From an uncultured Desulfobulbus sp. (GTDB lineage: Bacteria > Desulfobacterota > Desulfobulbia > Desulfobulbales > Desulfobulbaceae), in contig NZ_OY762276.1 in NCBI RefSeq assembly GCF_963665445.1, forward strand, positions 2,617,501 to 2,681,500: DNA of 64,000 nucleotides, given 5' to 3'. Within the stretch, counting starts at the first letter, position 1, and each line of letters begins with the position of its first letter. The position numbers and the translations under genes are program-made. Positions 1-64,000 of the stretch are shown here, in pieces. The notes below the pieces were generated by a model, which worked only from the letters and a program-made list of their open reading frames with translations, searched no databases and was not told the origin of the DNA.

Positions 1-330
1 CGCTATCAATGATTTGTGCGAATCCACGCTTGCGCACCATGGAGACATCGTTATTTGACTGTGATTCCAATTCTGCAATTATTGCAGAATCTGAAATTTC
101 AGACATTATTAACTGCCATGGAAGACACATTAATCTTACAAGCTTGTTGTCATCGGAAAGTTTTTTCGGCAGGCTTCGTATCCAAAGTGCCACGTCTCGG
201 CTCTCAAGATTAGAGAGGAGATTATTCTGGACCTTTCCGATGCTAAGGATTGAACTTTTAATATTCAATTTTAAGCTCCTATATTACCTATGCATATTGA
301 GGCGTAATTAATCAGCGTGCATACGTGCTG
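1..330. other. No supportable gene, left of the IS4-like element
   Basis: Short open frames exist on the plus strand (for example from 9 to 311), but none has a convincing ribosome binding site, a recognisable family signature or a plausible protein composition. The stretch is A+T-rich and ends at the 9-bp target duplication of the neighbouring insertion sequence. It could be non-coding plasmid DNA or the decayed end of a gene that starts outside the window. I see nothing further in it. Confidence 0.5.
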
Positions 331-339
331 AAACCGATT

Positions 340-2164
340 CAGCTGTTCCCGCTTTACCAGGAACCCCAGTAAATTCGTGGTTTCCAGATAAGCTTTTCGC
401 AAACTTTTTGGGCTATTCAAAAAGGCATGCTGCCGTAAATAGCTAATTTGACTTTATAAAAAAAATTGGGATAATCGAAAAAATCTCTTGACATCCCCCG
501 AGGCGTCGAAACGCTTTTTTCTTGTGATATCAATATCTTACAAGGAGAAGCATATGTCGACCCTCAAAAATTTTTTTCGCCGTAACCGCAAAGCAAACCA
601 AACACTGGACAAGATCAAGATGCGTTCTCATTTGAATGCCGATGCCTTATTTGCCCTTATCCGCAAGGATCTGCAAAAGGTGCCCGACCACCGGGCTGCT
701 AATGCATCGATCCCTCTGGACGACGTGCTGATGAGTGGTTTTGCCATGTTTTCACTCAAAGATCCTTCGTTGCTGTCGTTTGATGAACGACGGCTTGAGC
801 AACCTGAAAGCCTCCACGGTGTCTTTGGGGTAGGAATAATCCCCAGTGATACCCAAATGCGTACCATCCTGGATGAGATTGTTCCGACTTTACTTCGGCG
901 ACCGTTCCGCACCATTTTTCACCAACTGCAGCGGGGCAAGGTCATACCGAAAATGACCTGCCTTGGCGGGTATCTTCTGATGGCCATTGACGGTACCGGT
1001 ATCCATAGCTCGGAGAATATCGGTGCCGATTACTGCCTGACTAAAGAGCGACGTAACGGCTCGATCGAGTATCATCTCCAAATGGTGAGCGGAGCCTTTG
1101 TTTCACCGGATTGCAAAGCAGTTTTCCCACTCTGCCCCGAACTCATCCGTCGCCAGGATGGCGCTACCAAAAATGATTGCGAGCGTAACGCTACCAAGCG
1201 CTTTGTTGCCGATTTCCGCCGAGAACATCCGCGTCTGAAAGTCATCGTCACCGAGGATGGCTTGAGCTCAAACGCACCGCACATCAAAGACTTGATGGCC
1301 CATGATCTCCGTTACATCCTCTCGGCCAAACCAGGGGATCACGCCTATATGTTCGGACTGGTTGATGCCGCAGCCGAGCGGGGTGAGGTCATAGAGCTCG
1401 TTCTCCCGGACAGCCGCAAGATCAACACCACACACTGTTTTCGTTTCATCAATTCCGTCCCGCTCAACAAGGCCAGCGAAGGCCAGTTGCAGGTCAACTT
1501 CCTTGAGCACTGGGAAGTTGAAACCAAGGGCGAAGAGGTGGTTGTTCGCAATCGGTTCAGCTGGGTCACTGATCTTGAGATCACCCCGGACAACGTCATG
1601 GAAATCATGCGTTGTGGTCGTGCCCGTTGGCGGATTGAGAACGAAACCTTCAATACCTTGAAAAATCAGGGATATAACCTCGGGCACAACTATGGCCTGG
1701 GCAAAAAACATTTGAGTGCCGTTTTTATGCACCTGATGTTACTCGCTTTTCTTGTTGACCAGGTCCAGCAGTTCTGCTGCCCGCTGTTTCAAGCGGCCAG
1801 GGCAAAGCTGAGTAGTAACAGGTCCCTTTGGGAGCGAATGCGTAACTACTTTCACACGTTTATCGCCCCTTCCATGGAGACGATTTTACGAATGATTGCC
1901 TATGGATTTGAGCATCCACCTTGCCCGACATTTGATTAGCGGCTAACAGGCAGTACACAATTTGTGAAAGATCAGGAGCCTACCGAAAAATATCAACAGT
2001 AGGCCGGACGGATAACTCCGCCCAAAAAACAGTCGGTTGTCGCAAATTTCGAGCAAAACAACCGCGGCGCTTCAAGATTTCGCCTTTGTGAGGCAAGATT
2101 TTGCTGTCAAGTGCCGCTCTAGAGAAAATTTATGCACGCAATCAGCCTAAAGCGGGAGTGGCTG
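340..2164 (+). mobile_element. IS4-like insertion sequence, complete
   Basis: A 1,825-bp element bounded by imperfect 17-bp terminal inverted repeats. The left end reads CAGCTGTTCCCGCTTTA and the complement of the right end reads CAGCCACTCCCGCTTTA, 14 of 17 identical. It is flanked by a perfect 9-bp direct repeat AAACCGATT at 331-339 and 2165-2173, which fits the 9-12 bp target duplications known for IS4-type elements. One transposase gene fills most of it. About 225 bp between the transposase stop and the right end hold no gene. Intact ends and duplication suggest a fairly recent insertion. Confidence 0.85.
554..1939 (+). CDS. IS4-like DDE transposase
   Basis: 461-residue transposase that would cut and join the ends of the surrounding insertion sequence. 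I chose the ATG at 554 because AAGGAG lies a few bases before it; an upstream in-frame start at 488 has no such site. Acidic residues consistent with a DDE triad are seen in AIDGTG, in TEDGLSS and in the helix around WRIENETFNTLKNQG. The last resembles the Y-(2)-R-(3)-E-(6)-K region of IS4-type enzymes, without a clear Tyr. The C-terminal hydrophobic helix (MHLMLLAFLVDQV) also occurs in related transposases. It may belong to an ISNCY group close to IS4. The frame is unbroken, so the enzyme could be active. Confidence 0.85.
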   Translation: MSTLKNFFRRNRKANQTLDKIKMRSHLNADALFALIRKDLQKVPDHRAANASIPLDDVLMSGFAMFSLKDPSLLSFDERRLEQPESLHGVFGVGIIPSDTQMRTILDEIVPTLLRRPFRTIFHQLQRGKVIPKMTCLGGYLLMAIDGTGIHSSENIGADYCLTKERRNGSIEYHLQMVSGAFVSPDCKAVFPLCPELIRRQDGATKNDCERNATKRFVADFRREHPRLKVIVTEDGLSSNAPHIKDLMAHDLRYILSAKPGDHAYMFGLVDAAAERGEVIELVLPDSRKINTTHCFRFINSVPLNKASEGQLQVNFLEHWEVETKGEEVVVRNRFSWVTDLEITPDNVMEIMRCGRARWRIENETFNTLKNQGYNLGHNYGLGKKHLSAVFMHLMLLAFLVDQVQQFCCPLFQAARAKLSSNRSLWERMRNYFHTFIAPSMETILRMIAYGFEHPPCPTFD

Positions 2165-2173
2165 AAACCGATT

Positions 2174-2365
2174 AGTTCATAATCCAAATTGTGGAGCTGG
2201 ATAAGCTCCCAAACCGGCGGTTAACGTAATTATTCAAAAGGATCGTCAGAAGGGCTTTACGGTGAAGTTTTTTCCAATTTATACGTAACAAAATAGCAGC
2301 CGGATAAATGGTATAATTCGGTCAATAACAACCTGTTTTTTCTACAAAAGAAAAAGGAGGTTATC
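2174..2365 (+). promoter_or_regulatory. Leader region of the recombinase pair
   Basis: The stretch between the IS target duplication and the first recombinase carries a TATAAT at 2312-2317 as a possible -10 element, without a clear -35, and a strong AAGGAGG site at 2354-2360 six bases before the ATG at 2366. No gene is visible in it. Confidence 0.45.
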
Positions 2366-3562
2366 ATGGCCGAACAACATTGGATACCTGCCAATTATCA
2401 CTCCAGCGAGTGGGCCGCTGTTCTGCAGGAAAAATACAGCTCCGTCAATTTTCCTTTAGACGCCCCAGACGAAGCAAGATTCCTAAGATCCCCTCCAAGC
2501 TCTCCACCTCAATCAGACTGGTCACCACCTGACGGATGCACCAGCAAAAAACATCAAGAAGTCGATCATCTTTGTTCTCGGCTCACAGGTACTGGTCTGA
2601 TCGGAGCTGACCTCGCCGTGACCTATCTTCGAGAAAAATATCGTAAAAACAACTCGATTTTCACCATAAAACAGGCCGCCTATGTAGTCTTATCCTTCCT
2701 GCAGTTCTTGGACAAAACAGGTGCCAATATTTTCAGCGTTACCCGTCAAGATATCTGTGCCTTCGTCGAGCATGGGCAGGATCGTGGGTTGAAGGCAAAC
2801 TCGGTAATATGCAATTTAAGAAGTGTGTACACGTTTCTTATCTTCCTGGTTGAACGAAAGATTCTTCCACTGGCAGTTCTATCTAAAAAGATTCGACTGA
2901 AGCCACCTGACTCTTTACCCAGAGCTATTCCGTCGGAACATGTCGACCTTTTGCTTTCAGCCACCGGCAACCCTCGAAATCACGCCTTGGTCCTTCTTTT
3001 ACTGCGGACAGGCCTGAGAATTGGCGAATTGCTCAATGTGAAAATCTCAGACATCGTTCTCCCGGAAAGGAAGATCTTGATTTACCTGGCAGAAAAAAAT
3101 GACCAGGGTCGTGTGGTTTACTTCAGCTCAGATGCTGACTCTGCCCTTCGCGAATGGCTGAAAAGAAGGGACCTGCAAAAGGACTATCTTTTCTACAGTC
3201 CGCGAAATGAGAAAATATCATATGCGGCAGCGAGAAAGGCATTTGTTCAAATTCTCAAAAGGGCCGATTTATCCCACTATGGGTACAGCTTCCATTGCCT
3301 GCGCCACACTTTTGCCACAGACATGCTCAACGCCGGATTACGGATAGAGGTCTTACAACAAATCCTTGGTCACCAATCAATCGAAATGACCTTACGCTAT
3401 GCAAGGCTATCAGATGCTACACGTGAAAATGAATATCTCCGTGCTATGACCGTTATTGAAAAAGGAGGGCAAAATGCATCTCACAGAATCAGTACTCAAT
3501 TACAGGCGGTATTTGAAGAGAAAAAATTATTCACCTCACACCGTAAAAAATTATCTGCATAG
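2366..3562 (+). CDS. Tyrosine recombinase (phage-integrase family), first of an overlapping pair
   Basis: 398-residue site-specific recombinase of the XerC/XerD/integrase type, expected to cut and rejoin DNA through a phosphotyrosine. The N-terminal part (about residues 75-180) is a SAM-like core-binding domain. The catalytic domain has the Arg in RTGLRIGELL, the HCLRHTFATD box (His, Arg), GHQSIEMTLRYA (His) and the expected Tyr in LRYARLS. The ATG follows AAGGAGG. The 3' end overlaps the next recombinase by about 90 bp, so its last 30 or so residues are encoded in DNA shared with gene two. The tandem arrangement recalls Tn554-type or RIT-type recombinase sets, but only two genes are present. 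Confidence 0.9.
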   Translation: MAEQHWIPANYHSSEWAAVLQEKYSSVNFPLDAPDEARFLRSPPSSPPQSDWSPPDGCTSKKHQEVDHLCSRLTGTGLIGADLAVTYLREKYRKNNSIFTIKQAAYVVLSFLQFLDKTGANIFSVTRQDICAFVEHGQDRGLKANSVICNLRSVYTFLIFLVERKILPLAVLSKKIRLKPPDSLPRAIPSEHVDLLLSATGNPRNHALVLLLLRTGLRIGELLNVKISDIVLPERKILIYLAEKNDQGRVVYFSSDADSALREWLKRRDLQKDYLFYSPRNEKISYAAARKAFVQILKRADLSHYGYSFHCLRHTFATDMLNAGLRIEVLQQILGHQSIEMTLRYARLSDATRENEYLRAMTVIEKGGQNASHRISTQLQAVFEEKKLFTSHRKKLSA

Positions 3563-4376
3563 GCTGCAAAGGTTCTTCGCATGGCTCCCGGTTCCTCTCG
3601 AGGCAGCAAGACGGGAGAATGTAAAATGGTATATCGATTTTCTACTACAACATCAAATTTCTGCCCAGACTATCAATGGACACCTTGTCGTTATCAGGAT
3701 GTTTTACGAATTCCTGAAGGACGAAGGAGAGATAAAGGTGGATAATCCAGTTGGTAAAGGTTTATTGCTACGGGTTGCCAAGCCGTTACCCCGGCATTTG
3801 AGGGACGTTGATATTCCGCGATTTTTTGAGGTGGTCACCAGAAGTCGGGATCAGGCAATATTTATGCTTATGTTACGTTGTGGCCTTAGAGTTGAAGAGG
3901 TGGCAGATCTCACACTCGATGCCATTGATTATCAACGAAACCGGATCCTGGTCAAATCGGGTAAAGGAGGTAAGGACAGGGTCGTTTTTATCAGCAACGA
4001 TGCCACAGACGCACTGGCAGCGTATTTGCGGATAAGGTTTCACACGAATGAACAGAAAGTCTTTTTAGTTGAGAAAGGCCCCCTTAAAGGAAAGCCCATA
4101 TCGGTTCGAGGCATCCAAAAACGAATTGAGTACTATTCAAAGAAAAGTGGGATAGCCGTTTCCTGCCACCAATTGCGGCATACCATGGCAACCCAACTCC
4201 TCAATGCTGATGCAGATTTGGTCACCATTCAATATTTGCTCGGCCATACAAGAATCAAAACGACCATGAGGTATTGTCATCTTTCCAATATGAAAGCACA
4301 GCGTGATTATTATAGGGCCGTTGACAGAATAATAGAAAAAAGCAAAAGCACACCCGCAGAGAATGCGGAGAATTAA
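3474..4376 (+). CDS. Tyrosine recombinase, second of the pair
   Basis: 301-residue tyrosine recombinase. It has a core-binding domain (SVLNYRRYLKRKNYSPHTVKNYLHR) followed by a catalytic domain with RCGLRVEEVADL (Arg), GKGGKDRVV (Lys), HQLRHTMATQLL (His, Arg), GHTRIKTTMRYCHL (His and catalytic Tyr). I chose the ATG at 3474 because AAAGGAGGG precedes it; an in-frame start at 3456 lies within that site. The start lies inside the upstream recombinase gene, so translation is probably coupled and the two proteins may act as a heteromeric recombinase. A long perfect inverted repeat begins four bases after the stop codon and is a candidate target site. Confidence 0.9.
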   Translation: MHLTESVLNYRRYLKRKNYSPHTVKNYLHRLQRFFAWLPVPLEAARRENVKWYIDFLLQHQISAQTINGHLVVIRMFYEFLKDEGEIKVDNPVGKGLLLRVAKPLPRHLRDVDIPRFFEVVTRSRDQAIFMLMLRCGLRVEEVADLTLDAIDYQRNRILVKSGKGGKDRVVFISNDATDALAAYLRIRFHTNEQKVFLVEKGPLKGKPISVRGIQKRIEYYSKKSGIAVSCHQLRHTMATQLLNADADLVTIQYLLGHTRIKTTMRYCHLSNMKAQRDYYRAVDRIIEKSKSTPAENAEN

Positions 4377-4379
4377 CCC

Positions 4380-4452
4380 GCCACGCCAAGGGCCGGGTGC
4401 TCCGACGAGCAATAAGTAGGGGCCCATTCTCGCACCCGGCCCTTGGCGTGGC
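4380..4452. repeat. 21-bp perfect inverted repeat after the recombinase pair
   Basis: Two perfectly complementary 21-nt arms (4380-4400 and 4432-4452) flank a 31-nt loop and can form a very stable hairpin or cruciform. There is no U-tract after either arm, so it is a poor intrinsic terminator. Its position just after two recombinase genes suggests a recombination or regulatory site. That role is inferred from position only. Confidence 0.7.
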
Positions 4453-4504
4453 TCCCTCTCGGAAAATGCTTGACTTCTCGGGAGCCAAAAGAGAAACTAA
4501 TATC

Positions 4505-4516
4505 AGGCAATTGCCT
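4505..4516. repeat. 12-bp palindrome AGGCAATTGCCT
   Basis: A perfect 12-bp palindrome in the non-coding gap between the recombinases and the end of the transfer operon. It could be an operator or a recombinase core site; sequence alone does not decide. The rest of 4453-4748 shows no gene. Confidence 0.4.
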
Positions 4517-4743
4517 AATATAAATAGAGAAAACAGGTTTTGTTACGTATACTTCCAATAAGTCATGACTTTCAGATCACCCTTGAGGGGTCTCTCTCAA
4601 TGCAATCCTTTACGGTTTAATACAACTTTTTTTTCTCTAACACCCAAAGACTATCTGTACAACATCTTGAATGAATTATTTTTTCAGACAAAATCCAATT
4701 CATCCACAACGTGGTACTTTTTCTCTCCCCCTCCCAATAAAAC

Positions 4744-4773
4744 AAAAACGGGGAAAAAATTTCATTTTCCCCG
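4744..4773 (-). terminator. Intrinsic terminator of the transfer operon
   Basis: On the minus strand a 9-bp stem (CGGGGAAAA pairing with TTTTCCCCG, 4749-4773) with a short loop is followed at once by TTTTT. It lies about 50 bp past the stop of the last leftward transfer gene and is well placed to end the operon that starts near 21.1 kb. Confidence 0.8.
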
Positions 4774-4826
4774 CTTCTGCAACTTAGATCCTGCCAGCAA
4801 TATAGTATTTACAGCTCTTTCATCTC

Positions 4827-5522
4827 CTAAATTTTCTTGGGAAACCGTTTTACGAACGGATCAGCTCGAGCTTCTTGCCTTGATCTGTTGAGTAATTTTG
4901 AATTCCTCTCGGATACAATCAATGGCGCGAGGCTCTCCCCCTTTTTATCGACGACCGGAACGCTTATTCCTTTCGTTTTCCGATCAGTGAAAGAGGATAG
5001 ATCACCAGACACTGTTGCTTTTGGTGTCCGTCCCTTGACCAGAGCTCCTTTGACCCTTTCAGCATACCTTCGCCCCTTGGACTCATTGGGAGAGTGATAT
5101 GCCCCAACCGCCTCCCACGTCTGGCCGTGGCGATCGATTTCCTGCTTCAGGATCCATGACCCCAAATATATATTTGCCAACGGATCAAAGGCGGCCTCTA
5201 AAGGGATCCCGTACTTCTTGAGCCAGAAATTATTCACCTGCATTATTCCGGAATCAAAGGAGTGGCCTTCAGCTTCCGCATGCTTCGCCATGGCCACAGC
5301 CTTCTCTTTGGAGGCAAGCCTATACCCTTTCCCTTCTATATTGAGCGACCAGGGATTAGAACCGCTTTCAACATTGGCAATGGCCTCTGTCCAAGCAACC
5401 GGAACGCCCCAGAACTGGGCCGCCTCCTCAAACATGGAATCCATGGACAAAACCTGCTCAGCATGAGCAGGTTTTGCAATCACTGCCCCCAGGAGAAGAA
5501 GCACCAAGACCTTTAGCTTCAC
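4827..5522 (-). CDS. Lytic transglycosylase of the conjugation apparatus (VirB1/TrbN-like)
   Basis: 231-residue secreted muramidase predicted to open the peptidoglycan so the type IV channel can cross it. A signal peptide (MKLKVLVLLLLGAVIAKPAHA) is followed by an SLT domain. The likely catalytic Glu lies near residue 51 in ANVESGSNPW, and GIMQVNNFWLKKYG and VGAYHSPN are the other typical SLT motifs. The C-terminal 70 residues are basic and polar and look unstructured. Its start overlaps the upstream ArdC/Toprim gene by 4 bp, so it is the last gene of the transfer operon. Function comes from family and context. Confidence 0.85.
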   Translation of the reverse strand: MKLKVLVLLLLGAVIAKPAHAEQVLSMDSMFEEAAQFWGVPVAWTEAIANVESGSNPWSLNIEGKGYRLASKEKAVAMAKHAEAEGHSFDSGIMQVNNFWLKKYGIPLEAAFDPLANIYLGSWILKQEIDRHGQTWEAVGAYHSPNESKGRRYAERVKGALVKGRTPKATVSGDLSSFTDRKTKGISVPVVDKKGESLAPLIVSERNSKLLNRSRQEARADPFVKRFPKKI

Positions 5523-7888
5523 CGTTCAACCTCAACGACTTGGGCGTTCACCTGCTTGGCCACTGCGTCAAGCCCTCGGGACTTATGCAGGTCGTTAAAG
5601 TCGGTGTATCGCCTCAAGATCTCTTCACTATTGAACTTAGGCACAGCCACAGTCGCACCTATTGCCGCCGCAGCCTCCTTCGCCTTTTTCAGCCCGACAT
5701 TGCCAATGGTGGTACCATTGATTTGCTCAACCAGGTGGTGATCGTTATCCGCACATATTGTGATCTCAGCATCGGGAAACTGCTCGCGCAATATCTCTGC
5801 GACTGGCTGGAGGTTATGGGCCGTGAAAGCTGCAACAACTGTCTGGCCGGTGGCCATGTGGATGCTCGCTGCCGTAGCGTATCCCTCAGCAAGCAGGATC
5901 TCCCCATTGTCCAAGTGCTCCGAGGAAGGGATCACCAAGGCGGCGCCATGTTGAGGGCAGCCAGATTCAAACCTCTTTGCGCCATTGGGTTCGATCCATT
6001 GCAATGTTTGAATGTGACCGGTACGAAGATCGAAGCCGGGAATGAGTAAATTGCCTCGGTTATCCTGTTTGAGACCATACCCCTCAACCCTTTTGTCACT
6101 GAGGTATATGTGCTCCTTCGCCGGCTCTGCGTTCATCCATTTTGCGTAGGCCTTCTTCTTGGCCTTGGCACGCTGCTCTTGGATCTGCTGCTCGCGCTCG
6201 GCTTTTCGAACCTGGGCTTCGGCCTGCAACGCTTCTTTTTCTGGTTCAGTCAGCCTGTGGCCCGTGGCAACCCATTTGACATGTTCTCCGGTCTTGTAAT
6301 TTTGTCCCCAACCATTTGGTCTCCCGTCTTCGTAGCCACAATAGGCCCCATCCTTGGCCCCGGGCTTGCCCGATTCAACTGGAACGCGATGAATGCTTCC
6401 ATCAAGAATCGGCTCCTCGACTATCAAACCGGCCTCTCGAAGCATTTGAGAAAATTCCTGGGTCGGCGGCATATTTGGGATGGAATTAACGGTTTCTCTC
6501 TCAGGTAACCAGGCCGACAATGGAACAAGATCCGTGCCTTGAGATGCAAACCACCGCTTCACCTCACTGTCCCATTTTGCTCCTGCCTTTTTAGCCTTGT
6601 TTTTTTCTTTATAGGGGACATTCAAATAGGTTTTTGATTCGGCCACAAGACTGGCTTCTTGCGCTGCTGTGTCTTGGGCGAGGAGTTTATCCGAGCGATC
6701 ATAGCCACCCATGAAACTCTCTTTCATCTCCTTGGGAGGCGGATATTCCAGCCCATCGAACTTGAGTATGAATTTTGTTTGATCAGCGAAGTCGTGATCC
6801 TGGCTCGCCAAGACATAAATATTTTTATCGTCTTGATACTCGCAGTGTAATGGCCCCTGCCGATGGGTGGCACACATGACCCGATAGGCAGATCCGGCTT
6901 CCTGCGCGCTTTCGTATTCCTGATACACCTCTGGAGATGATCCGCTGATGATAAATACCCCTGCCTCCTTTTCCGTTTGCTGCACGTCCATTTCATGTTC
7001 TAAATTCATCAGATACTCCTTGATTTTCTCCGCATCGCGGCAAGCCCGCATAATTTCCTGCGGATCCTTTTTCAAAACGCTCACCCAATTCTCGACATAG
7101 GAAACGTGCTGATTTGGCTGATGAGGCAGGCCAAGTTCCTGACTGAGCATCCAGGAGGCAATCTCGGCACGTAGCTCCTCCTTGGCGTACACTTCAGATC
7201 CAAACGGCCCAAACTCTCGATCCATTCGGCTTTGGTGCCCGGTCCAATGCCCCAGCTCATGCAATGCCGTGCTGTAGTAGTCGCCAGCCTCGGGAAAGTT
7301 CTCCTTTGGCGGCAAATGAATGTCATCGGTGGACATTCTATAAAAGGCGCGGTCAGCCTGATCATGACTGATCGTGGCTCCCGATCCGGTCAATATCTCC
7401 TCTCCTTTCTGAAGAGGATCCCAGGTAAGCTCCGGTTCTTCATAAGGGGGAATATCCTGACCATCGAGCGTCTGCAGCTGACTTGCATGGAACACCGAAA
7501 ATACGTGCAGGCGCGGGCGTTCCAACTGAACGGTTTCCTTTTTCTCTTCACCGTTTTCATCCATAACGGGGTGTCCGGATTCATCGAGAATGGTTTGCCG
7601 ATCCGTCCACTGCCAGAACACAACCTGCTGGGCTTTGGAGCCCTTCTTGACCCGCCATTCCTGCTCATTGGCCTGTTTAAAAGTCAGCCACCGGGGATCG
7701 GCAAAGCCATGGCGAGCCAACATAATGGTGTTTACCCCTCTATATGTAGTTTCAGAGATCGGGTTCATGGGCCGATGGAACTCTCCCGCTTTCCAGGGTT
7801 TCTGCCAGGGGGCCGTCCCCTTTTGCAGCTCCTCGATAATGCTTTCGGTGAAGGTTTCCGCGACGCTTTTCCGCTCAGATTTCTTCAT
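5519..7888 (-). CDS. ArdC-like ssDNA-binding, zincin and Toprim (TraC-like) protein
   Basis: 789-residue multidomain protein. The N-terminal third is an ArdC/DUF1738 ssDNA-binding domain, followed by a zincin-type metalloprotease motif (ALHELGHWTGH). A DUF5710-like segment follows (YLNVPYKEKNKAKKAGAKWD), and the C-terminal 200 residues form a Toprim-type catalytic domain like that of RP4 TraC primase (LLAEGYATAASIH, then ITICADNDHH). ArdC proteins shield incoming plasmid DNA and TraC primases are carried into the recipient, so the fusion probably protects and primes the entering strand. I prefer the ATG at 7888, which follows GGGGGAG, over the longer start at 7903. It overlaps the 54-aa gene upstream. 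Confidence 0.85.
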   Translation of the reverse strand: MKKSERKSVAETFTESIIEELQKGTAPWQKPWKAGEFHRPMNPISETTYRGVNTIMLARHGFADPRWLTFKQANEQEWRVKKGSKAQQVVFWQWTDRQTILDESGHPVMDENGEEKKETVQLERPRLHVFSVFHASQLQTLDGQDIPPYEEPELTWDPLQKGEEILTGSGATISHDQADRAFYRMSTDDIHLPPKENFPEAGDYYSTALHELGHWTGHQSRMDREFGPFGSEVYAKEELRAEIASWMLSQELGLPHQPNQHVSYVENWVSVLKKDPQEIMRACRDAEKIKEYLMNLEHEMDVQQTEKEAGVFIISGSSPEVYQEYESAQEAGSAYRVMCATHRQGPLHCEYQDDKNIYVLASQDHDFADQTKFILKFDGLEYPPPKEMKESFMGGYDRSDKLLAQDTAAQEASLVAESKTYLNVPYKEKNKAKKAGAKWDSEVKRWFASQGTDLVPLSAWLPERETVNSIPNMPPTQEFSQMLREAGLIVEEPILDGSIHRVPVESGKPGAKDGAYCGYEDGRPNGWGQNYKTGEHVKWVATGHRLTEPEKEALQAEAQVRKAEREQQIQEQRAKAKKKAYAKWMNAEPAKEHIYLSDKRVEGYGLKQDNRGNLLIPGFDLRTGHIQTLQWIEPNGAKRFESGCPQHGAALVIPSSEHLDNGEILLAEGYATAASIHMATGQTVVAAFTAHNLQPVAEILREQFPDAEITICADNDHHLVEQINGTTIGNVGLKKAKEAAAAIGATVAVPKFNSEEILRRYTDFNDLHKSRGLDAVAKQVNAQVVEVER

Positions 7889-8039
7889 CAGCTCCCCCTT
7901 CAATTACATCGCCCAAATCCTCCTCGCTGAAAAATGCGCCCATATAGTCGGCGACATCCGGATCCACCGGAACCCCCAGCCCGGGGTTCTCCAAGGCCTG
8001 TTGTTCAACTTTTCGTGCTGCTGCTTTCAGATATTCCAT
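7875..8039 (-). CDS. 54-residue transfer-operon protein (RP4 TraD-like position)
   Basis: A short gene on the minus strand, ATG at 8039, TGA at 7877-7875, overlapping the start of the ArdC/Toprim gene. The product begins MEYLKAAARKVEQQ and ends rich in Asp and Glu (FFSEEDLGDVIEGGADEEI). It fills the gap between traF and the ArdC/Toprim gene almost exactly, and the frame matches the operon direction. RP4 has a small traD gene in this setting, and I infer a relation by position only. No known domain is visible. Confidence 0.65.
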   Translation of the reverse strand: MEYLKAAARKVEQQALENPGLGVPVDPDVADYMGAFFSEEDLGDVIEGGADEEI

Positions 8040-8050
8040 GAGCTTTTTCC

Positions 8051-8560
8051 TCAAAAGGTGATGACCGGTTCAACCGGCCTCAAAGAAACGATCGGCACCA
8101 GTCCGAAGTATCGGCTGTCAAAACTGCCGTCGTGGTGTTGCGAAAGAAGGAACGCTTTTCCAGCGGGAATGACTCCAGGGAGGAGATGAGAGGACGGTAT
8201 GGCACGTCCTTGATTGTCCCGACCGAGAATTTTTGTGTGCGCTAGAACGTGGTTATTGACCATGATCATGTCGCCACGCTGTTGAACGCTGTCCCCGGGC
8301 AGTCCGTTGATTACTTTAAGGAGCGGCTTGAGCCCGGAAGGACAGGATCCGGCCGTCAGATACCCTCGCTCTCGCGCCAATTGAACGAACTCGGGATCAT
8401 CAAGGCAAAACGCGACAATTTGCCCTCGATGCAGTGGCCCGCCTGTGAGTCGGTACAGGCCTATGGGAAGAGAAGGTGTCAGGTTGACTCGAAAACCAAG
8501 CTGCCAACAAACAAACCCAAAAATCGAAACGCACAGGCTAATCGCACAGATACTTTTCAT
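8051..8560 (-). CDS. traF: TraF-type conjugative signal peptidase (S26 family)
   Basis: 169-residue membrane peptidase. It has an N-terminal membrane helix (about residues 3-22), then the catalytic Ser30 in TPSLPIGLY and the general-base Lys82 in PLLKVINGLPGD, both typical of S26 peptidases. In RP4, TraF cleaves and cyclises the pilin TrbC; the trbC gene here encodes a pilin of the right type, so the same job is likely. The start overlaps the 3' end of traG by about 20 bp, which suggests coupled translation. Confidence 0.9.
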   Translation of the reverse strand: MKSICAISLCVSIFGFVCWQLGFRVNLTPSLPIGLYRLTGGPLHRGQIVAFCLDDPEFVQLARERGYLTAGSCPSGLKPLLKVINGLPGDSVQQRGDMIMVNNHVLAHTKILGRDNQGRAIPSSHLLPGVIPAGKAFLLSQHHDGSFDSRYFGLVPIVSLRPVEPVITF

Positions 8561-10478
8561 AGTCGGCTTCCGTAATGACGGGCCTCGTCGGCTTCTCTGG
8601 TTGCTCCTGCACAGCCCCCTCGTACAGGTTGTCGGACCTCACTGGGGGAAGAATTCGAGCACGGCTAGAAAATACCGGATCAAGGAAATACAGGATCTGC
8701 TGGCCGTAGATGGGGGATTGCCCTGCGGTGAAGATCAACATGTCCCCAGGTGCGGTGACCTTGCCGGAGGCATCTTTTTCCGCCCCGGGTAGGCGAAGAC
8801 ATTCATCCGGAGTGAGCAATGGCCTGGAGGTTTCGTTGATACTGATCGAGCGTGATCGACCGCCTTTGCCCCGACTAATCGACACCTTCTTAGTCACCAC
8901 CGTGGTCGTACCGGTCAATTTGGAGAGGTATTCAGCGGTTTCAGGCAGGTTGGGCGCATAGGCAATGCGCACATGGCAGTTGGCCATCAATGCATTATCG
9001 GCGCCGTAGGTGTTATTGAGTTGTTTGGTATCCTGGACAATGAAGTATCCCTTGATGCCGTACCCGGCCATAAAGGCAATGGCCCGTTCAAATATCGGCA
9101 GCTTGCCCAGTGCTGTAAATTCGTCGAGCATTAACAATAATCGGTGGTGATAGGCAGCCTGGCTGGCGCCATCGGCAAAGGTCATTTTCTCGGTCAAGCG
9201 GCCGAGTAACTGGGTCATGAAAATACGCAGCAAGGGACGGAGCCTGTCGATATCCGCCGGAGCCACCACCAGATACAGATTGACCGCTGCCTGGTGATTC
9301 ATCAGATCCAGGATGCGAAAATCACAACGGGAGATATTGCGGGCAACAACAGGATCGCGATAGAGCGCCAGATTGGCGGTGGCCGTGGAGACGACACCGG
9401 CCATTTCCTTGTCCGCCTTGGCAAGCATACCGCTGGCGGCAGAGGCACAAAAAGTATGGGCCGCCCTGCCCTGCTCTTCGTCTAGGTTGGGAAACATTTG
9501 TGCCAGCATCGCTGCATGATCCGTCGCGATAATCTCTTCGAACAAATCCTTGGGTCCACCTTCCCGATTCGGATCTTCAAGCATCAGGGAAACATCGTAC
9601 AAACTGGCCTGCCGGTTCCCCTGTAGCCTGGTGATGATGAGACAGTGCAGCAAAACCCCACCGAAAAAGCCACAGGCCGCTTTGTCCCAGTAGTCGGGCA
9701 GCCCCTTGCCGTCGGGATCTAGCACCATGTTGGCCACCTGCTGCACATCGGCAATGGCCCGATCCCCCTCCAAACGAATCTCTTCAAGGGGATTGAAGCA
9801 GGCCGTTGCCCCTGTCGGGTCTGCCGGCTCGAAACGGAGAACCCTGTTTCCCTGGCTCTTGAGATAACCGGAGGTCAGGGCGTGGTTTTCCCCCTTGATG
9901 TCGAACACCACGCTGGATTGTTGCCAAGCCAGCAAGGTCGGCAGGATCAAGCCAACGCCCTTTCCCGAACGTGTGGGGGCGAAGCAAAGCAGGTGTTCTG
10001 GCCCGTTATGGCGCAGGTAGAACTGTGTTTTGCTGGCACAATCGAACCAGCCACCGATATACACGCCCTGCCCGGAAAGATATCCCATTGCGCGAATCTC
10101 CTTACCGGTGGCCCAGCGTGCGGTACCATGCAGATCTTTCCGCCCCTTGGGAGCCTGGTTAATTGCCAGATACAACATGGCGCTTAACAGCAGCGGCCCC
10201 ATAAAGAGTAGCATGGACTGATCGGCCAAGGGTTGTACCTCTGCGGAAGAGAAGATCGCTTTCGGCCAGGCCAGCACCGTCCAGGGCCGGTACCAAAGGC
10301 GTCCAAAGGTAACAAAAGTTTCTCCGAGCAAGGGATGGTATCCATACAGATTGCCAATTCGGTGCAGGGTCCACATCAGCACAGCCAGCCCCCAGAGGAG
10401 GATAAGGAGCACAATCAACCATCTCCACAACCCACTTTTGGTCCTACGGTTAATATGGCCATACTGCTGTTCAGCCAT
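8538..10478 (-). CDS. traG: Type IV coupling protein TraG/VirD4
   Basis: 646-residue inner-membrane ATPase that hands the relaxase-DNA complex to the mating channel. Two N-terminal membrane segments (about residues 18-40 and 88-107) precede a nucleotide-binding domain with Walker A APTRSGKG near residues 167-174 and Walker B LLLMLDEFTALG. Length and order match RP4 TraG. It lies between trbI and traF with short overlaps on both sides. No relaxase gene is in the window, so its substrate must be encoded elsewhere. Confidence 0.95.
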   Translation of the reverse strand: MAEQQYGHINRRTKSGLWRWLIVLLILLWGLAVLMWTLHRIGNLYGYHPLLGETFVTFGRLWYRPWTVLAWPKAIFSSAEVQPLADQSMLLFMGPLLLSAMLYLAINQAPKGRKDLHGTARWATGKEIRAMGYLSGQGVYIGGWFDCASKTQFYLRHNGPEHLLCFAPTRSGKGVGLILPTLLAWQQSSVVFDIKGENHALTSGYLKSQGNRVLRFEPADPTGATACFNPLEEIRLEGDRAIADVQQVANMVLDPDGKGLPDYWDKAACGFFGGVLLHCLIITRLQGNRQASLYDVSLMLEDPNREGGPKDLFEEIIATDHAAMLAQMFPNLDEEQGRAAHTFCASAASGMLAKADKEMAGVVSTATANLALYRDPVVARNISRCDFRILDLMNHQAAVNLYLVVAPADIDRLRPLLRIFMTQLLGRLTEKMTFADGASQAAYHHRLLLMLDEFTALGKLPIFERAIAFMAGYGIKGYFIVQDTKQLNNTYGADNALMANCHVRIAYAPNLPETAEYLSKLTGTTTVVTKKVSISRGKGGRSRSISINETSRPLLTPDECLRLPGAEKDASGKVTAPGDMLIFTAGQSPIYGQQILYFLDPVFSSRARILPPVRSDNLYEGAVQEQPEKPTRPVITEADYEKYLCD

Positions 10479-11697
10479 TGTTTAACCGTGTGTACGGCTC
10501 TTGAAAGACGACGTCCTTGGTAACAATGACGTTGAACTGATAGCCCGGTCTGATCTCCAATGTTGGCTTGATGTTGAGATTTTTCTGCAACAGGCTCAAG
10601 GTTGCCTGTCCCATTTGCGCGGCCAGGGCAGCGGCCATGGCATCTTGCACCGAGGTGCCGTCACTGTTGTCGCTGGAGTTGGAGACGTTATCCATGGCGT
10701 AGCTGGTCCCGCCGGTGATCAAACTCATGAGCAAGGAAGAACCGAAGATACGCAGGTAGTGGTTATTGACCTGGTCTTCGTAACCGGCATAACCGGAGAT
10801 ATCGGTGCCGGGCATTGCTCCCAGGGTCACGGCAGAGCCGTCGGGAAAATTGAGCCGATTCCAGGCGACAAGCACCCGGCTCTGGCCATAGACAACACGC
10901 GAATCATAGACCCCGTAAAGCTTGGAGCCCTGTGGAATGAGAAGGTAGTGACCGGTGGCAGTGTCATAGACATTCTGAGAGACCTGCGCGATCAGACTGC
11001 CCGGCAGGTCTGAGTTGATACCGCTGATCATGATGCCGGGAATAACGGTCCCGGTCTTGATCTCAAAGGGGTTACCAGGTTCGCGGGTATAAGGTGACCG
11101 CCACTCATCCTGACCAGCCCGACTGAAAAACTGTTCTTTATCGCGATCAGCCGTATTGAAATCCTGTACCGGGCTTTGCTCCGGAAACAATCCCGCCTGC
11201 TGAACCATTGCCGTTTGACTTATCCCGCGCTGTGCTGGTGTTGTTGTGGTCTCTTGTTCTTCCCTTGCGTTCTCGATGCGCTTTGCGATCAGGGGTGACT
11301 TCAGGGCTTCCTGAACGGCCTGTTCCTTGGCCCGTTTTCTTTCCCGTTCCAACTTGAGCGCGTCCTCGTTCTCTTTGTTCGGATCCGTTCGGACTACAAC
11401 CAGAGGTTCCTTTCGTTTCGTTGCTTCAGCCTCCGGTGGCGCGATCACCGCTGGCATATCGGCAGACGGTGGGAGCGACAAGCCGTGCCCCTCCAGATTG
11501 ACCAGGTTTTTTTCCGAAGCAACAGCAGCCGGTTTGCTCTCCGATTGTTTGCGAGAAACCGACCCATAATTGACACTGTAGAAGAGCACTCCAAAGAGCC
11601 CGAGAACGACAAGAGCGACGGCATAGAGCGGCCATTTTTTCATCCTTGTCGTGGTCACTTTTGGAGGTTTCAAACTGTTTGGCGAACCATCATTCAT
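10471..11697 (-). CDS. trbI: TrbI/VirB10 channel scaffold protein
   Basis: 408-residue VirB10 homologue that spans the inner and outer membranes as part of the type IV core complex. A short cytoplasmic N terminus is followed by one membrane helix (about residues 22-42: WPLYAVALVVLGLFGVLFYSV), a Pro- and charge-rich linker, and the conserved C-terminal beta domain (EIKTGTVIPGIMISGINSDLPG, YLLIPQGSKLYG, DISGYAGYEDQVNNHY). The start overlaps the end of trbH by 8 bp. Confidence 0.95.
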   Translation of the reverse strand: MNDGSPNSLKPPKVTTTRMKKWPLYAVALVVLGLFGVLFYSVNYGSVSRKQSESKPAAVASEKNLVNLEGHGLSLPPSADMPAVIAPPEAEATKRKEPLVVVRTDPNKENEDALKLERERKRAKEQAVQEALKSPLIAKRIENAREEQETTTTPAQRGISQTAMVQQAGLFPEQSPVQDFNTADRDKEQFFSRAGQDEWRSPYTREPGNPFEIKTGTVIPGIMISGINSDLPGSLIAQVSQNVYDTATGHYLLIPQGSKLYGVYDSRVVYGQSRVLVAWNRLNFPDGSAVTLGAMPGTDISGYAGYEDQVNNHYLRIFGSSLLMSLITGGTSYAMDNVSNSSDNSDGTSVQDAMAAALAAQMGQATLSLLQKNLNIKPTLEIRPGYQFNVIVTKDVVFQEPYTRLNNG

Positions 11698-12142
11698 TGT
11701 CTCCTCCTCCAGTTTTCAGACAGGAAAAGCCGGCTACGGGTTTGCCGTCGGCTCCATAGGTACGTGCCAGAGTGGCGAAACGAGACTGGTCAGTAATATT
11801 GAGTTGCAGATACCAGGCTGCAGGGTTCGCTCCTTGCAGCGAATCGAGCACATAACTGATGACAACGTCGCCATGTGAAGAGAGGATGAATCCCTGCTTG
11901 CGCAACGTGTTTTCAAAGCCCTGGCTAAACACATCGGCTTGTTCAGGGACGAGTAGCTTGAGCGAGGTGCGGCCAGGCGGATACAGTGCCACCAGTTGCT
12001 TGGTGGCATCCTGCGCAATCGATACTGTGCCATCCGTGGGCAGTTGCCCGACAAAGGAAGTGCCAAGACCAGGACGTCCGGCACAACCAGATAGTACCGC
12101 TGAGCAAAGAAGCAAGATCAACACGGCAAGTTTGGTGTTCAT
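11690..12142 (-). CDS. trbH: TrbH lipoprotein (VirB7 role)
   Basis: 150-residue lipoprotein with a signal peptide and lipobox (VLSGC, Cys near residue 20), followed by a soluble domain. In RP4-like systems TrbH sits between TrbG and TrbI and is taken to help anchor the outer-membrane part of the channel, as VirB7 does. Here it overlaps trbG and trbI by a few bases on either side. The assignment rests on lipobox, size and synteny more than on a strong sequence motif. Confidence 0.8.
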   Translation of the reverse strand: MNTKLAVLILLLCSAVLSGCAGRPGLGTSFVGQLPTDGTVSIAQDATKQLVALYPPGRTSLKLLVPEQADVFSQGFENTLRKQGFILSSHGDVVISYVLDSLQGANPAAWYLQLNITDQSRFATLARTYGADGKPVAGFSCLKTGGGDNE

Positions 12143-12999
12143 TTGCCCCTCCTGATCTCAACGCTTTCCTGATCTCCTCCTACCCCGGCGACCAGGGCAA
12201 TGGTGCTGAAGAGACCGTCAACGATCATGGTTTCATCCTGGACACGATAGTTCACCAGCACATCGGTCCCTCCCTTACGCATCAGGAGGGCAGGCATTTC
12301 CCCTGACCTGGTCGACCGGGGCAATTTGATGTAGGTCTTCAGTCCGTCGTCGTATACCCGCTCAGGTTTCCAGGGTACCTTGCCTTCCACCTCATAATTA
12401 AAATTCAACTGAGCGAGATCGACTTCCTTACCGTCATTGCCGACCGTCGATCCCCATTCCTTTTCTTTGGTTGCCTGACTCTGCTTTTGCTGCATCTCTC
12501 GACGCATGGCATCGGAGTAAGCAAAACCAACGTAGGGCGTGTACCCCTTCAGCTGAGAAATCAGCCGCAAATGGTAAACTCGCCGGTCCGTGGTAATCAC
12601 GGCACTGGTCTCTAAACCGGCATCTGCAGGTTTGATAAAAAGGTGCGTTGCATTACCGGCGGTTCCCGATTCAACAAGCCAACGGGCTGAATCTCCCAGA
12701 ACGATCTCGTTCACTGATTCGCCACGTTCCAACTCGACATCACAGACCTGAAACGGTGAGGCGATGATCGTCGGTACTGAGGCACCATGCACGTACATGA
12801 GCTTGCCTCCGGTCGTCATGTAGGGCTGGACATCGTTATTGGTCGACCATCGGGAAGAGATGTGGAGGGCTTTGCGCTCCTTGGCACTCAACGGCACCAT
12901 GACCTGGCTGAGGTAATCGGTTTGAGCGGCGAGCGTGCTACCACCTGCGATCGCTCCCAACACCGTCAGGAAGCACAGACTGGATACAAGTTTCTTCAT
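12139..12999 (-). CDS. trbG: TrbG/VirB9 channel protein
   Basis: 286-residue periplasmic/outer-membrane component of the type IV core complex. An N-terminal signal peptide (MKKLVSSLCFLTVLGAIAGG) is followed by the VirB9 N-terminal beta domain (SPFQVCDVELERGESVNEI, RRVYHLRL) and the C-terminal domain (NFNYEVEGKVPWKPERVYDDG, KTYIKLP) that contacts TrbH and TrbI. It follows trbF after 3 bp and overlaps trbH, in the usual RP4 order. Confidence 0.95.
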   Translation of the reverse strand: MKKLVSSLCFLTVLGAIAGGSTLAAQTDYLSQVMVPLSAKERKALHISSRWSTNNDVQPYMTTGGKLMYVHGASVPTIIASPFQVCDVELERGESVNEIVLGDSARWLVESGTAGNATHLFIKPADAGLETSAVITTDRRVYHLRLISQLKGYTPYVGFAYSDAMRREMQQKQSQATKEKEWGSTVGNDGKEVDLAQLNFNYEVEGKVPWKPERVYDDGLKTYIKLPRSTRSGEMPALLMRKGGTDVLVNYRVQDETMIVDGLFSTIALVAGVGGDQESVEIRRGK

Positions 13000-13002
13000 T
13001 GA

Positions 13003-13707
13003 TCACCTTCCCTCGTTGCTGATAATTCGTGAGGCGGCAAGCGCCGTGATATAGACACCACCGGGATTCGCCATCACCTCTGTTTCCGTTTGCGGTGGCC
13101 GCAGTTGAATGGTCGCCGTGGCCTCGTAGCTATGTTGTTCGAGAAGTGCCCCTGCATGATTGCGCAGCGTTTCGAGCCACTCGACCCGATACGAGCTGTC
13201 ACTCACCGGCAGTGGCAACCCTTTGATCTCTATATGAACCAGCCTTCCGGCTTTAGCGATCTCGTACGGACTGTTTTCCTCGAACCACTGTTTCAAAACC
13301 CCGGTAGCACTCCCTGAGATGACCTGGGACAAACGCCTGATCATCTGTTTTTGCAATTCGGTGTCAGCGGTCACGGTCCGCCAGTTGACGATCGCATCTG
13401 CAATCTCCGATTGGATCATGTTTCTTGGCGTGGAAAATGACTGTTCAAGCCGGGCCACATTGCTCACCTTGCCCAGTTTGTCCATCTCCACGACATAGGG
13501 AATGACCTTGACCTGCCTGGCCTGCATCACATTGCCGCCCAGAGATACGGCCAACAGACTCAGACTGATGAATGCCACCCATCGCCACTGTGCTGCCCGG
13601 CTGATGTAGGATCCATAACGTTCAAGCCATTCCTCGCGTGCATTGAGATATGGATTTCCATGGACAGACCGGTCCTGTGATGGATCTGATTTTTGACAAA
13701 ACGCCAT
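13003..13707 (-). CDS. trbF: TrbF/VirB8 inner-membrane assembly protein
   Basis: 234-residue bitopic protein of the VirB8 family, an assembly hub of the type IV channel. A cytoplasmic N terminus (about 40 residues) leads to one membrane helix (WRWVAFISLSLLAVSLGGNVM) and a periplasmic NTF2-like domain (VIPYVVEMDKLG, then the WLETL and HSYEATATIQL strands). It begins about 60 bp after trbL, the largest gap inside this part of the operon, and that gap contains a hairpin. Confidence 0.93.
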   Translation of the reverse strand: MAFCQKSDPSQDRSVHGNPYLNAREEWLERYGSYISRAAQWRWVAFISLSLLAVSLGGNVMQARQVKVIPYVVEMDKLGKVSNVARLEQSFSTPRNMIQSEIADAIVNWRTVTADTELQKQMIRRLSQVISGSATGVLKQWFEENSPYEIAKAGRLVHIEIKGLPLPVSDSSYRVEWLETLRNHAGALLEQHSYEATATIQLRPPQTETEVMANPGGVYITALAASRIISNEGR

Positions 13708-13731
13708 CGGCTTCTCCCTAATTTTTGGGAC

Positions 13732-13755
13732 AACCTACTGAATTTTCAGCAGGTT
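13732..13755 (-). other. Hairpin between trbL and trbF
   Basis: AACCTACTGAA and TTCAGCAGGTT form an 11-bp stem with one mismatch and a 2-nt loop in the 63-bp gap between trbL and trbF. No U-tract follows on the transcribed strand, so it may be an RNA-processing or stability element rather than a terminator. Confidence 0.4.
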
Positions 13756-13770
13756 ATTTTAATTATGCTA

Positions 13771-14997
13771 TTAATTACCGGAAGGTTCTTCGGTAGGCTC
13801 CGAGTCGGAGGGAGGGGGTGGTTTTGATGTTGTTGCAATACTGGATGACAGATCCTCCTGCAGTTTGGATGCATCTCGTCCATCTTTAAGGTGGGAATTC
13901 ATTCGTTGCCCAATTGAGCCCCAGGCGTTGCGCTCACGTCTCGCCGCGCTATTGGCATTCCAAAGATTTCTGGCGGTGGCTCCGGTCTTGCCCCAACCGG
14001 TCTTGCCTTCATACCCCGCCATATCGAGCGCGGCCTTGGTGGAACTTGCGCCCCTGGCTGAAGCTACAATACCGCCGCCAACCGCAGCCCCGACAGCAGC
14101 GCTTGCCCCAGCGACCATGGCCCCAGTGGAAAGAAGTGAACTTCCATTACCGGTATGGGTTCCATTGATGATACCGGCGCAGACATCCGGGATGGTTTTC
14201 ACCAAGGCAAGCAGGACAACAGAGGCACCAATGAGAATGAGCAAATCATAAAGTTGCGCATCCGTGGTCTCGAATTCGGTGATAAAGGAAAGACCGATGC
14301 CCAGGACAAGTTGCAACACGAACAGTTTAAAGGCTACGGACAGGGCATAGCGCATGGTGTTGATGGCATACTCCTTCAACAAGCTCGACCCACCAAATCC
14401 AAGCAAAAGAATGGAAGCATTCATGGCCACATAGGCCTCACATTTGATGAGCACAATTTGTGCGGCCATCAGCGCGAAACAGGCCATTATGATGCAACCC
14501 AAAATGAGGTATCCCAACGAGTCGACCGGCGACCAAGCCGATGTTTTATCAAGTATTTGCTTGACGATGTTTGCACCAATTTTGAACGCGTCCAAGGTGA
14601 TATCGGGACCGCCCAAGCTGGCTGCCAGAGAACGCAAGCCATTGATCAGGTTCATTGACCAAACGCTGTAATTCTTGATTACGGAAAAAATAAAACCCGC
14701 AAACAGCAACATAAGCACAAACTGTTTCACCGAAGAAGCAATTTCGTCTCTATTTAACGACACTTTTATACCGAGCAAAGCTACATCTAGAACGAGACAC
14801 CAATAAAACAATTTTTCAGCATATATTTGCAAAGCACTGCCGTAGGATGATGCTTTTGTGGAAAATTTATTCAATATATTGTAGACAACATTGTCACTAT
14901 CTGCATAGCAACTTTGGCTACTCAACATCATGATCAATAAAAGAATCCCAACAAATAGCAGAGGCTTCAAAATGCGCGAAAAATCGTTTTTGATCAT
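13771..14997 (-). CDS. trbL: TrbL/VirB6 polytopic channel protein
   Basis: About 408 residues. An N-terminal signal-like segment (LLFVGILLLIMMLSSQSCYA) is followed by several membrane helices between residues 45 and 280 (for example LFYWCLVLDVALLGIKV and LGYLILGCIIMACFALMAAQIV) and a Gly/Ala-rich, then polar C-terminal tail. This is the TrbL/VirB6 layout, the inner-membrane platform through which DNA passes. I chose the ATG at 14997; longer starts at 15021 and 15045 are possible. Its 5' end overlaps, head to head, the start of a rightward lipoprotein gene. Confidence 0.88.
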   Translation of the reverse strand: MIKNDFSRILKPLLFVGILLLIMMLSSQSCYADSDNVVYNILNKFSTKASSYGSALQIYAEKLFYWCLVLDVALLGIKVSLNRDEIASSVKQFVLMLLFAGFIFSVIKNYSVWSMNLINGLRSLAASLGGPDITLDAFKIGANIVKQILDKTSAWSPVDSLGYLILGCIIMACFALMAAQIVLIKCEAYVAMNASILLLGFGGSSLLKEYAINTMRYALSVAFKLFVLQLVLGIGLSFITEFETTDAQLYDLLILIGASVVLLALVKTIPDVCAGIINGTHTGNGSSLLSTGAMVAGASAAVGAAVGGGIVASARGASSTKAALDMAGYEGKTGWGKTGATARNLWNANSAARRERNAWGSIGQRMNSHLKDGRDASKLQEDLSSSIATTSKPPPPSDSEPTEEPSGN

Positions 14998-15205
14998 TCT
15001 ACTCGTTTCTTCCGGAATCATATTTTCTGGATGTGACAAGAGCAAAGAAAGCTCTCAAAAAATAACGAACAACAGCTCGATACAACAAACAGTAACCACC
15101 CAACAGCCCAAGCCAAAAACCGATGACGAGAGGATGAAAGCCTGGAAGGAAGCCACCGATACTTCAGGGCACGATTTCAGCAAGTACAGCAAACCTTTGC
15201 CCTGA
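14972..15205 (+). CDS. Small lipoprotein in trbK position, antisense to the operon; candidate entry-exclusion protein
   Basis: 77-residue lipoprotein read against the transfer operon. The N terminus has a signal peptide and lipobox (IIFSGC, Cys near residue 20), then a polar low-complexity linker (SSIQQTVTTQQPKPK). The C-terminal tail includes GHDFSKYSKPLP, almost identical to the end of TrbJ next door (GHDFSKYSEAIP). RP4 keeps its entry-exclusion lipoprotein TrbK between trbJ and trbL, the same place as here but in the operon direction. I chose the ATG at 14972, with AGAGG upstream. The 5' end overlaps trbL head to head, and the stop lies 1 bp from the end of trbJ. The exclusion role is inferred. 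Confidence 0.75.
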   Translation: MREKSFLIILLVSSGIIFSGCDKSKESSQKITNNSSIQQTVTTQQPKPKTDDERMKAWKEATDTSGHDFSKYSKPLP

Positions 15206-15257
15206 ATCAGGGGATTGCTTCACTGTATTTTGAAAAATCATGCCCCTCGGTACTGGT
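15155..15257. repeat. Imperfect 51-bp inverted repeat at the convergent ends of trbJ and the lipoprotein gene
   Basis: The last 51 bp of the rightward lipoprotein gene (15155-15205) and of leftward trbJ (15207-15257) are diverged inverted copies. Both encode a tail of the form TS-x-x-GHDFSKYS. The similarity lies in coding DNA and in the peptide, so it looks like an inverted duplication followed by divergence. The palindrome-like DNA could also act as a two-way transcription brake. Confidence 0.7.
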
Positions 15258-15983
15258 CGCACTTTGCCAGCGTTCGGCTTGCATCTGCGATTCCTTTTCC
15301 GCTTTCATCTGACCAGCCAGAGTTGATTGCGTGTTGGTCGCAATCAACTCCCGCAGTTTCCTGACCTCCTGGACCTGGATCGTCGCCAACTGATTTCCCG
15401 CCTGCAGGGCTTTCATCTGGCCATCAGGAGTATTGAGCAAATTGTTGATGTAACTGTCCAACTCGCCTGCATCCTGGAGTTCCTGTAACTGTTCCCCAGA
15501 AAGCTGGAATGTTGCCTGGGATGCCTTATCCACCTCACTGGACCAGGCGTTGTAATGATCGCGGTAGGTTTTATTTGCCGCCGCTATCTCCGCCGGGGTG
15601 GCGCCAGCCAAATCGGCAAACACTGACTGCTCAGGAAACAGGGTGTTGAACACCTCTGCCAAAGCAGTGAGTTCGCCGCGCTGCGTTTTCAGCGTGCTGG
15701 TCAGAGACGCCAACTTGGTGAGTTGACCGGCAAATTGATTTTTTAGCGCCCCCGGCAATGAAGTGGTATTCTGAATCATGTTCTGCACCATCTGAATCTG
15801 CTTCGCGGTCTGTTGAATCGCCTCTGTGTACTGGCTGGTCAAGGTACTGAGTTGCGAAACATTTGTGACCCTGTCCAGGGCCTGGGTGAACAAGTTGGAG
15901 CAATTGGTGCAAAACACCACTTCAGCCGCAACCGGCTGCACCACGGCCACACTCAAGGCGACTGCCAACAACTGTTTTTTCAT
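15207..15983 (-). CDS. trbJ: TrbJ/VirB5 minor pilus protein
   Basis: 258-residue periplasmic protein with a signal peptide (MKKQLLAVALSVAVVQPVAA), a CTNC pair soon after the cleavage site, and a long, mostly helical body (QQTAKQIQMVQNMIQN, LASLTSTLKTQRGELTALAEVF). In RP4-like systems TrbJ is a VirB5-type surface or pilus-tip component and sits between trbE and trbK/trbL, as here. Its last 12 residues, GHDFSKYSEAIP, recur in the neighbouring antisense lipoprotein. I chose the ATG at 15983 over the one at 16004 because it begins the signal peptide directly; it overlaps the trbE stop by 4 bp. Confidence 0.88.
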   Translation of the reverse strand: MKKQLLAVALSVAVVQPVAAEVVFCTNCSNLFTQALDRVTNVSQLSTLTSQYTEAIQQTAKQIQMVQNMIQNTTSLPGALKNQFAGQLTKLASLTSTLKTQRGELTALAEVFNTLFPEQSVFADLAGATPAEIAAANKTYRDHYNAWSSEVDKASQATFQLSGEQLQELQDAGELDSYINNLLNTPDGQMKALQAGNQLATIQVQEVRKLRELIATNTQSTLAGQMKAEKESQMQAERWQSATSTEGHDFSKYSEAIP

Positions 15984-18373
15984 GCCTGCCTCTCCTTTAG
16001 CCATGCATCAGGCCAATTTTCCGGACCACACTCATCCGCCAACTGCCTGATCCTGGCAATGCTCTCTTTATCCGAGGCGCCAATGAAGGCGAGTGCCCGA
16101 GGACCAAGCGCCAGCTGCACCAACCTTCGTCCATCGGGCGCGATGATGTAGTAGTCGCGTTTGGGAATAGCATTGGCGACAATTTCTATCTGACGGCTAT
16201 TCAAGCCGATATCGACATACAGGTTGCATTGATTTTCCTGCCGCGCCGAATGGTTGGGCAGCAAAATCTTGGTTGGACAGGATTCGACCAAGACATCCAT
16301 TATTCCTGAATTTCTGGCATCAGAAAGACTTTGGGTGGCGAGCACCACTGCGCAATTGGCTTTACGAAGGACTTTCAACCACTCTCGTATCTTTGCCCGA
16401 AACACCGGATGGCCAAGCATCACCCAGGCCTCATCCAAAATCAGCAACGAGGGCTGCCCTGTCAGCGATTTTTCAAACCGACGAAAGAGGTACAGAAGCA
16501 CGGGGATCATGTTGGCCTCCCCCATCTCCATCAGATCCTCGATCTCGAACACCATGAACGGTGAAACAGCTAGGCTATCTTCCTTGGCATCCAGCAGATG
16601 CCCCATGGCACCCTTGCCGGTGTAATGGGTCAGGGCTACTTTCAATTCTTCATCCTGGCAGACATGCCAGAAATCAGTCAACGAACGCATATGCCCCGGA
16701 TTATGCCGCAAGGTTGCAAGGGCAGTGTGGATGGCATTACGGTGCACCGACAGAATGGTCAACTTCTGTAGTTCGGCCAGGGAAGCGATCCAGTTGGCTG
16801 CCCATGAAAATTCTGTTTCTGATTCATCAATGCACTGAAAGGGGGCAAAGGAGAGCGCCTCATGGCCGATGTTGTAATGGTCACCACCAGCTCCCATGCA
16901 GAGTGGATACAAACTCATACCCTTATCAAAGGCGGCAATCTGTGCATTGTGGTACCCGCGAAACTGCGCCGCAATCAGCCCTAACAGGGTACTCTTGCCG
17001 GAGCCCGTTGGTCCGACAACAAAGGTATGCCCCAAATCACCGGCATGAAGGTTGAACCAAAACGGTGTTGAGCCGTCCGTGGTCAACACGGAAAGTGGTC
17101 GCGACCGGGGCGGATAAAAGGGGCAAGGAGAGAACCGACTTCCTGTCCATGTTGTGGCCAGCGGCAGGAGGTCAGCAAGATTTAAGGTATTCACCAAAGG
17201 CCGGCGGATATTGGCGTAGCTATTCCCCGGGTGTGTTCCCAGCCAGGACTCAAGAACATTCACCGATTCGATCCGGCAACCAAACCCGAGCGTCTGCACC
17301 ACTTTCCTGAGTTCCCGGGCCATGTCGTGCAACTCGTCAAGCCGGTTGTGGCGCAACTCGATACAGGAACTGAGATAGCCTATACCAACCATGCCTGACT
17401 GAACTTCCAAAAGGGCCTCTTCAGCATCATCCCGCATCATTTGGGCGTCACGGTTCACCCGTGCATTCGGATTGTTCAGGAAGAGATCCAGGAATCTGAA
17501 CATCTGCTGCTGCCAGCCCTTGCGGTACATATTGACCTCTTTTGTTCCATCCAACTGGTCCAGACAGATAAACCGGGTCGAAAACCGATAGGGCAAAGAC
17601 AGACTATCGAACGCGGAAAGCATTGACGGCCAGGACTCATGGGGCAAACCATCGATGGCCAGCATCGCCAGATATTGATCACCAACACGCGGTTGCAGAC
17701 CACCAATCAAATCGATGCCGCCAAGAATGGTATCCAGGTACATAGGCACGCTAGGCACTCGCATTGGAAAACGCTCTCCGACCAGGCAGCGCTGGAGATG
17801 AGACAGCAGTGAAGAGAAGACCACTCCACCCTCCTCATATTCCGCCAGTCGCTCCATCCGTAAAACCGAGGACAAGGAGTCTTCCAGTTCGGAAAGTGTG
17901 GCAACAAAATCATTCAGGCTGCGATCCATGCTGCTACCAGCGTCGCCGGTGCGAATTGATTGCTGCATCTTGGTCGTGTTCAAATCCGGTTTGTAGATGA
18001 CGCTCAACACGGTTTCGGTTTTGAAGCAGAGGCCACTGCCAAAAAATGCACGCCGCTCTTCATCGATCAATCGCGTTACCGGATCCGGAAAATAACCGCT
18101 TTCAACCGGCGGATAGGCCTGGTGTGGGCAGCGGATCGCGTCCACATGCAGCATCCAACCGGTGCCCAGCCGCTTTATGGCGTTGTTCACCTGGCGAGAC
18201 ACCCAGGCCAGCTCATCCGGGGTGGATCCGGCCGTATCCGGTCCCGCAAAGGACCAGGATGCCAGAAAAGAGCCATCCTTGTTGAGCACAACACCGGGAG
18301 CAATCAGGGCCGCGTAGGGCAACAGATCAGGCAGCCCTTTCGCGGTTGAACGGTAGTCGACAAGCTTCAACAC
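15980..18373 (-). CDS. trbE: TrbE/VirB4 transfer ATPase
   Basis: About 797 residues. It is the large ATPase that powers pilus assembly and channel function. CagE/TrbE/VirB features include LLPYAALIAPGVVLNKDGSF near the N terminus, Walker A VGPTGSGKST in the C-terminal half and Walker B LLILDEAWVML. A longer open frame starts at 18505, but I place the start at the GTG at 18373: GGAGGG lies six bases before it, the protein then begins MLKLVDYRST as TrbE proteins do, and it overlaps the trbD stop. Confidence 0.92.
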   Translation of the reverse strand: MLKLVDYRSTAKGLPDLLPYAALIAPGVVLNKDGSFLASWSFAGPDTAGSTPDELAWVSRQVNNAIKRLGTGWMLHVDAIRCPHQAYPPVESGYFPDPVTRLIDEERRAFFGSGLCFKTETVLSVIYKPDLNTTKMQQSIRTGDAGSSMDRSLNDFVATLSELEDSLSSVLRMERLAEYEEGGVVFSSLLSHLQRCLVGERFPMRVPSVPMYLDTILGGIDLIGGLQPRVGDQYLAMLAIDGLPHESWPSMLSAFDSLSLPYRFSTRFICLDQLDGTKEVNMYRKGWQQQMFRFLDLFLNNPNARVNRDAQMMRDDAEEALLEVQSGMVGIGYLSSCIELRHNRLDELHDMARELRKVVQTLGFGCRIESVNVLESWLGTHPGNSYANIRRPLVNTLNLADLLPLATTWTGSRFSPCPFYPPRSRPLSVLTTDGSTPFWFNLHAGDLGHTFVVGPTGSGKSTLLGLIAAQFRGYHNAQIAAFDKGMSLYPLCMGAGGDHYNIGHEALSFAPFQCIDESETEFSWAANWIASLAELQKLTILSVHRNAIHTALATLRHNPGHMRSLTDFWHVCQDEELKVALTHYTGKGAMGHLLDAKEDSLAVSPFMVFEIEDLMEMGEANMIPVLLYLFRRFEKSLTGQPSLLILDEAWVMLGHPVFRAKIREWLKVLRKANCAVVLATQSLSDARNSGIMDVLVESCPTKILLPNHSARQENQCNLYVDIGLNSRQIEIVANAIPKRDYYIIAPDGRRLVQLALGPRALAFIGASDKESIARIRQLADECGPENWPDAWLKERQA

Positions 18374-18660
18374 TTGAACCCTCCCACGAGTTTCCAACGC
18401 GAAGTTCTGGCCGGATAGTATTCCTGCTGCCCGATATGCCGTGCCCATATCTTGGACATCAAGGGATCGTGTTTTGCCATGAGCCGAAGAACGGCTATCG
18501 AACACAACCAGAATCCCAGCGCGGACAGGCCAGCAATAATGGTCATGCCGCCAACACCGACCAAAAACGCGATCAAGGCGCTGAACATCACCAGTTCACG
18601 CTCCGCTCCAAACACCAGATTATGGCGGTGCAGGCTCTGTCTGATCGGCACGGTGCGCAT
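18367..18660 (-). CDS. trbD: TrbD/VirB3 membrane protein
   Basis: 97-residue VirB3-type protein. The N terminus begins MRTVPIRQSLHRHNLVFGAERELVMF, matching the pattern of TrbD (IRRSL-x-R/H-x-LxxGxERELV), and is followed by two adjacent membrane helices (FSALIAFLVGVGGMTII and GLSALGFWLCSIAVLRLMA). The C terminus ends in Arg/Tyr-rich sequence typical of the family. It overlaps the trbE GTG start and starts on the last base of trbC, so it is embedded in the operon. Confidence 0.92.
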   Translation of the reverse strand: MRTVPIRQSLHRHNLVFGAERELVMFSALIAFLVGVGGMTIIAGLSALGFWLCSIAVLRLMAKHDPLMSKIWARHIGQQEYYPARTSRWKLVGGFKC

Positions 18661-18971
18661 CAGATCACCGCGCCAGAGAAGGAAAACACACTGTTGACGA
18701 TGGAGGTGGCAAAGGCGATGAAGCTGATACCGAAGACCACCTGCAGCAGCAGCTTGAACCCACCGGAAAGATCATCCTTATTGAGGATGAAAATCACGCC
18801 GCACAGGGCCATGGCCACGATGGAGATCCATTTACCTGCTGGCCCGGTGACGGTATTGACCACCTTCTCCAAGGGGCTGGAAAATTCGGTGATACCACCG
18901 GAGGCGGATGCCAGCTCCGGAACGGCGACGATGGCCAAGAGCAAAAGAGACAGGGCAAGCTTGTTACGCAT
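18660..18971 (-). CDS. trbC: TrbC/VirB2 pilin precursor
   Basis: 103-residue pilin precursor. A signal peptide (MRNKLALSLLLLAIVAVPELASA) is followed by a short loop and two hydrophobic helices (WISIVAMALCGVIFIL and LLLQVVFGISFIAFATSIV) separated by the basic NKDDLSGGFK turn, the usual VirB2 layout. In RP4 the pilin is trimmed and cyclised by TraF, and a traF gene is present downstream. I chose the ATG at 18971, which overlaps the end of trbB. Confidence 0.92.
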   Translation of the reverse strand: MRNKLALSLLLLAIVAVPELASASGGITEFSSPLEKVVNTVTGPAGKWISIVAMALCGVIFILNKDDLSGGFKLLLQVVFGISFIAFATSIVNSVFSFSGAVI

Positions 18972-19911
18972 GATAAACAACCTCAGTTTGATAGGTATGG
19001 GTTATGGCATCGTAGCCATGGATACGCAGGACTTCTGAAATTCTGCGGCCAGAAGGTACGCGTTTGATAAAAATGACCAAGCCAACGCTTTTACCGATGA
19101 GCTTTTGCTTGGGCGCAGGTGTCGCCTCGGCGATCAATTCCTCAAGGCGATCCAGGCCCTCGGCCGCACTATTAGCGTGAACCGTTGCAATGCCGCCGGG
19201 ATGACCAGTGTTCCATGCCTTGAGCAGATCAAGGGCCGCTCCATCTCGAACCTCACCGATGATGATTCTGGTTGGTCGGTAGCGCATGGTCACCTTGACC
19301 AACCGCCGCATATCCACATGATCCGAGGTCCTGAAGAACACCGTATTCTCGCTTTTTGACTGCAGTTCCATGGTGTCTTCCAGGATCAACAATCGGTCCA
19401 GCGGACAGATACCGGCAAGCGCACGGATCAATGCATTCACCAGGGTGGTTTTGCCGGAGCCGGTTCCGCCGACAACAAGAATGTTCGCCCTGCCCTTCAA
19501 TGCCTCATGGAGAACCGGCACCAGGTCAGGATCCAGAATTCCCGCCTTGACGTACTCATCGAGCCCGAAGACTCGGCTGGCCTTTTTGCGGATGGTAAAG
19601 CTTGGAGAGGAGACCACCGGAGGCATCAGCCCTTCGAAGCGGGATCCATCCAAAGGGAGTTCGCCTTCGATAATCGGCTGTTCAACGGTAACGCTGCTGC
19701 CAAGCCCAGAGGCGACCAACGAAAGCACCAATCGCGCCTGCTCTGGTGCCATATCCGACTCAGGCTCCATTTCACGACCCAACTTCTCGACCCAAATCTT
19801 GCCATCAGGATTGAGCATCACCTCCACCACGTCAGGATCCCGCAAAGCGGACATGATCACCGGACCAAGATTATGCTCGAGTGAAACAAGCAATCGATTA
19901 TCTGCAATCAT
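18964..19911 (-). CDS. trbB: TrbB/VirB11 secretion ATPase
   Basis: 315-residue hexameric ATPase of the VirB11/PulE family that drives the type IV channel from the cytoplasmic side. Walker A GGTGSGKTT lies near residues 148-156, the Asp box is RLLILEDTMEL, Walker B is RIIIGEVRDGAALDLL and the His box is HPGGIATVHAN. I chose the ATG at 19911, preceded by GGAG eight bases upstream; a GTG one codon earlier is also possible. First gene of the trb block, 11 bp after the TraM-like gene. Confidence 0.95.
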   Translation of the reverse strand: MIADNRLLVSLEHNLGPVIMSALRDPDVVEVMLNPDGKIWVEKLGREMEPESDMAPEQARLVLSLVASGLGSSVTVEQPIIEGELPLDGSRFEGLMPPVVSSPSFTIRKKASRVFGLDEYVKAGILDPDLVPVLHEALKGRANILVVGGTGSGKTTLVNALIRALAGICPLDRLLILEDTMELQSKSENTVFFRTSDHVDMRRLVKVTMRYRPTRIIIGEVRDGAALDLLKAWNTGHPGGIATVHANSAAEGLDRLEELIAEATPAPKQKLIGKSVGLVIFIKRVPSGRRISEVLRIHGYDAITHTYQTEVVYHA

Positions 19912-19922
19912 CACCCTTCTCC

Positions 19923-20354
19923 TTATCGCAAAATGAACACGGCCACGTTGACCAAGGCCGAGACGGTGACAATGGCAGCCAACCAGAACAGGTTCTGGCT
20001 AAACTTTCCCATTTTCAGGGTGTTCTCGGAAAACAAGCGGGACATTTCCGCCGCCGATGCGCTCGAGAGGCTCTCCCCCAAATGGGTTGCAGTCTGCTCC
20101 ACAGACTTGATGTATCCGTCTGTTCGTTCCGCAAGAATGGCCGTGAGCGCTTTACGATGGCGATCAAGCAACTTTTCTTCTTCCGAGAGAAAGGCGTTGA
20201 GAACGGTGACAACCATCAAGATCGGGTCATCGGGAGAGACTGAGGTTGAGTTTTTCATGGCCAACAGCATCCGGACTTCTTCCAAACTGAGGCCGATGCC
20301 ATCAGGGAGTTCCGGTATTGCCTGCTCTGTTTGCAATACGTCTTGAGTTTCCAT
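19923..20354 (-). CDS. traM: TraM-like transfer protein (RP4 Tra1 type)
   Basis: 143-residue protein with a soluble, helical N-terminal part (LSLEEVRMLLAMKNS, EEEKLLDRHRKALTAIL) and one C-terminal membrane helix (LFWLAAIVTVSALVNVAVFIL). RP4 TraM has a similar size and a single C-terminal anchor and is encoded beside TraL, as here. Its exact role in RP4 transfer is not settled. It begins 12 bp after the traL stop. Assignment is by synteny and architecture. Confidence 0.65.
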   Translation of the reverse strand: METQDVLQTEQAIPELPDGIGLSLEEVRMLLAMKNSTSVSPDDPILMVVTVLNAFLSEEEKLLDRHRKALTAILAERTDGYIKSVEQTATHLGESLSSASAAEMSRLFSENTLKMGKFSQNLFWLAAIVTVSALVNVAVFILR

Positions 20355-20366
20355 ACCTCTTCCCTT

Positions 20367-21101
20367 TCACTGAGCCTCGATCAGCTGCGCCTTGTCGACT
20401 TCCCGGGATACTTCGCCCCAGAAAGTCTTTAAGCGCTGTCGCACCATGACCGGTTGATTGGAATGAATGGCGGCTTCAAAGGTTTCTCGGCGGGAAAGCA
20501 AGGCTTCCAGGTCCTTGCCAAAGGTCGACTGTTTACGAGCAGGGACCTCGATGATGGAACGAAATTGGCTGTAATGCTCCTGGTAGACCTTGAAATCCTC
20601 AAAGACCTTGCCGTTCATGGCAATATCCCCGAAATACCGGTTCAACCAGACGACGATTGATGCGGAGGGAAAGGAGGTGGCCAAAGTTTTTAGACCGGAT
20701 GCGGTATCAACAACGGCCTGCCCACCAGTCATCACCGTATGCAACAAAACCGCATGCCCTTCCTGATTGAGAAGCTCAAGCGCGGCATTGTCCTTGAGAT
20801 ACGAGCAAAGAGGCAGGAACGTGGATGCACCGTTATCAATGACGATATGGCTGTCTTCTGTTTGCTCCAGAATGGTTTCCATGAGGAAATCAAACCGGCG
20901 TTGATCGATATCATCTCCGTCCATAATATCGAGCGACTGCACAGACAGCGCTTTATAGCCCGAGAAGGTCGCGTTAACGGGATCGGTGTCGACCCCGGTG
21001 ACAGCAATCCCCTGCTGCTGCAAATACTGGTAGAGCAGAGAGGCGATCAGCGATTTCCCTACCCCACCCTTTCCCTGCAAAACAAAATGAACGGTGCTCA
21101 T
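20367..21101 (-). CDS. traL: TraL-like ParA-family ATPase
   Basis: 244-residue P-loop ATPase of the MinD/ParA superfamily. The deviant Walker A QGKGGVGKS lies at residues 9-17, and GVDTDPVNATFSGY and SHIVIDNGAS are the following motifs. RP4 TraL has about the same length and is encoded next to TraM, so I read this as TraL rather than a partition ParA; no parB-like gene or parS cluster adjoins it. First gene of the leftward transfer operon, with GAGGGAG before its ATG. Confidence 0.75.
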   Translation of the reverse strand: MSTVHFVLQGKGGVGKSLIASLLYQYLQQQGIAVTGVDTDPVNATFSGYKALSVQSLDIMDGDDIDQRRFDFLMETILEQTEDSHIVIDNGASTFLPLCSYLKDNAALELLNQEGHAVLLHTVMTGGQAVVDTASGLKTLATSFPSASIVVWLNRYFGDIAMNGKVFEDFKVYQEHYSQFRSIIEVPARKQSTFGKDLEALLSRRETFEAAIHSNQPVMVRQRLKTFWGEVSREVDKAQLIEAQ

Positions 21102-21245
21102 AGTGGTTCAACTCCCTCTGTGTTGTTCTTCCTGGAGTGCCTTTCTTTTTTTTAAGAATATTTTAAATACTTTTACTGCGTGGCGCCCTTGGCGACATCA
21201 TCCTGATATTTCGATATTAATCCGTAACAGAACTCCCCTTTCCCC
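21102..21245 (-). promoter_or_regulatory. Presumed promoter region of the transfer operon
   Basis: This A+T-rich gap between traL and the iterons is the only sizeable space upstream of the 16-kb leftward operon. Read leftward it holds a TTTAAAATATT stretch as a possible -10 region and GAGGGAG before traL. I cannot fix the start of transcription. Confidence 0.4.
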
Positions 21246-21450
21246 TACCTGCTATGCCACGCTTCGCTACCCGCTATGCCACGGTTTGCCTACCTGCTAC
21301 GCCACACCACCTACCCGCTACGCCACGTCTACCTACCCGCTGTGCCACGCCTCCCTACCCGCTACGCCACGGGTACCTACCCTCTATGCCACGCCTTCCT
21401 ACCTGCTATGCCACGGGGTACGAGTCGGTTTTCTACCTGCTACGCCACGC
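21246..21450. repeat. Nine iterons, oriV-like replication origin
   Basis: Nine direct copies of a unit with consensus TACCYGCTAYGCCACG start at 21246, 21268, 21291, 21312, 21334, 21356, 21378, 21400 and 21434. Spacing is 21-23 bp (two turns of the helix) for the first eight, and the last is offset by 34 bp. They directly adjoin, and slightly overlap, the 3' end of a TrfA-like initiator gene. In RK2/RP4 and other iteron plasmids such arrays bind the initiator and set copy number, so this is a strong candidate for the vegetative origin. The A+T-rich sequence just to the left could be the unwinding element. Confidence 0.9.
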
Positions 21451-22276
21451 TGTCCTCGGTTCGCGGGAAGACATGAACCTTGTCCTCGGCATCGATACTC
21501 CAGGACCCAATAGCCTCGATTTCGATTAGCTCATTGAGCGCCTTCTTGAGCTGTTGGCGAAATTTGTAGAGCTCTTTGCAGGTCGACCGACTCATCTGAC
21601 AGATTGTCGCGGTCTTCAGGGGGTACAACTCAGTGCTGCTGTACAGACCATGTAGCCATTTCGCGAGATTGTTCCTGAGACAAAGCCTCTTGCGCCATTC
21701 CAGAGAGGTCCAGCCAAGATCCAGCAACGAACCCAGGTCGGCATTGACCCGCAGAAAAAATCTGTTTGTGACCGAGTCATGGTAGAAATCGTAAATGAGC
21801 GGCCCACCATAAATGCGCATTTTTCTCAGCACTGGCTGGGGAACGTTATCCCCGTACTGAACCTCAACAAGACAGGCACAGAGGCGCCTGATGGAATTGA
21901 ACAGCGAATCCTGGCCCGATTTCCCAGGTTTTTTGTTCAACTCCTTTAGAAAGCCCCGAACCGAAAACTCCACCAAACCGCTTGTTTTTCGTATCGCGGC
22001 TTGTTGCGCAGCAAGATGGACGGCATGAAGCATTACATCTAAATCTCCTTGATCGAGCGATCCGCCTGTGAAGTAGATGGTGACGTTTCGAAATGAATAA
22101 ATTTTATGCTTTTCCAGATACTTCCGGTGACCACGCTGCACCATGCCAAACATGGCGGATTGGAGAAAGGTGTTGGGGGCAACATGATTTTTCTGAGCCG
22201 CATCCGGCAGACGTGGCGTGTTGTATGGTTCAAGAATGCCAGGCAATTCAGGAATTGGTTTCCTCAAGATCTCCAT
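21440..22276 (-). CDS. trfA: TrfA-like plasmid replication initiator
   Basis: 278-residue initiator of the RK2 TrfA type, expected to bind the adjacent iterons and load the host replisome. Seen in the sequence: NTFLQSAMFGMVQRGHRKYLEK and KIYSFRNVTIYFTGGSLDQGD near the N terminus, then paired winged-helix-like regions and the C-terminal NNLAKWLHGLYSST. I chose the ATG at 22276, preceded by GGGAAAG; a GTG at 22288 is possible. The gene ends within the last iteron, an unusually tight packing of initiator and origin. Confidence 0.88.
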   Translation of the reverse strand: MEILRKPIPELPGILEPYNTPRLPDAAQKNHVAPNTFLQSAMFGMVQRGHRKYLEKHKIYSFRNVTIYFTGGSLDQGDLDVMLHAVHLAAQQAAIRKTSGLVEFSVRGFLKELNKKPGKSGQDSLFNSIRRLCACLVEVQYGDNVPQPVLRKMRIYGGPLIYDFYHDSVTNRFFLRVNADLGSLLDLGWTSLEWRKRLCLRNNLAKWLHGLYSSTELYPLKTATICQMSRSTCKELYKFRQQLKKALNELIEIEAIGSWSIDAEDKVHVFPRTEDSVA

Positions 22277-22451
22277 CTGCTTTCCCACATGCGCTTGCTC
22301 TGGCTACCGACTTTTGCTTGATGCCTCTTTGATCAAGCAAATCCATACCAACCAATTGTATTTTCCGTGTTTCCGGATGCATGTCTTTTGCTTGCCCAAA
22401 AATTCCTGCCTCAATTTGATATTCCACACTGCCTTTCTTACTTACTGCCAA
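22248..22451 (-). CDS. Possible small leader ORF overlapping the trfA start
   Basis: 67 codons in the trfA direction from a TTG at 22451, overlapping the first codons of trfA in another frame. The product begins MAVSKKGSVEYQIEAGIFG and has a normal composition but no recognised domain. The ribosome binding site is weak. It may be a translationally coupled leader or a chance frame. Confidence 0.25.
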   Translation of the reverse strand: MAVSKKGSVEYQIEAGIFGQAKDMHPETRKIQLVGMDLLDQRGIKQKSVARASACGKADGDLEETNS

Positions 22452-22797
22452 ACACGCCTTACCTGTCGCGAGGAGCCATGCTTAACAATTAAAGGTTTCA
22501 ATTTGATTTTTATCCCTATTATTTAATTTGCGTAAAAGGGCAAACTACTGCTATTATACGGCTATTAAAATTCGCAATACTGGACGAGCTGCATATTAAC
22601 GAGCCTGATTTCCTGCAACTTTTGAGACAACAGAGCACCTATTCTTCTTAGCATCGCCTTATTTTTTTTGTAGTTCGTTAATTGCGACACTTATATTTTT
22701 AAAAAAATAGTGCTTGTTTTTCTCCCGAAGTTAACGGCCTCTGCTTTTCCCCTATTTGCAGGTCGTTTTGTTTTACTACTTGTGAATCTGTTTTATT
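22452..22797. other. Divergent A+T-rich control region
   Basis: About 350 bp between trfA (leftward) and the CI-like regulator (rightward). It is A+T-rich with several runs of T and A and no supportable gene. Promoters for both flanking genes should lie here, but I could not choose between several weak -10-like hexamers. Confidence 0.4.
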
Positions 22798-22830
22798 CTG
22801 CTTTATTTTTTAATCCATTTTATAAAGCAG
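22798..22830. promoter_or_regulatory. Operator-like dyad upstream of the CI-like regulator
   Basis: CTGCTTTAT at 22798-22806 and its exact inverse ATAAAGCAG at 22822-22830 form a 9-bp perfect dyad with a 15-nt A+T-rich centre. It lies about 25 bp before the start of a helix-turn-helix gene, where an autoregulatory operator would be expected. Confidence 0.6.
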
Positions 22831-22855
22831 ATCAAGCAAAAACCTGGTGAGCCGA

Positions 22856-23323
22856 ATGGAATCTCTCAGTTTTGAAGATTTGTTCAAAAAAATTAAGAAG
22901 ATATCGAAAGGAAAAAATCAGAAAGGAGTAGCGCAAGCTCTTGGGATTTCTCCGCAAGCAATCACGGACGCCAAAAGGAAAAATAAAATCCCAGAAACCT
23001 GGTTTGACCTCATCGAGGAAAAATTCGGTCTCTCAAAAGACGAACTAATCTGCTACGAAGAAAAGACCGGCAAGGGAAAATTCTCCCCGACTGGCACCGG
23101 GCAGCCGCATGAAAAGGACAGCTATGATCAAATTATGGACGAATTCTTTGAACTCGTAAAAGAATGGCAAGTTGAAGAAAACGGACGAAACACCAGAACC
23201 GCCATAGACTTCATCCAGGAGTTTCCAAAACGTTTCGAAGAAATGGCGTTGTGGCAAAAAAAGAGGAAGGAAGAAAATACGACATCGCCGTTGCCGGAGG
23301 CGAAATCGGCTGGAGGGAATTAA
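22856..23323 (+). CDS. CI-like helix-turn-helix regulator
   Basis: About 155 residues. The N-terminal 65 residues match the CI-repressor DNA-binding domain: KNQKGVAQALGISPQAITDAKRKNKIPETWF, where the protein chooses its operator, then the LIEEKFGLSKDELI helix. The C-terminal half is charged and helical and has no S24 peptidase site, so it is unlikely to be cleaved in the SOS response like lambda CI. I chose the ATG at 22856, preceded by GGTGAG; a GTG at 22847 is also in frame. It may control the rightward accessory genes, trfA, or both. Confidence 0.8.
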   Translation: MESLSFEDLFKKIKKISKGKNQKGVAQALGISPQAITDAKRKNKIPETWFDLIEEKFGLSKDELICYEEKTGKGKFSPTGTGQPHEKDSYDQIMDEFFELVKEWQVEENGRNTRTAIDFIQEFPKRFEEMALWQKKRKEENTTSPLPEAKSAGGN

Positions 23324-23442
23324 ACGATTTTGCAGTAGGTTACTGGAGCAGGATCCTTAATTATATGGACGCCGGTAGTTGCCCCCGATGTTATCCTCTC
23401 TGGACAAGGTAATTGACGTATTCTTAAAACGGGAGGTCCCTC

Positions 23443-23763
23443 ATTCGTATCGATAAAGTTATCATATCGGAAATCATCAGGTTCATAGAAGACAATCCAA
23501 ATCTTGCCACTGGTGTAACGATAGGGGCCGCTATCGGAGCATTGATAGGTCTGATCCCATTCTTGGGGGCGATACTGGCACCCCTTGTATCAGCCATTTC
23601 CGCTTTGCTTGGGGGATTGGCAGGGGCGAGGCTTGACCGCGCCCAGGCGCCGGGACAAGGATGGGTAGGCGTTGTACAAGAGGTGATCATTGTTTCCCGA
23701 AAATTGTTCGGGTTACTTGCCTCTATTTTTATGGCCTTAAAAGAAAAGAAAAAAGATCAGTAA
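23443..23763 (+). CDS. Small hydrophobic protein, possible ATT start
   Basis: 106 residues if translation begins at the ATT at 23443, placed six bases after GGGAGG. There is no ATG, GTG or TTG between the upstream in-frame stop and a TTG at 23542, which would give only 73 residues and remove an amphipathic helix (IISEIIRFIEDNP). The product has a Gly/Ala-rich membrane region (GAAIGALIGLIPFLGAILAPLVSA, then LLGGLAGARL), a second short hydrophobic segment and a Lys-rich end. The glycine-zipper look recalls small pore-forming or membrane-associated proteins. I do not recognise the family. Confidence 0.5.
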   Translation: MRIDKVIISEIIRFIEDNPNLATGVTIGAAIGALIGLIPFLGAILAPLVSAISALLGGLAGARLDRAQAPGQGWVGVVQEVIIVSRKLFGLLASIFMALKEKKKDQ

Positions 23764-23793
23764 GTTGCTCAACAGAGCCCCGCAGAGTAATCA

Positions 23794-24351
23794 ATGCCCA
23801 AATTTTCAACCGCCATTATCGGCTCCCCTGCTCCACCGCCTTCCCAATCGGTCGATCCACTGATCGTCGAGCGCACAATATTCAACACCGACAGAACGCA
23901 CCGCTTTACGCTCTTCCGCTATTGGGGGAACCCGGATGACTATGCCTGCGGCATTAGCATGAACCCTTCCGGCGCAGCGGAAGACGTTGGTGATCCGACT
24001 GTGGACGGGATGGTCCGACGAGCCCGCGAGTATTGGGACGTCGGCGCCTACTACCAACTAAACGTCATGTCCATTCGAGGGACGTATTCGTCGGACCTGG
24101 CGACAACTTCAACGGTCAATCTCCCTGAAAACGACGAATGGATTCGACGAATTGCGGCCAAGGCCCGAATTGTGGTGGTGAGCTGGGGGAATCTCGGCCA
24201 CACCTCTGGCCGCGGACCTGCAGTGGAGGCAATCCTGCGAGAGGTGTGCACCCCCGAGAAAGTCTTCTGCTTTGGTAAAAACAAAAACGGATCTCCAGTG
24301 CATCCCCTCTATCAAAAACTGGACACCCCGCTGGTGCCATATTTTGGATAG
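23794..24351 (+). CDS. DUF1643 domain protein
   Basis: 185-residue protein with a DUF1643 domain: RTHRFTLFRYWGNPDDYACGISMNPSGA near residues 34-61, DPTV shortly after, then GAYYQLNVMSIRGT and VVVSWGNLG. Proteins of this family are common on plasmids and phages; the activity is not established to my knowledge. It starts the tightly spaced part of the rightward accessory block, and the next gene begins 7 bp after its stop, so the two are likely co-translated. Confidence 0.85.
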   Translation: MPKFSTAIIGSPAPPPSQSVDPLIVERTIFNTDRTHRFTLFRYWGNPDDYACGISMNPSGAAEDVGDPTVDGMVRRAREYWDVGAYYQLNVMSIRGTYSSDLATTSTVNLPENDEWIRRIAAKARIVVVSWGNLGHTSGRGPAVEAILREVCTPEKVFCFGKNKNGSPVHPLYQKLDTPLVPYFG

Positions 24352-24358
24352 TCGCCAT

Positions 24359-25090
24359 ATGATCGAAGCAGTAACGAGTATTCTGGGCAGGTGCAGTACA
24401 GGAAAAACCAATATCTGCCCGACGATTCTGTACAACGAAGGCTGGATGACGCGGCTCCTTGTCGAGATATCGGTCGAGTCTAAGCTCAATCTCCACGATC
24501 TCGATTTCGCAAACATTCGCCACTGGTATTCTGAAGGCCTGTTATCCTCTCCATTTCTGGCAAGGACACGTAAGGATGTATTGGCAGAAGGATTCACGCA
24601 TGCAGATATGGCACTTGGCGATTTCCAAGTTGATTCTGCCAATCGTGGCGATATTTCTGTGAATGGCTCCGATGGTATTTTTGGCGTCATTGAAGCCAAA
24701 ATGGGAAGCAGACTGAGTCCGGGGACGAAAAATGTGCCGAATTACAACCAGGCGAGTCGCAACCTGGGGTGCATAGCGTTTAATACGCTCAACACGCAGC
24801 ACAACATTTTCTTTGGCGTTGTTGCACCGGAAAAGAAGATAGAAGAGCACGGTATTCGAGCACTGGTCGAGCCCGAAGCAATGTTGGCACAGATAACTCA
24901 ACGCTTCGACATGTACGACCACGACAGTGATATTTACGCTCTCAAGGAAAGAGTGCTTGAACGGGCTCGCAACTGCAGGTGTTTTGTTCTTACGTATGAA
25001 GCATGGACCGAGGCGCTCGCCGATCATCCATTGTATTCGGCTTTGGTCGAATTCAAGGAACAGTGTTATCGATTCAACAGAATTGGCTAA
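24359..25090 (+). CDS. Unrecognised protein with a PD-(D/E)XK-like motif
   Basis: 243 residues. I do not recognise the family. The central part has FTHADMALGDF followed about 30 residues later by GIFGVIEAKMGS and then a Gln-containing helix (NYNQASRNLGCI), the spacing seen in PD-(D/E)XK nucleases (D, then ExK). The N terminus is helical and the C terminus ends with a helical segment (LERARNCRCFVLTYEAWTEAL). The upstream frame is open to 24272, but the ATG at 24359 fits the end of the DUF1643 gene best. A nuclease role, perhaps acting with DUF1643, is an inference from motif spacing only. Confidence 0.6.
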   Translation: MIEAVTSILGRCSTGKTNICPTILYNEGWMTRLLVEISVESKLNLHDLDFANIRHWYSEGLLSSPFLARTRKDVLAEGFTHADMALGDFQVDSANRGDISVNGSDGIFGVIEAKMGSRLSPGTKNVPNYNQASRNLGCIAFNTLNTQHNIFFGVVAPEKKIEEHGIRALVEPEAMLAQITQRFDMYDHDSDIYALKERVLERARNCRCFVLTYEAWTEALADHPLYSALVEFKEQCYRFNRIG

Positions 25091-25141
25091 CCACCGCAAT
25101 GCCCGTAGAATGTATTGTATAAATTTCTCATTGGCGAATCC

Positions 25142-25753
25142 ATGAACAGCTACCTCGAAAGCAGCGAGTACATCGACTGGAAACACCCACAAGTACTAGC
25201 CAAGGCAAAAGATCTTGCCGATATGTCGTGTTCCGATGAGACAGTCGCCCAACGATGTTTTGAGTTTGTCCGCGACGCCATCCTTCACAGCTGGGACTAT
25301 CAAAAAAAACCTGTCACTTGCAAGGCTTCTGAAGTGCTTCTCCATGGCACCGGCTACTGTTTTGCCAAAAGCCATCTGCTGGCCGCACTCCTCAGAGCAA
25401 ATTCCATTCCGGCTGGACTGTGTTATCAGAGACTTTCTATAAACGGGGAAGGCCCACCCTATTGCCTCCACGGGTTGAACGCTGTCTTCCTCAAGGAGCA
25501 CGGCTGGTATCGAATCGACCCTCGGGGGAACAAAACCGGTGTTGCGGCTGCGTTCACTCCACCGGTCGAACAGCTTGCTTTTCAGCTCACCCATCCAGCC
25601 GAACGAGATTTACCCGAAATTTGGCCCGAACCACTCCCTCTCATTGTCACCGCCCTGACCACTCTGCACTCCATTGAGGATGTGTATGCCAACCTGCCCG
25701 ATATTGAAGTGATGCAAACCGACAGTTCTGGGTGCATCCGATCGCTGGGGTAA
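25142..25753 (+). CDS. Transglutaminase-like (papain-fold) protein
   Basis: 203 residues with a transglutaminase/protease-like core. The expected Cys lies in GTGYCFAKSHLLAALLRANSIP, the His in CLHGLNAVFL and the Asp in WYRIDPRG, in the order and spacing of the catalytic triad. Family members cleave or cross-link peptides; the substrate here is unknown. I chose the ATG at 25142, because the frame upstream to 25115 has no better ribosome site. It lies 51 bp after the PD-(D/E)XK-like gene in the same orientation. Confidence 0.75.
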   Translation: MNSYLESSEYIDWKHPQVLAKAKDLADMSCSDETVAQRCFEFVRDAILHSWDYQKKPVTCKASEVLLHGTGYCFAKSHLLAALLRANSIPAGLCYQRLSINGEGPPYCLHGLNAVFLKEHGWYRIDPRGNKTGVAAAFTPPVEQLAFQLTHPAERDLPEIWPEPLPLIVTALTTLHSIEDVYANLPDIEVMQTDSSGCIRSLG

Positions 25754-25802
25754 AAAACATCGCGTTCCGAAACCAAATACTCATCACAATGGACCAAGTT
25801 CT

Positions 25803-26375
25803 ATGCAAACCGAAGGCACATTAAATAAATGGAACGATGACCGAGGCTTTGGCTTCATTACTCCCAAAGGTGGCGGGCAAAATATCTTTGTTCACATCTC
25901 CTCGTTTCCGCGAGATGGTCGCAGACCTCAAGTCGGCGAAACCCTGTTTTTTCAGGTGCGATCGGACAAGGAAGGAAAACAGAAGGCCGTTGATGTCATC
26001 AGGCCAGGCAGTCCGCCTCTCCGGTCTCAATCAACAAGGAAGCCCAGGCCTTATAAAAAAAGGAGCGGCTTCTCTCCCCTTTTCTCTGTAGTCGTTATCA
26101 TCGCCATAATTGGGTTCGCGCTGGTTCGCCAATATGGCCCCACAGAAACATTGTCGAAGCTGGGCTTGGGCCAACTTGCAGGCAACGTCTCCCAGGATGC
26201 TGACCAGGAGACACCATCCAATTACCAATGCGATGGTCGAACCCATTGCTCAGAGATGACCTCTTGTGAGGAAGCAAAATATTTTCTGAAACACTGCCCA
26301 AACGTCAAGATGGATGGAAATCATGACGGCATTCCCTGTGAACAGCAATGGTGCACGGGATTCTTAGGGAATTGA
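25803..26375 (+). CDS. Cold-shock domain, membrane helix and Excalibur domain protein
   Basis: 190-residue three-part protein. Residues 1-70 form a cold-shock nucleic-acid-binding domain with RNP-like motifs (GTLNKWNDDRGFGFI, NIFVHIS). A basic linker leads to one membrane helix near residues 94-110 (FSVVVIIAIIGFALV). The C-terminal 45 residues are an Excalibur calcium-binding domain (YQCDGRTHCSEMTSCEEA, then DGNHDGIPCE). If the cold-shock part is cytoplasmic, the Excalibur part lies in the periplasm. The architecture is known in proteobacteria, but its role is not. Confidence 0.85.
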   Translation: MQTEGTLNKWNDDRGFGFITPKGGGQNIFVHISSFPRDGRRPQVGETLFFQVRSDKEGKQKAVDVIRPGSPPLRSQSTRKPRPYKKRSGFSPLFSVVVIIAIIGFALVRQYGPTETLSKLGLGQLAGNVSQDADQETPSNYQCDGRTHCSEMTSCEEAKYFLKHCPNVKMDGNHDGIPCEQQWCTGFLGN

Positions 26376-26376
26376 G

Positions 26377-27252
26377 ATGACGAACATCCTTCACATAACC
26401 AGCGGTGACATTGCCGGTAGCAACCTGGCAAAGGCGCGGTTACCAGGAGAGGTATTTGTTTGGCATGACATTCTCTACGATGGGCCAAGAAATCCCGGAT
26501 GGCCGACAGAAGATACCCTTAAGGCCCGGGCTCAGTTCCTGGAAGAAACCACAGCAGGTGGGTTGAAAAACAAATACATCCTGGAAACCCTCCTTAGCCA
26601 ATACCGGAAACTGGAAGAGGCTGCTTCCTGCGATCGCATCGTCCTCTGGTTTGATGCTTGCCTTTTTGACCAATCCATACTCGCCCACGTCCTCACCTGC
26701 TTGCACGGGAAAGGGATCCTGAATGGAGACCTTCTCTGTGTAAATTCGTTTCCTGGAATTACCCCCTACCATGGCCTCGGGCAACTCCAGCCGGCACAAT
26801 TATCCTCTCTCTATGGTCAGCAACAAACAGTCACCAAAGAGCAATTCGCCTTTGCAATCCGGGTCGATGAGGCGTTCGCCACGCAAAATGTTGCCACGCT
26901 GACTGAATTATCGACCATTCCGGACCCCCCCTTACCGTGGATCCCGGCAGCGGTGGCAAGATGGTTACAGGAGCGACCTGATCCTGTCAGTGGATTGGGA
27001 CTACTTGAGAGCCTTGCTTTGCAGGCAATTCGAGCTGGTTACGAGACGCCAGGAAAAATCTTTGCCTCCGTTGCTGCGGCTGACACCCCGCCTCAGTACT
27101 GGGGAGACAGTACGCTTTGGGCAAAGATAAACGGTTTGACGGACAGGAATCCTCCACTTGTGCGGATCGAAGGGCCTGCTGATAGATTGCCGCAATGGGA
27201 GAGCGAGTTGTCACTCGAAGATTTCAAGATCAGGGTGATACCGAAAAAGTAG
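26377..27252 (+). CDS. DUF1835 domain protein
   Basis: 291 residues. It begins MTNILHITSGDIAGSNL and continues with VFVWHDILYDGP, the characteristic start of DUF1835 proteins, then IVLWFDACLFDQ. The C-terminal half (LPWIPAAVARWLQ, GLGLLESLALQAIRAG) fits the DUF3658-like part often joined to it. Function is unknown. It starts one base after the stop of the cold-shock/Excalibur gene and ends at a candidate terminator, so it is probably the last gene of the rightward block. Confidence 0.82.
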   Translation: MTNILHITSGDIAGSNLAKARLPGEVFVWHDILYDGPRNPGWPTEDTLKARAQFLEETTAGGLKNKYILETLLSQYRKLEEAASCDRIVLWFDACLFDQSILAHVLTCLHGKGILNGDLLCVNSFPGITPYHGLGQLQPAQLSSLYGQQQTVTKEQFAFAIRVDEAFATQNVATLTELSTIPDPPLPWIPAAVARWLQERPDPVSGLGLLESLALQAIRAGYETPGKIFASVAAADTPPQYWGDSTLWAKINGLTDRNPPLVRIEGPADRLPQWESELSLEDFKIRVIPKK

Positions 27253-27285
27253 GGGCCTGCATCAGCAGTGGCCCCAATATTTTGG
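27252..27285 (+). terminator. Candidate terminator after the accessory block
   Basis: GGGGCC and GGCCCC arms (27252-27275) overlap the DUF1835 stop codon and are followed by AATATTTT. The stem is short and the T-run imperfect, so it is only a candidate. Confidence 0.4.
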
Positions 27286-27344
27286 TCGGAATCTGGGGCC
27301 AGATACGTTGAATGACGAACCTATACTCGAAACAACTCGGAGAA

Positions 27345-27665
27345 TTAATAAGTTGTAGCAGATGAGCTGTTTTCAAGAAATTTTGCAAGTTGGTCTGTGC
27401 AAGATGTACCTTTATTGCCACAGGTAATGCCTCTCACCTTCTCGATAACCTCTTCAACCGGCATGCCTTCAAGTAATATTGAAATTGCTCGGAGGTTCCC
27501 CTGGCATCCACCGACAAAATGAAGATTGCGTAATTTCCCTTCTTCTATGTCAAAGGATATTTCTTTAGCACATACTCCCTCTGGAACAAAAAACTCTCCT
27601 TTGTTATCTCTTTGAATTTCAGCTATATTTAAAAACTGCACAAAAAACTCCTCAAGTTCATTCAT
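27345..27665 (-). CDS. TSCPD domain protein (TIGR03905-like), cut off from its ribosome binding site
   Basis: 106-residue TSCPD-type protein related to the C-terminal domain of class II ribonucleotide reductases. It has FFVPEGVCAKEISFDIEEGKL, HFVGGCQGNLRAIS and GITCGNKGTSCTDQL, with the conserved Cys residues. The ATG at 27665 lies one base from the target duplication of an IS66-type element. The sequence that originally preceded it, now beyond 29387, carries AGGGTGA at a suitable distance, whereas the sequence now upstream is the end of the element. The gene is intact but probably poorly translated. Confidence 0.8.
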   Translation of the reverse strand: MNELEEFFVQFLNIAEIQRDNKGEFFVPEGVCAKEISFDIEEGKLRNLHFVGGCQGNLRAISILLEGMPVEEVIEKVRGITCGNKGTSCTDQLAKFLENSSSATTY

Positions 27666-27674
27666 TAAAAAAAT

Positions 27675-29387
27675 GTAACTATTCAGCTCACCATGCTGAA
27701 TTTGTTAAAAAAGTGCTTGACATGGTTTTCGGTTAAATTTTGTATTTTCCAGTGCGATTGGCAAACTGCCCAATTCCCCCCATTGAAGCACCGCTACGGC
27801 CTTTTGGTGCATGTTGATCGAGGGCACGCGGCAGGCGGATCGCAGAAAAAATTACAAACCGTCCCAGGGGCAGTTTTGGGACTAAAATTTCGATTTTAAA
27901 ACCCGTGGTATAGTGTCGGCAAGACACAAACACGGGGGTTGGAGTGACAATCGATAACATCAATGTAGAAGAGACAATCCAGCGGGTTACCAGCTTGATA
28001 GCCGCTGAGCAGGATCTTTCACCGGCGCTGAAAAGCAGCCTGGAAGTTCTGTTGCTCTTGGTTTCATTGTTGTTGAATCGCCTTGGTCTCAATAGCAAAA
28101 ACAGTAGCAAGCCGCCGTCGACCGATCCTTTCCGCACTAAAAAACCTCGTTCTGCGAGTGGTCGCAAACCCGGCGGTCAGCCTGGTCATGCTGGAACGAC
28201 ACTGAGACCTGTCAGTGATCCCGATATCATCAAGGAGATTGTTATCGATCGCAGCCTGCTTCCCCCTGGGCGCTATCGCAGCAGCGGCCACGAGGCACGC
28301 CAGGTCATTGACCTGGACATCACCACCCTGGTGACCGAATGGCGTGCCGAGATCGTGGTGGATGAACAGGGCAGACGTCATGTCGCACCGTTTCCGGAAG
28401 GGATCACCAGGCCGGTACAGTATGGCATCGGCGTGAAGGTCAATGCTGTGTATATGTCGCAGTTCCAGATGGTGCCATATAATCGGATCGAGGACCACTT
28501 CCTGGAGCAGATGGGTATTCCGGTCAGTAGCGGTTCCATTGTCAATTTCAACCGTGACGCCTTTGATCGTCTGGCCTTCTTCGAGCAGTGGGTGCAAAAG
28601 GCGTTGCAACAAGAGGACTTGCTTCATGTCGACGAGACAGGGATCAACATCGGTGGCAAACGATGCTGGCTGCATAATGTTTCCAGTCTTGGGTTAAGCC
28701 ATTTCGCTCCCCATGCAAAACGGGGCGGTGAGGCAATAGAGTCCATCGGTATCCTCCCAGGTTTCCACGGGATACTCTGCCACGATCATTGGAAACCCTA
28801 TTTCCATTACGGCCGGGTTCATGCCTTGTGCAATGCGCACCATTTGCGTGAACTGGAACGGGCCTGGGAGCAAGATGGTCAACAATGGGCCCAGCAGCTC
28901 AGCCTGCTGCTCAAGGAGGCCAATGAGATGGTCCATGGCGCTGGCGGATGTCTCGATTCCGCCACGGCAGAGCAGTACAGAGTGCGATATCGAGAACTCT
29001 TGCAACAAGCCGAACTGGAATGCCCGGCACCGGCCCCTAAGCTCAACAACGGAAAACGGGGACGAATAGCCAAATCGAAATCCAGAAACCTGCTGGAGCG
29101 ATTACAGAGCTTTGAAAACGACGTTCTTCGGTTCTTGGACGATCCGCTGGTGCCTTTCACCAATAACCAGGCAGAAAATGACCTGCGGATGATCAAGGTG
29201 CAGCAGAAGGTGTCAGGGTGCTTCCGTTCAATGGAAGGTGCAGAGACTTTCTGCCGTATCCGTAGCTACATCACGACCTGTAGAAAACAAGGCATTACTG
29301 CGTCCAAAGCACTGCGCTTACTCTTCCAGGGCAGATGGCCCGATTTTATGAGTACGCTTGTGGTTTCGGTTTGTGCTGAATAGTTAC
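27675..29387 (+). mobile_element. IS66-type element (ISBst12-like, tnpC only)
   Basis: 1,713-bp element with 13-bp perfect terminal inverted repeats (GTAACTATTCAGC at 27675-27687 and its complement at 29375-29387). Perfect 8-bp direct repeats AAAAAAAT lie at 27667-27674 and 29388-29395, as known for IS66 insertions. Only one gene, tnpC, is present; lack of tnpA and tnpB is typical of the ISBst12 subgroup. A TTGACA near 27718 with TTGTAT 17 bp later could be the tnpC promoter. It landed between the Shine-Dalgarno sequence and the start codon of the TSCPD gene. Confidence 0.92.
27944..29383 (+). CDS. IS66-type transposase TnpC
   Basis: 479-residue DDE transposase. The Asn/Ser-rich N-terminal motif (SKNSSKPPSTDPF) and Gly/Pro-rich linker (GRKPGGQPGH) are followed by the catalytic core with Asp in HVDETG, Asp in CHDHWKPY and Glu in NNQAENDLRM. 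The terminal RSYITTCRKQG motif closes the IS66 fold. The start is a GTG at 27944 and the stop overlaps the right inverted repeat. The frame is unbroken, so the element could still move. Confidence 0.92.
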   Translation: MTIDNINVEETIQRVTSLIAAEQDLSPALKSSLEVLLLLVSLLLNRLGLNSKNSSKPPSTDPFRTKKPRSASGRKPGGQPGHAGTTLRPVSDPDIIKEIVIDRSLLPPGRYRSSGHEARQVIDLDITTLVTEWRAEIVVDEQGRRHVAPFPEGITRPVQYGIGVKVNAVYMSQFQMVPYNRIEDHFLEQMGIPVSSGSIVNFNRDAFDRLAFFEQWVQKALQQEDLLHVDETGINIGGKRCWLHNVSSLGLSHFAPHAKRGGEAIESIGILPGFHGILCHDHWKPYFHYGRVHALCNAHHLRELERAWEQDGQQWAQQLSLLLKEANEMVHGAGGCLDSATAEQYRVRYRELLQQAELECPAPAPKLNNGKRGRIAKSKSRNLLERLQSFENDVLRFLDDPLVPFTNNQAENDLRMIKVQQKVSGCFRSMEGAETFCRIRSYITTCRKQGITASKALRLLFQGRWPDFMSTLVVSVCAE

Positions 29388-29395
29388 AAAAAAAT

Positions 29396-29741
29396 CACCC
29401 TGCAGATACACCTGCACCGGATGAACGGTATCTAATTTCATAGCATGATAATCATAATATTTACTGGTACAAGACCAATCTCCGCTGACAGGCCGATCTT
29501 AATAGAAGGAACCGCAAAATCCGGAAATCATCGAACTATCGAACAATAAAAAATGAATAATTTCAAATATTAACACGATACAATCATTAGCGATCGGTAA
29601 CCCCAACTTTCCGATTGAGGGCCTTGATAGCCCTAAAAAACATTCCCTCCTGAATGACAAGGTGCAACTTTACTTTCACAATACATTTAGTGTACATTTC
29701 GAAAGCACGTTACGCATCTGACGCATTAAGGATGGTCAATT
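29396..29741 (+). promoter_or_regulatory. Upstream region of umuDC
   Basis: No gene is visible. The original ribosome site of the TSCPD gene lies at the left edge. Near 29681-29700 the sequence ACATTTAGTGTACATTT holds a direct repeat and a TGTACA palindrome shortly upstream of umuD; it is a possible LexA-type operator or promoter element, but it matches no LexA consensus I can apply with confidence. Confidence 0.4.
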
Positions 29742-30170
29742 ATGAAAACCGAAATTCTGGCAAGGCCCGCTGACTGTAGCCACATTACGATACCGCTTGT
29801 CCACTGTTCGATCGCCGCCGGCTTTCCGTCACCGGCTGATGACTATGTCGACCAGGCGCTGGATCTCAACGAACTCCTTGTCACTAATCCGCCAGCCACC
29901 TTCTTTGTTCGTGTCAACGGTGACTCCATGATCGACGCTGGTATCCACCACGGTGACATCCTGTCCGTTGATCGATCCGAGGAAGCGCACGACGGTTCAA
30001 TCGTTATTGCGCTGATCAATGGCGAATTGACCGTGAAAGAACTCTCGCTTTATCCGAAGGTCCGACTGATTCCTCATAATCCGGCATATCCAGTCATCGA
30101 GCTTGCTGAGAATGACGATTTCGAGATTTTTGGGCGCGTCAAAGGCCTGGTACGCGTTTTTGGAAAGTAA
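29742..30170 (+). CDS. umuD: UmuD-type S24 peptidase
   Basis: 142-residue self-cleaving partner of the Pol V catalytic subunit. The Ala-Gly cleavage site lies in SIAAGFPSPADDY near residue 30, the catalytic Ser in VNGDSMIDAGIHHGD and the Lys in GELTVKELSLY. After RecA-stimulated cleavage, UmuD' would join UmuC for translesion synthesis. The gene ends 2 bp before umuC, so the pair forms one operon. SOS control is expected from the family, though the operator is uncertain. Confidence 0.93.
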   Translation: MKTEILARPADCSHITIPLVHCSIAAGFPSPADDYVDQALDLNELLVTNPPATFFVRVNGDSMIDAGIHHGDILSVDRSEEAHDGSIVIALINGELTVKELSLYPKVRLIPHNPAYPVIELAENDDFEIFGRVKGLVRVFGK

Positions 30171-30172
30171 CC

Positions 30173-31423
30173 ATGTTTGCGCTGGTTGATTGCAACAACT
30201 TCTATGCAACCTGCGAATCGGTATTCCGTCCGGATCTTCGGGGCAGACCGGTCGTTGTGCTCTCCAACAATGATGGTTGTGTCGTGGCCAGGTCTGCTGA
30301 GGTCAAGGCTCTTGGAACAATCAAAATGGGCGTACCGGTTTTCCAGATAAAAAACGAGATCACAAAGCATCAAATTGTCGTTTTTTCATCAAATTACACA
30401 CTTTATGCAGATATGTCGCACCGGGTTATGCGCATCCTCCGAGCATTGAGCCCGGGCCTCGAGATTTATTCAATTGACGAAGCCTTCGTGGATGTACGAG
30501 GTATCCCGGATTTGATTGAGTTCGGCACCATGGTACGGAAGACGATCAGGCAATGGACTGGCATTACCGTCGCAGTTGGCATGGCTCCAACCAAGACACT
30601 TGCAAAGCTGGCCAACTACGGAGCCAAAAAATTTCCAGGCACTGGTGGCGTTGTTGATCTACGCGATCGAAAACGACAGCAAAAGCTGATGTCGATAACA
30701 CCGGTCGGCGAGATATGGGGAGTCGGTCGACGAACAACGAAAGCCTTGAATGCTCTTGGCATCGAGACGGCATTACAGCTCAGAGATGCTGATATACAGG
30801 ATATTCGGCGACGATTCAGTGTCGTTTTGGCTCGCACGGTATCGGAACTCAGGGGAACGCCCTGCATTGAACTTGAAGACCAGCCATCGCCCAAGCAGCA
30901 GATAGTCACATCAAGATCCTTTGGCCAGCGGATCACGTCACTCGCTGCGATGCGTCAGGCGATCAGTGAATTTACGGAGAGAGCCTGCGCAAAGCTGAGG
31001 GCTGGTGATCAATATGCGCGAGTTCTTACGGTTTTTATTCAGACAAGTCGCTTCCTAGAGGATGAATCCAGCCGGTACGCGAACCAGGCCACCGGGAACC
31101 TGACGCACCACTGCAGTGACAATTTCCAATTTATCAAGCTGGCCCAGCAGTTGTTAGAGAGGATTTGGCGCGACGGATACGAATACAATAAAGGCGGTGT
31201 CATTCTTGGTGACTTCTCGAGAACCAAGCAGATGCAGTACAGATTGTTTGAAAAGCCGGAGCGGGATAATTCCAGCGTCATGGAAGCCATTGACACCATC
31301 AACAACCGGATAGGATCGGTCCGCTTTGCGTCCTCAAGCGGGTACCAACACTGGGCGATGCGTCGAGATAGCCTGTCACCCGCCTATACAACCCGTTGGA
31401 GCGATTTGCCACTCGTGAAGTGA
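30173..31423 (+). CDS. umuC: UmuC-type Y-family DNA polymerase
   Basis: 416-residue lesion-bypass polymerase. Catalytic motifs are FALVDCNNFYATCE at the start, the YSIDEAFVD acidic pair near residues 100-108 and the helix-hairpin-helix-like IWGVGRRTTKALNALGI. The little-finger domain and UmuC C-terminal region follow (SFGQRITSL onward). The length is normal. About 250 bp of its 3' end are present again, damaged, near 32.3 kb. Confidence 0.94.
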   Translation: MFALVDCNNFYATCESVFRPDLRGRPVVVLSNNDGCVVARSAEVKALGTIKMGVPVFQIKNEITKHQIVVFSSNYTLYADMSHRVMRILRALSPGLEIYSIDEAFVDVRGIPDLIEFGTMVRKTIRQWTGITVAVGMAPTKTLAKLANYGAKKFPGTGGVVDLRDRKRQQKLMSITPVGEIWGVGRRTTKALNALGIETALQLRDADIQDIRRRFSVVLARTVSELRGTPCIELEDQPSPKQQIVTSRSFGQRITSLAAMRQAISEFTERACAKLRAGDQYARVLTVFIQTSRFLEDESSRYANQATGNLTHHCSDNFQFIKLAQQLLERIWRDGYEYNKGGVILGDFSRTKQMQYRLFEKPERDNSSVMEAIDTINNRIGSVRFASSSGYQHWAMRRDSLSPAYTTRWSDLPLVK

Positions 31424-31521
31424 ATGCATCGATAACTCCACTGTTCACATATTGGGCTGACGGAATTTTCGGCGGTTCCGGTTTCCCCCGGACAGGGAAA
31501 AGTAAGGAGGAGCGCCCTTTT

Positions 31522-31818
31522 TCAGACTGTTAAATGTCGATAGGGGTCCATGCCTTGGTGAAGTATATCGATGACCTCAATAAGATTTTTAGCTTTTCGG
31601 TAGAAGATAACGTGTGAGCCAGCCTGAAAACTGAAATAGCCCTTCTTGACCTCTTCACGTTTTCTCCCTATGTCAGGGGTTTCCGCGATCATTTGCAGCT
31701 TCTTTTCAATAAGCCTTAAGTAAGCGATAGCTTGCTCTTCACCGAATTGTTCAAGTGAATAAGCCTTGATTTGCCGCAAACTTCCTTGCGCATTGGGGGA
31801 AAGGATGTATTGGGGCAT
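31522..31818 (-). CDS. parE: ParE/RelE-superfamily toxin
   Basis: 98-residue toxin of the RelE/ParE fold: YILSPNAQGSLRQIKAYSLEQFGEEQA, then PDIGRKREEVKKGYFSFQAGSHVIFYR and IEVIDILHQGMDP. ParE toxins poison gyrase and stabilise plasmids; the family assignment is clear but the target is inferred. I chose the ATG at 31818, which follows the ParD stop by one base, giving coupled translation. The pair sits between two copies of the umuC 3' end. Confidence 0.88.
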   Translation of the reverse strand: MPQYILSPNAQGSLRQIKAYSLEQFGEEQAIAYLRLIEKKLQMIAETPDIGRKREEVKKGYFSFQAGSHVIFYRKAKNLIEVIDILHQGMDPYRHLTV

Positions 31819-31819
31819 A

Positions 31820-32056
31820 TCAGCCAATCAATTGATTCATAAAGGACTGACCGTCCACACCTTGTCCTTTATCAAGCTGTGATTCACCCTCAGCTAATTT
31901 TGCGCGCAACGCGTCCAGTTTGGTTTCTTCAATTTCCAAAAGCCGTAAGCCTGCCCGAATGGCTTCGCTTGTATTATCAAAGCGCCCTTGTGAAACCTTT
32001 GATTTGATAAAATCAGAAAAGTGATCGCCGAGGGTAACGCTCGTATTTCTCTGCAT
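31820..32056 (-). CDS. parD: ParD-type antitoxin
   Basis: 78-residue antitoxin with a ribbon-helix-helix N terminus (TSVTLGDHFSDFIKSKVSQGRFDNTSEAIRAGLRLLE in spacing typical of ParD) and an acidic C-terminal tail that should wrap the toxin. The ATG at 32056 follows GGGAGG; the open frame extends further upstream but without support. Read on its own strand, TATTATA about 40 bp upstream could serve as the -10 element. It precedes and overlaps the toxin gene in normal order. Confidence 0.88.
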   Translation of the reverse strand: MQRNTSVTLGDHFSDFIKSKVSQGRFDNTSEAIRAGLRLLEIEETKLDALRAKLAEGESQLDKGQGVDGQSFMNQLIG

Positions 32057-32199
32057 GGCAAATCCTCCCAAAGTAAGCATACCAATATATAATACACAGC
32101 CTTGTAGGAAATAGATAGGGGTTGCTCCAGGAAAACGGGTCCATCTGCATAAAGGAACGCGAAATTCCACCGGATTAGGGTTGATCTCTGACGCTTATG

Positions 32200-32461
32200 A
32201 GGAGGATAAATCCAGTCGTCACGCGAACCAGGCCTCCGGGAACCTGGCGAACCACTGCAGTGACAATTTCCAATTTATCAAGCCAGCCCAGCAGTTGTTA
32301 TGAGAGGATCTGGCGCGACTGATACGAATACAATAAAGGTGGCGTCATTCTTGGTGACTTCTCGAGAACCAAGCAAACACTGGGCGATGCGTAGAGATAG
32401 CCTGTCACTGGCCTATACAACCCGCTGGAGTGACTAGCCCCTCGTGAAGTGAATGCATCGA
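32200..32461 (+). pseudogene. Broken second copy of the umuC 3' end
   Basis: This stretch is a diverged copy of 31060-31433, the end of umuC and a few bases beyond it. It has lost about 116 bp (matching 31231-31346), has an inserted base and an in-frame TGA, and ends with the same GTGAAGTGAATGCATCGA run. It cannot be expressed as part of UmuC. Its presence on the far side of parDE shows a tandem duplication or recombination event around the toxin module. Confidence 0.88.
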
Positions 32462-32518
32462 GGACCTGTGGTGATCACATCGATCTTATCCGGAACAGAG
32501 TTTACAGCGCTCAGTGTT

Positions 32519-33130
32519 TTACTCCCCAAGATCTTCTACTTTGTACACGGCGTATCCTTCATAATAGTAGCTCGCATCAATACCCTTCATATAGACGTCG
32601 CTGTCATTGATTTTGTCGGTCAGCGCCCGCTGCAAGAGGAACTTGATTTCAATATCCTTGACAGGGCTACGCTCCATGGCAAGAAGATAATCATTCTTGT
32701 CGACGAGGCTCCAGTCGACTACCTTCTGCAGTTCCTTTTTCAGAATGAGATCGAGCCAGATACGTGTACTACGCCCGTTTCCCTCTCTAAAGGGATGGGC
32801 GATGTTCATTTCCACATACTTTTCAATGAGTTCATCGAAGCTCGCCTGAGGCATGGTTTCAATATTCTTCAAAGCAGCTTCCAGGTAGATAACAGGAGCA
32901 AACCTGAAACTGCCCTTGGCAATATTGACGGTGCGGATTTTCCCGGCAAGTTCGTAGATCTCGCCAAACAGGTATCTGTGTATCTCCGCCAAGGCCTGAA
33001 AGGTTCCTGCCTCCAGGGTGCCCAACCTGCCGCTTGCAAAGAGGTGGTGCGCCTTTGCCTTGCTGATACGCTCCTCTACACGGGCTAGTTCAACCGCATC
33101 AGTCATGCCTAGTTTATTTTCTAAAGTCAT
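32519..33130 (-). CDS. Fic-domain AMP transferase, class III-like
   Basis: 203-residue Fic protein. The active-site motif HPFREGNGR lies at residues 112-120, and the flap region is near KGSFRFAPV. The C-terminal SYYYEG at 187-192 matches the S/T-x-x-x-E-G/N inhibitory helix of class III Fic enzymes such as NmFic, so the enzyme probably inhibits itself until it oligomerises or self-modifies. Class III Fics transfer AMP to targets such as gyrase. No separate antitoxin is needed or seen. The gene is read leftward, between the umuC fragment and the split helicase. Confidence 0.9.
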   Translation of the reverse strand: MTLENKLGMTDAVELARVEERISKAKAHHLFASGRLGTLEAGTFQALAEIHRYLFGEIYELAGKIRTVNIAKGSFRFAPVIYLEAALKNIETMPQASFDELIEKYVEMNIAHPFREGNGRSTRIWLDLILKKELQKVVDWSLVDKNDYLLAMERSPVKDIEIKFLLQRALTDKINDSDVYMKGIDASYYYEGYAVYKVEDLGE

Positions 33131-33386
33131 TAAAGGTCCTTGTCCTCATGTTCGACCACACACCCGTTGCGAGGCTGATGAGACACGGCCACTAATCCCG
33201 TGCGACCTGAAAAGCCGAAGTGGTAACTGATTAGTGAAGCTCGAGGTGAAGGGTCCGGCTTGGCTGGCCCCTACTCTTTGATTTTACGAAGAGTGAATAC
33301 AAACCAGAATAAACCAGCCCATGTACAGATTCGACAGCAGAGGTAATATTATGCCCCCCTTGAGGAATGCTTGATTGGGACGAACT
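33131..33386. other. Intergenic region between fic and the split helicase
   Basis: About 255 bp with no supportable open frame. It should contain the fic promoter (read leftward) and the end of the helicase transcript. I see no clear terminator. Confidence 0.4.
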
Positions 33387-34988
33387 CTAGGGCACCCCAA
33401 TAATAGCAGAGATCACCCTACTATTAAGGGGCTGACTTTGCCGAATGTTTGAGAACGCCTCCCGCAGCACATCTATCCCCAAAGGGTTTTGTTGTAGACT
33501 CTTGCGGATGTCTTTAAGGCGCAACGGTTTATATCTCCGCTTACTGAGAAGCTTTTCGTACCAGGCATCCCGAGTGAGATCGAGCCAAATCTCCGCTATG
33601 GTGTCAAGGTCAGGCCTGTCCTCATCATTTTTTGGAGGGTCGGTAAACTTCAAAATGTCTCCCAATAGCTCTACAGCCTCCCAGTTCTCCTGATTTTGGG
33701 CAGTTTTGACGTAATGGTCCAAAATCAATTTCATTTCCGCCAAGGCCCGTTGTTTCTTTCTTGGCAAAAGAAACCGTTCTGTTGCCAGCACCTGTTCCAA
33801 GAATTTCTCAATCAGCAGTGATGCCTTCGCGTCCATGGTGCGGTTTTCAATATCTCCGGAAAGGACCTCTCGCAACCGGCTTGCTACTTCTTCCAGATGC
33901 GTAAGCGGGTAGGCGGCAGGATGATCAAAAAATATCCATTTGGGAGCACCGTAGTCTGCGCCAAGAATCGCAAAAAAAGCCCATGCTTTTTTTGCTTTGA
34001 CCAAACTCACCGAGGACAAAACTCGAGCTTTTGAATGACGCACCTGGTTGTACACCTCAATAGGCACAATCCCATTTTCAGGGTCAACCAAATCTCTGAC
34101 AGGTTGAAAGGCGTCTTGAATACCATCCCAGCTTGTGCCCTTCTGGTCAAGTTCAGCAAGTTTTGAAACCATCTCTTCAACAGTATCAGGCCCTTCAACT
34201 ATCTCTTCTGGAATGAGATTCTCCGGAAGATCTAGATTTGACCCCAAAATATCGCGAACGTCGGTATAGCGTTGAAAAAACTTCCGGTCTGTTTTCAGGG
34301 CAAAGGCATCGGAGTCAAGCGGCCACCATACCTCTATAGCCTTATGCGGGCTATTCATCCTGTCGACCCGGCCAACCCGCTGCTCTGCCACGCGTATAAC
34401 ACTGGGCATATCGAGGAGTACAACAGCCGAGGCTTGCTGTAAATTTAGCCCTTCCGACATTGCATCCGAGCAGAGAGCTATTACCCCCTCAGCATTGGAG
34501 CCAAGGGAAAAAAGTTTGTTTACCTCTTTTTTACTCTTTACCTGTGAACCCGTTGCCACGATCACCTTGCAGCCAGTATTCTGATGAAAGATAAGCTGTT
34601 TTATGACTTCAAGAGAAATGAGACAGCTGTCAAATGCGAGCAACAAAGGATGTGTTTTTAACAGGTTGCTGAGTTGTTCCGCCTTATATTGTTCTCTGTT
34701 GCCACTGATTCTTTCTATCAGGTCCAATATCCTTTTGTAGATATCTAACTCATCAGAGACGGCCTTTCGGTGTTCATCCGAGTTCGTAAGCCAAACGGGG
34801 AGCTTCTCCTCCAAGGAACTTTGCTTGACCTGTCCTGAAATTTCCTCCAATGTCTTGAGAACATTACCGGTATCTTCGGTTTTGATCCTCGCCTCCAGCT
34901 GAAATCGCTGAGCGGCCTCCGTGGTTCCCAGCAGATGCTCAACCACCGCCGCGCGAGAGGAGCGCAACCTGGACATTAACTGATACAT
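33387..34988 (-). pseudogene. 3' part of a PLD-SNF2 helicase gene split by the Tn3-family transposon
   Basis: This fragment encodes the C-terminal half of the helicase whose first half lies at 57729-59405. It contains the second RecA-like domain: VIVATGSQVKSKKE, SDAMSEGLNLQQASAVVLLD, motif VI QRVGRVDRMNSP, then a long helical C-terminal region. Removing the transposon and one 6-bp duplication joins GLAMY to QLMSRLR with no frame change, for an intact protein of about 1,090 residues. The ATG at 34988 is inside the junction, so the fragment on its own is unlikely to make a useful protein. Confidence 0.9.
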
Positions 34989-35030
34989 GGGTCATCTTAC
35001 ATAAAGGTACGTAACGCGACATAGGAATTG
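34989..35030 (+). repeat. Left terminal inverted repeat of the Tn3-family transposon
   Basis: 42 bp beginning GGGTCATCTTAC, exactly the inverse of 57687-57728. Its outer edge abuts ATACAT, the duplicated target. Confidence 0.95.
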
Positions 35031-35091
35031 TTTGAATCTCTTTGAGCGTCACTTCTTTCGTAGTTTCATCACTCCTAAAGCTTAGAGGCAG

Positions 35092-38000
35092 TTATGCTGC
35101 AAGTTTTGTGGAGAGAATCCCTACACTATCTTGAAGTTTTTCGTCTGAGAAATCGTATTCACCGAGAAGGTTGAGATGCCGCCAGGCGACCACGGAGTGA
35201 GTGCGAATGGCCGTCAAAATATGGTCTTTGTCCTCCTGAGTTTCGGCTTGGGCAAGTTTATGAGAGAGGTAGAGATAGTTCCAGCAAATAATGCAGTTCT
35301 TGATTAGACGGTTGCAGGCCTCGGCAATTTCCTGCTCTTCTTTTTCAGCCTGGGCATATTCCCTGGGGCTGCCGACTGCAACCGCACGCGTTAAGCGATT
35401 GGCCAGTTCAACTTTGTTTAACTGTTTTTCAATTGCCTGACGCAGCTCGAGTTCATCAAGGTAGCGCAGGATGAACAGCGTTTTGATGATCTGCCCAAAG
35501 GCCTTCATAGCCTTGTAGAGCGCATGCTGTTTGGAGTATGAATTTAGACGGCGAAATATATCGGATGCCGTCGTTTCCTTGAGTTTTATGGTCACGATCA
35601 GGCGCAAAAAGTCATCCCAGTTATCTTCAATAATTCGCTCCGCGACATAATTGTCCGGAGTAATTTTCCAGTCAGACTGGTCATCATTTTTATGAGATTT
35701 GAAGATGTAAAGCTGTTGCTTCTTCAGGTTCTTAATACGGGGAGCATATGAAAAGCCAAGCAGATGAGTAGCTGCAAAGATAGCTTCGCTGTAGCCATGA
35801 GTGTCTGTGGAATGAATATCGCTTTTCACCACATCGTTACGCATGAGACCGTCAATAACATAAGCACTTTCACGTTCCGCCGCGCTGAAGACGAGGGAAT
35901 GCCAGAGCAGATTACGCTCATCGATGAAGGAATAGGCGCTGACGCCCTGGCCTTTACCAAAATATTTGAAAGAATAATTGGCGTTGAGCGAATCCCTGCG
36001 CACTTCGAATTTTTGTCCGTCACTGGCGGTGTGTAGTTTATCCTGATCCTTCTGGTAAATTTTTGGTAGGTCCATCCCGTCCATATCTTTGATAACACGG
36101 TCATTTGCAGCTTGAAGATTGTCGAGAGATAAATACCAGTTGACTGCATGAACGAGTTCGTTTTCCGTAATCTGTGAGGAAATCCGACCCATTTTATGAA
36201 TGCCTATCCCGCAGCCAAGTGCCATCACGCCGGCAATAAGAGAACGAGGAGAAACGGTATTTCGCACATGGCGCTGCTGCCAATGTTGCAATTCATCAAG
36301 AAAGCCGCAATGACTGTTGATGGTGGCCAAAACCTCTGTGAGCGGAACGTAGTGTCGTTCGGGAAAAAGAGCCTGCAACGGGTCGGCATCTTTGCTTCCA
36401 AGCGCCGGAGTCGCTATCTGAAACTGACCATTGGCCAATATTTTCAGATGCGGATTTTCCCCTGCATTGATGTGTGCATTGGTGATTTGATATTGCTCGG
36501 AAAGGGCTTTATCCAAGCCATGCATGACCATTTTAGGATCAACAAAATCTAACAAGTCAGCCTGTTTCAGTAAATCTTCTTTGTTGTGATCCCAACGATC
36601 CTTGTCGATCAAATAATCATCAAGGGGACGGTACTTGTAAGAGTGCTCCAGGTTCAGATTACCGGATTTTATGCCACTGGCCGTATGCATGAACAAAAAT
36701 GCCTTGTAGAGCGAAGTTCTGAATTTTTCATTCTTCCCGGTCAATACAGCCTGGCGTTCTTGGAGCTCAAGGAAATCCAGCGGTGCGGCAGATGTAATGA
36801 CACCGCCTGATACTTTGAAATATTCGATGGCCTCCCTCAGCATTGTCGATCCCGGCTGGGCCTTAAAGTCCAGGGCTTTCAGTATTGGCGACACCCGGCT
36901 TTGCAACCTCAGTGAGCGGGCTTCAAGAACATCAAAATAGTCCTCATCACTCAGCTCATTTTCCAGGCCAGCCGTCAATCCCGCCAGTTCATTATCCTTG
37001 CCTACCGCCAACAACATGCGAATGTTACCAATTTTATCGGTATCGCTCAGTCGGGAATTTTCAGTGACTTCCCGGATTTGTCGTAAAATATCAAACACCT
37101 CGCCATCAAGACGTGACAGAAGGCCGGAAAGTGTTTGATTCCGGTTCGCGCGCTGGCCGTAAATCCTTTCTTTATGCTCTCGTTGTGCAGAACTTTGAAA
37201 GGACTTGATGACGCTGAGCAGAACATCAACCAGATTGTCGTGTAATCGGTAGTATTGATGAGCGACAAAAGCACTGACGTGAACAAAACGGTCCTCATCA
37301 GAACGCTGATTCAGCTGGAATATTTGTGACTTTATAACGCTGCCAGCGTAATATCGGATCCCCTCATGCGTTAAGTTCATCGCTTTCAAAACCGGGGTAA
37401 GATGCGTATGAAGTTCTGTGAGCTCAGCGAGGTCTTCGATACTCTTCCGGATCCTGGTAGGCCTAGTCGATTGCGAAAGCTTTTTGAGTAATGTCAGCCT
37501 GTAACGAACTGTCTTTCCTGAAGGTGAACTTATGTTCTCTGGTGCGGCTTCCACCTCTTCTTCATTTGCTTTGTCGTCTGCGTTTTGAACAAAAAGTCCT
37601 TCCAAAAGTTCCCTTGTATGAGGCGTCAATTGTTGTTCGATGATGGCTGACAAATCCCTTTTCCACCGATTGAGCACCGTCAAAATGAGTTCAGCTAGAG
37701 GGTGATAGCCTGGCAACTGGATGCGCTGGGAGATAATTCGGTCAACGCATCGAAAAAAAATAAGCTTGGGTTTGAGCTGGGATTGCGCCATGCCGGAGAT
37801 CTCAGTGACGACAAATTTCTCGGCGTCATCGTCGAACCGTCTGAACCCGTAGAATTCTAAGATCATAAGTTCATGCCGCTGCCGGGTTCGATTGGCATAA
37901 GCTTCTGCACTGAAACTGCCATGTTGCATATCCAGACAGCGCTCCACATAATCAATATCGCGCTGGTGATAGTCCTTCGGCGAAAAGAACCTTTTTGCCG

Positions 38001-38181
38001 CTTTGAAATACCCGCAAGAGACTAAAAAACCAACCTGATGAGCCCGTTTACGAAAATTTTGAGCTGTTTCAAGCAAGGGTTTTGAAAACTCGAAAAATTG
38101 TTCCCTCTGGCGAGCATCAAAGACTGGAGGCTTATCGAACTGTTCCAGTTCGGTTGCGCTTAAAATGCGCATCCTTGGCAT
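35092..38181 (-). CDS. tnpA: Tn3-family transposase TnpA
   Basis: 1,029-residue transposase that acts on the 42-bp ends by the replicative Tn3 pathway. The N terminus carries a DUF4158 region (ILSATELEQFDKPPVFDARQRE, then FLVSCGYFKAAKRFF). The C-terminal DDE_Tnp_Tn3 domain has SDIHSTDTHGYSEAIFA (Asp), LLGFSYAPRIKNL and, toward the end, the expected Glu region around IICWNYLYLS. I chose the ATG at 38181, preceded by GAGGGGG; the frame extends to 38232. Length is normal and the frame unbroken, so the element may be mobile. Confidence 0.94.
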   Translation of the reverse strand: MPRMRILSATELEQFDKPPVFDARQREQFFEFSKPLLETAQNFRKRAHQVGFLVSCGYFKAAKRFFSPKDYHQRDIDYVERCLDMQHGSFSAEAYANRTRQRHELMILEFYGFRRFDDDAEKFVVTEISGMAQSQLKPKLIFFRCVDRIISQRIQLPGYHPLAELILTVLNRWKRDLSAIIEQQLTPHTRELLEGLFVQNADDKANEEEVEAAPENISSPSGKTVRYRLTLLKKLSQSTRPTRIRKSIEDLAELTELHTHLTPVLKAMNLTHEGIRYYAGSVIKSQIFQLNQRSDEDRFVHVSAFVAHQYYRLHDNLVDVLLSVIKSFQSSAQREHKERIYGQRANRNQTLSGLLSRLDGEVFDILRQIREVTENSRLSDTDKIGNIRMLLAVGKDNELAGLTAGLENELSDEDYFDVLEARSLRLQSRVSPILKALDFKAQPGSTMLREAIEYFKVSGGVITSAAPLDFLELQERQAVLTGKNEKFRTSLYKAFLFMHTASGIKSGNLNLEHSYKYRPLDDYLIDKDRWDHNKEDLLKQADLLDFVDPKMVMHGLDKALSEQYQITNAHINAGENPHLKILANGQFQIATPALGSKDADPLQALFPERHYVPLTEVLATINSHCGFLDELQHWQQRHVRNTVSPRSLIAGVMALGCGIGIHKMGRISSQITENELVHAVNWYLSLDNLQAANDRVIKDMDGMDLPKIYQKDQDKLHTASDGQKFEVRRDSLNANYSFKYFGKGQGVSAYSFIDERNLLWHSLVFSAAERESAYVIDGLMRNDVVKSDIHSTDTHGYSEAIFAATHLLGFSYAPRIKNLKKQQLYIFKSHKNDDQSDWKITPDNYVAERIIEDNWDDFLRLIVTIKLKETTASDIFRRLNSYSKQHALYKAMKAFGQIIKTLFILRYLDELELRQAIEKQLNKVELANRLTRAVAVGSPREYAQAEKEEQEIAEACNRLIKNCIICWNYLYLSHKLAQAETQEDKDHILTAIRTHSVVAWRHLNLLGEYDFSDEKLQDSVGILSTKLAA

Positions 38182-38370
38182 AGTTTCCCCCTCTGACCAG
38201 CCATCTAATCCCCAAACCATCGTCTTGAGCAATAGATGCAGTCATGGAACTGATTTTTGCTAAATCATGTAGTATGGAAAAATCAAATCATGAATCGATC
38301 CAATAGAGATGAACTGAGAAAAATTGAATAGCAATAAACAAACGCCTACCCCTCCAGGTTCCAGTGTTGA

Positions 38371-39366
38371 TCACTCCTTTTGACTCTCTGCAGCTGATTT
38401 ATTGCGTTTTTCTTCTATTTGATATTGAAAAGGATAAGGAGCCTGTAACTCCCTGTTGACTGGAAGTCCGGTCGATTTTGCATCCTGCAGGCTGGAAAAA
38501 TCACTCAACAACGGATCTGTGTCACGGAGCGTTTTACGAACATTGACCGGCCCTGCCCATAACACATACTGTTCATTATATTCGGACTCCGCAGCCGCTG
38601 ATTGAGGCGGCATCAGCAATTCCCCCGACCAGTGGTCCACGGCGAGGACTTCAAGTGAAGTCTTGGCCTGAAGAATCTCGTTGTTTGCCAGTAACCAATC
38701 AACTCGGGTATACACGGTCCCAAAGACATCCACGGTGATATACACATCTACTTCTGCTTCGGATGGCGGCACGATGTACACACCTTGAAGATAGAGGTAG
38801 GTTTGCATCAAGGCAGTGAGATACTGAAGGTCGTTGGAAGTGATCTCCTCCGAATTGTGAAACGCGCCCATGCCCTCGTAGGCCACTCCTGCCTGAATGG
38901 TTGTCGCATTCCCTTCCTGCCGGGTCTTCTTGGAAATGGGGGAATTGAGCAGGGATTCCGAGGTCTGGGTTGCGGTCGTCGTGGACGATCCGGTTGTCGA
39001 GGTGGAGGAAGATGTGGTCGGGTATCGGGGGTAAACAGATGTTTCTGTCACAGGAGCGGTCTGGATGTAATCCCCACGCAATTGGGAGACAATTGAAAAC
39101 CGGCCACCGGTGAGGTTACCCGCCCCGGTATCTCCGATGGCATTGACGAACAGGTTGACCTTTCTTCCTTTGATTTTCGTGAGATCAATCTTTTTAATCG
39201 CTGCCCGTGTGGCTGCAGCGACCAATTCCTGTTCAACGGCAAAGCGCTTGCCACCACCATGGCCTGGAATGCCGGTCAATGCGCCACAGCCGGTCAGGGC
39301 CAGCAGAATAAAGGCTATGAAGAGTAAATGAAGGGTCGTTGTTGTAGAGGTCACAGATGTATCCAT
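38371..39366 (-). CDS. Lipoprotein of the type I secretion locus
   Basis: 331-residue predicted lipoprotein with a signal peptide and lipobox (LALTGC, Cys near residue 27). A Thr/Ser-rich low-complexity stretch near residues 112-140 (TTSSSTSTTGSSTTT) interrupts two mixed alpha/beta parts. I do not recognise it with certainty; lipoproteins of similar layout (possibly DUF6655) occur near RTX exporters. It starts 13 bp after hlyD, so it is probably co-transcribed. It may take part in outer-membrane retention or release of the RTX protein; no TolC homologue is present in the window. Confidence 0.7.
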   Translation of the reverse strand: MDTSVTSTTTTLHLLFIAFILLALTGCGALTGIPGHGGGKRFAVEQELVAAATRAAIKKIDLTKIKGRKVNLFVNAIGDTGAGNLTGGRFSIVSQLRGDYIQTAPVTETSVYPRYPTTSSSTSTTGSSTTTATQTSESLLNSPISKKTRQEGNATTIQAGVAYEGMGAFHNSEEITSNDLQYLTALMQTYLYLQGVYIVPPSEAEVDVYITVDVFGTVYTRVDWLLANNEILQAKTSLEVLAVDHWSGELLMPPQSAAAESEYNEQYVLWAGPVNVRKTLRDTDPLLSDFSSLQDAKSTGLPVNRELQAPYPFQYQIEEKRNKSAAESQKE

Positions 39367-39379
39367 TCAATTTAAAAAG

Positions 39380-40735
39380 TTATGGTTCTCGCAGACTTTC
39401 ATCCAATACCCGGATGATGGGGTACAAGAAGTAGGAAATAACCGACCGCTGACCAACCTTGATTTCTGCCCGAACCTTCATCCCCGGTATGAGTCGGAAT
39501 CCCTCAGGCACATTGCGCAGCTGGGTGGAGAGAAGGCTTATCCTGGTCCGGTAAAAGGCCTCGACGGATTCCTGCCCGGGCTCGGGCTTGAGAAGCGCTT
39601 TGGGATCGCCACGTTGAAAGGCGTTTTCACTGATAACCCGTACCGCCCCGGGAAGGGTATCGTGGCGCTGAAAGGGGAAGGCATCAAACTTGATCCGGAC
39701 CGCGTCGCCCGTTCGAATACGACCGATATCCTTGGAGCCGACATTGACCTCCGCTTCAAGCACACTCCCATAGGGAACAAGGATGAAAAATGGTTCGGCC
39801 TGCTGAAGGATCGAGCCCACCGAACGCTCGGCCATTTTGAGGACAATGCCCTTTTCCGGAGCCCGCAGGGAGATCAAGTCATGCACCCGTTCAGCTTTAT
39901 GCAATTCCTCCAGAACTTTTTCCAGCTCAGCCCGTAGGGTGACCTCTTGTTCCATGAGCTCGCCCTTGCGCTCCTCGACAAACCGCTGCCAGTCGGATTC
40001 AGCCTGATGAAGTTCGTTACGGGTCACCAGTGCTTCCGCCTGCAGGGTTTCAATGGCATTTGAGGCCTGAAACCGGGCTTTTTGGGCATCCAGCAACCGC
40101 AAACGGTATTCCTCATCCTGCTGCGGACGTTTGGCGGCTGTTCCTTCCACATCGCGCAGCAATTTATGCTGCTGCTCCTGGCCACGCCTTTGCACAGCAT
40201 TCAGCGCCAGCTTGGCCCGCAGTGCCGCAATTTTGTCATCGGTCAACCGCTTGTTCTTTTCCAGGATCAACCGCCGTTGCAGCAATACCTGCTCCTGGAG
40301 CTTGCCGTCTTCCCCCTCGTTGGGCTTGGCTACAAAAGGTTTGTGGTCCAATTCCGCATTGATTCGCCTGATCTGAACTCCAAGAGTCACCTTCTGTTTG
40401 TTCAATTGGCTCAAGTCGGCGGTCGCAAAGGTAGGATCCAGGGTGGCCAATATTTGGTCTTTCTCCACTACATCGCCCACCTGTACCTTGATGGTACGGA
40501 TTACGGCAGTGCTAAGTGATTGCACCACAATAGTCGGTGTATTGGTGATCAATTCTCCCTCGGCAACCACAATCCGGTCCACCTTGAACACAATGGCGCC
40601 AATGACGATGAGGATCAGGGAGATTATAATGAGATAGAGCACCCACCGGATTTTTCCGGGTACAGGCCGCTCTTCGATCTCCACCGCATCCGGTTGATAC
40701 TCGAGAATATCTTTTTTTTGATTCGATCCTTTCAT
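39380..40735 (-). CDS. HlyD-family membrane fusion protein
   Basis: 451-residue periplasmic adaptor of a type I secretion system. One membrane helix near residues 34-53 (YLIIISLILIVIGAIVF), a lipoyl half-motif (IRTIKVQVGDVVEKDQILATLDP), a long coiled coil (residues about 110-280) and a second lipoyl/beta-barrel part (LRAPEKGIVLKM, SVLEAEVNVGSKDIGRI) are seen in the HlyD order. I chose the ATG at 40735 because it shares a base with the hlyB stop codon (TAATG), so the two are translationally coupled. Confidence 0.94.
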   Translation of the reverse strand: MKGSNQKKDILEYQPDAVEIEERPVPGKIRWVLYLIIISLILIVIGAIVFKVDRIVVAEGELITNTPTIVVQSLSTAVIRTIKVQVGDVVEKDQILATLDPTFATADLSQLNKQKVTLGVQIRRINAELDHKPFVAKPNEGEDGKLQEQVLLQRRLILEKNKRLTDDKIAALRAKLALNAVQRRGQEQQHKLLRDVEGTAAKRPQQDEEYRLRLLDAQKARFQASNAIETLQAEALVTRNELHQAESDWQRFVEERKGELMEQEVTLRAELEKVLEELHKAERVHDLISLRAPEKGIVLKMAERSVGSILQQAEPFFILVPYGSVLEAEVNVGSKDIGRIRTGDAVRIKFDAFPFQRHDTLPGAVRVISENAFQRGDPKALLKPEPGQESVEAFYRTRISLLSTQLRNVPEGFRLIPGMKVRAEIKVGQRSVISYFLYPIIRVLDESLREP

Positions 40736-43281
40736 TACAATTCCATCTGTTGTTCCCAGAGTTTCTTGTAGAGCGGGCAATCCTGCAGGAGCCGCTGGTG
40801 CGGACCATGGCCAACCACCACCCCGCGATGGAGGACGATAATGCTGTCCGCATCCTTGAGCATGGAGAGCCGATGAGAGACAATGAGTACGGTGCGGTTC
40901 TTGGCGATCTGCACCAGGTTTTCGCGTATGATCCGTTCGCTTTCCGGATCCAGGGCACTGGTTGCCTCATCGAGGATAAGAATGTCAGGTGAGGTCAATA
41001 AAGCACGGGCTATGGCCAGGCGTTGACGCTGACCACCGGAAAGGTTCTTTGCACCTTCCTCCAGCATGGTGTCATACCCTTGCGGCAGGGTGACGATGAA
41101 CTCGTCGGCTCCTGCCATGAGGGCCGCCTGGATTATCTGTTCACGGGATGCTGCGGATTGCCCGGCACGGATGTTCTCTGCAACCGTGGCCCGAAAAAGG
41201 AAACTCTCCTGCAGCACCACGCCCATGTTCTGGCGTAAATGGGCGGTATCGATTTCATTGAGGTAGCAGTCATTGATCCTGATCGTGCCGGTTGAAGGGA
41301 AATAGGCCTTTTGCAGCATGCGGGTCAGGGTGGTCTTGCCGGAACCGGAAGGGCCGACAATGCCCAGGGTGGAGCCACTGGCAATGGTCATGGAAATTTC
41401 CTGCAGCACATTGGGCAGGTCAGGGCCATAGCGGAAACTGACCCTATCGAGAACGATATCGCCCCGCAACGAGGGCCGGGCACCATGGCGATCCGCCCCC
41501 CATTCCTGTTTGGCATTCATCACCAGTCCCAACTTTTCCACGGACAGGGCTGCCTCCTGGTATTGATGAATCAGACCAACCAGCCGCACAAGAGGCGAGG
41601 TGACTCGGCCAGCCAACATCTGGAAAGCGATCAGCGCACCCACGGTTATGCTCCCGTCAAAAACCAGGCTGGCCCCCATCCAGATAAGAATGACGGTCAT
41701 CATCCGTTCCAGGAATTGGGTCAGTGATTTGGCAGTAATCGAGATCTTGCCGACCCGGAATTGCATACTGACCGCGCGGGCCACCTTTTGCTCCCATTGC
41801 TGACGCAGCAAGGGCTCGATAGCCATGGCCTTGACCGTGGCCATGCCGTTGATGGTTTCCACCAGCATGGCCTGCCGCTGCCCTTCAGCCTCGTAGAGGG
41901 CGTTCAACCGTCGTTTGAACGGCACGATCAACACGCCGATGACCGTGGCGATCAACAGGGTGAAGACCAAAACGATGCCGGTGAGTGACAGGCTGTAGAA
42001 GAAGAGAAAAGGGAGAAAGACGAAGAGCGAACTCGCCTCCAGCATGGTGAGAAAGACATTGCCGGTGAGAAAGTTACGGATTTTTGCGGTTTGCTGCATA
42101 TGTTGGGTGAGGACACCGGCTGCCACATGCTCAAAGAAATCAAGCGGCAATTGCAGCAGATGCCGAAAGGTTCTCCCGGTGACGCGCAGATCGATTTTGT
42201 TGGTGGCATGAAGCAGGAGATAGTCGCGAAGGAAATCAAGCCCCGCATTCACCGCCAGCGCAGCGGCCATGCCGCAGCCCAGGGCATGCAAGGTGGTGAA
42301 GGCCTGGTTAACCAGAACCTTATCAATCACGATCTGAAAAAAGATCGGGGTGACCAGGGCGATGGCATTGATGAACAACACCGCCAGGGCGATATCGATA
42401 AAGGTCAGCTTCTGGCGGAGGATCTCGGGAATGAACCAGCGGAGGCTGAAGGGTTGGGACTCGTCGGTCAGCTTATACACCCGCTTGAGCACATACAGCT
42501 CACCGTCCCAGATGGTTTCGAACTCTTCGCGGGAGAGGCGGAGGTGGCTGCCACCGGCCCCGGCCAGCGGGTCATAGCAGGCGATCTGTATTGTATTTCC
42601 TTTGGGGTCGGCTTGCATTCCGGCCAGGACCACATGATGACCATTTTTGAGCCGGGCAATGGCCGGATAGGCCTTTTTCAGCTGAAGCAGTTCCTCCCAA
42701 TTCAAGCGCAACAATTTCGCCTTCAGCCCAAGTTCCTTGGCCATGCGCAGCAAGGTATCGGCAGGGATTTCGTTCTTGCTGAGACCATATTCATGAACCA
42801 AACGATCCTGGGTCAATTCTATTTTGTGTTCCCGTGCAACAATTGAGAAGCAGACCAGTGCGGTGTTGACCTGCTCGAAAGAGAGTATGCCACCGGCCCA
42901 GGCCTGGAGGAACCGTTGGAGCGGGACCTGTTCGTTTCGAGGGGGGCCGTCGCTTTGGGGTATTTGCAGGGTAACGGTTTTTGTCGTCTGCAGCTGAATA
43001 TCAGCAAGGATGACATATCGACCGTCCCGCAATTCCGCAATAACCGGCAGGGAGGGGATTTGGTTTAACGCGGGCCGCTGGATGATGGTTTGCAGCCCCA
43101 GGGAACGCGCCGTTTGCATGACGCGCTCGAGATTAAGTTTACGGCCTTCCGGTCCGGAAGCCGGTGTGATTGAGGCAAAGGGTGCGTCAACCTCTTCGCC
43201 AAAGCGCATCGCCAGCAGGTGGCAGCAGGCGAGGAAGTTGCCGTGGTGTTCGGTGGGTTCTTCTGATGTTTGATCCGACAT
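40735..43281 (-). CDS. HlyB-family type I secretion ABC transporter with two peptidase-like domains
   Basis: 848 residues, longer than the usual 700 or so. The extra length is a second N-terminal C39-like domain. By eye, both copies (about residues 12-140 and 145-275) lack a Cys at the catalytic position, so they look like CLD-type docking domains. The membrane domain follows (six helices, about 290-560), then the ATPase with Walker A VGPSGSGKTT, signature LSGGQRQRLAIARALL, Walker B ILILDEATSALD and the H-loop SHRLS. It should export the lipase-RTX protein with HlyD and an outer-membrane channel encoded elsewhere. Confidence 0.93.
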   Translation of the reverse strand: MSDQTSEEPTEHHGNFLACCHLLAMRFGEEVDAPFASITPASGPEGRKLNLERVMQTARSLGLQTIIQRPALNQIPSLPVIAELRDGRYVILADIQLQTTKTVTLQIPQSDGPPRNEQVPLQRFLQAWAGGILSFEQVNTALVCFSIVAREHKIELTQDRLVHEYGLSKNEIPADTLLRMAKELGLKAKLLRLNWEELLQLKKAYPAIARLKNGHHVVLAGMQADPKGNTIQIACYDPLAGAGGSHLRLSREEFETIWDGELYVLKRVYKLTDESQPFSLRWFIPEILRQKLTFIDIALAVLFINAIALVTPIFFQIVIDKVLVNQAFTTLHALGCGMAAALAVNAGLDFLRDYLLLHATNKIDLRVTGRTFRHLLQLPLDFFEHVAAGVLTQHMQQTAKIRNFLTGNVFLTMLEASSLFVFLPFLFFYSLSLTGIVLVFTLLIATVIGVLIVPFKRRLNALYEAEGQRQAMLVETINGMATVKAMAIEPLLRQQWEQKVARAVSMQFRVGKISITAKSLTQFLERMMTVILIWMGASLVFDGSITVGALIAFQMLAGRVTSPLVRLVGLIHQYQEAALSVEKLGLVMNAKQEWGADRHGARPSLRGDIVLDRVSFRYGPDLPNVLQEISMTIASGSTLGIVGPSGSGKTTLTRMLQKAYFPSTGTIRINDCYLNEIDTAHLRQNMGVVLQESFLFRATVAENIRAGQSAASREQIIQAALMAGADEFIVTLPQGYDTMLEEGAKNLSGGQRQRLAIARALLTSPDILILDEATSALDPESERIIRENLVQIAKNRTVLIVSHRLSMLKDADSIIVLHRGVVVGHGPHQRLLQDCPLYKKLWEQQMEL

Positions 43282-43336
43282 GGTGCGTATTCTCTGGTTG
43301 TCGTGTGAGCATGCTTCTCCTCAGGCAAAGGAGCGA

Positions 43337-43372
43337 GAAAAAGGCGCCGTTTCCGCATTCGGAAACGGCGCC
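43337..43372 (-). terminator. Strong hairpin terminator between the RTX gene and hlyB
   Basis: A perfect 13-bp stem (GGCGCCGTTTCCG at 43343-43355 and its inverse at 43360-43372) with a 4-nt loop is followed on the transcribed strand by TTTTTCTC. It lies just after the RTX stop and about 60 bp before hlyB, so only part of the RTX transcription should reach the exporter genes. Confidence 0.9.
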
Positions 43373-43398
43373 TTGGTTGGCCGACTGTGCGTCTGGAA

Positions 43399-46300
43399 CT
43401 ACGCCACAACCAGAAAATCGTTGGCCGATACCTCGGGTTTATTGCTCAGGGAGGCGAATTGGACAGCGGCTCCCTCACCACTACCGTCGGCATCGTACAG
43501 CAGTGCACCGGATGAGGTGTTGTAAAGGATGTAATCGTTGTCGTCCTGGGCTGAACCCGTGGAGTTGGCACAGAAGAGGGCCGAACTGAGCGTCCCTTCA
43601 TCTGTAAGGGAGGTGAAGACGGATTTGCTCAACTCCAGGACATCCTCACCGCTGACAAAGTCGGACAAGACAAGTACGGATCCACTCTCGCTGGATGAAG
43701 TGGTGCTTGCCTGTTCGATGGGCAGCGAGGCTGCGGGAATACCATACCCACCGGAGGGCTGAATATAGCTGAGCTGATGTTCCGAATCCAGGAACCAATC
43801 CAGGACCGTGACGGAACCGGCTTCACCGTCATCAATATTGACCAGTAGGTCATCGCCGGTCTGCACGTACGTGAGGCGATCCGCAGTGATGTCATCGGTA
43901 AAAATCAACCAATCCGTACCACCACCTTCATTGATGATGGTGTCGTTCCCCGAACCGGCACGGTAGACATAAATATCGTTGCCGCTGCCGCCACTGAGCA
44001 CATCGTCTCCGGCATCACCTCCGAGTTGATCATCACCGGCACCACCTAATTGGGTGTCGTTGCCCGATCCGCCATCCAGGTAATCGCTGCCATCTCCGGC
44101 AACCAGCCAGTCGTTGCCGCCAAGGCCGAACAGCTGATCGTCTCCTGCAAGTCCTTGCAGCAGATCATTACCGCTGGAACCGACGATCTGACTTCCGGTG
44201 GCCGCACCGGTCACCACCATGTCAAAGGTACTCTCATCAGGAACCGTCAGGAGATCATCGTCCCCGCCATCATCCGGTGGCACGGTGAACAGGGCATTGA
44301 TCTGCGCAGCAGAGATACTACTCTCACCATCGGGTTGGATATAACTCAGCTGATTCTCTCCACCCTGGAACCAGTTGCTCACCGTGACCTGGGTTGCCGA
44401 GTTCTCGTCAACACGAATGATCAGGTCGTCTTCCGATTGGATGAAGCTCAGGCGATCACTGGTAATCCCGTCGTCAAAAATAAGCCAGTCCGTTCCCCCA
44501 CCGGTATTGATGATGGTATCCGCCCCGGCCCCGGCCCGGTAGACATAGATGTCGTTATCGCTACCACCAACCAGGATATCATCACCGGCATCGCCTCCGA
44601 GTTGGTCGGCACCTGCGCCACCATTCTGCACGTCATTGCCTGCGCCGCCGTCCAGGTAGTCGTTTCCATCGCCACCATTCAACTCGTCATCACCGGCCAG
44701 TCCGAACAGTTGATCATCTCCTGCATAGGCATTGAGCTGATCCGCACCGCTCGTTCCGACGAGTTGCTCAGCAGCCGTCGTCCCTTCGACAACCGTATCA
44801 AAATCCCCTGCAGGGGGATCCTCGGTCAAGAGGGCCTCAATCTGGGCTGCGGAGATGCCATTGCCTCCGTATGGCTGGATATACTCAATGCGGTTGTCGG
44901 TATCGGTGAACCAGTTGAGCACGGTCACCTGATCATCCGTTCCATCGACATCGATCACCAGGTTGTCGTCAACCCGGCTGAAGACAAGCGTATCAAGGGT
45001 CAGGCCTGTATCAAAAAGCAACCAATCGGTCCCGCCACCACTGTTGTCGATGGTTTCAGCACCATAACCGGAACGGAAGACATACACATCGTTTCCGCTG
45101 CCGCCATACAACATGTCGTTGCCGGTTCCGCCATCGAGCTGATCGTCCCCTGAACCGCCAAGCAACCAGTCGTCACCGCCTTGGCCAAAGAGATAATCAT
45201 TGCCTTCATACCCGCGTAGGGAATCGTTGCCGGACGTTCCAAGCAGCTGCTCACCATCCGAAGTTCCATAGAGTTGTTGATCAAACACGACCTCAGCCGG
45301 GATCTCGATGCCGTCGGCCTCAGGATTATCCGGCGGGAACATCCGATTGATCGTTGCCGCTGTGATGCCATTGGCTCCAGAGGGCTGGATGGCATAGAGC
45401 TGGTACTGCTGGCCCAGGAACCAGTTACCGATAACGACCTGGTGGTTTTCGTCGCCGTCAACCCGGACAATCAGGTCGTCATCCGATTTGATAAAGCTCA
45501 GGCGATCGGCAGTCAGATCGTCGGTAAACAGCAGCCAATCCGAACCGCCATCGCTGTTGTCGATCTGGTAGACGCCCGCATCGGAACGGTAGACATAGGT
45601 ATCATTGCCCAAGCCGCCACGGAGAAAATTATCACCGCTTCCGCCATCGAGCTGGTCGTCGCCGTCTTCACCATACAGGCTGTCGTCTCCGGACCCACCT
45701 TCCAAATAATCATCGCCCGTGCCGCCAAGCAAGATGTCCTGGCCTTCGTCACCAAACAAGGCATCATCACCAGCATTACCGATTAATGAATCGTCGCCTT
45801 CAAGTCCCCATAAATTATTGGCGACATCATTACCGGTGATGATGTTATCAAGGGCATTTCCATTACCCCGGTATGCAGTTCCGGCAAGAGTAAGATTTTC
45901 AACGTTATCGGAAAGCAGGTACAGGGTGTCATAGCTGCGAATTTCCGTATCGACCCCTTGATTTGCCTCTTCTGTAATAGAGTCACCCTCCACATCCGTC
46001 AGGTAGGTGTCATTCCCGGAACCACCTATCATGGTGTCCACACCAGCGCCACCCTCAAGCCTGTTATCGCCGCTATTGCCCTCCAAATAATTATCCTGTT
46101 CATTACCAATGGCATCGACATTGGCTGAACCGGTGAGGATGGCGTTTTCAACATAGGTATCGAGCGTTATGCCAAGGGTACTCCTGATAGTGTCGTATCC
46201 TCCCCCTGCCAGCTCAACCACAACATCGCCTGCATCATCAACCTCGTAGATGTCATTGCCATCACCGCCTTCCATATGATCACTGCCTAGGCCGCCAATC

Positions 46301-49300
46301 AGGGTGTCATCTCCTCCCAAACCAAGAAGGATATTGTCGGCATCATTACCAGTGATGGTGTTACTCTGTAAATTACCGGTCCCTTGAATGATAGATCCAC
46401 TTAAAACCAGATACTCAACAAAGTCGGACAATTCTGCCGAAGTTTCATAGCCACGGATCTCTGTATCCATGCCTTGGCTGGCAGTTTCTATAATAGAATC
46501 GCCTTCATCGGAGGTCAGATAGGTATCATCACCGGCCCCGCCCTCCAGGGTGTCGGCTCCAGAGCCGCCATCCAGTATATTATTGGCACTGTTACCAATT
46601 ATGTGGTTACTCAACTCATTCCCTGTTCCGTTGATAACAGCCGTACCAGTCAGGACCAGGTTTTCTAGGTTCTCCCCAAGGGAATACGAAACGGAACTCT
46701 CAACAGTATCGGTTCCCTCATCGCTGTTTTCAACAAGGGTATCCTCCAGATTTTCCACTTCGTAGGTATCATTACCCAAACCGCCAGCCAGCAAATCTGT
46801 ACCAAGACCGCCTATAAGTCTATCATCGCCGTCACCACCTCGAAGCTCATCGTTGCCATCAAGACCGCTCAGGGTATTATTTCCACTGTTGCCCTGCAGT
46901 AGGTTGCCTCCGGTATTGCCCGTGGCATTTATATCCGAGGTACCTGTTAGGGTAAGATTCTCAACATTATCGGCAAGTTCTGTACTGATGGAGCTTTCAA
47001 CCAGGTCAACACCTTCATCAACCAGTTCGACGACTATGTCGTTTGCATTATCCACCACGTAGGTATCGTTGCCGGTTCCACCGATCATTTGATCGCTTCC
47101 AAGACCACCAATCAACGAGTCGTCACCCGCACCGCCGTACAGAATATCGTTGCCCGCCTGACCATCGAGTTGATTATTGTACTCGTTGCCCGTCAAAGTA
47201 TTGGCAAGGTCGTTTCCCGTACCGATTAAGGCTTGAGCCCCGAGTAAGGAAAGGTTCTCTATATTGTCTGCAAGATTATAGTTAACGGTCGCGGTGACGG
47301 TATCACTCCCGTTGCCTGCATCTTCGATGAGAATGTCAGCCACATCATCCACAAGGTATTGGTCGTCACCCGCGCCACCGATTAGGGTATCCGCGCCAAC
47401 ACCACCGTCCAAGAGATCGTCACCAGCGTTACCGACCAAGGTGTCGGCACCGGCAAGACCATACAGGCTGTTGTTCTGGGAGTTTCCTTCAAGAGTGTTG
47501 TCCAGTTCGTTTCCTGTGCCGATAAGAGCTGTAGATTCTTCAGCCAGTTGCAGATTTTCGATGTTGGTCTCAAGGGTGTAGTTCAATGAAGCAATAACGA
47601 GGTCCTGGCCTTCATCAACCTGCTCGGTCAGGGTATCATCGGTGCTGTCAACTATATAGATGTCATCATCAAGGCCACCGACAAGGGTGTCTGTTCCAAG
47701 ACCTCCGGTCAGCACATCATTACCGGCTCCGCCATACAGGGTGTCATTCCCATCCCCACCAAACAACTGGTCAGCACCAGCTTCACCATCAAGTGTATCA
47801 TCGCCCTCATCGCCATAGAGGATGTCATGGTCGGCTCCGCCAAACAGTTGGTCGTTATCCTCATTGCCGTGGAGTGTATCATCGCCAGCTTCACCATAAA
47901 GGACATCAAGGCCGACACTACCAGAAAGCAGGTCAGCACCTTCCCCGCCAGAAAGAATATCGTCACCGCTATCTCCGGTGATGGTATCATCGCCGTCTCC
48001 GCCATATAGGGTGTCAATACCTGTCCCGCCATTTATGGTATCGTTGCCTGCCTCACCGTAAACGGTATCATCGCCGTCTCCAGCCAAAATGATGTCATTG
48101 CCCTCTCCGGCATACGCCATGTCGTTACCGGTTCCGAGATCCAACTGATCGTCCCCGCCACGGCTGTCAACGGTATCATCACCGGCCAAGGCATTGATGT
48201 TATCGCGGCCAGAGGTACCGGTGATGCTGTCTGCTTCTTCGGTAGCTGGAAGGTCGATGCCGACTGCGGCAATAACCTCAGCCACACTCATGATTTGTCC
48301 GTCGGAGAATTCGATGGTCTCAATTGGTGTGGTCGCAGCCAGGTTATCGTAATCCACTCCGTCGATATGCAATTCATCCCCTGGTTCACCACTGCTGATC
48401 ATCAGGGAGCCAAGCGACAGGGAGATCGAACTTAGGTTAATCCCGCCTTGAAACACTATCTTGTTGTGGTCATCGCTAGTATCGACAATGTGCTTGAGTC
48501 CGCTGCCTCGAGATATGTAATAGGTGTCGTCCCCGGCCCCTCCTGCTAGGATATCGGACCCGGTTCCACCATAAAGGAAGTCATTGCCTTCTCCGCCGTA
48601 GAGAAAATCGTCACCAATGCCACCATAGAGGCGATCATCGCCATTATCACCGTACAGCGTGTCGTTACCATTGCCACCGACCAGGACATCGTTTCCACCT
48701 CCTCCGGAAAGCGTATCATTCCCAGTTAAGGAACTGATAGCACTTGAATTGGATTCATCCTCGCCAGCCAACCAATCATCGCCATCACCACCGTTGAGTT
48801 CATCATCACCAGCTTGGCCGTAGAGAGAATCCGCACCATCTCCGCCGTAAAGAGTGTCGTTGTCGTTGCCGCCATAAAGCCGGTCATCGTCTTCGTCACC
48901 GGAAAGGATATCTGCCCCATTACCGCCAACCAGGACATCGGAGCCTAAGCCGCCATAAATGGTATCGTTTCCTGTCAGAGAACTCACAACACCAGCATTG
49001 GATTCATCCTCGCCAGCCAGCCAGTCATCACCAGCGCCACCATGGAGTTCATCATCGCCAGCTTGACCGAACAGGTAGTCTGCATCATCTCCACCATCAA
49101 GGCAGTCATTACCTTCCCCACCTTGCAGCTGATCCTCACCGGCTCCACCATACAGTGCATCATCACCTGTCTGGCCAAAAAGAATGTCATTCCCGTCATC
49201 CCCAAATAGACGATCATCTCCTTCAGCGCCCTGTAATTGATCGTCTCCACTGCCGCCGTACAGGATATCGTTACCGGAGCCCGAGGAATCAATATTATCC

Positions 49301-50859
49301 CCCAAGAGCAAATCATTGCCGTCGCCGCCATCAAGGATGTCATCGCCCTCACCGCCAGTGAGGGTATCCTGTTCCGAGCCACCAAGCAGGGTATCCTTAC
49401 CATATCCACCGGATAGAAAATCCCGGCCTGCACCACCGTCAAGCACATCATCGCCGGAAACGTTCTCGTCGAGATTGTTAAAGACCGAAACTGTGGAGCT
49501 GGTTAAGCCAATTGGAACTCCATTTTCATTGAAGGTTACAGAAAATGTGTAACTCTCGCCGATATCCAGAAAAGATCCGGAGAAGCCGCCATCACCATAA
49601 AGAACGTCATCCCCCTCTCCTCCTGTAAGGAAATCCTTGCCTGCCCCGCCGATCAGGAGATCGCTGCCATCCTCACCCGACAAAATATCCCTACCGATCA
49701 CCCCAAAGAGAACGTCCTGATCGTCGCCGCCCAGCAAGGTGTCATCAGCGTACGAACCCAGCAGAAAATCATTACCAGTCCCCCCCTCTAAAAGGTCACC
49801 ACTATATGCATCAGCACTTTGGGTATAATCCAATGCCCCCTGGAGCATATCGTTGCCGGAACCGCCGATGAGGTGGTCGGATCCATTGAGTCCGAAGAGA
49901 CGGTCGTCACCTGCATCACCGTCGATGTACAGCGTCTCATCTGCGCCGACTTGGTTGGCGTAGAGGTTATGAAAATCCCATTCATCATCTTGAAAATGTT
50001 CTGTTAGTTGAATAAGTGCGAGGTAATCGTCACCATCATAAAAAGGTTCGCTATTATTGCTGGTTATACCAAGCGTATACATACCGGAACCTTCATAATA
50101 GAGGAGGTCTGAAGAGGTTGTACCGGTAAGGGAGTGGTCAAAACCATCAGAAGGGGCATCGTCCAGATTAATTCCAAAGTCACCATTGACGAAATCTTCA
50201 GGGGCACTTTGGTTACCAAATGTGACACAGGTTGTTCCATCGATGCTCAGGGTGGTGGACGTACCGAAGCTCAGTGTTAATTCTTGGTTGTTGAAATTGA
50301 GCACGTAGGTGCTGGTACCGGTAATTTGCGTAAATACCCCACCAATCACTTTGCCATTAACTTTGAGGATATTGCCACCATCATCGACTATGGTATCGTT
50401 GCCATCCCCAGTGTTAATGATGTACGTATCAACGCCAGCACCACCGGTCAGAGTGTCATCACCAGCTCCACCTATCAGGATATCTGCGCCATCATCACCA
50501 AAAATATTGTCGTTTTCACTGGTGCCGGTAATGGTGTCAGCACCACCTCCGCCACGGATCTCTGCAATATTTGTTACTGAAACCCCTGTTAGATCGATAG
50601 TATCGCTATCATCAGTGCCACTAATGGTATTGGTTCCCCCTCCACCATCAATATTTTCTATAGAGTCGCTGACAAGCAACTCGTGGACACGAATGGTATC
50701 ATCTCCAGCACTTCCGAGGATAATGTCGGTATCTTCACCACCGATAAATTTATCATAGTCAGTGTCCTGGCCCTGGACATAAAAAGTGTCGTCTCCTGAT
50801 CCTCCGATTAGGGTATCTTGCCCGAGGCCTCCTTCCAGGTAATCAGCCCCACCATACCC
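43399..50859 (-). pseudogene. RTX-repeat part of a giant lipase-RTX gene, separated from its start by a mini-element
   Basis: About 2,486 codons that originally continued the lipase frame ending at 51033. The product is dominated by RTX calcium-binding nonapeptides (GGxGxDxLx) in long arrays, with repeated [17 protein letters not shown] modules in the middle. At the C terminus four modules of about 120 residues each combine RTX repeats with a GGGTDWLIF...NWF...ISAAQI unit (haemolysin-related domain). The last 100 residues ([33 protein letters not shown]) are the usual type I secretion signal. A GTG at 50934 inside the mini-element could restart translation, but without the lipase domain. Confidence 0.88.
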
Positions 50860-50867
50860 CTTCAAAG

Positions 50868-51024
50868 GTAAGCGATCACGGGGCACCGAATCTGCGGTGT
50901 TATCGGCCTGTTTACGTACAGATGTACGCTGCACAGACCGATGCCTTGCATCTCCGGCCCCCCATAATCGCTTACAAATTCAGGGGTAACCGATAATTAT
51001 TGGGCTCACCCCATGATCGGTTAC
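50868..51024. mobile_element. 157-bp IS66-like mini-element or remnant splitting the lipase-RTX gene
   Basis: The segment starts GTAAGCGATCACGGGG and ends in the complement of GTAACCGATCATGGGG, so its ends are related inverted repeats and resemble the ends of the IS66-type element at 53145. It is flanked by a perfect 8-bp repeat CTTCAAAG (50860-50867 and 51025-51032). Two further end-like sequences meet inside it (complement of GTAAGCGATTATGGG ending at 50975, and GTAACCGAT from 50986), as if a nested element had decayed. Insert plus one duplication is 165 bp, a multiple of three, with a single in-frame TGA. Confidence 0.82.
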
Positions 51025-52374
51025 CTTCAAAGTATCATTTCCGTCCATACCGTACAGGTGATCAATTTCATCTTCACCTTCCAATAATTCTCCTTCAAGA
51101 TTTCCAAAAAGATATTGACTATCGTCTTGAAAACTCATCATTCCGTTATCAACGGTACGAGAAATACCAAGGCGGTAATCAACAAAATCTATATCTGGAT
51201 CAAAATTCGAGACAGTTTCGTTAGGATGGGCAATGTAATATAAAAATTTAGCTCGATCCTCGATGTATTTATCAGAATAGTATTCTTCATCAATATCTGA
51301 ATATCCTGGTTGGTCTCCAGATATTGAAAAGCAAGACAGTTCATTTAGTGCAAAAATAACAGAATTGTCATTTTTTGAGTCGACAATTAACATTGAAACA
51401 GATTTGTCAGATAGTGATGTAACTGACAAGTTCGAAATACCATTATTGTTAACATATGCTGTCAGTTCTAACGCTAAATCGACAGGATCTTGCATTGTGT
51501 CCGCATGAGCCTGAAATATATCATTTACGATGACCAAGACTCTGGCATCAGACATGCATTCCATAAAAGATGAAAACAGATCAACTTCGTCGGTACATGT
51601 AATTGTTGAAAATAAATTGTATATGGCCAACGTAGATGTTAATTGAACAATACTGTGAGCTGGAAGTACAGATTTGTTATCTACAGATATAACGATTGGC
51701 TGAGAAATTGATAACCCTACCGAAGAAACAGCATCACCTGTCGCGACTATGTTGGAAATCGGTAAAATATCAGGAATATTTATCGCGCTATCTGGTGAGA
51801 GCGCAGAAGATATGGCCTCAAGAATATTTCCGCCAACACCAGTTACCCCAGGCGCATTATAAATATATGTTTCAGATATTTTTTCAGAATATTCAAGCGC
51901 CAAATTAGTTGCCAGAAAACCACCAAGCGAGTGCCCGCATACCGAGAAATCGGACCTGAGAGTACCATCGTCGATCCATTTCTGTACCTGTGCTGAAAGC
52001 GCTGCGTATTGACCCTGGAATTCACTCGTGCCAAGCAGGAGAATATCAATAACATCTGTTGCAATGTCATCAAGATCGCTCAACTCAGTTCCTCGAACTG
52101 CAACAACTTGCTCTCCAGATATATTTTCAAAAATGGTTACAGATAATCCTGTATTTTTTTGCCCCAGGTACTCATGCCCAAATTCATCAATGTATGTATA
52201 ATCAACCATACCGTCATATCGAACTACAACATTCCAGGTATCGGCAAATACTTGTGACTGGGCAAGAGTCATACCTATATTTTTAAGTTTATCAATATCT
52301 GGTTTTCCAGTTTTTAGATCAGCATATGCAGCTAATGAAAGCTCAGAATATAAAAAATAATTATTGATACTCAT
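50980..52374 (-). CDS. N-terminal lipase part of the split lipase-RTX protein
   Basis: 464 codons, of which the first 450 are original. An alpha/beta-hydrolase domain of the class 3 lipase kind is visible: VAVRGTE near residues 92-98 and the nucleophile elbow GHSLGG at 147-152, with Ser149 as the likely nucleophile. The first RTX-type repeat starts near the end (LYGMDGNDTLK). The last 14 residues (VTDHGVSPIIIGYP) and the TGA come from the 157-bp insertion. As it stands the product has no secretion signal, so it would stay inside the cell. The ATG overlaps the stop of the upstream membrane protein. Confidence 0.85.
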   Translation of the reverse strand: MSINNYFLYSELSLAAYADLKTGKPDIDKLKNIGMTLAQSQVFADTWNVVVRYDGMVDYTYIDEFGHEYLGQKNTGLSVTIFENISGEQVVAVRGTELSDLDDIATDVIDILLLGTSEFQGQYAALSAQVQKWIDDGTLRSDFSVCGHSLGGFLATNLALEYSEKISETYIYNAPGVTGVGGNILEAISSALSPDSAINIPDILPISNIVATGDAVSSVGLSISQPIVISVDNKSVLPAHSIVQLTSTLAIYNLFSTITCTDEVDLFSSFMECMSDARVLVIVNDIFQAHADTMQDPVDLALELTAYVNNNGISNLSVTSLSDKSVSMLIVDSKNDNSVIFALNELSCFSISGDQPGYSDIDEEYYSDKYIEDRAKFLYYIAHPNETVSNFDPDIDFVDYRLGISRTVDNGMMSFQDDSQYLFGNLEGELLEGEDEIDHLYGMDGNDTLKVTDHGVSPIIIGYP

Positions 52375-52946
52375 TTTTTATCCCCTTCAGATTTAACGAA
52401 GATAGATTTTAAAAATTTATTAGTTCCGGCATCATTAGGGCAGGAATAGCTAGATCCATGCCAAAAACCTGGCAAATCTCCGCCTATGCGAACATAATAA
52501 ATCAATTCACCTAACAATTTTTCATCAGTATTGCGAATTATTGAATAATGAGAACGAATGATCTTTGGGTTTTTTTCTCGCAAATATATTTCTTTCCAAG
52601 AAAATTTATAGTTAGATCCTAATGCTAGTTCTTTCATGCTTGGATGATAAAATTTAACCAGTCCCCATTTATCGAATTGATCTTCAGGCAATTTCTCCGT
52701 TTCGTAAATTTTTTCACCTCCATCCTGCGCACACATTTCCCTTACCCTGGCGTCCCAATACATTTTTTTTCCTGTGACCTGCCAGAATGGACCTCCGAAC
52801 CATACCGAAAACAACATGACCCCAACGCCAATATAAAGTGATTTTTCAAATAAACCAGCTGGTTGCCATAGTCTACAAAGACGATAGATCACCCAGCCAA
52901 AAAACAGCCAAATAGCAATCAGCGCCAAAAGATATATCCCACTCAT
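52371..52946 (-). CDS. Small membrane protein encoded upstream of the lipase
   Basis: 191 residues with two membrane helices near the N terminus (IYLLALIAIWLFFGWVIYRL and LYIGVGVMLFSVWFGGPFW) and a C-terminal domain of about 130 residues. I do not recognise the family. I chose the ATG at 52946, preceded by GAGGAAT; the open frame runs to 53033 without a better start. Its stop overlaps the lipase ATG (ATGA), so it is co-translated with the lipase and could be a chaperone or protector for it. That is inference from position. Confidence 0.7.
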   Translation of the reverse strand: MSGIYLLALIAIWLFFGWVIYRLCRLWQPAGLFEKSLYIGVGVMLFSVWFGGPFWQVTGKKMYWDARVREMCAQDGGEKIYETEKLPEDQFDKWGLVKFYHPSMKELALGSNYKFSWKEIYLREKNPKIIRSHYSIIRNTDEKLLGELIYYVRIGGDLPGFWHGSSYSCPNDAGTNKFLKSIFVKSEGDKK

Positions 52947-53209
52947 ATGAAATTCCTCATATCTTACTTGCTCGAATCCATTTGATTTGACGAAAATCCT
53001 ATTCCCCGTATCTGTATCTCCAATTATTTGCAAGAATTATTTCCTTACCATTTTATCTGTTTTTTTAACAAAATTGACACATTCCTTTCGTTGCAATGGC
53101 TTTAGAGGAATCCTTGCTCTGTGAGGATTAAGAAAAATTTATTCGTAACCGATCAGGGGAGACTAATTTTTCACTGGCGTCGTAAGCCAGCATTTGCTAC
53201 GGTGCTGTT

Positions 53210-54088
53210 ATGGAAACCACAGCGCCTATGTACAAAATTCGGGGTCGCCACCTCAACCAGCATGACCTAGCCGAAATCCGTGAGTTCGTTACCGACCATT
53301 GGGATACTGGTCGCACGGCGATCTCGAAAATTCTCTGCCAGCGGTGGCAGTGGCGGCAGCCAAACGGCCAGTTGAAGGATATGGCCTGCCGGAGCCTCCT
53401 GCTCACCTTGGAGAAAAAAGGCGAACTCATTTTGCCGCCTCGGATGAAGGAGACCTATCGTTTCCCTCGTCGGGCAGATCGCCGTACCTATGCAATTGAC
53501 ACCACGGAAATGGCTGGTCCTGTTTCCGCGTTTGGCTCTTTGACAATCAAGATGGTTCGCCAAAGCCCTGATGAGGGGGTATGGGATTACCTGATTGACC
53601 GCTATCATTATCTGGGCGCCCCCTGGATCGTCGGTTCGTCGCTGAAATATCTCGCCTACCTGGACGATCGCCTGGTTGCCTGTCTTGGTTGGGGCTCCGC
53701 TGCCTGGAAGATAGCCTCTCGCGATCAGTTGATCGGTTGGAACCATGAGCAGCGAGAGCGCAACCTGTCTCAAGTGGTGAACAACGTTCGTTTCCTTATC
53801 CTGCCTTGGGTCAACGTTCAGCACCTGGCATCTAAGGTGCTCGCCTTGAACATCCGCCAGTTGGAACGGGATTGGTTCGCCTTTTACCGGGAACCCATCT
53901 GTCTGCTGGAGACCTTTGTAGAGACCGGGCGTTTTAAGGGGACCTGTTACCGGGCCGCCAACTGGGCCAAGGTGGGAGAAACCACCGGTCGTGGTAAATA
54001 TGACCGCCACTGCCAACGAAGCGAGCCGGTAAAGGCTGTCTTCCTCTACCCGTTGAACACACAATTCAGGGAGCTACTTCGTGGCTAA
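53210..54088 (+). CDS. DruA-like DUF4338 protein of the IS66-type element
   Basis: 292 residues. The N-terminal 90 residues form a DNA-binding-like helical region (HDLAEIREFVTDHWDTGRTAISKILCQRW). The DUF4338 core has WDYLIDRYHYLGAPWIVGSSLKY, LACLGWGSAAWK in similar form, NNVRFLILPWVNVQHLASKVLAL and, at the end, a Lys-rich stretch. This domain defines DruA of the Druantia anti-phage system, but here it is inside an insertion sequence and overlaps tnpC by 8 bp. I read it as a transposition partner of TnpC, with defence unproven. Confidence 0.85.
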   Translation: METTAPMYKIRGRHLNQHDLAEIREFVTDHWDTGRTAISKILCQRWQWRQPNGQLKDMACRSLLLTLEKKGELILPPRMKETYRFPRRADRRTYAIDTTEMAGPVSAFGSLTIKMVRQSPDEGVWDYLIDRYHYLGAPWIVGSSLKYLAYLDDRLVACLGWGSAAWKIASRDQLIGWNHEQRERNLSQVVNNVRFLILPWVNVQHLASKVLALNIRQLERDWFAFYREPICLLETFVETGRFKGTCYRAANWAKVGETTGRGKYDRHCQRSEPVKAVFLYPLNTQFRELLRG

Positions 54089-55493
54089 GGAATATACGCC
54101 CCTGGATCTCCAGATCAGCGATGCCGAGTTAGAGCGACTGCCACCTTCGGCTCTCCGCCTGATTATCCGCAAACTCCTGGAGCATATCGCCCGCCAAGAT
54201 CAACGCATCAAAGAGCTGGAGACTGAAGTCAGCCAGCTCAAGGCCAGGCTTGACCAGAATTCGTCCAATTCTAATAAGCCGCCGTCAACAGATTCGCCCT
54301 ACAAGGAAAATGCACCAAAAACCAACAAGGCAAAATCCGGTGGGCGTAAGGGGCACAAAGGACACCGTCAGCAACTCATACCGCCGACTAAAACAGAAAT
54401 CGTGCACCCCGGTCGGTGCACCTGCGGTTGCCGGACGTTTACCGAGCTCCGTCCTTACCACACCCATCAGCATATTGAGCTGCCCGAAATAGCGATGACG
54501 GTCATCCATTTTATCCTTTATCGCGGCAAGTGCAGCAAATGCGGAAAAACGGGTAAAGGGCACACACCAAAAAGATTTCAAACCGGCTTTGGCCCCAGGC
54601 TCTGTGCACTGGTGGCCGAAATCGGCGGTATCGAAGGCAACAGCCGGCAGGCTATTCAGTCTTTTTGCTCCTCGGTCCTGGGTATCAGTATCAGCCTTGG
54701 AGCAATTCAGAATATTATCGACCGGGCCTCCAGCGCTATCCAGCCTCATTATGAGGCGATCGGCGAGAAAGCGCATGCCGCCAGGGTAAACCATGTTGAC
54801 GAAACCCCATGGAAAAACAACGGCAAGCTCAACTGGCTCTGGGTAATGGCCAGTTCGGTGGTCGCCTATTTCATGGTCCACACCCATCGCTCCAAGGATG
54901 CTTTTGAATCCTTGGTCGGAGGCTGGGAAGGCATCCTGGTCAGTGACGGCTATCGATTGTACCAAAACTGGGTGCATGCCCGCCAAACCTGCCTGGCCCA
55001 CCTGATCCGCCGGGCCAAGGGATTGGCCGAGCGCAAAGATCCGGAGCTTGTTCAATGTGGAACTTGGGCCCGAGATGAACTGCGCCGCCTCTGCAGGATG
55101 GCTAAGGATCCACCGACAAAAGCTGAGTGGCACGCATTTTACGCCCGGCTCAACCGGTTGATCGCGCTGTATATCGATTCCGACAGCGAAGCGGGGAAGC
55201 TTGTCCGCCATATCGACACGGAAATGGGCTCGCTTTTTACCTTCTTGCTTGAGGAGGGCGTTGACCCGACCAACAATTTCGGAGAACGGATGCTGCGCTA
55301 TGCCGTGCTCTGGAGAAAACGCAGCCAGGGGACCAGCAGCGACAAAGGCAACCGCTGGGTGGAACGCATCGTTTCGCTCAGGCAAACCTGCCGCTTGCAG
55401 GGTAAGTCATCCTTTCACGTCCTCGTTGACGCGATGGATGCATTCTTCAAAGATCAACAACCTGACCTGGAGTGGATCAGGTCGGCGACTTGA
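54081..55493 (+). CDS. IS66-type transposase TnpC
   Basis: 470-residue DDE transposase starting at a GTG within the DruA-like gene. An N-terminal coiled coil (IARQDQRIKELETEVSQLKARLDQ region) and SNSNKPPSTDSPY are followed by an IS66 zinc-binding domain (CTCGCRTF, CSKCGKTGKG). The catalytic core has Asp in VDETPW, Asp in VSDGYRLY and Glu in NNFGERMLRY. The frame is unbroken. Only about 55% of the layout resembles the shorter TnpC at 28 kb, so the two elements are of different subgroups. Confidence 0.92.
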   Translation: MAKEYTPLDLQISDAELERLPPSALRLIIRKLLEHIARQDQRIKELETEVSQLKARLDQNSSNSNKPPSTDSPYKENAPKTNKAKSGGRKGHKGHRQQLIPPTKTEIVHPGRCTCGCRTFTELRPYHTHQHIELPEIAMTVIHFILYRGKCSKCGKTGKGHTPKRFQTGFGPRLCALVAEIGGIEGNSRQAIQSFCSSVLGISISLGAIQNIIDRASSAIQPHYEAIGEKAHAARVNHVDETPWKNNGKLNWLWVMASSVVAYFMVHTHRSKDAFESLVGGWEGILVSDGYRLYQNWVHARQTCLAHLIRRAKGLAERKDPELVQCGTWARDELRRLCRMAKDPPTKAEWHAFYARLNRLIALYIDSDSEAGKLVRHIDTEMGSLFTFLLEEGVDPTNNFGERMLRYAVLWRKRSQGTSSDKGNRWVERIVSLRQTCRLQGKSSFHVLVDAMDAFFKDQQPDLEWIRSAT

Positions 55494-55523
55494 GGGGTAC
55501 CCCCTGATCGGTTACATTTATTC

Positions 55524-55748
55524 CCTTGGCGTTAGGATATATTGTGACATTTGGTTCAGTTAATTTGGGTCATTCGTCTCTTGGTTGAACTTACCAGATC
55601 AGATTATAGAGTCCAATTAAAGTATACCCTAACCTGACGTCAGGTTTTCGCCTTAATTCTGTCAGAATAGAATTGTATTTTTATTTTATTGACACTTTAG
55701 TGGCGAAGCCTTAGATTTCAACCTGACACTATAGATGCAGGAGGAGGT
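55524..55748 (+). promoter_or_regulatory. Resolution-site region and tnpR promoter
   Basis: A perfect 16-bp palindrome AACCTGACGTCAGGTT lies at 55631-55646 and a matching half-site AACCTGAC at 55720-55727, a layout expected for resolvase binding sites. A good promoter overlaps it: TTGACA at 55689-55694, 17 bp, then TAGATT at 55712-55717. GAGGAGG lies just before the resolvase ATG at 55749. The resolvase probably represses its own gene by binding here. Confidence 0.75.
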
Positions 55749-56306
55749 ATGCGGGGACATAGGATTGGTTACATTCGAGTGAGTAGCTATGATCAGAATC
55801 CAGATCGACAACTGGAGGACGTATCAACAGACAAGGTCTTTATCGATAAAGCGTCAGGGAAAGACGTTCACCGGCCTAGACTTGAGGAGCTTTTATCTTT
55901 TGTGCGGGAAGGTGACACAGTCGTGGTGCACAGCATGGATCGCCTCGCTCGCAACCTGGATGACTTGCGTCGATTGGTCCAGAATCTGACCCAACGTGGA
56001 ATTCGTATCGAATTCGTGAAAGAACACCTGGCGTTTACTGGCGAGGATTCGCCAATGGCAAATCTGATGTTATCCGTGATGGGGGCCTTTGCCGAATTTG
56101 AGCGGGCGCTTATTCGCGAAAGACAGCGTGAAGGAATAGCGTTGGCAAAACAGCGAGGTGCTTACAGGGGCCGGAAAAAGGTTCTAACTCCAAAACAATC
56201 AGAACAGATAAGGCAACGAGCGGCTGCAGGCGAGTCCAAAGCAAAATTGGCCCGTGAGTATGGGATTAGTCGCGAGACGGTTTATCAATACCTCAGAGAC
56301 AACTAG
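55749..56306 (+). CDS. tnpR: Serine resolvase of the Tn3-family transposon
   Basis: 185-residue serine recombinase that resolves the cointegrates made by TnpA. The catalytic Ser lies in IGYIRVSSYDQN, the Arg pair in HSMDRLARNLDDL, followed by the long helix (FAEFERALIRERQREGIALAKQRGAYRGRKK). The C-terminal helix-turn-helix is AKLAREYGISRETVYQYL. It stands next to palindromic sites and about 17 kb from tnpA, an unusual separation for a Tn3 element. Confidence 0.95.
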   Translation: MRGHRIGYIRVSSYDQNPDRQLEDVSTDKVFIDKASGKDVHRPRLEELLSFVREGDTVVVHSMDRLARNLDDLRRLVQNLTQRGIRIEFVKEHLAFTGEDSPMANLMLSVMGAFAEFERALIRERQREGIALAKQRGAYRGRKKVLTPKQSEQIRQRAAAGESKAKLAREYGISRETVYQYLRDN

Positions 56307-56332
56307 CAGTATATTATATATAGGAGACAATC

Positions 56333-56989
56333 GTGCTGCTCGGTAGCTCAACAAAATACGGTGCCGGATTGAGGCTTGCTGGTGACCACACAGATCTTTG
56401 TGACCTCTACGAAACAATCCACTACTTTGTTCCCGAAAATGGGCTGATCCCTCCGCACCATGACGAATTTGTTTTGGGGTTGGCTTATGACGTTCGCCAT
56501 GCGTACCAGGGGGACCGTGATACTCAGCTCATCAATAATCCGAACGGGAGCTCCATCTACTTCGCTGTCGACATCCTATGGCCTATTTTTTTGGTTCAAG
56601 TAGCTATGCTTCGAGCGATAGCAGCATACTTGCCGACAACGAGGTCTCATCAAGCAACCCTGTACAGGATTGAGGCGTGCATTGAAAGCGCTATGAACGC
56701 CATCGATGCCAATGTTTCACGCAAATGCTGCGACTGGCTCCATGATTTTTCTCCCCTTCCGGAAGGGTACCTGATGAGCTTTGTTTCCCAGCAGTCCAAG
56801 CTCTATGTTCTGGCCGCAACCACAGCTAAGTCTCGCCTTCGCAAACTGCCAGAAATCATCAGCGACATTTCACCTTACTCTCCTGCATACAAGGAGTATG
56901 AGACAGAATTGAGGACCATTGCGGAACAACAGAAGTGCAGCCCAGATGATCTCCATGATGATTCCGAATGGCCAAAATTCAAATGGTAA
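56333..56989 (+). CDS. Unrecognised protein after the resolvase, possibly DUF6904-like
   Basis: 218 residues from a GTG at 56333 preceded by GGAGA. Visible features are GDHTDLCDLYETIHYFV near the N terminus and VLGLAYDVRHAYQGDRD near residues 45-63, which recall the pattern of DUF6904 proteins; I am not certain. The remainder is helical, with no membrane segment or signal peptide. It begins 26 bp after tnpR in the same direction and may be co-transcribed, as a passenger of the transposon. Confidence 0.65.
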   Translation: MLLGSSTKYGAGLRLAGDHTDLCDLYETIHYFVPENGLIPPHHDEFVLGLAYDVRHAYQGDRDTQLINNPNGSSIYFAVDILWPIFLVQVAMLRAIAAYLPTTRSHQATLYRIEACIESAMNAIDANVSRKCCDWLHDFSPLPEGYLMSFVSQQSKLYVLAATTAKSRLRKLPEIISDISPYSPAYKEYETELRTIAEQQKCSPDDLHDDSEWPKFKW

Positions 56990-57112
56990 CGACGGCACAG
57001 GGCTTCGGCGCCAATGAAATCGGGTCATAGCCCCTGCTAGTCTTCCTTGAAGACTGAAAGAGTCGATTTGAAAAAGTTGACACTTATCGCAATTTGCGGG
57101 TCATTGAGCCAT

Positions 57113-57382
57113 TTAGGAGCATGGGCCGTTACGTGTAAAGGTTACATACGCCCATATAGCTCGTGCATAATCGGGATTTTCATAATGTTTTTCCATTTCA
57201 GACGGTTTTGGAGCACTCCTTCCCTCTTCAGACAGAATCTCCAGGTGGGAAGCAATGGCTTCTTGAGTATTGCTTAGAGCTTCATCAATGGTTTCTCCGG
57301 CTGAAAAGCATCCGGGAATATCGGGAACCGATACACCAAAACAAGAGCCCTGATCTTTATGTATTGCGACGGGATATTTCAT
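57113..57382 (-). CDS. HicB-like antitoxin, probably truncated
   Basis: 89 residues. The N-terminal HicB fold is clear: MKYPVAIHKDQGSCFGVSVPDIPGC and AGETIDEALSNTQEAIASHLE. A full HicB usually continues into a DNA-binding ribbon-helix-helix domain, which is absent; the protein ends with TFTRNGPCS. No intact hicA is seen on either side. It is probably a remnant near the right end of the transposon, or a shortened stand-alone relative. Confidence 0.7.
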   Translation of the reverse strand: MKYPVAIHKDQGSCFGVSVPDIPGCFSAGETIDEALSNTQEAIASHLEILSEEGRSAPKPSEMEKHYENPDYARAIWAYVTFTRNGPCS

Positions 57383-57460
57383 TTTTCGGATTTTCCCTCC
57401 CTAATACGGTCTGCACTGCGGCGCTATCTTTTCATTCCCATCTGTCTTTCCTGGCACACT

Positions 57461-57613
57461 AAAAGTGGCAAAAGTCCACGGAATCTCCCTGTACATGGAT
57501 TAAAGAAAACAGAACGATAGAAAAATGGTGCAATTTATTGAAAATATGGAAAATTTTAAACAACACCGAGAACTTTTATGACATCCCGTTAACGGGAAAA
57601 GTGGCAAAAGTCC
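57461..57613. repeat. Two direct repeats and a palindrome near the transposon's right end
   Basis: AAAAGTGGCAAAAGTCC occurs at 57461-57477 and again at 57597-57613. A 12-bp palindrome CCCGTTAACGGG lies at 57585-57596, just before the second copy. They are in non-coding DNA between the hicB-like gene and the right inverted repeat and could be protein-binding sites or scars of recombination. Confidence 0.6.
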
Positions 57614-57686
57614 CGTTGGCATATATAGGAGACTACTTTAACCCGGTTGCTCAACAAAATTCGGAACGAGAGTTAAGGCTTTCTCG

Positions 57687-57728
57687 CAATTCCTATGTCG
57701 CGTTACGTACCTTTATGTAAGATGACCC
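57687..57728 (-). repeat. Right terminal inverted repeat of the Tn3-family transposon
   Basis: 42 bp ending GTAAGATGACCC, the exact inverse of 34989-35030. ATACAT follows it directly and matches the bases before the left end. Confidence 0.95.
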
Positions 57729-59405
57729 ATACATTGCCAGGCCTTTGGCCCCGTGCAATCTTCCCTTGATAAATCGGTCATCATCAACCTTTAAACCTTC
57801 CGGACGCTCAACGGCGGATTGCAGGTTGATAAGCCCTTTCAATTTGCCTGCAAGCTTCCTGATTTCCTCGGCATAACGTTGATCCTGAACGCTTTCGTTT
57901 GTCTCGTAGGTTTGGGGTGTGTGCTCCGGATAACGGCATTGTTTTCCCCGGTCATCGCAATATGCTTCCGGTTGTTGATCAACCATCGCATTGAACATGT
58001 TTTTTGTGCGACGTAGCGTAAACCGCTGCACGGCCTTTTGCATTTTCTGCCGTTCTGCCTTATTTGCCACCAATTGTCCATTCGACCGTCGAATACGCTG
58101 CTCAAGACGTTCGAACAGCTTCAAGGAATCATCGTCGAGATTATCCGCGCCCAGTAGGTCGACAATTCGCAAAAGGTCTCGTACCCCTTTATTGATGGGA
58201 GTGGCGGTAAACATCACCATGACATCCGCCATATTTCCCAATAAACCACGCGTCCTGGAAGAGGTCGGATTGAGAAAATTATGGGCCTCGTCCACTGCAA
58301 GCGATTGGGCTCTTCGGACCGTCTTGAGGATCTCCTTATGCTTCTCCGATTTTTCGTAGCTGAGAATCCCATGTGAGAGGACGGACAAAGGCAACCCGCA
58401 CTCGACGGCTTCTTTCTTCCAGGCGTCTTTGACAAAATTTGGCGGACAAACCAGGGCAGTTATATCCTTTCTCACTCTTCCAGTGCTCCAAATCCGATCC
58501 ATAACCGAGCGCAACAAATGTGCGCCCATCCGGGTCTTTCCCGAACCGGTGGCATCGGCAACCAGTACACTCCCTACATTTTCAACCATCCAAAGAGCCT
58601 GGGCAATACCGGTTTTCTGAGATGGCCAGAGCTCATTGCCACTGCTGACACATTTGTTTTTTATGTACCGTTGTGCCCATTCTCCTTCAAGAAGCTCACC
58701 ACAGGCACGACCTAAGGCATCCTCCCAGGACACCACCTGCATAAGTTGTTGAAGTAGATCAAGTAATTCCTGATTATAATCCTCACCCAACTCCCAGTAA
58801 TTTTTTGCTATCTGTTCGACTTCGCGGTATCTCTTTGGCTCCTTTTGAGCATCGAATCGAACATTCGCCTCCAATTGCCTTTGAAACCCCATAAAAGAAA
58901 AATTACTGGAACCAAGGGTTGCCGCTGATTCAGCAAGAAAGATCTTGGCATGCAGTTTGTTTTTCTCATCGGGGATATACCTACTTACAATCCTGCCGTT
59001 CTCGATCATCTCTTTGAACAAGAGGATCTTGTTGCACAAACGCAATGAAATGCCCGCTTCCAGCCAATAATCGACGACATCTTGGGGGAAGTTCGATTTT
59101 TTCAGGCTGTATTCCTTGCGCCTGGCAGGACTCGGTTCAGTGCCGAAAAGAATGGAAATCGACTCGGGCTGTTCACTGTTCAAGCTAGCTACAAAATCGA
59201 TCAGATAATCAAGAGAGGTAAAACCGGTGATGATGAGGGGAGAGGTACTTGCTCGAATATCGTTAAGAACAATGTCTTCAACCTTATTCTTAGCGAAATT
59301 TAATGGAAACCGCTGTTGTTCCGGCCAATCGGTAATTTTGCGGAGCTTGGCCGACCGAACCACTTGCGGTTCAAATAATCCTAATTGAGGCGTGAGTGGG
59401 GGCAC
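57729..59405 (-). pseudogene. 5' part of the PLD-SNF2 helicase gene split by the transposon
   Basis: 559 original codons from the ATG at 59405; the reading frame now runs 11 codons into the transposon end and stops at 57693. The N-terminal 200 residues contain one PLD-type motif (LHAKIFLAESAATLGSSNFS: His, Lys, then Ser-Asn), as in PLD-family nucleases. A SNF2-type helicase domain follows: Walker A ADATGSGKT, DEAH-like VDEAHNFLNP and FTATPIN. The matching second half is at 33387-34988. It lies 69 bp after the UvrD-like gene and was probably the third gene of that operon. The truncated product lacks the second RecA-like lobe. Confidence 0.92.
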
Positions 59406-59473
59406 AGGTACCTCCTTATAAGTTACCTGACCATCTTGCTTTGAAAAAGTTAATAGATGAGCAAATCAGACAT

Positions 59474-61540
59474 CTACTTCTTCAAGGTCACCAACAACTG
59501 CTCCCTGGCCCTGGTTGCGGCAACATACCTCTCACAGCGGTCAAGAATATCGGCTTGGGTGATTGCATTCATGGGGTCCTTTGGATCTGCACATGCCAAT
59601 GCTACCGCTTTGAACTCCAAGCCTTTTATGCGTTTTATTGTTCCCATGCGCACTCCTGGGACATCCATTCCAGGATCATCTTCGCGAGGTTTGAGTTGAT
59701 GGGTATCTATACCCGCATCTCCCAGTGCTGAACGTATAAGTGGTTTGTACGGTGTCACACATATTTCGTACGTCGCATATCTGCCGTCTTTAAGTAGCCC
59801 TTCTACCCAAGCCACAATCGATTTTGCCTCTTCCTCAGGTGTTGCACACGGCACAAGTTGGGGCTCAGGTCCTTTGAAAACAGAATGATCACCCACAATC
59901 TGAACAGTTTCACCGTCAAGGTTATCAACTTCTATTCCTTGCAGAACTGCCTGGGCATATTTACGAATCTGTTCACTGGTGCGATAGTTGATTTTTAATC
60001 GCCTGGAACGACCACGCACCTCTATTCCTGCACGGCTCATGGGAAATTTGGCTCGATAAATCCTTTGATGGCCATCTCCTGCAAGACAGAGAGGATCTCC
60101 GCCCTCTTCTTCAATGGGACTCAAAGCTTTAATCAATCGAAGCGCCTCCAAGCTAAAATCTTGTGCTTCATCGACCAAGACGTGGGCATATTTTTCGAAA
60201 TTTCCCTGCTCAATGGCCAGTCTTGCCTGATGTATCGCCCCTTCAAAAGTGAGTAGATTTCTTTTTTTTAGCCCCCTTTGAAAAGCACGAAAAACCGGCC
60301 ATGCGGCTTTTCGTTGTTTTCGGCTAACCCGAGGCCTTCCGGTGCGAACTGTAGTTAAATAGGTATCCTCATCAGTAATACCATTGGCATCAACAACCTG
60401 CAGATACTCATTTTTCATTTCATCTTGAACGAATGGCAGCTCACCGATATTTGGATCTAAAAAAACATCATCCCAGATTTCATCGATATCAGATTGTTGA
60501 GCAATCTGCCCTTTCCATCCCGATCTCAAACAAATTGTTCGGGCCAGGGCATGCAAATTAGTCACCTCGATGCTCTCCGCAACATCAGGTCCAAGGCGCT
60601 GTATCTGTCCCTTCAAGGCTATTGAAAGATTTGTGGTAAACGTCGTCAACAAGACTTGTCCCGACTGCTTACTCTTTCGTAATTTTCTTGCCAAGTGGAC
60701 AGCACGGTGCATAAGCGCAACGGTCTTACCAGTACCGGCTGAACCGGTGATACTCATTGGCCCTTTGGTCACCCATTCAACTAATTTTTTCTGGTATGGA
60801 TGCAGGAAAATACGCCACTCTTCTAAAGAAGCCGCAAGGATATCCCGTAAATGTTCTTCACCATCAATGAGAACAAGATCGAAATTTGGTGCTCTATCAA
60901 TCATGCGGAAATCGCCGCCACCTTCAAGAGATTCCGGCAAGGCGTCCGCAGTCATGCCTAACATTTCCTGTAATGCTTCATCAACCGTCATACCTGCAGC
61001 AATTCCATAGAGGATATCCCTGCAATCTGCCGGCAGGTAACGGGAGAGTGATTCCAACCCGTTATCGGTACGAATAGCTCGAACAGCTGGAATCAGCGGC
61101 TTAGGCACGCCAACATGAAAAAGTTCATCATCGGAAAGTTGATTTAACGGATAGGGATTACCTTCCTCTGCATTTGGCTCGTCATCTGTGGCACTCTGCA
61201 CTTCTTCAAGATCAAAAACCTGAAATACTCCAGTTGCCTCATGCACTTCAAAACGTTTATTTCTGGCCCAATCATACGCTTTATCATGCATGTCGATATG
61301 CACTAGTAAAAAGGTCTCACCAACTTCGGGTGCAATAACAATCGCACGGTAACCACCAGGAAGATCTGCCCCTCGTACTTTTGGGTCGAGCATGGACTCC
61401 TTGAGCGAGTGCAGTCCAATAGCAGGATCAAAGGGATCAATCTGAAAAATATCGATCCACTCGGAAATTTTCTTCTGCACCTTAGCTGGCAGTTTATTAA
61501 AATTTTTCAGTACATTCCTGTGGACCATCAAATTTGCCAT
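59474..61540 (-). CDS. UvrD/Rep-type helicase with N-terminal RelE-like domain
   Basis: 688 residues. The first 90 or so form a RelE-like fold (VLKNFNKLPAKVQKKISEWIDIF, GGYRAIVIAPEVGETFLLVHIDMHDKAYDWA). The remainder is a superfamily 1 helicase: Walker A GSAGTGKT, Walker B LVDEAQDFS, motif III-like GDGHQRIY, INYRTSEQIR and the C-terminal GTIKRIKGLEFKAV and YVAATRAREQL. It should use ATP to unwind or clear DNA; the RelE-like part may bind RNA or ribosomes, or act as a sensor. It starts 2 bp after the DUF1998 gene and precedes the split helicase. Confidence 0.92.
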   Translation of the reverse strand: MANLMVHRNVLKNFNKLPAKVQKKISEWIDIFQIDPFDPAIGLHSLKESMLDPKVRGADLPGGYRAIVIAPEVGETFLLVHIDMHDKAYDWARNKRFEVHEATGVFQVFDLEEVQSATDDEPNAEEGNPYPLNQLSDDELFHVGVPKPLIPAVRAIRTDNGLESLSRYLPADCRDILYGIAAGMTVDEALQEMLGMTADALPESLEGGGDFRMIDRAPNFDLVLIDGEEHLRDILAASLEEWRIFLHPYQKKLVEWVTKGPMSITGSAGTGKTVALMHRAVHLARKLRKSKQSGQVLLTTFTTNLSIALKGQIQRLGPDVAESIEVTNLHALARTICLRSGWKGQIAQQSDIDEIWDDVFLDPNIGELPFVQDEMKNEYLQVVDANGITDEDTYLTTVRTGRPRVSRKQRKAAWPVFRAFQRGLKKRNLLTFEGAIHQARLAIEQGNFEKYAHVLVDEAQDFSLEALRLIKALSPIEEEGGDPLCLAGDGHQRIYRAKFPMSRAGIEVRGRSRRLKINYRTSEQIRKYAQAVLQGIEVDNLDGETVQIVGDHSVFKGPEPQLVPCATPEEEAKSIVAWVEGLLKDGRYATYEICVTPYKPLIRSALGDAGIDTHQLKPREDDPGMDVPGVRMGTIKRIKGLEFKAVALACADPKDPMNAITQADILDRCERYVAATRAREQLLVTLKK

Positions 61541-61542
61541 AC

Positions 61543-64000
61543 CTATTCTCCCTGGGTACCCTGCCTCACAAGATCAGCCAACCAGTTTCCGCCCTTCACC
61601 TGTAAGTCATCTACAGTGACAACCTTCCACCCCAATTTTTGCCATTTCCCTGCAAAATCGACCTGATCGCCGGCAAGCACGGCGATTGGGATTTGTCCCT
61701 GGGGCCAAACAAATTCGGCAAAGGCGTCATCATCAATGTGCTCGTTAAAGTATTCCACCTCAGGCAAGGGAATATCTGCCGCCGCAAGAACCGTAACATA
61801 AGGGCGAAACATAGAGGTCGTCTCGTCCATGACGTGCTGCCACTCAGGAGGTAGTTCTGCTTCTGCAATGGGAATCTCTGGTGCCGTCGCGGCGTCGACT
61901 TCCGATACTGCCCAAAATCTAAAATTCCGGTTAAACTGAAAAAGATTGATGGATGCAAGAAAGCGACGCCACCGCTCCTGAAAATCGCTCCCGGTAACAT
62001 CCTCTTCACGATCACCGATTCTCGCTAAGGTAACACATGCCCCTTGCCGTTTGATAAGGATGTCTTCCACTGCCATAAACGCGACAACATCCTTGGAGAG
62101 CCCCACCTTGTCGTTGTATACAAAGTCTCCATCTTCAACATGAGCAAGAGTTACCAGCCCTTCACCTTTGCGCCACGTCTCTAATGCCGGATGCAACTCC
62201 GAGTAAACGACCCTACGCTGTGAGAACAGCATGCCTAGAGGCCACGCCAAAATAAATTCGGTGAGGACCTTCCAGCCGGAAGCAATAGGTTGTCTGATAA
62301 AGGCCTTCAACTGCTCCATGCCGTTACGAACGATCAGCTTGGCATTGGGGACAACCATCCCCTTTGCCTTACTGGCAAATTGCTGCAGAACATCGGCAAG
62401 CTGAGGATGGCAGACCATACCATGTCCTGGTTGATCGCTGACCAAGTCTTCCCAGGTCACCCCCCAGACATGATACTTGCCACTCTCCACGATGGATCTC
62501 CGTTTGCGCATATCATCGGCCAATCTATTGTGCGGGTGACAATGAAATTCAAAACCATCAGCAAATAAAGCTACCGGATTGACATCGTCATCATCGCAGC
62601 TCAAAAGAAAGTCAGGTTGACTACACACGGAAACACCTTGGGCGGGACCAAGCGTTGGTTGCAATTCCAACTCCCATATCCGGTCTGAACCAGGCAGAGT
62701 AAAACGAAATCCCTTGCCGCCCTTAATAATTGTGGTTTCCCATTTTCCCTTCTCAGCATTAACAAAGGCTTGCAGGCTATCAACCACCTTTTTTTCCAGT
62801 ACACTGCCAAAGAGTGCATCCGGCTTGATCAAATCAAGACTTGTTTGCCGTATCCGCCTCTCACCGGCATCGATCAAAAGCCGTAGCAGGGTAATCCCCC
62901 GATCGCGGCTGATTTGGTCGGCCTTATGCTGCAGATGATAGCTCCTGAGGCAACGGTAGCAACCATCGGTATCGTCAACTCCGTGTTGCAAGGGTAACCT
63001 GCGGCATTGGCAGGTCTCGAGCGCATTCAACGCCAGGCGCAGCACTTTCATTATGCCTTCCGCTTCAAGGCCGGTCGCGGTATTTTTCTCCTGAAAAAGC
63101 GTCTTTAAGTATCCGGTACCACCTGGCACTGCATCCATCAGAATAAGGTAATGTTTTTCCAGCCCCGTATGCGGATCCGGCAGCACCTGCGGGGCAATGA
63201 CGAGATGAGCGGGATTTCCCTCAAATTTCAGCCGCAGGCCAAGATAGATGCAGGCAATGAGTGTATTGATATCCTCCATGTCGATAAGAGGCAGTAACAG
63301 CCTGATCGCCTCGGAGCGGAGCTGTCGATACAGGTACACCGATTCCCACTTAAACCGATTTCTTGCTTTTCCTTCCTGACGATCCTTTTCATACCTTTTG
63401 CGCCCGGGGCAACTACGCCGATGCGAGGTAACCATGTCATCCGGATTGGTATCAGGAGGTACCACAACCCCACAGTCTGCACAGACCAAAAAACCGACAT
63501 CTGGGGCTTCATCCTGTACCCCAAACAGCACTCCGCCACCATTGCCCCAATAGCCGACATTCACATCACGACGAATCATGCTGGCTCGATATTCGATACC
63601 AAAGGGCAACTCATCGTTTCCGACAGCCCCCACCGGAGCCTCTGTCGTATGGTCAAAACAGGTAATAATTCTGTAGTGTTGCCTTTGCCGTTCATCGTTT
63701 CTATCACCTGAGAGACTCTCATAATGCTCCATAAACGAGAGTGCCTGCGATTGTGAAAACTCAAGAAACTGTTTCTGCTGTCCTTTATCGAGCTGACTCT
63801 CATTGTCTTCCGCACCATACCCGCACTGTGGACAATTGGGAGAGGCGCCTGGCGTATTCAACTCTTCAAGTTTGCGCATATGACCACAGTGTCCACAGAT
63901 GCCCCAACTTTCGATAATTGACTGCTGCGCATATCCCAAGGCGATTTGCTGGATGGTGAACTGCCGGCTATGGGTATAGAAAACATTATTCGGAGCCAGT
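61543..64000 (-). CDS. DUF1998 zinc-binding protein, likely helicase C-terminal part, cut by the window edge
   Basis: At least 818 residues; the frame is open to the right edge of the window, so the start is outside. Visible parts are a zinc site (CGHCGHMRKLEEL and CPQCGYG), a second Cys pair (CADCGVVVPP), then the DUF1998 motif (LMDAVPGGTGYLKTLF, CQCRRLP, GCYRCLRSYHLQHKAD). A C-terminal part of about 440 residues follows that I do not recognise. Such proteins usually carry a DEAD/DEAH helicase before this region (as in MrfA, or DrmA/DrmB in DISARM), so the missing N terminus is probably the helicase. Confidence 0.85.
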   Translation of the reverse strand, partial: LAPNNVFYTHSRQFTIQQIALGYAQQSIIESWGICGHCGHMRKLEELNTPGASPNCPQCGYGAEDNESQLDKGQQKQFLEFSQSQALSFMEHYESLSGDRNDERQRQHYRIITCFDHTTEAPVGAVGNDELPFGIEYRASMIRRDVNVGYWGNGGGVLFGVQDEAPDVGFLVCADCGVVVPPDTNPDDMVTSHRRSCPGRKRYEKDRQEGKARNRFKWESVYLYRQLRSEAIRLLLPLIDMEDINTLIACIYLGLRLKFEGNPAHLVIAPQVLPDPHTGLEKHYLILMDAVPGGTGYLKTLFQEKNTATGLEAEGIMKVLRLALNALETCQCRRLPLQHGVDDTDGCYRCLRSYHLQHKADQISRDRGITLLRLLIDAGERRIRQTSLDLIKPDALFGSVLEKKVVDSLQAFVNAEKGKWETTIIKGGKGFRFTLPGSDRIWELELQPTLGPAQGVSVCSQPDFLLSCDDDDVNPVALFADGFEFHCHPHNRLADDMRKRRSIVESGKYHVWGVTWEDLVSDQPGHGMVCHPQLADVLQQFASKAKGMVVPNAKLIVRNGMEQLKAFIRQPIASGWKVLTEFILAWPLGMLFSQRRVVYSELHPALETWRKGEGLVTLAHVEDGDFVYNDKVGLSKDVVAFMAVEDILIKRQGACVTLARIGDREEDVTGSDFQERWRRFLASINLFQFNRNFRFWAVSEVDAATAPEIPIAEAELPPEWQHVMDETTSMFRPYVTVLAAADIPLPEVEYFNEHIDDDAFAEFVWPQGQIPIAVLAGDQVDFAGKWQKLGWKVVTVDDLQVKGGNWLADLVRQGTQGE

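Follow-up and report, generated by a model that had tools for sequence, protein, structure and literature searches.

Tn3-family transposons usually carry their res site between the transposase and resolvase genes, and the target duplication that flanks them is usually 5 bp long. An excerpt of PMC7157771 gives terminal repeats of 38-40 bp or longer as usual for the family and places most passenger genes away from the transposition module. Duplications of 6 bp have also been published: an excerpt of PMC3281130 describes them for Tn5393, Tn3434a and Tn6122 (Paracoccus), in each case at AT-rich targets. For the Tn3-derived TIME elements, an excerpt of PMC4133298 reports 5 or 6 bp, every 6-bp case lying at one site, and it gives 5 bp for two autonomous Tn3-family transposons.

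Here we analysed a window of 64,000 nucleotides, the whole stretch of DNA to which all coordinates refer unless a genome is named. We consider it very likely that a Tn3-family unit transposon was inserted here, by means of its own transposase, into an intact PLD-SNF2 helicase gene of about 1090 aa. The locus illustrates cleanly how a large Tn3-family element can break a helicase gene among defence-type genes and bring along a type I export locus. As the disruption of a single gene the event is ordinary, whereas the position of the cargo is unusual.

Ends, transposition genes and target duplication

The element occupies positions 34989-57728 (22,740 bp) and is bounded by 42-bp terminal inverted repeats at 34989-35030 (plus strand) and 57687-57728 (minus strand). 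These are complementary at 42 of 42 positions, or at 44 of 44 if the outer AT, which is itself part of the flanking repeat, is included; by chance, about 1e-16 such inverted-end pairs would be expected in 64 kb. Directly outside lie the two copies of the 6-bp target duplication ATACAT, at 34983-34988 and 57729-57734. The 22.7-kb element with perfect 42-bp inverted repeats and a 6-bp flanking repeat, as described in a first-pass annotation of this DNA, is thereby confirmed. An assembly artefact at the join appears highly improbable: a false join would not create a matching 6-bp repeat together with perfect inverted ends at both junctions, and the contig is a single one of 5.08 Mb.

The assignment to the Tn3 family, likewise made in the first-pass annotation, holds as well. 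The transposase gene tnpA (35092-38232, minus strand) has an intact frame whose product scores 653 bits against NF033527 (curated cut-off 500) and matches PF01526 over positions 1-389 of 389. At the opposite end, a serine resolvase of 185 aa with PF00239 and HTH_7 matches is encoded at 55749-56306 on the plus strand. Transposase, terminal repeats, a short target duplication and a resolvase gene, four of the features by which the family is recognised, are present, and the 42-bp repeats fall within the length range given in the excerpt of PMC7157771. Upstream of the resolvase gene a perfect 16-bp palindrome is found at 55631-55646, which is possibly part of res. A megablast search of plasmid records with the window tnpA returned no match. 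Among the 72 other genomes of the window's family, seven contain tnpA matches at E <= 0.001; a near-identical full-length copy is present only in one of them (G037), where it is spread over two frames, and another (G034) holds two more distant relatives with 56% and 47% identity.

With respect to the length of the duplication, the first-pass annotation had correctly noted 6 bp, yet its description of this length as unusual for Tn3 elements was overstated in view of Tn5393, Tn3434a and Tn6122 as portrayed in the excerpt of PMC3281130. By published description, these three transposons and the TIMEs (5 or 6 bp) share the 6-bp duplication with the window element. A sister element in G037, described below, is flanked by its own 6-bp duplication, CATTCC. 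Because of this sister and the published Tn3-family cases, the duplication of 6 bp is probably real and not new. That the true duplication measures 5 bp, with the sixth base matching by chance, we regard as unlikely. This reading could draw on the relative carried by plasmid pDFL14-10, whose transposase is 54% identical and which, judged by eye, is flanked by the 5-bp repeat ATCTA (no repeat was seen in this way around the other three plasmid relatives), but it would have to explain why ATACAT and CATTCC both extend over 6 bp, the odds of such a coincidence at both elements being about 1 in 16. Moreover, the base adjoining the terminal repeat differs between the window and G037 and is thus not a conserved end base.

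The split helicase gene and its uninterrupted relatives

Both halves of the helicase gene are located on the minus strand. The N-terminal half (57693-59405; native codons 57729-59405) encodes a PLD-like domain and an SNF2 N-terminal domain and consists of 559 native codons, followed by 11 codons read out of the terminal repeat. The C-terminal half (33387-34988, 533 codons) encodes the Helicase_C domain, and its first ATG is also its first native codon, situated inside the duplicated 6 bp. Hence, the element has entered the gene between its two helicase lobes, with the SNF2 N-terminal domain on one side and Helicase_C on the other.

Seven relatives possess an uninterrupted frame across this site. 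One of them, a protein of 1114 aa with 73% identity to the N-terminal half (L025), is the single relative from a scan of named genomes; the other six stem from a phylum sample of 395 genomes, in which, with no more than two candidates scored in each genome and a threshold of E <= 1e-50, seven genomes matched, namely the window genome with its two halves and these six. The relatives are 34-73% identical to the window halves, the closest intact one reaching 73% for the N-terminal and 65% for the C-terminal half, and one (G292, with a frame of 901 aa) matches from query residue 220 onward only. When each half was aligned separately to the seven relatives, the alignment of the N-terminal half ended at residue 559 in six (the exception being L040, where it stops at residue 532), and that of the C-terminal half started at residue 1 or 2 in all seven. 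Hereby, the two alignments overlap by exactly 6 nt in four of the seven relatives and by 3 nt in two, in which the C-terminal half aligns from residue 2.

Judged from the sequence, the split of the helicase gene is therefore an insertion, since seven relatives are uninterrupted and the halves align up to the site in six of them. This agrees with the earlier proposals that the element sits in a PLD-SNF2 helicase gene and that the halves rejoin in frame. The first-pass annotation had also named homologues ending naturally where each half ends as evidence to the contrary; these were looked for, and the relatives instead run across the site. The two open reading frames might in principle be naturally separate genes that flank a transposon by chance, each half being open and offering a potential start codon. 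Since the relatives are uninterrupted, and the halves meet at the site in six of them with an overlap that comprises one or both of the duplicated codons only, we treat this explanation as refuted and its residual probability as negligible.

All six candidates in the window genome were scored, and no second copy of the N-terminal half was found at E <= 0.001; weak matches to this half (E 7.5e-6 to 8.6e-4) occur in 3 of the 72 other family genomes. One scan of viral contigs yielded no helicase relative, and 41 plasmid records had weak partial matches, with identities of at most 27% among the 25 listed.

Because the insertion cuts between the two lobes, the helicase is most probably inactive. 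Alternatively, the split gene could still work if its halves were expressed separately and then assembled, the C-terminal half being read from transposon transcripts that leave the transposase end. Both halves being open, the ATG of the C-terminal half coinciding with its first native codon and tnpA lying on the same strand as this half would fit such a scheme, but the insertion parts one helicase lobe from the other, and a search of 34950-35400 for promoter-like sites gave none (0 observed, 0.3 expected by chance). We know of no precedent for such an arrangement, and consider continued function very unlikely.

Genomic setting of the insertion

The first-pass annotation had placed the locus on a plasmid. 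This view was not retained: the window falls within one contig of 5,081,812 bp, which has four 16S matches. Plasmid records matched by the 16S included 15 at 81-82% identity and one in the 95-99% band, and a 601-base part of it reached at most the 80-90% band. One spelling of a Desulfobulbaceae probe site gave 0 hits, the 16S containing a one-base variant of it; as both spellings occur in print, no weight is given to this result. Conjugation genes are nevertheless nearby, as a cluster at 5519-22288 (10 ORFs searched) comprises genes for a coupling protein, TrbI, TrbL, a VirB4-like and an ArdC-like protein as well as a weak TrfA match. To the right of the element and on the strand of the helicase, a defence-type gene cluster extends over 59474-64000 and continues beyond the window (L026 and L027), with genes for a UvrD-type helicase, a DruE-like helicase of 2185 aa, an RmrA-like protein, a type IIG fragment and a DrmD-like helicase. 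Since the conjugation genes lie in a contig of chromosome size, they point to a plasmid or conjugative element that has become integrated, and the surroundings are thus probably such an integrated element with a defence-type cluster that was hit by the transposon.

Whether the helicase once belonged to a conserved defence operon was addressed at the loci of the seven intact relatives (7.3-18 kb each, two of them being whole short metagenome-type contigs). The UvrD-type, DruE-like and RmrA-like genes and the type IIG fragment had no tblastn match at E <= 1e-5 at any of these loci, the DrmD-like gene having been left out of the comparison. A conserved operon around the helicase is accordingly not supported.

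The split helicase shares its SNF2-type character and, in part, a PLD-like domain with the anti-phage PLD-helicase, DpdE and DrmD families. Two intact relatives, however, scored only 28-74 bits overall against models of known defence proteins with curated cut-offs of 500-1100. Hereby, 42.2 and 50.7 bits were obtained for the anti-phage PLD-helicase (NF042964, cut-off 1100), 41.5 and 61.3 bits for DrmD of DISARM (NF038317, cut-off 610), and 69.8 and 74 bits for DpdE (NF041062, cut-off 500). With scores this far under the cut-offs and four neighbours unmatched beside the intact relatives, an anti-phage role of the split helicase is only a guess.

Cargo of the element and comparison with related transposons

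Read along the minus strand, the element encodes in order a 220-aa protein (52371-53033), which has no Pfam or PADLOC match and sits in the kilobase of lowest GC content in the window (0.369), a 464-aa protein (50980-52374) with weak lipase-like matches to Abhydrolase_1 and the SA1320 family, both below cut-off, and a protein of 2511 aa with 46 stretches of the RTX repeat PF00353 (43399-50934). These are followed by an HlyB-like type I secretion ABC transporter with a C39-like domain (40735-43281; TIGR01846, 677.5 bits, below the cut-off of 725.55), a type I secretion adaptor of the HlyD family (39380-40780; TIGR01843, 263 bits, above cut-off), a 331-aa protein (38371-39366) with no Pfam, NCBIfam or PADLOC match and, finally, the transposase. 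On the plus strand, toward the right end, lie an IS66-like element, the serine resolvase gene and a gene for a DUF6904 protein (56333-56989). The secretion locus that had been recognised at first reading is thus indeed inside the element, with type I adaptor, ABC transporter and RTX protein; an outer-membrane channel was not recognised among the element ORFs searched. The 2511-aa RTX protein is presumed to be the substrate of the adjoining type I secretion operon. For the 464-aa protein, one strong relative (59% identity, in G009) and weak matches in three further genomes were found among the 72 other family genomes.

Relatives of the exporter occur elsewhere in the same genome. Residues 279-846 of the query are 79% identical to a match at 752047-753750, and the N-terminal part has a 49% match at 747751-748590. 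These two matches lie about 3.5 kb apart, and the region G000:C1:747751-753750 is perhaps an interrupted or rearranged second exporter locus.

The nested IS66-like element (53145-55515, plus strand, 2371 bp) has 15-bp inverted ends, GTAACCGATCAGGGG, and contains a DruA-like gene (PF14236; 53210-54088) and an IS66 transposase gene (54081-55493). An identical second copy is located at G000:C1:3959906-3962276, and each copy is flanked by its own 8-bp target duplication, ATTTATTC in the window and ATACCGAA at the second site. The DruA-like gene and the IS66 transposase gene hence move together as one 2371-bp element. Further copies in the genome are 86% identical at 457195, without a matching duplication, and 85% identical at 711135, broken into two matches. 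As a general pair, DruA and IS66 are not claimed beyond this genome, the pairing being inconsistent in relatives: of five other genome loci with DruA relatives, two have an IS66 match in the fetched flanks (in L067 a C-terminal fragment encoded on the other strand, in L070 a weak match), and none was present within the fetched flanks of a DruA relative in one plasmid. Among the matches listed from the open-licence literature, no paper was found that joins DruA/DUF4338 with IS66 or IS66 with Druantia. Outside the Tn3 element, a second IS66-type transposase is encoded at 27944-29383.

In our preferred reading, the transposase of the element would have moved it into the intact helicase gene by replicative ('paste-and-copy') transposition via a cointegrate, as inferred from the family, and the serine resolvase would then have resolved this cointegrate. 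The type I secretion operon and its presumed RTX substrate would probably have been captured between the transposase and resolvase genes, and the IS66-like element landed beside this cargo. Perfect terminal repeats and two halves that are still open frames suggest that the insertion is recent.

The closest relative of the element is the sister in the same-genus genome G037 (G037:C1:4190992-4215345, 24,354 bp; loci L030 and L028). Its terminal repeats are identical to those of the window at 41 of 42 positions at each end, its transposase end is 94-97% identical, and it likewise has the resolvase gene at the far end, divergent from the transposase gene, with the cargo in between. In contrast to the window tnpA, however, its transposase frame is broken, and instead of an RTX secretion operon it carries a gene whose RHS-repeat product has a transglutaminase-like domain, along with IS21, IS91-type and integrase genes. 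At one end, the homology of the two elements ceases no more than about 35 bp from where the transposase ORF starts; at the other, it ceases about 107 bp from the outer tip. The resolvases are only 36% identical, and for this reason the resolvase of the window may not be the original one of the element.

RTX and RHS elements that share ends and transposase, homology that stops near the transposase start and resolvases that differ could together reflect a Tn3 lineage in which giant exported proteins form an exchangeable cargo placed between transposase and resolvase, its arms being swapped there. We put this forward tentatively, as a rather doubtful reading; such an exchange would have occurred at the res region, going by two elements. 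Should the layout of tnpA, cargo and resolvase turn up in further elements, it would represent a route for Tn3 transposons to swap very large cargo. In the open-licence literature, we found no on-topic report of secretion or RTX cargo in the Tn3 family.

A different layout is seen in the plasmid relatives that were compared, which are the five best hits apart from H3 of Sphingobium: Sulfitobacter pDFL14-10, Roseobacter litoralis pROLI127 and Thiothrix pTfr153 and pTunz1. Like the window element, these four have a divergent recombinase gene and related terminal repeats beginning with GGGT, and their transposases are 43-55% identical to that of the window. In all of them, however, the recombinase gene is adjacent to the divergent transposase gene, with gaps under 220 bp, whereas in the window 17 kb separate the divergent tnpA and resolvase genes, and the type I secretion operon and the RTX protein gene lie in between. 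This position of the cargo is unusual, although the newness of the layout is tempered by the Tn4651-type elements, which reportedly also keep their transposase and recombinase genes apart.
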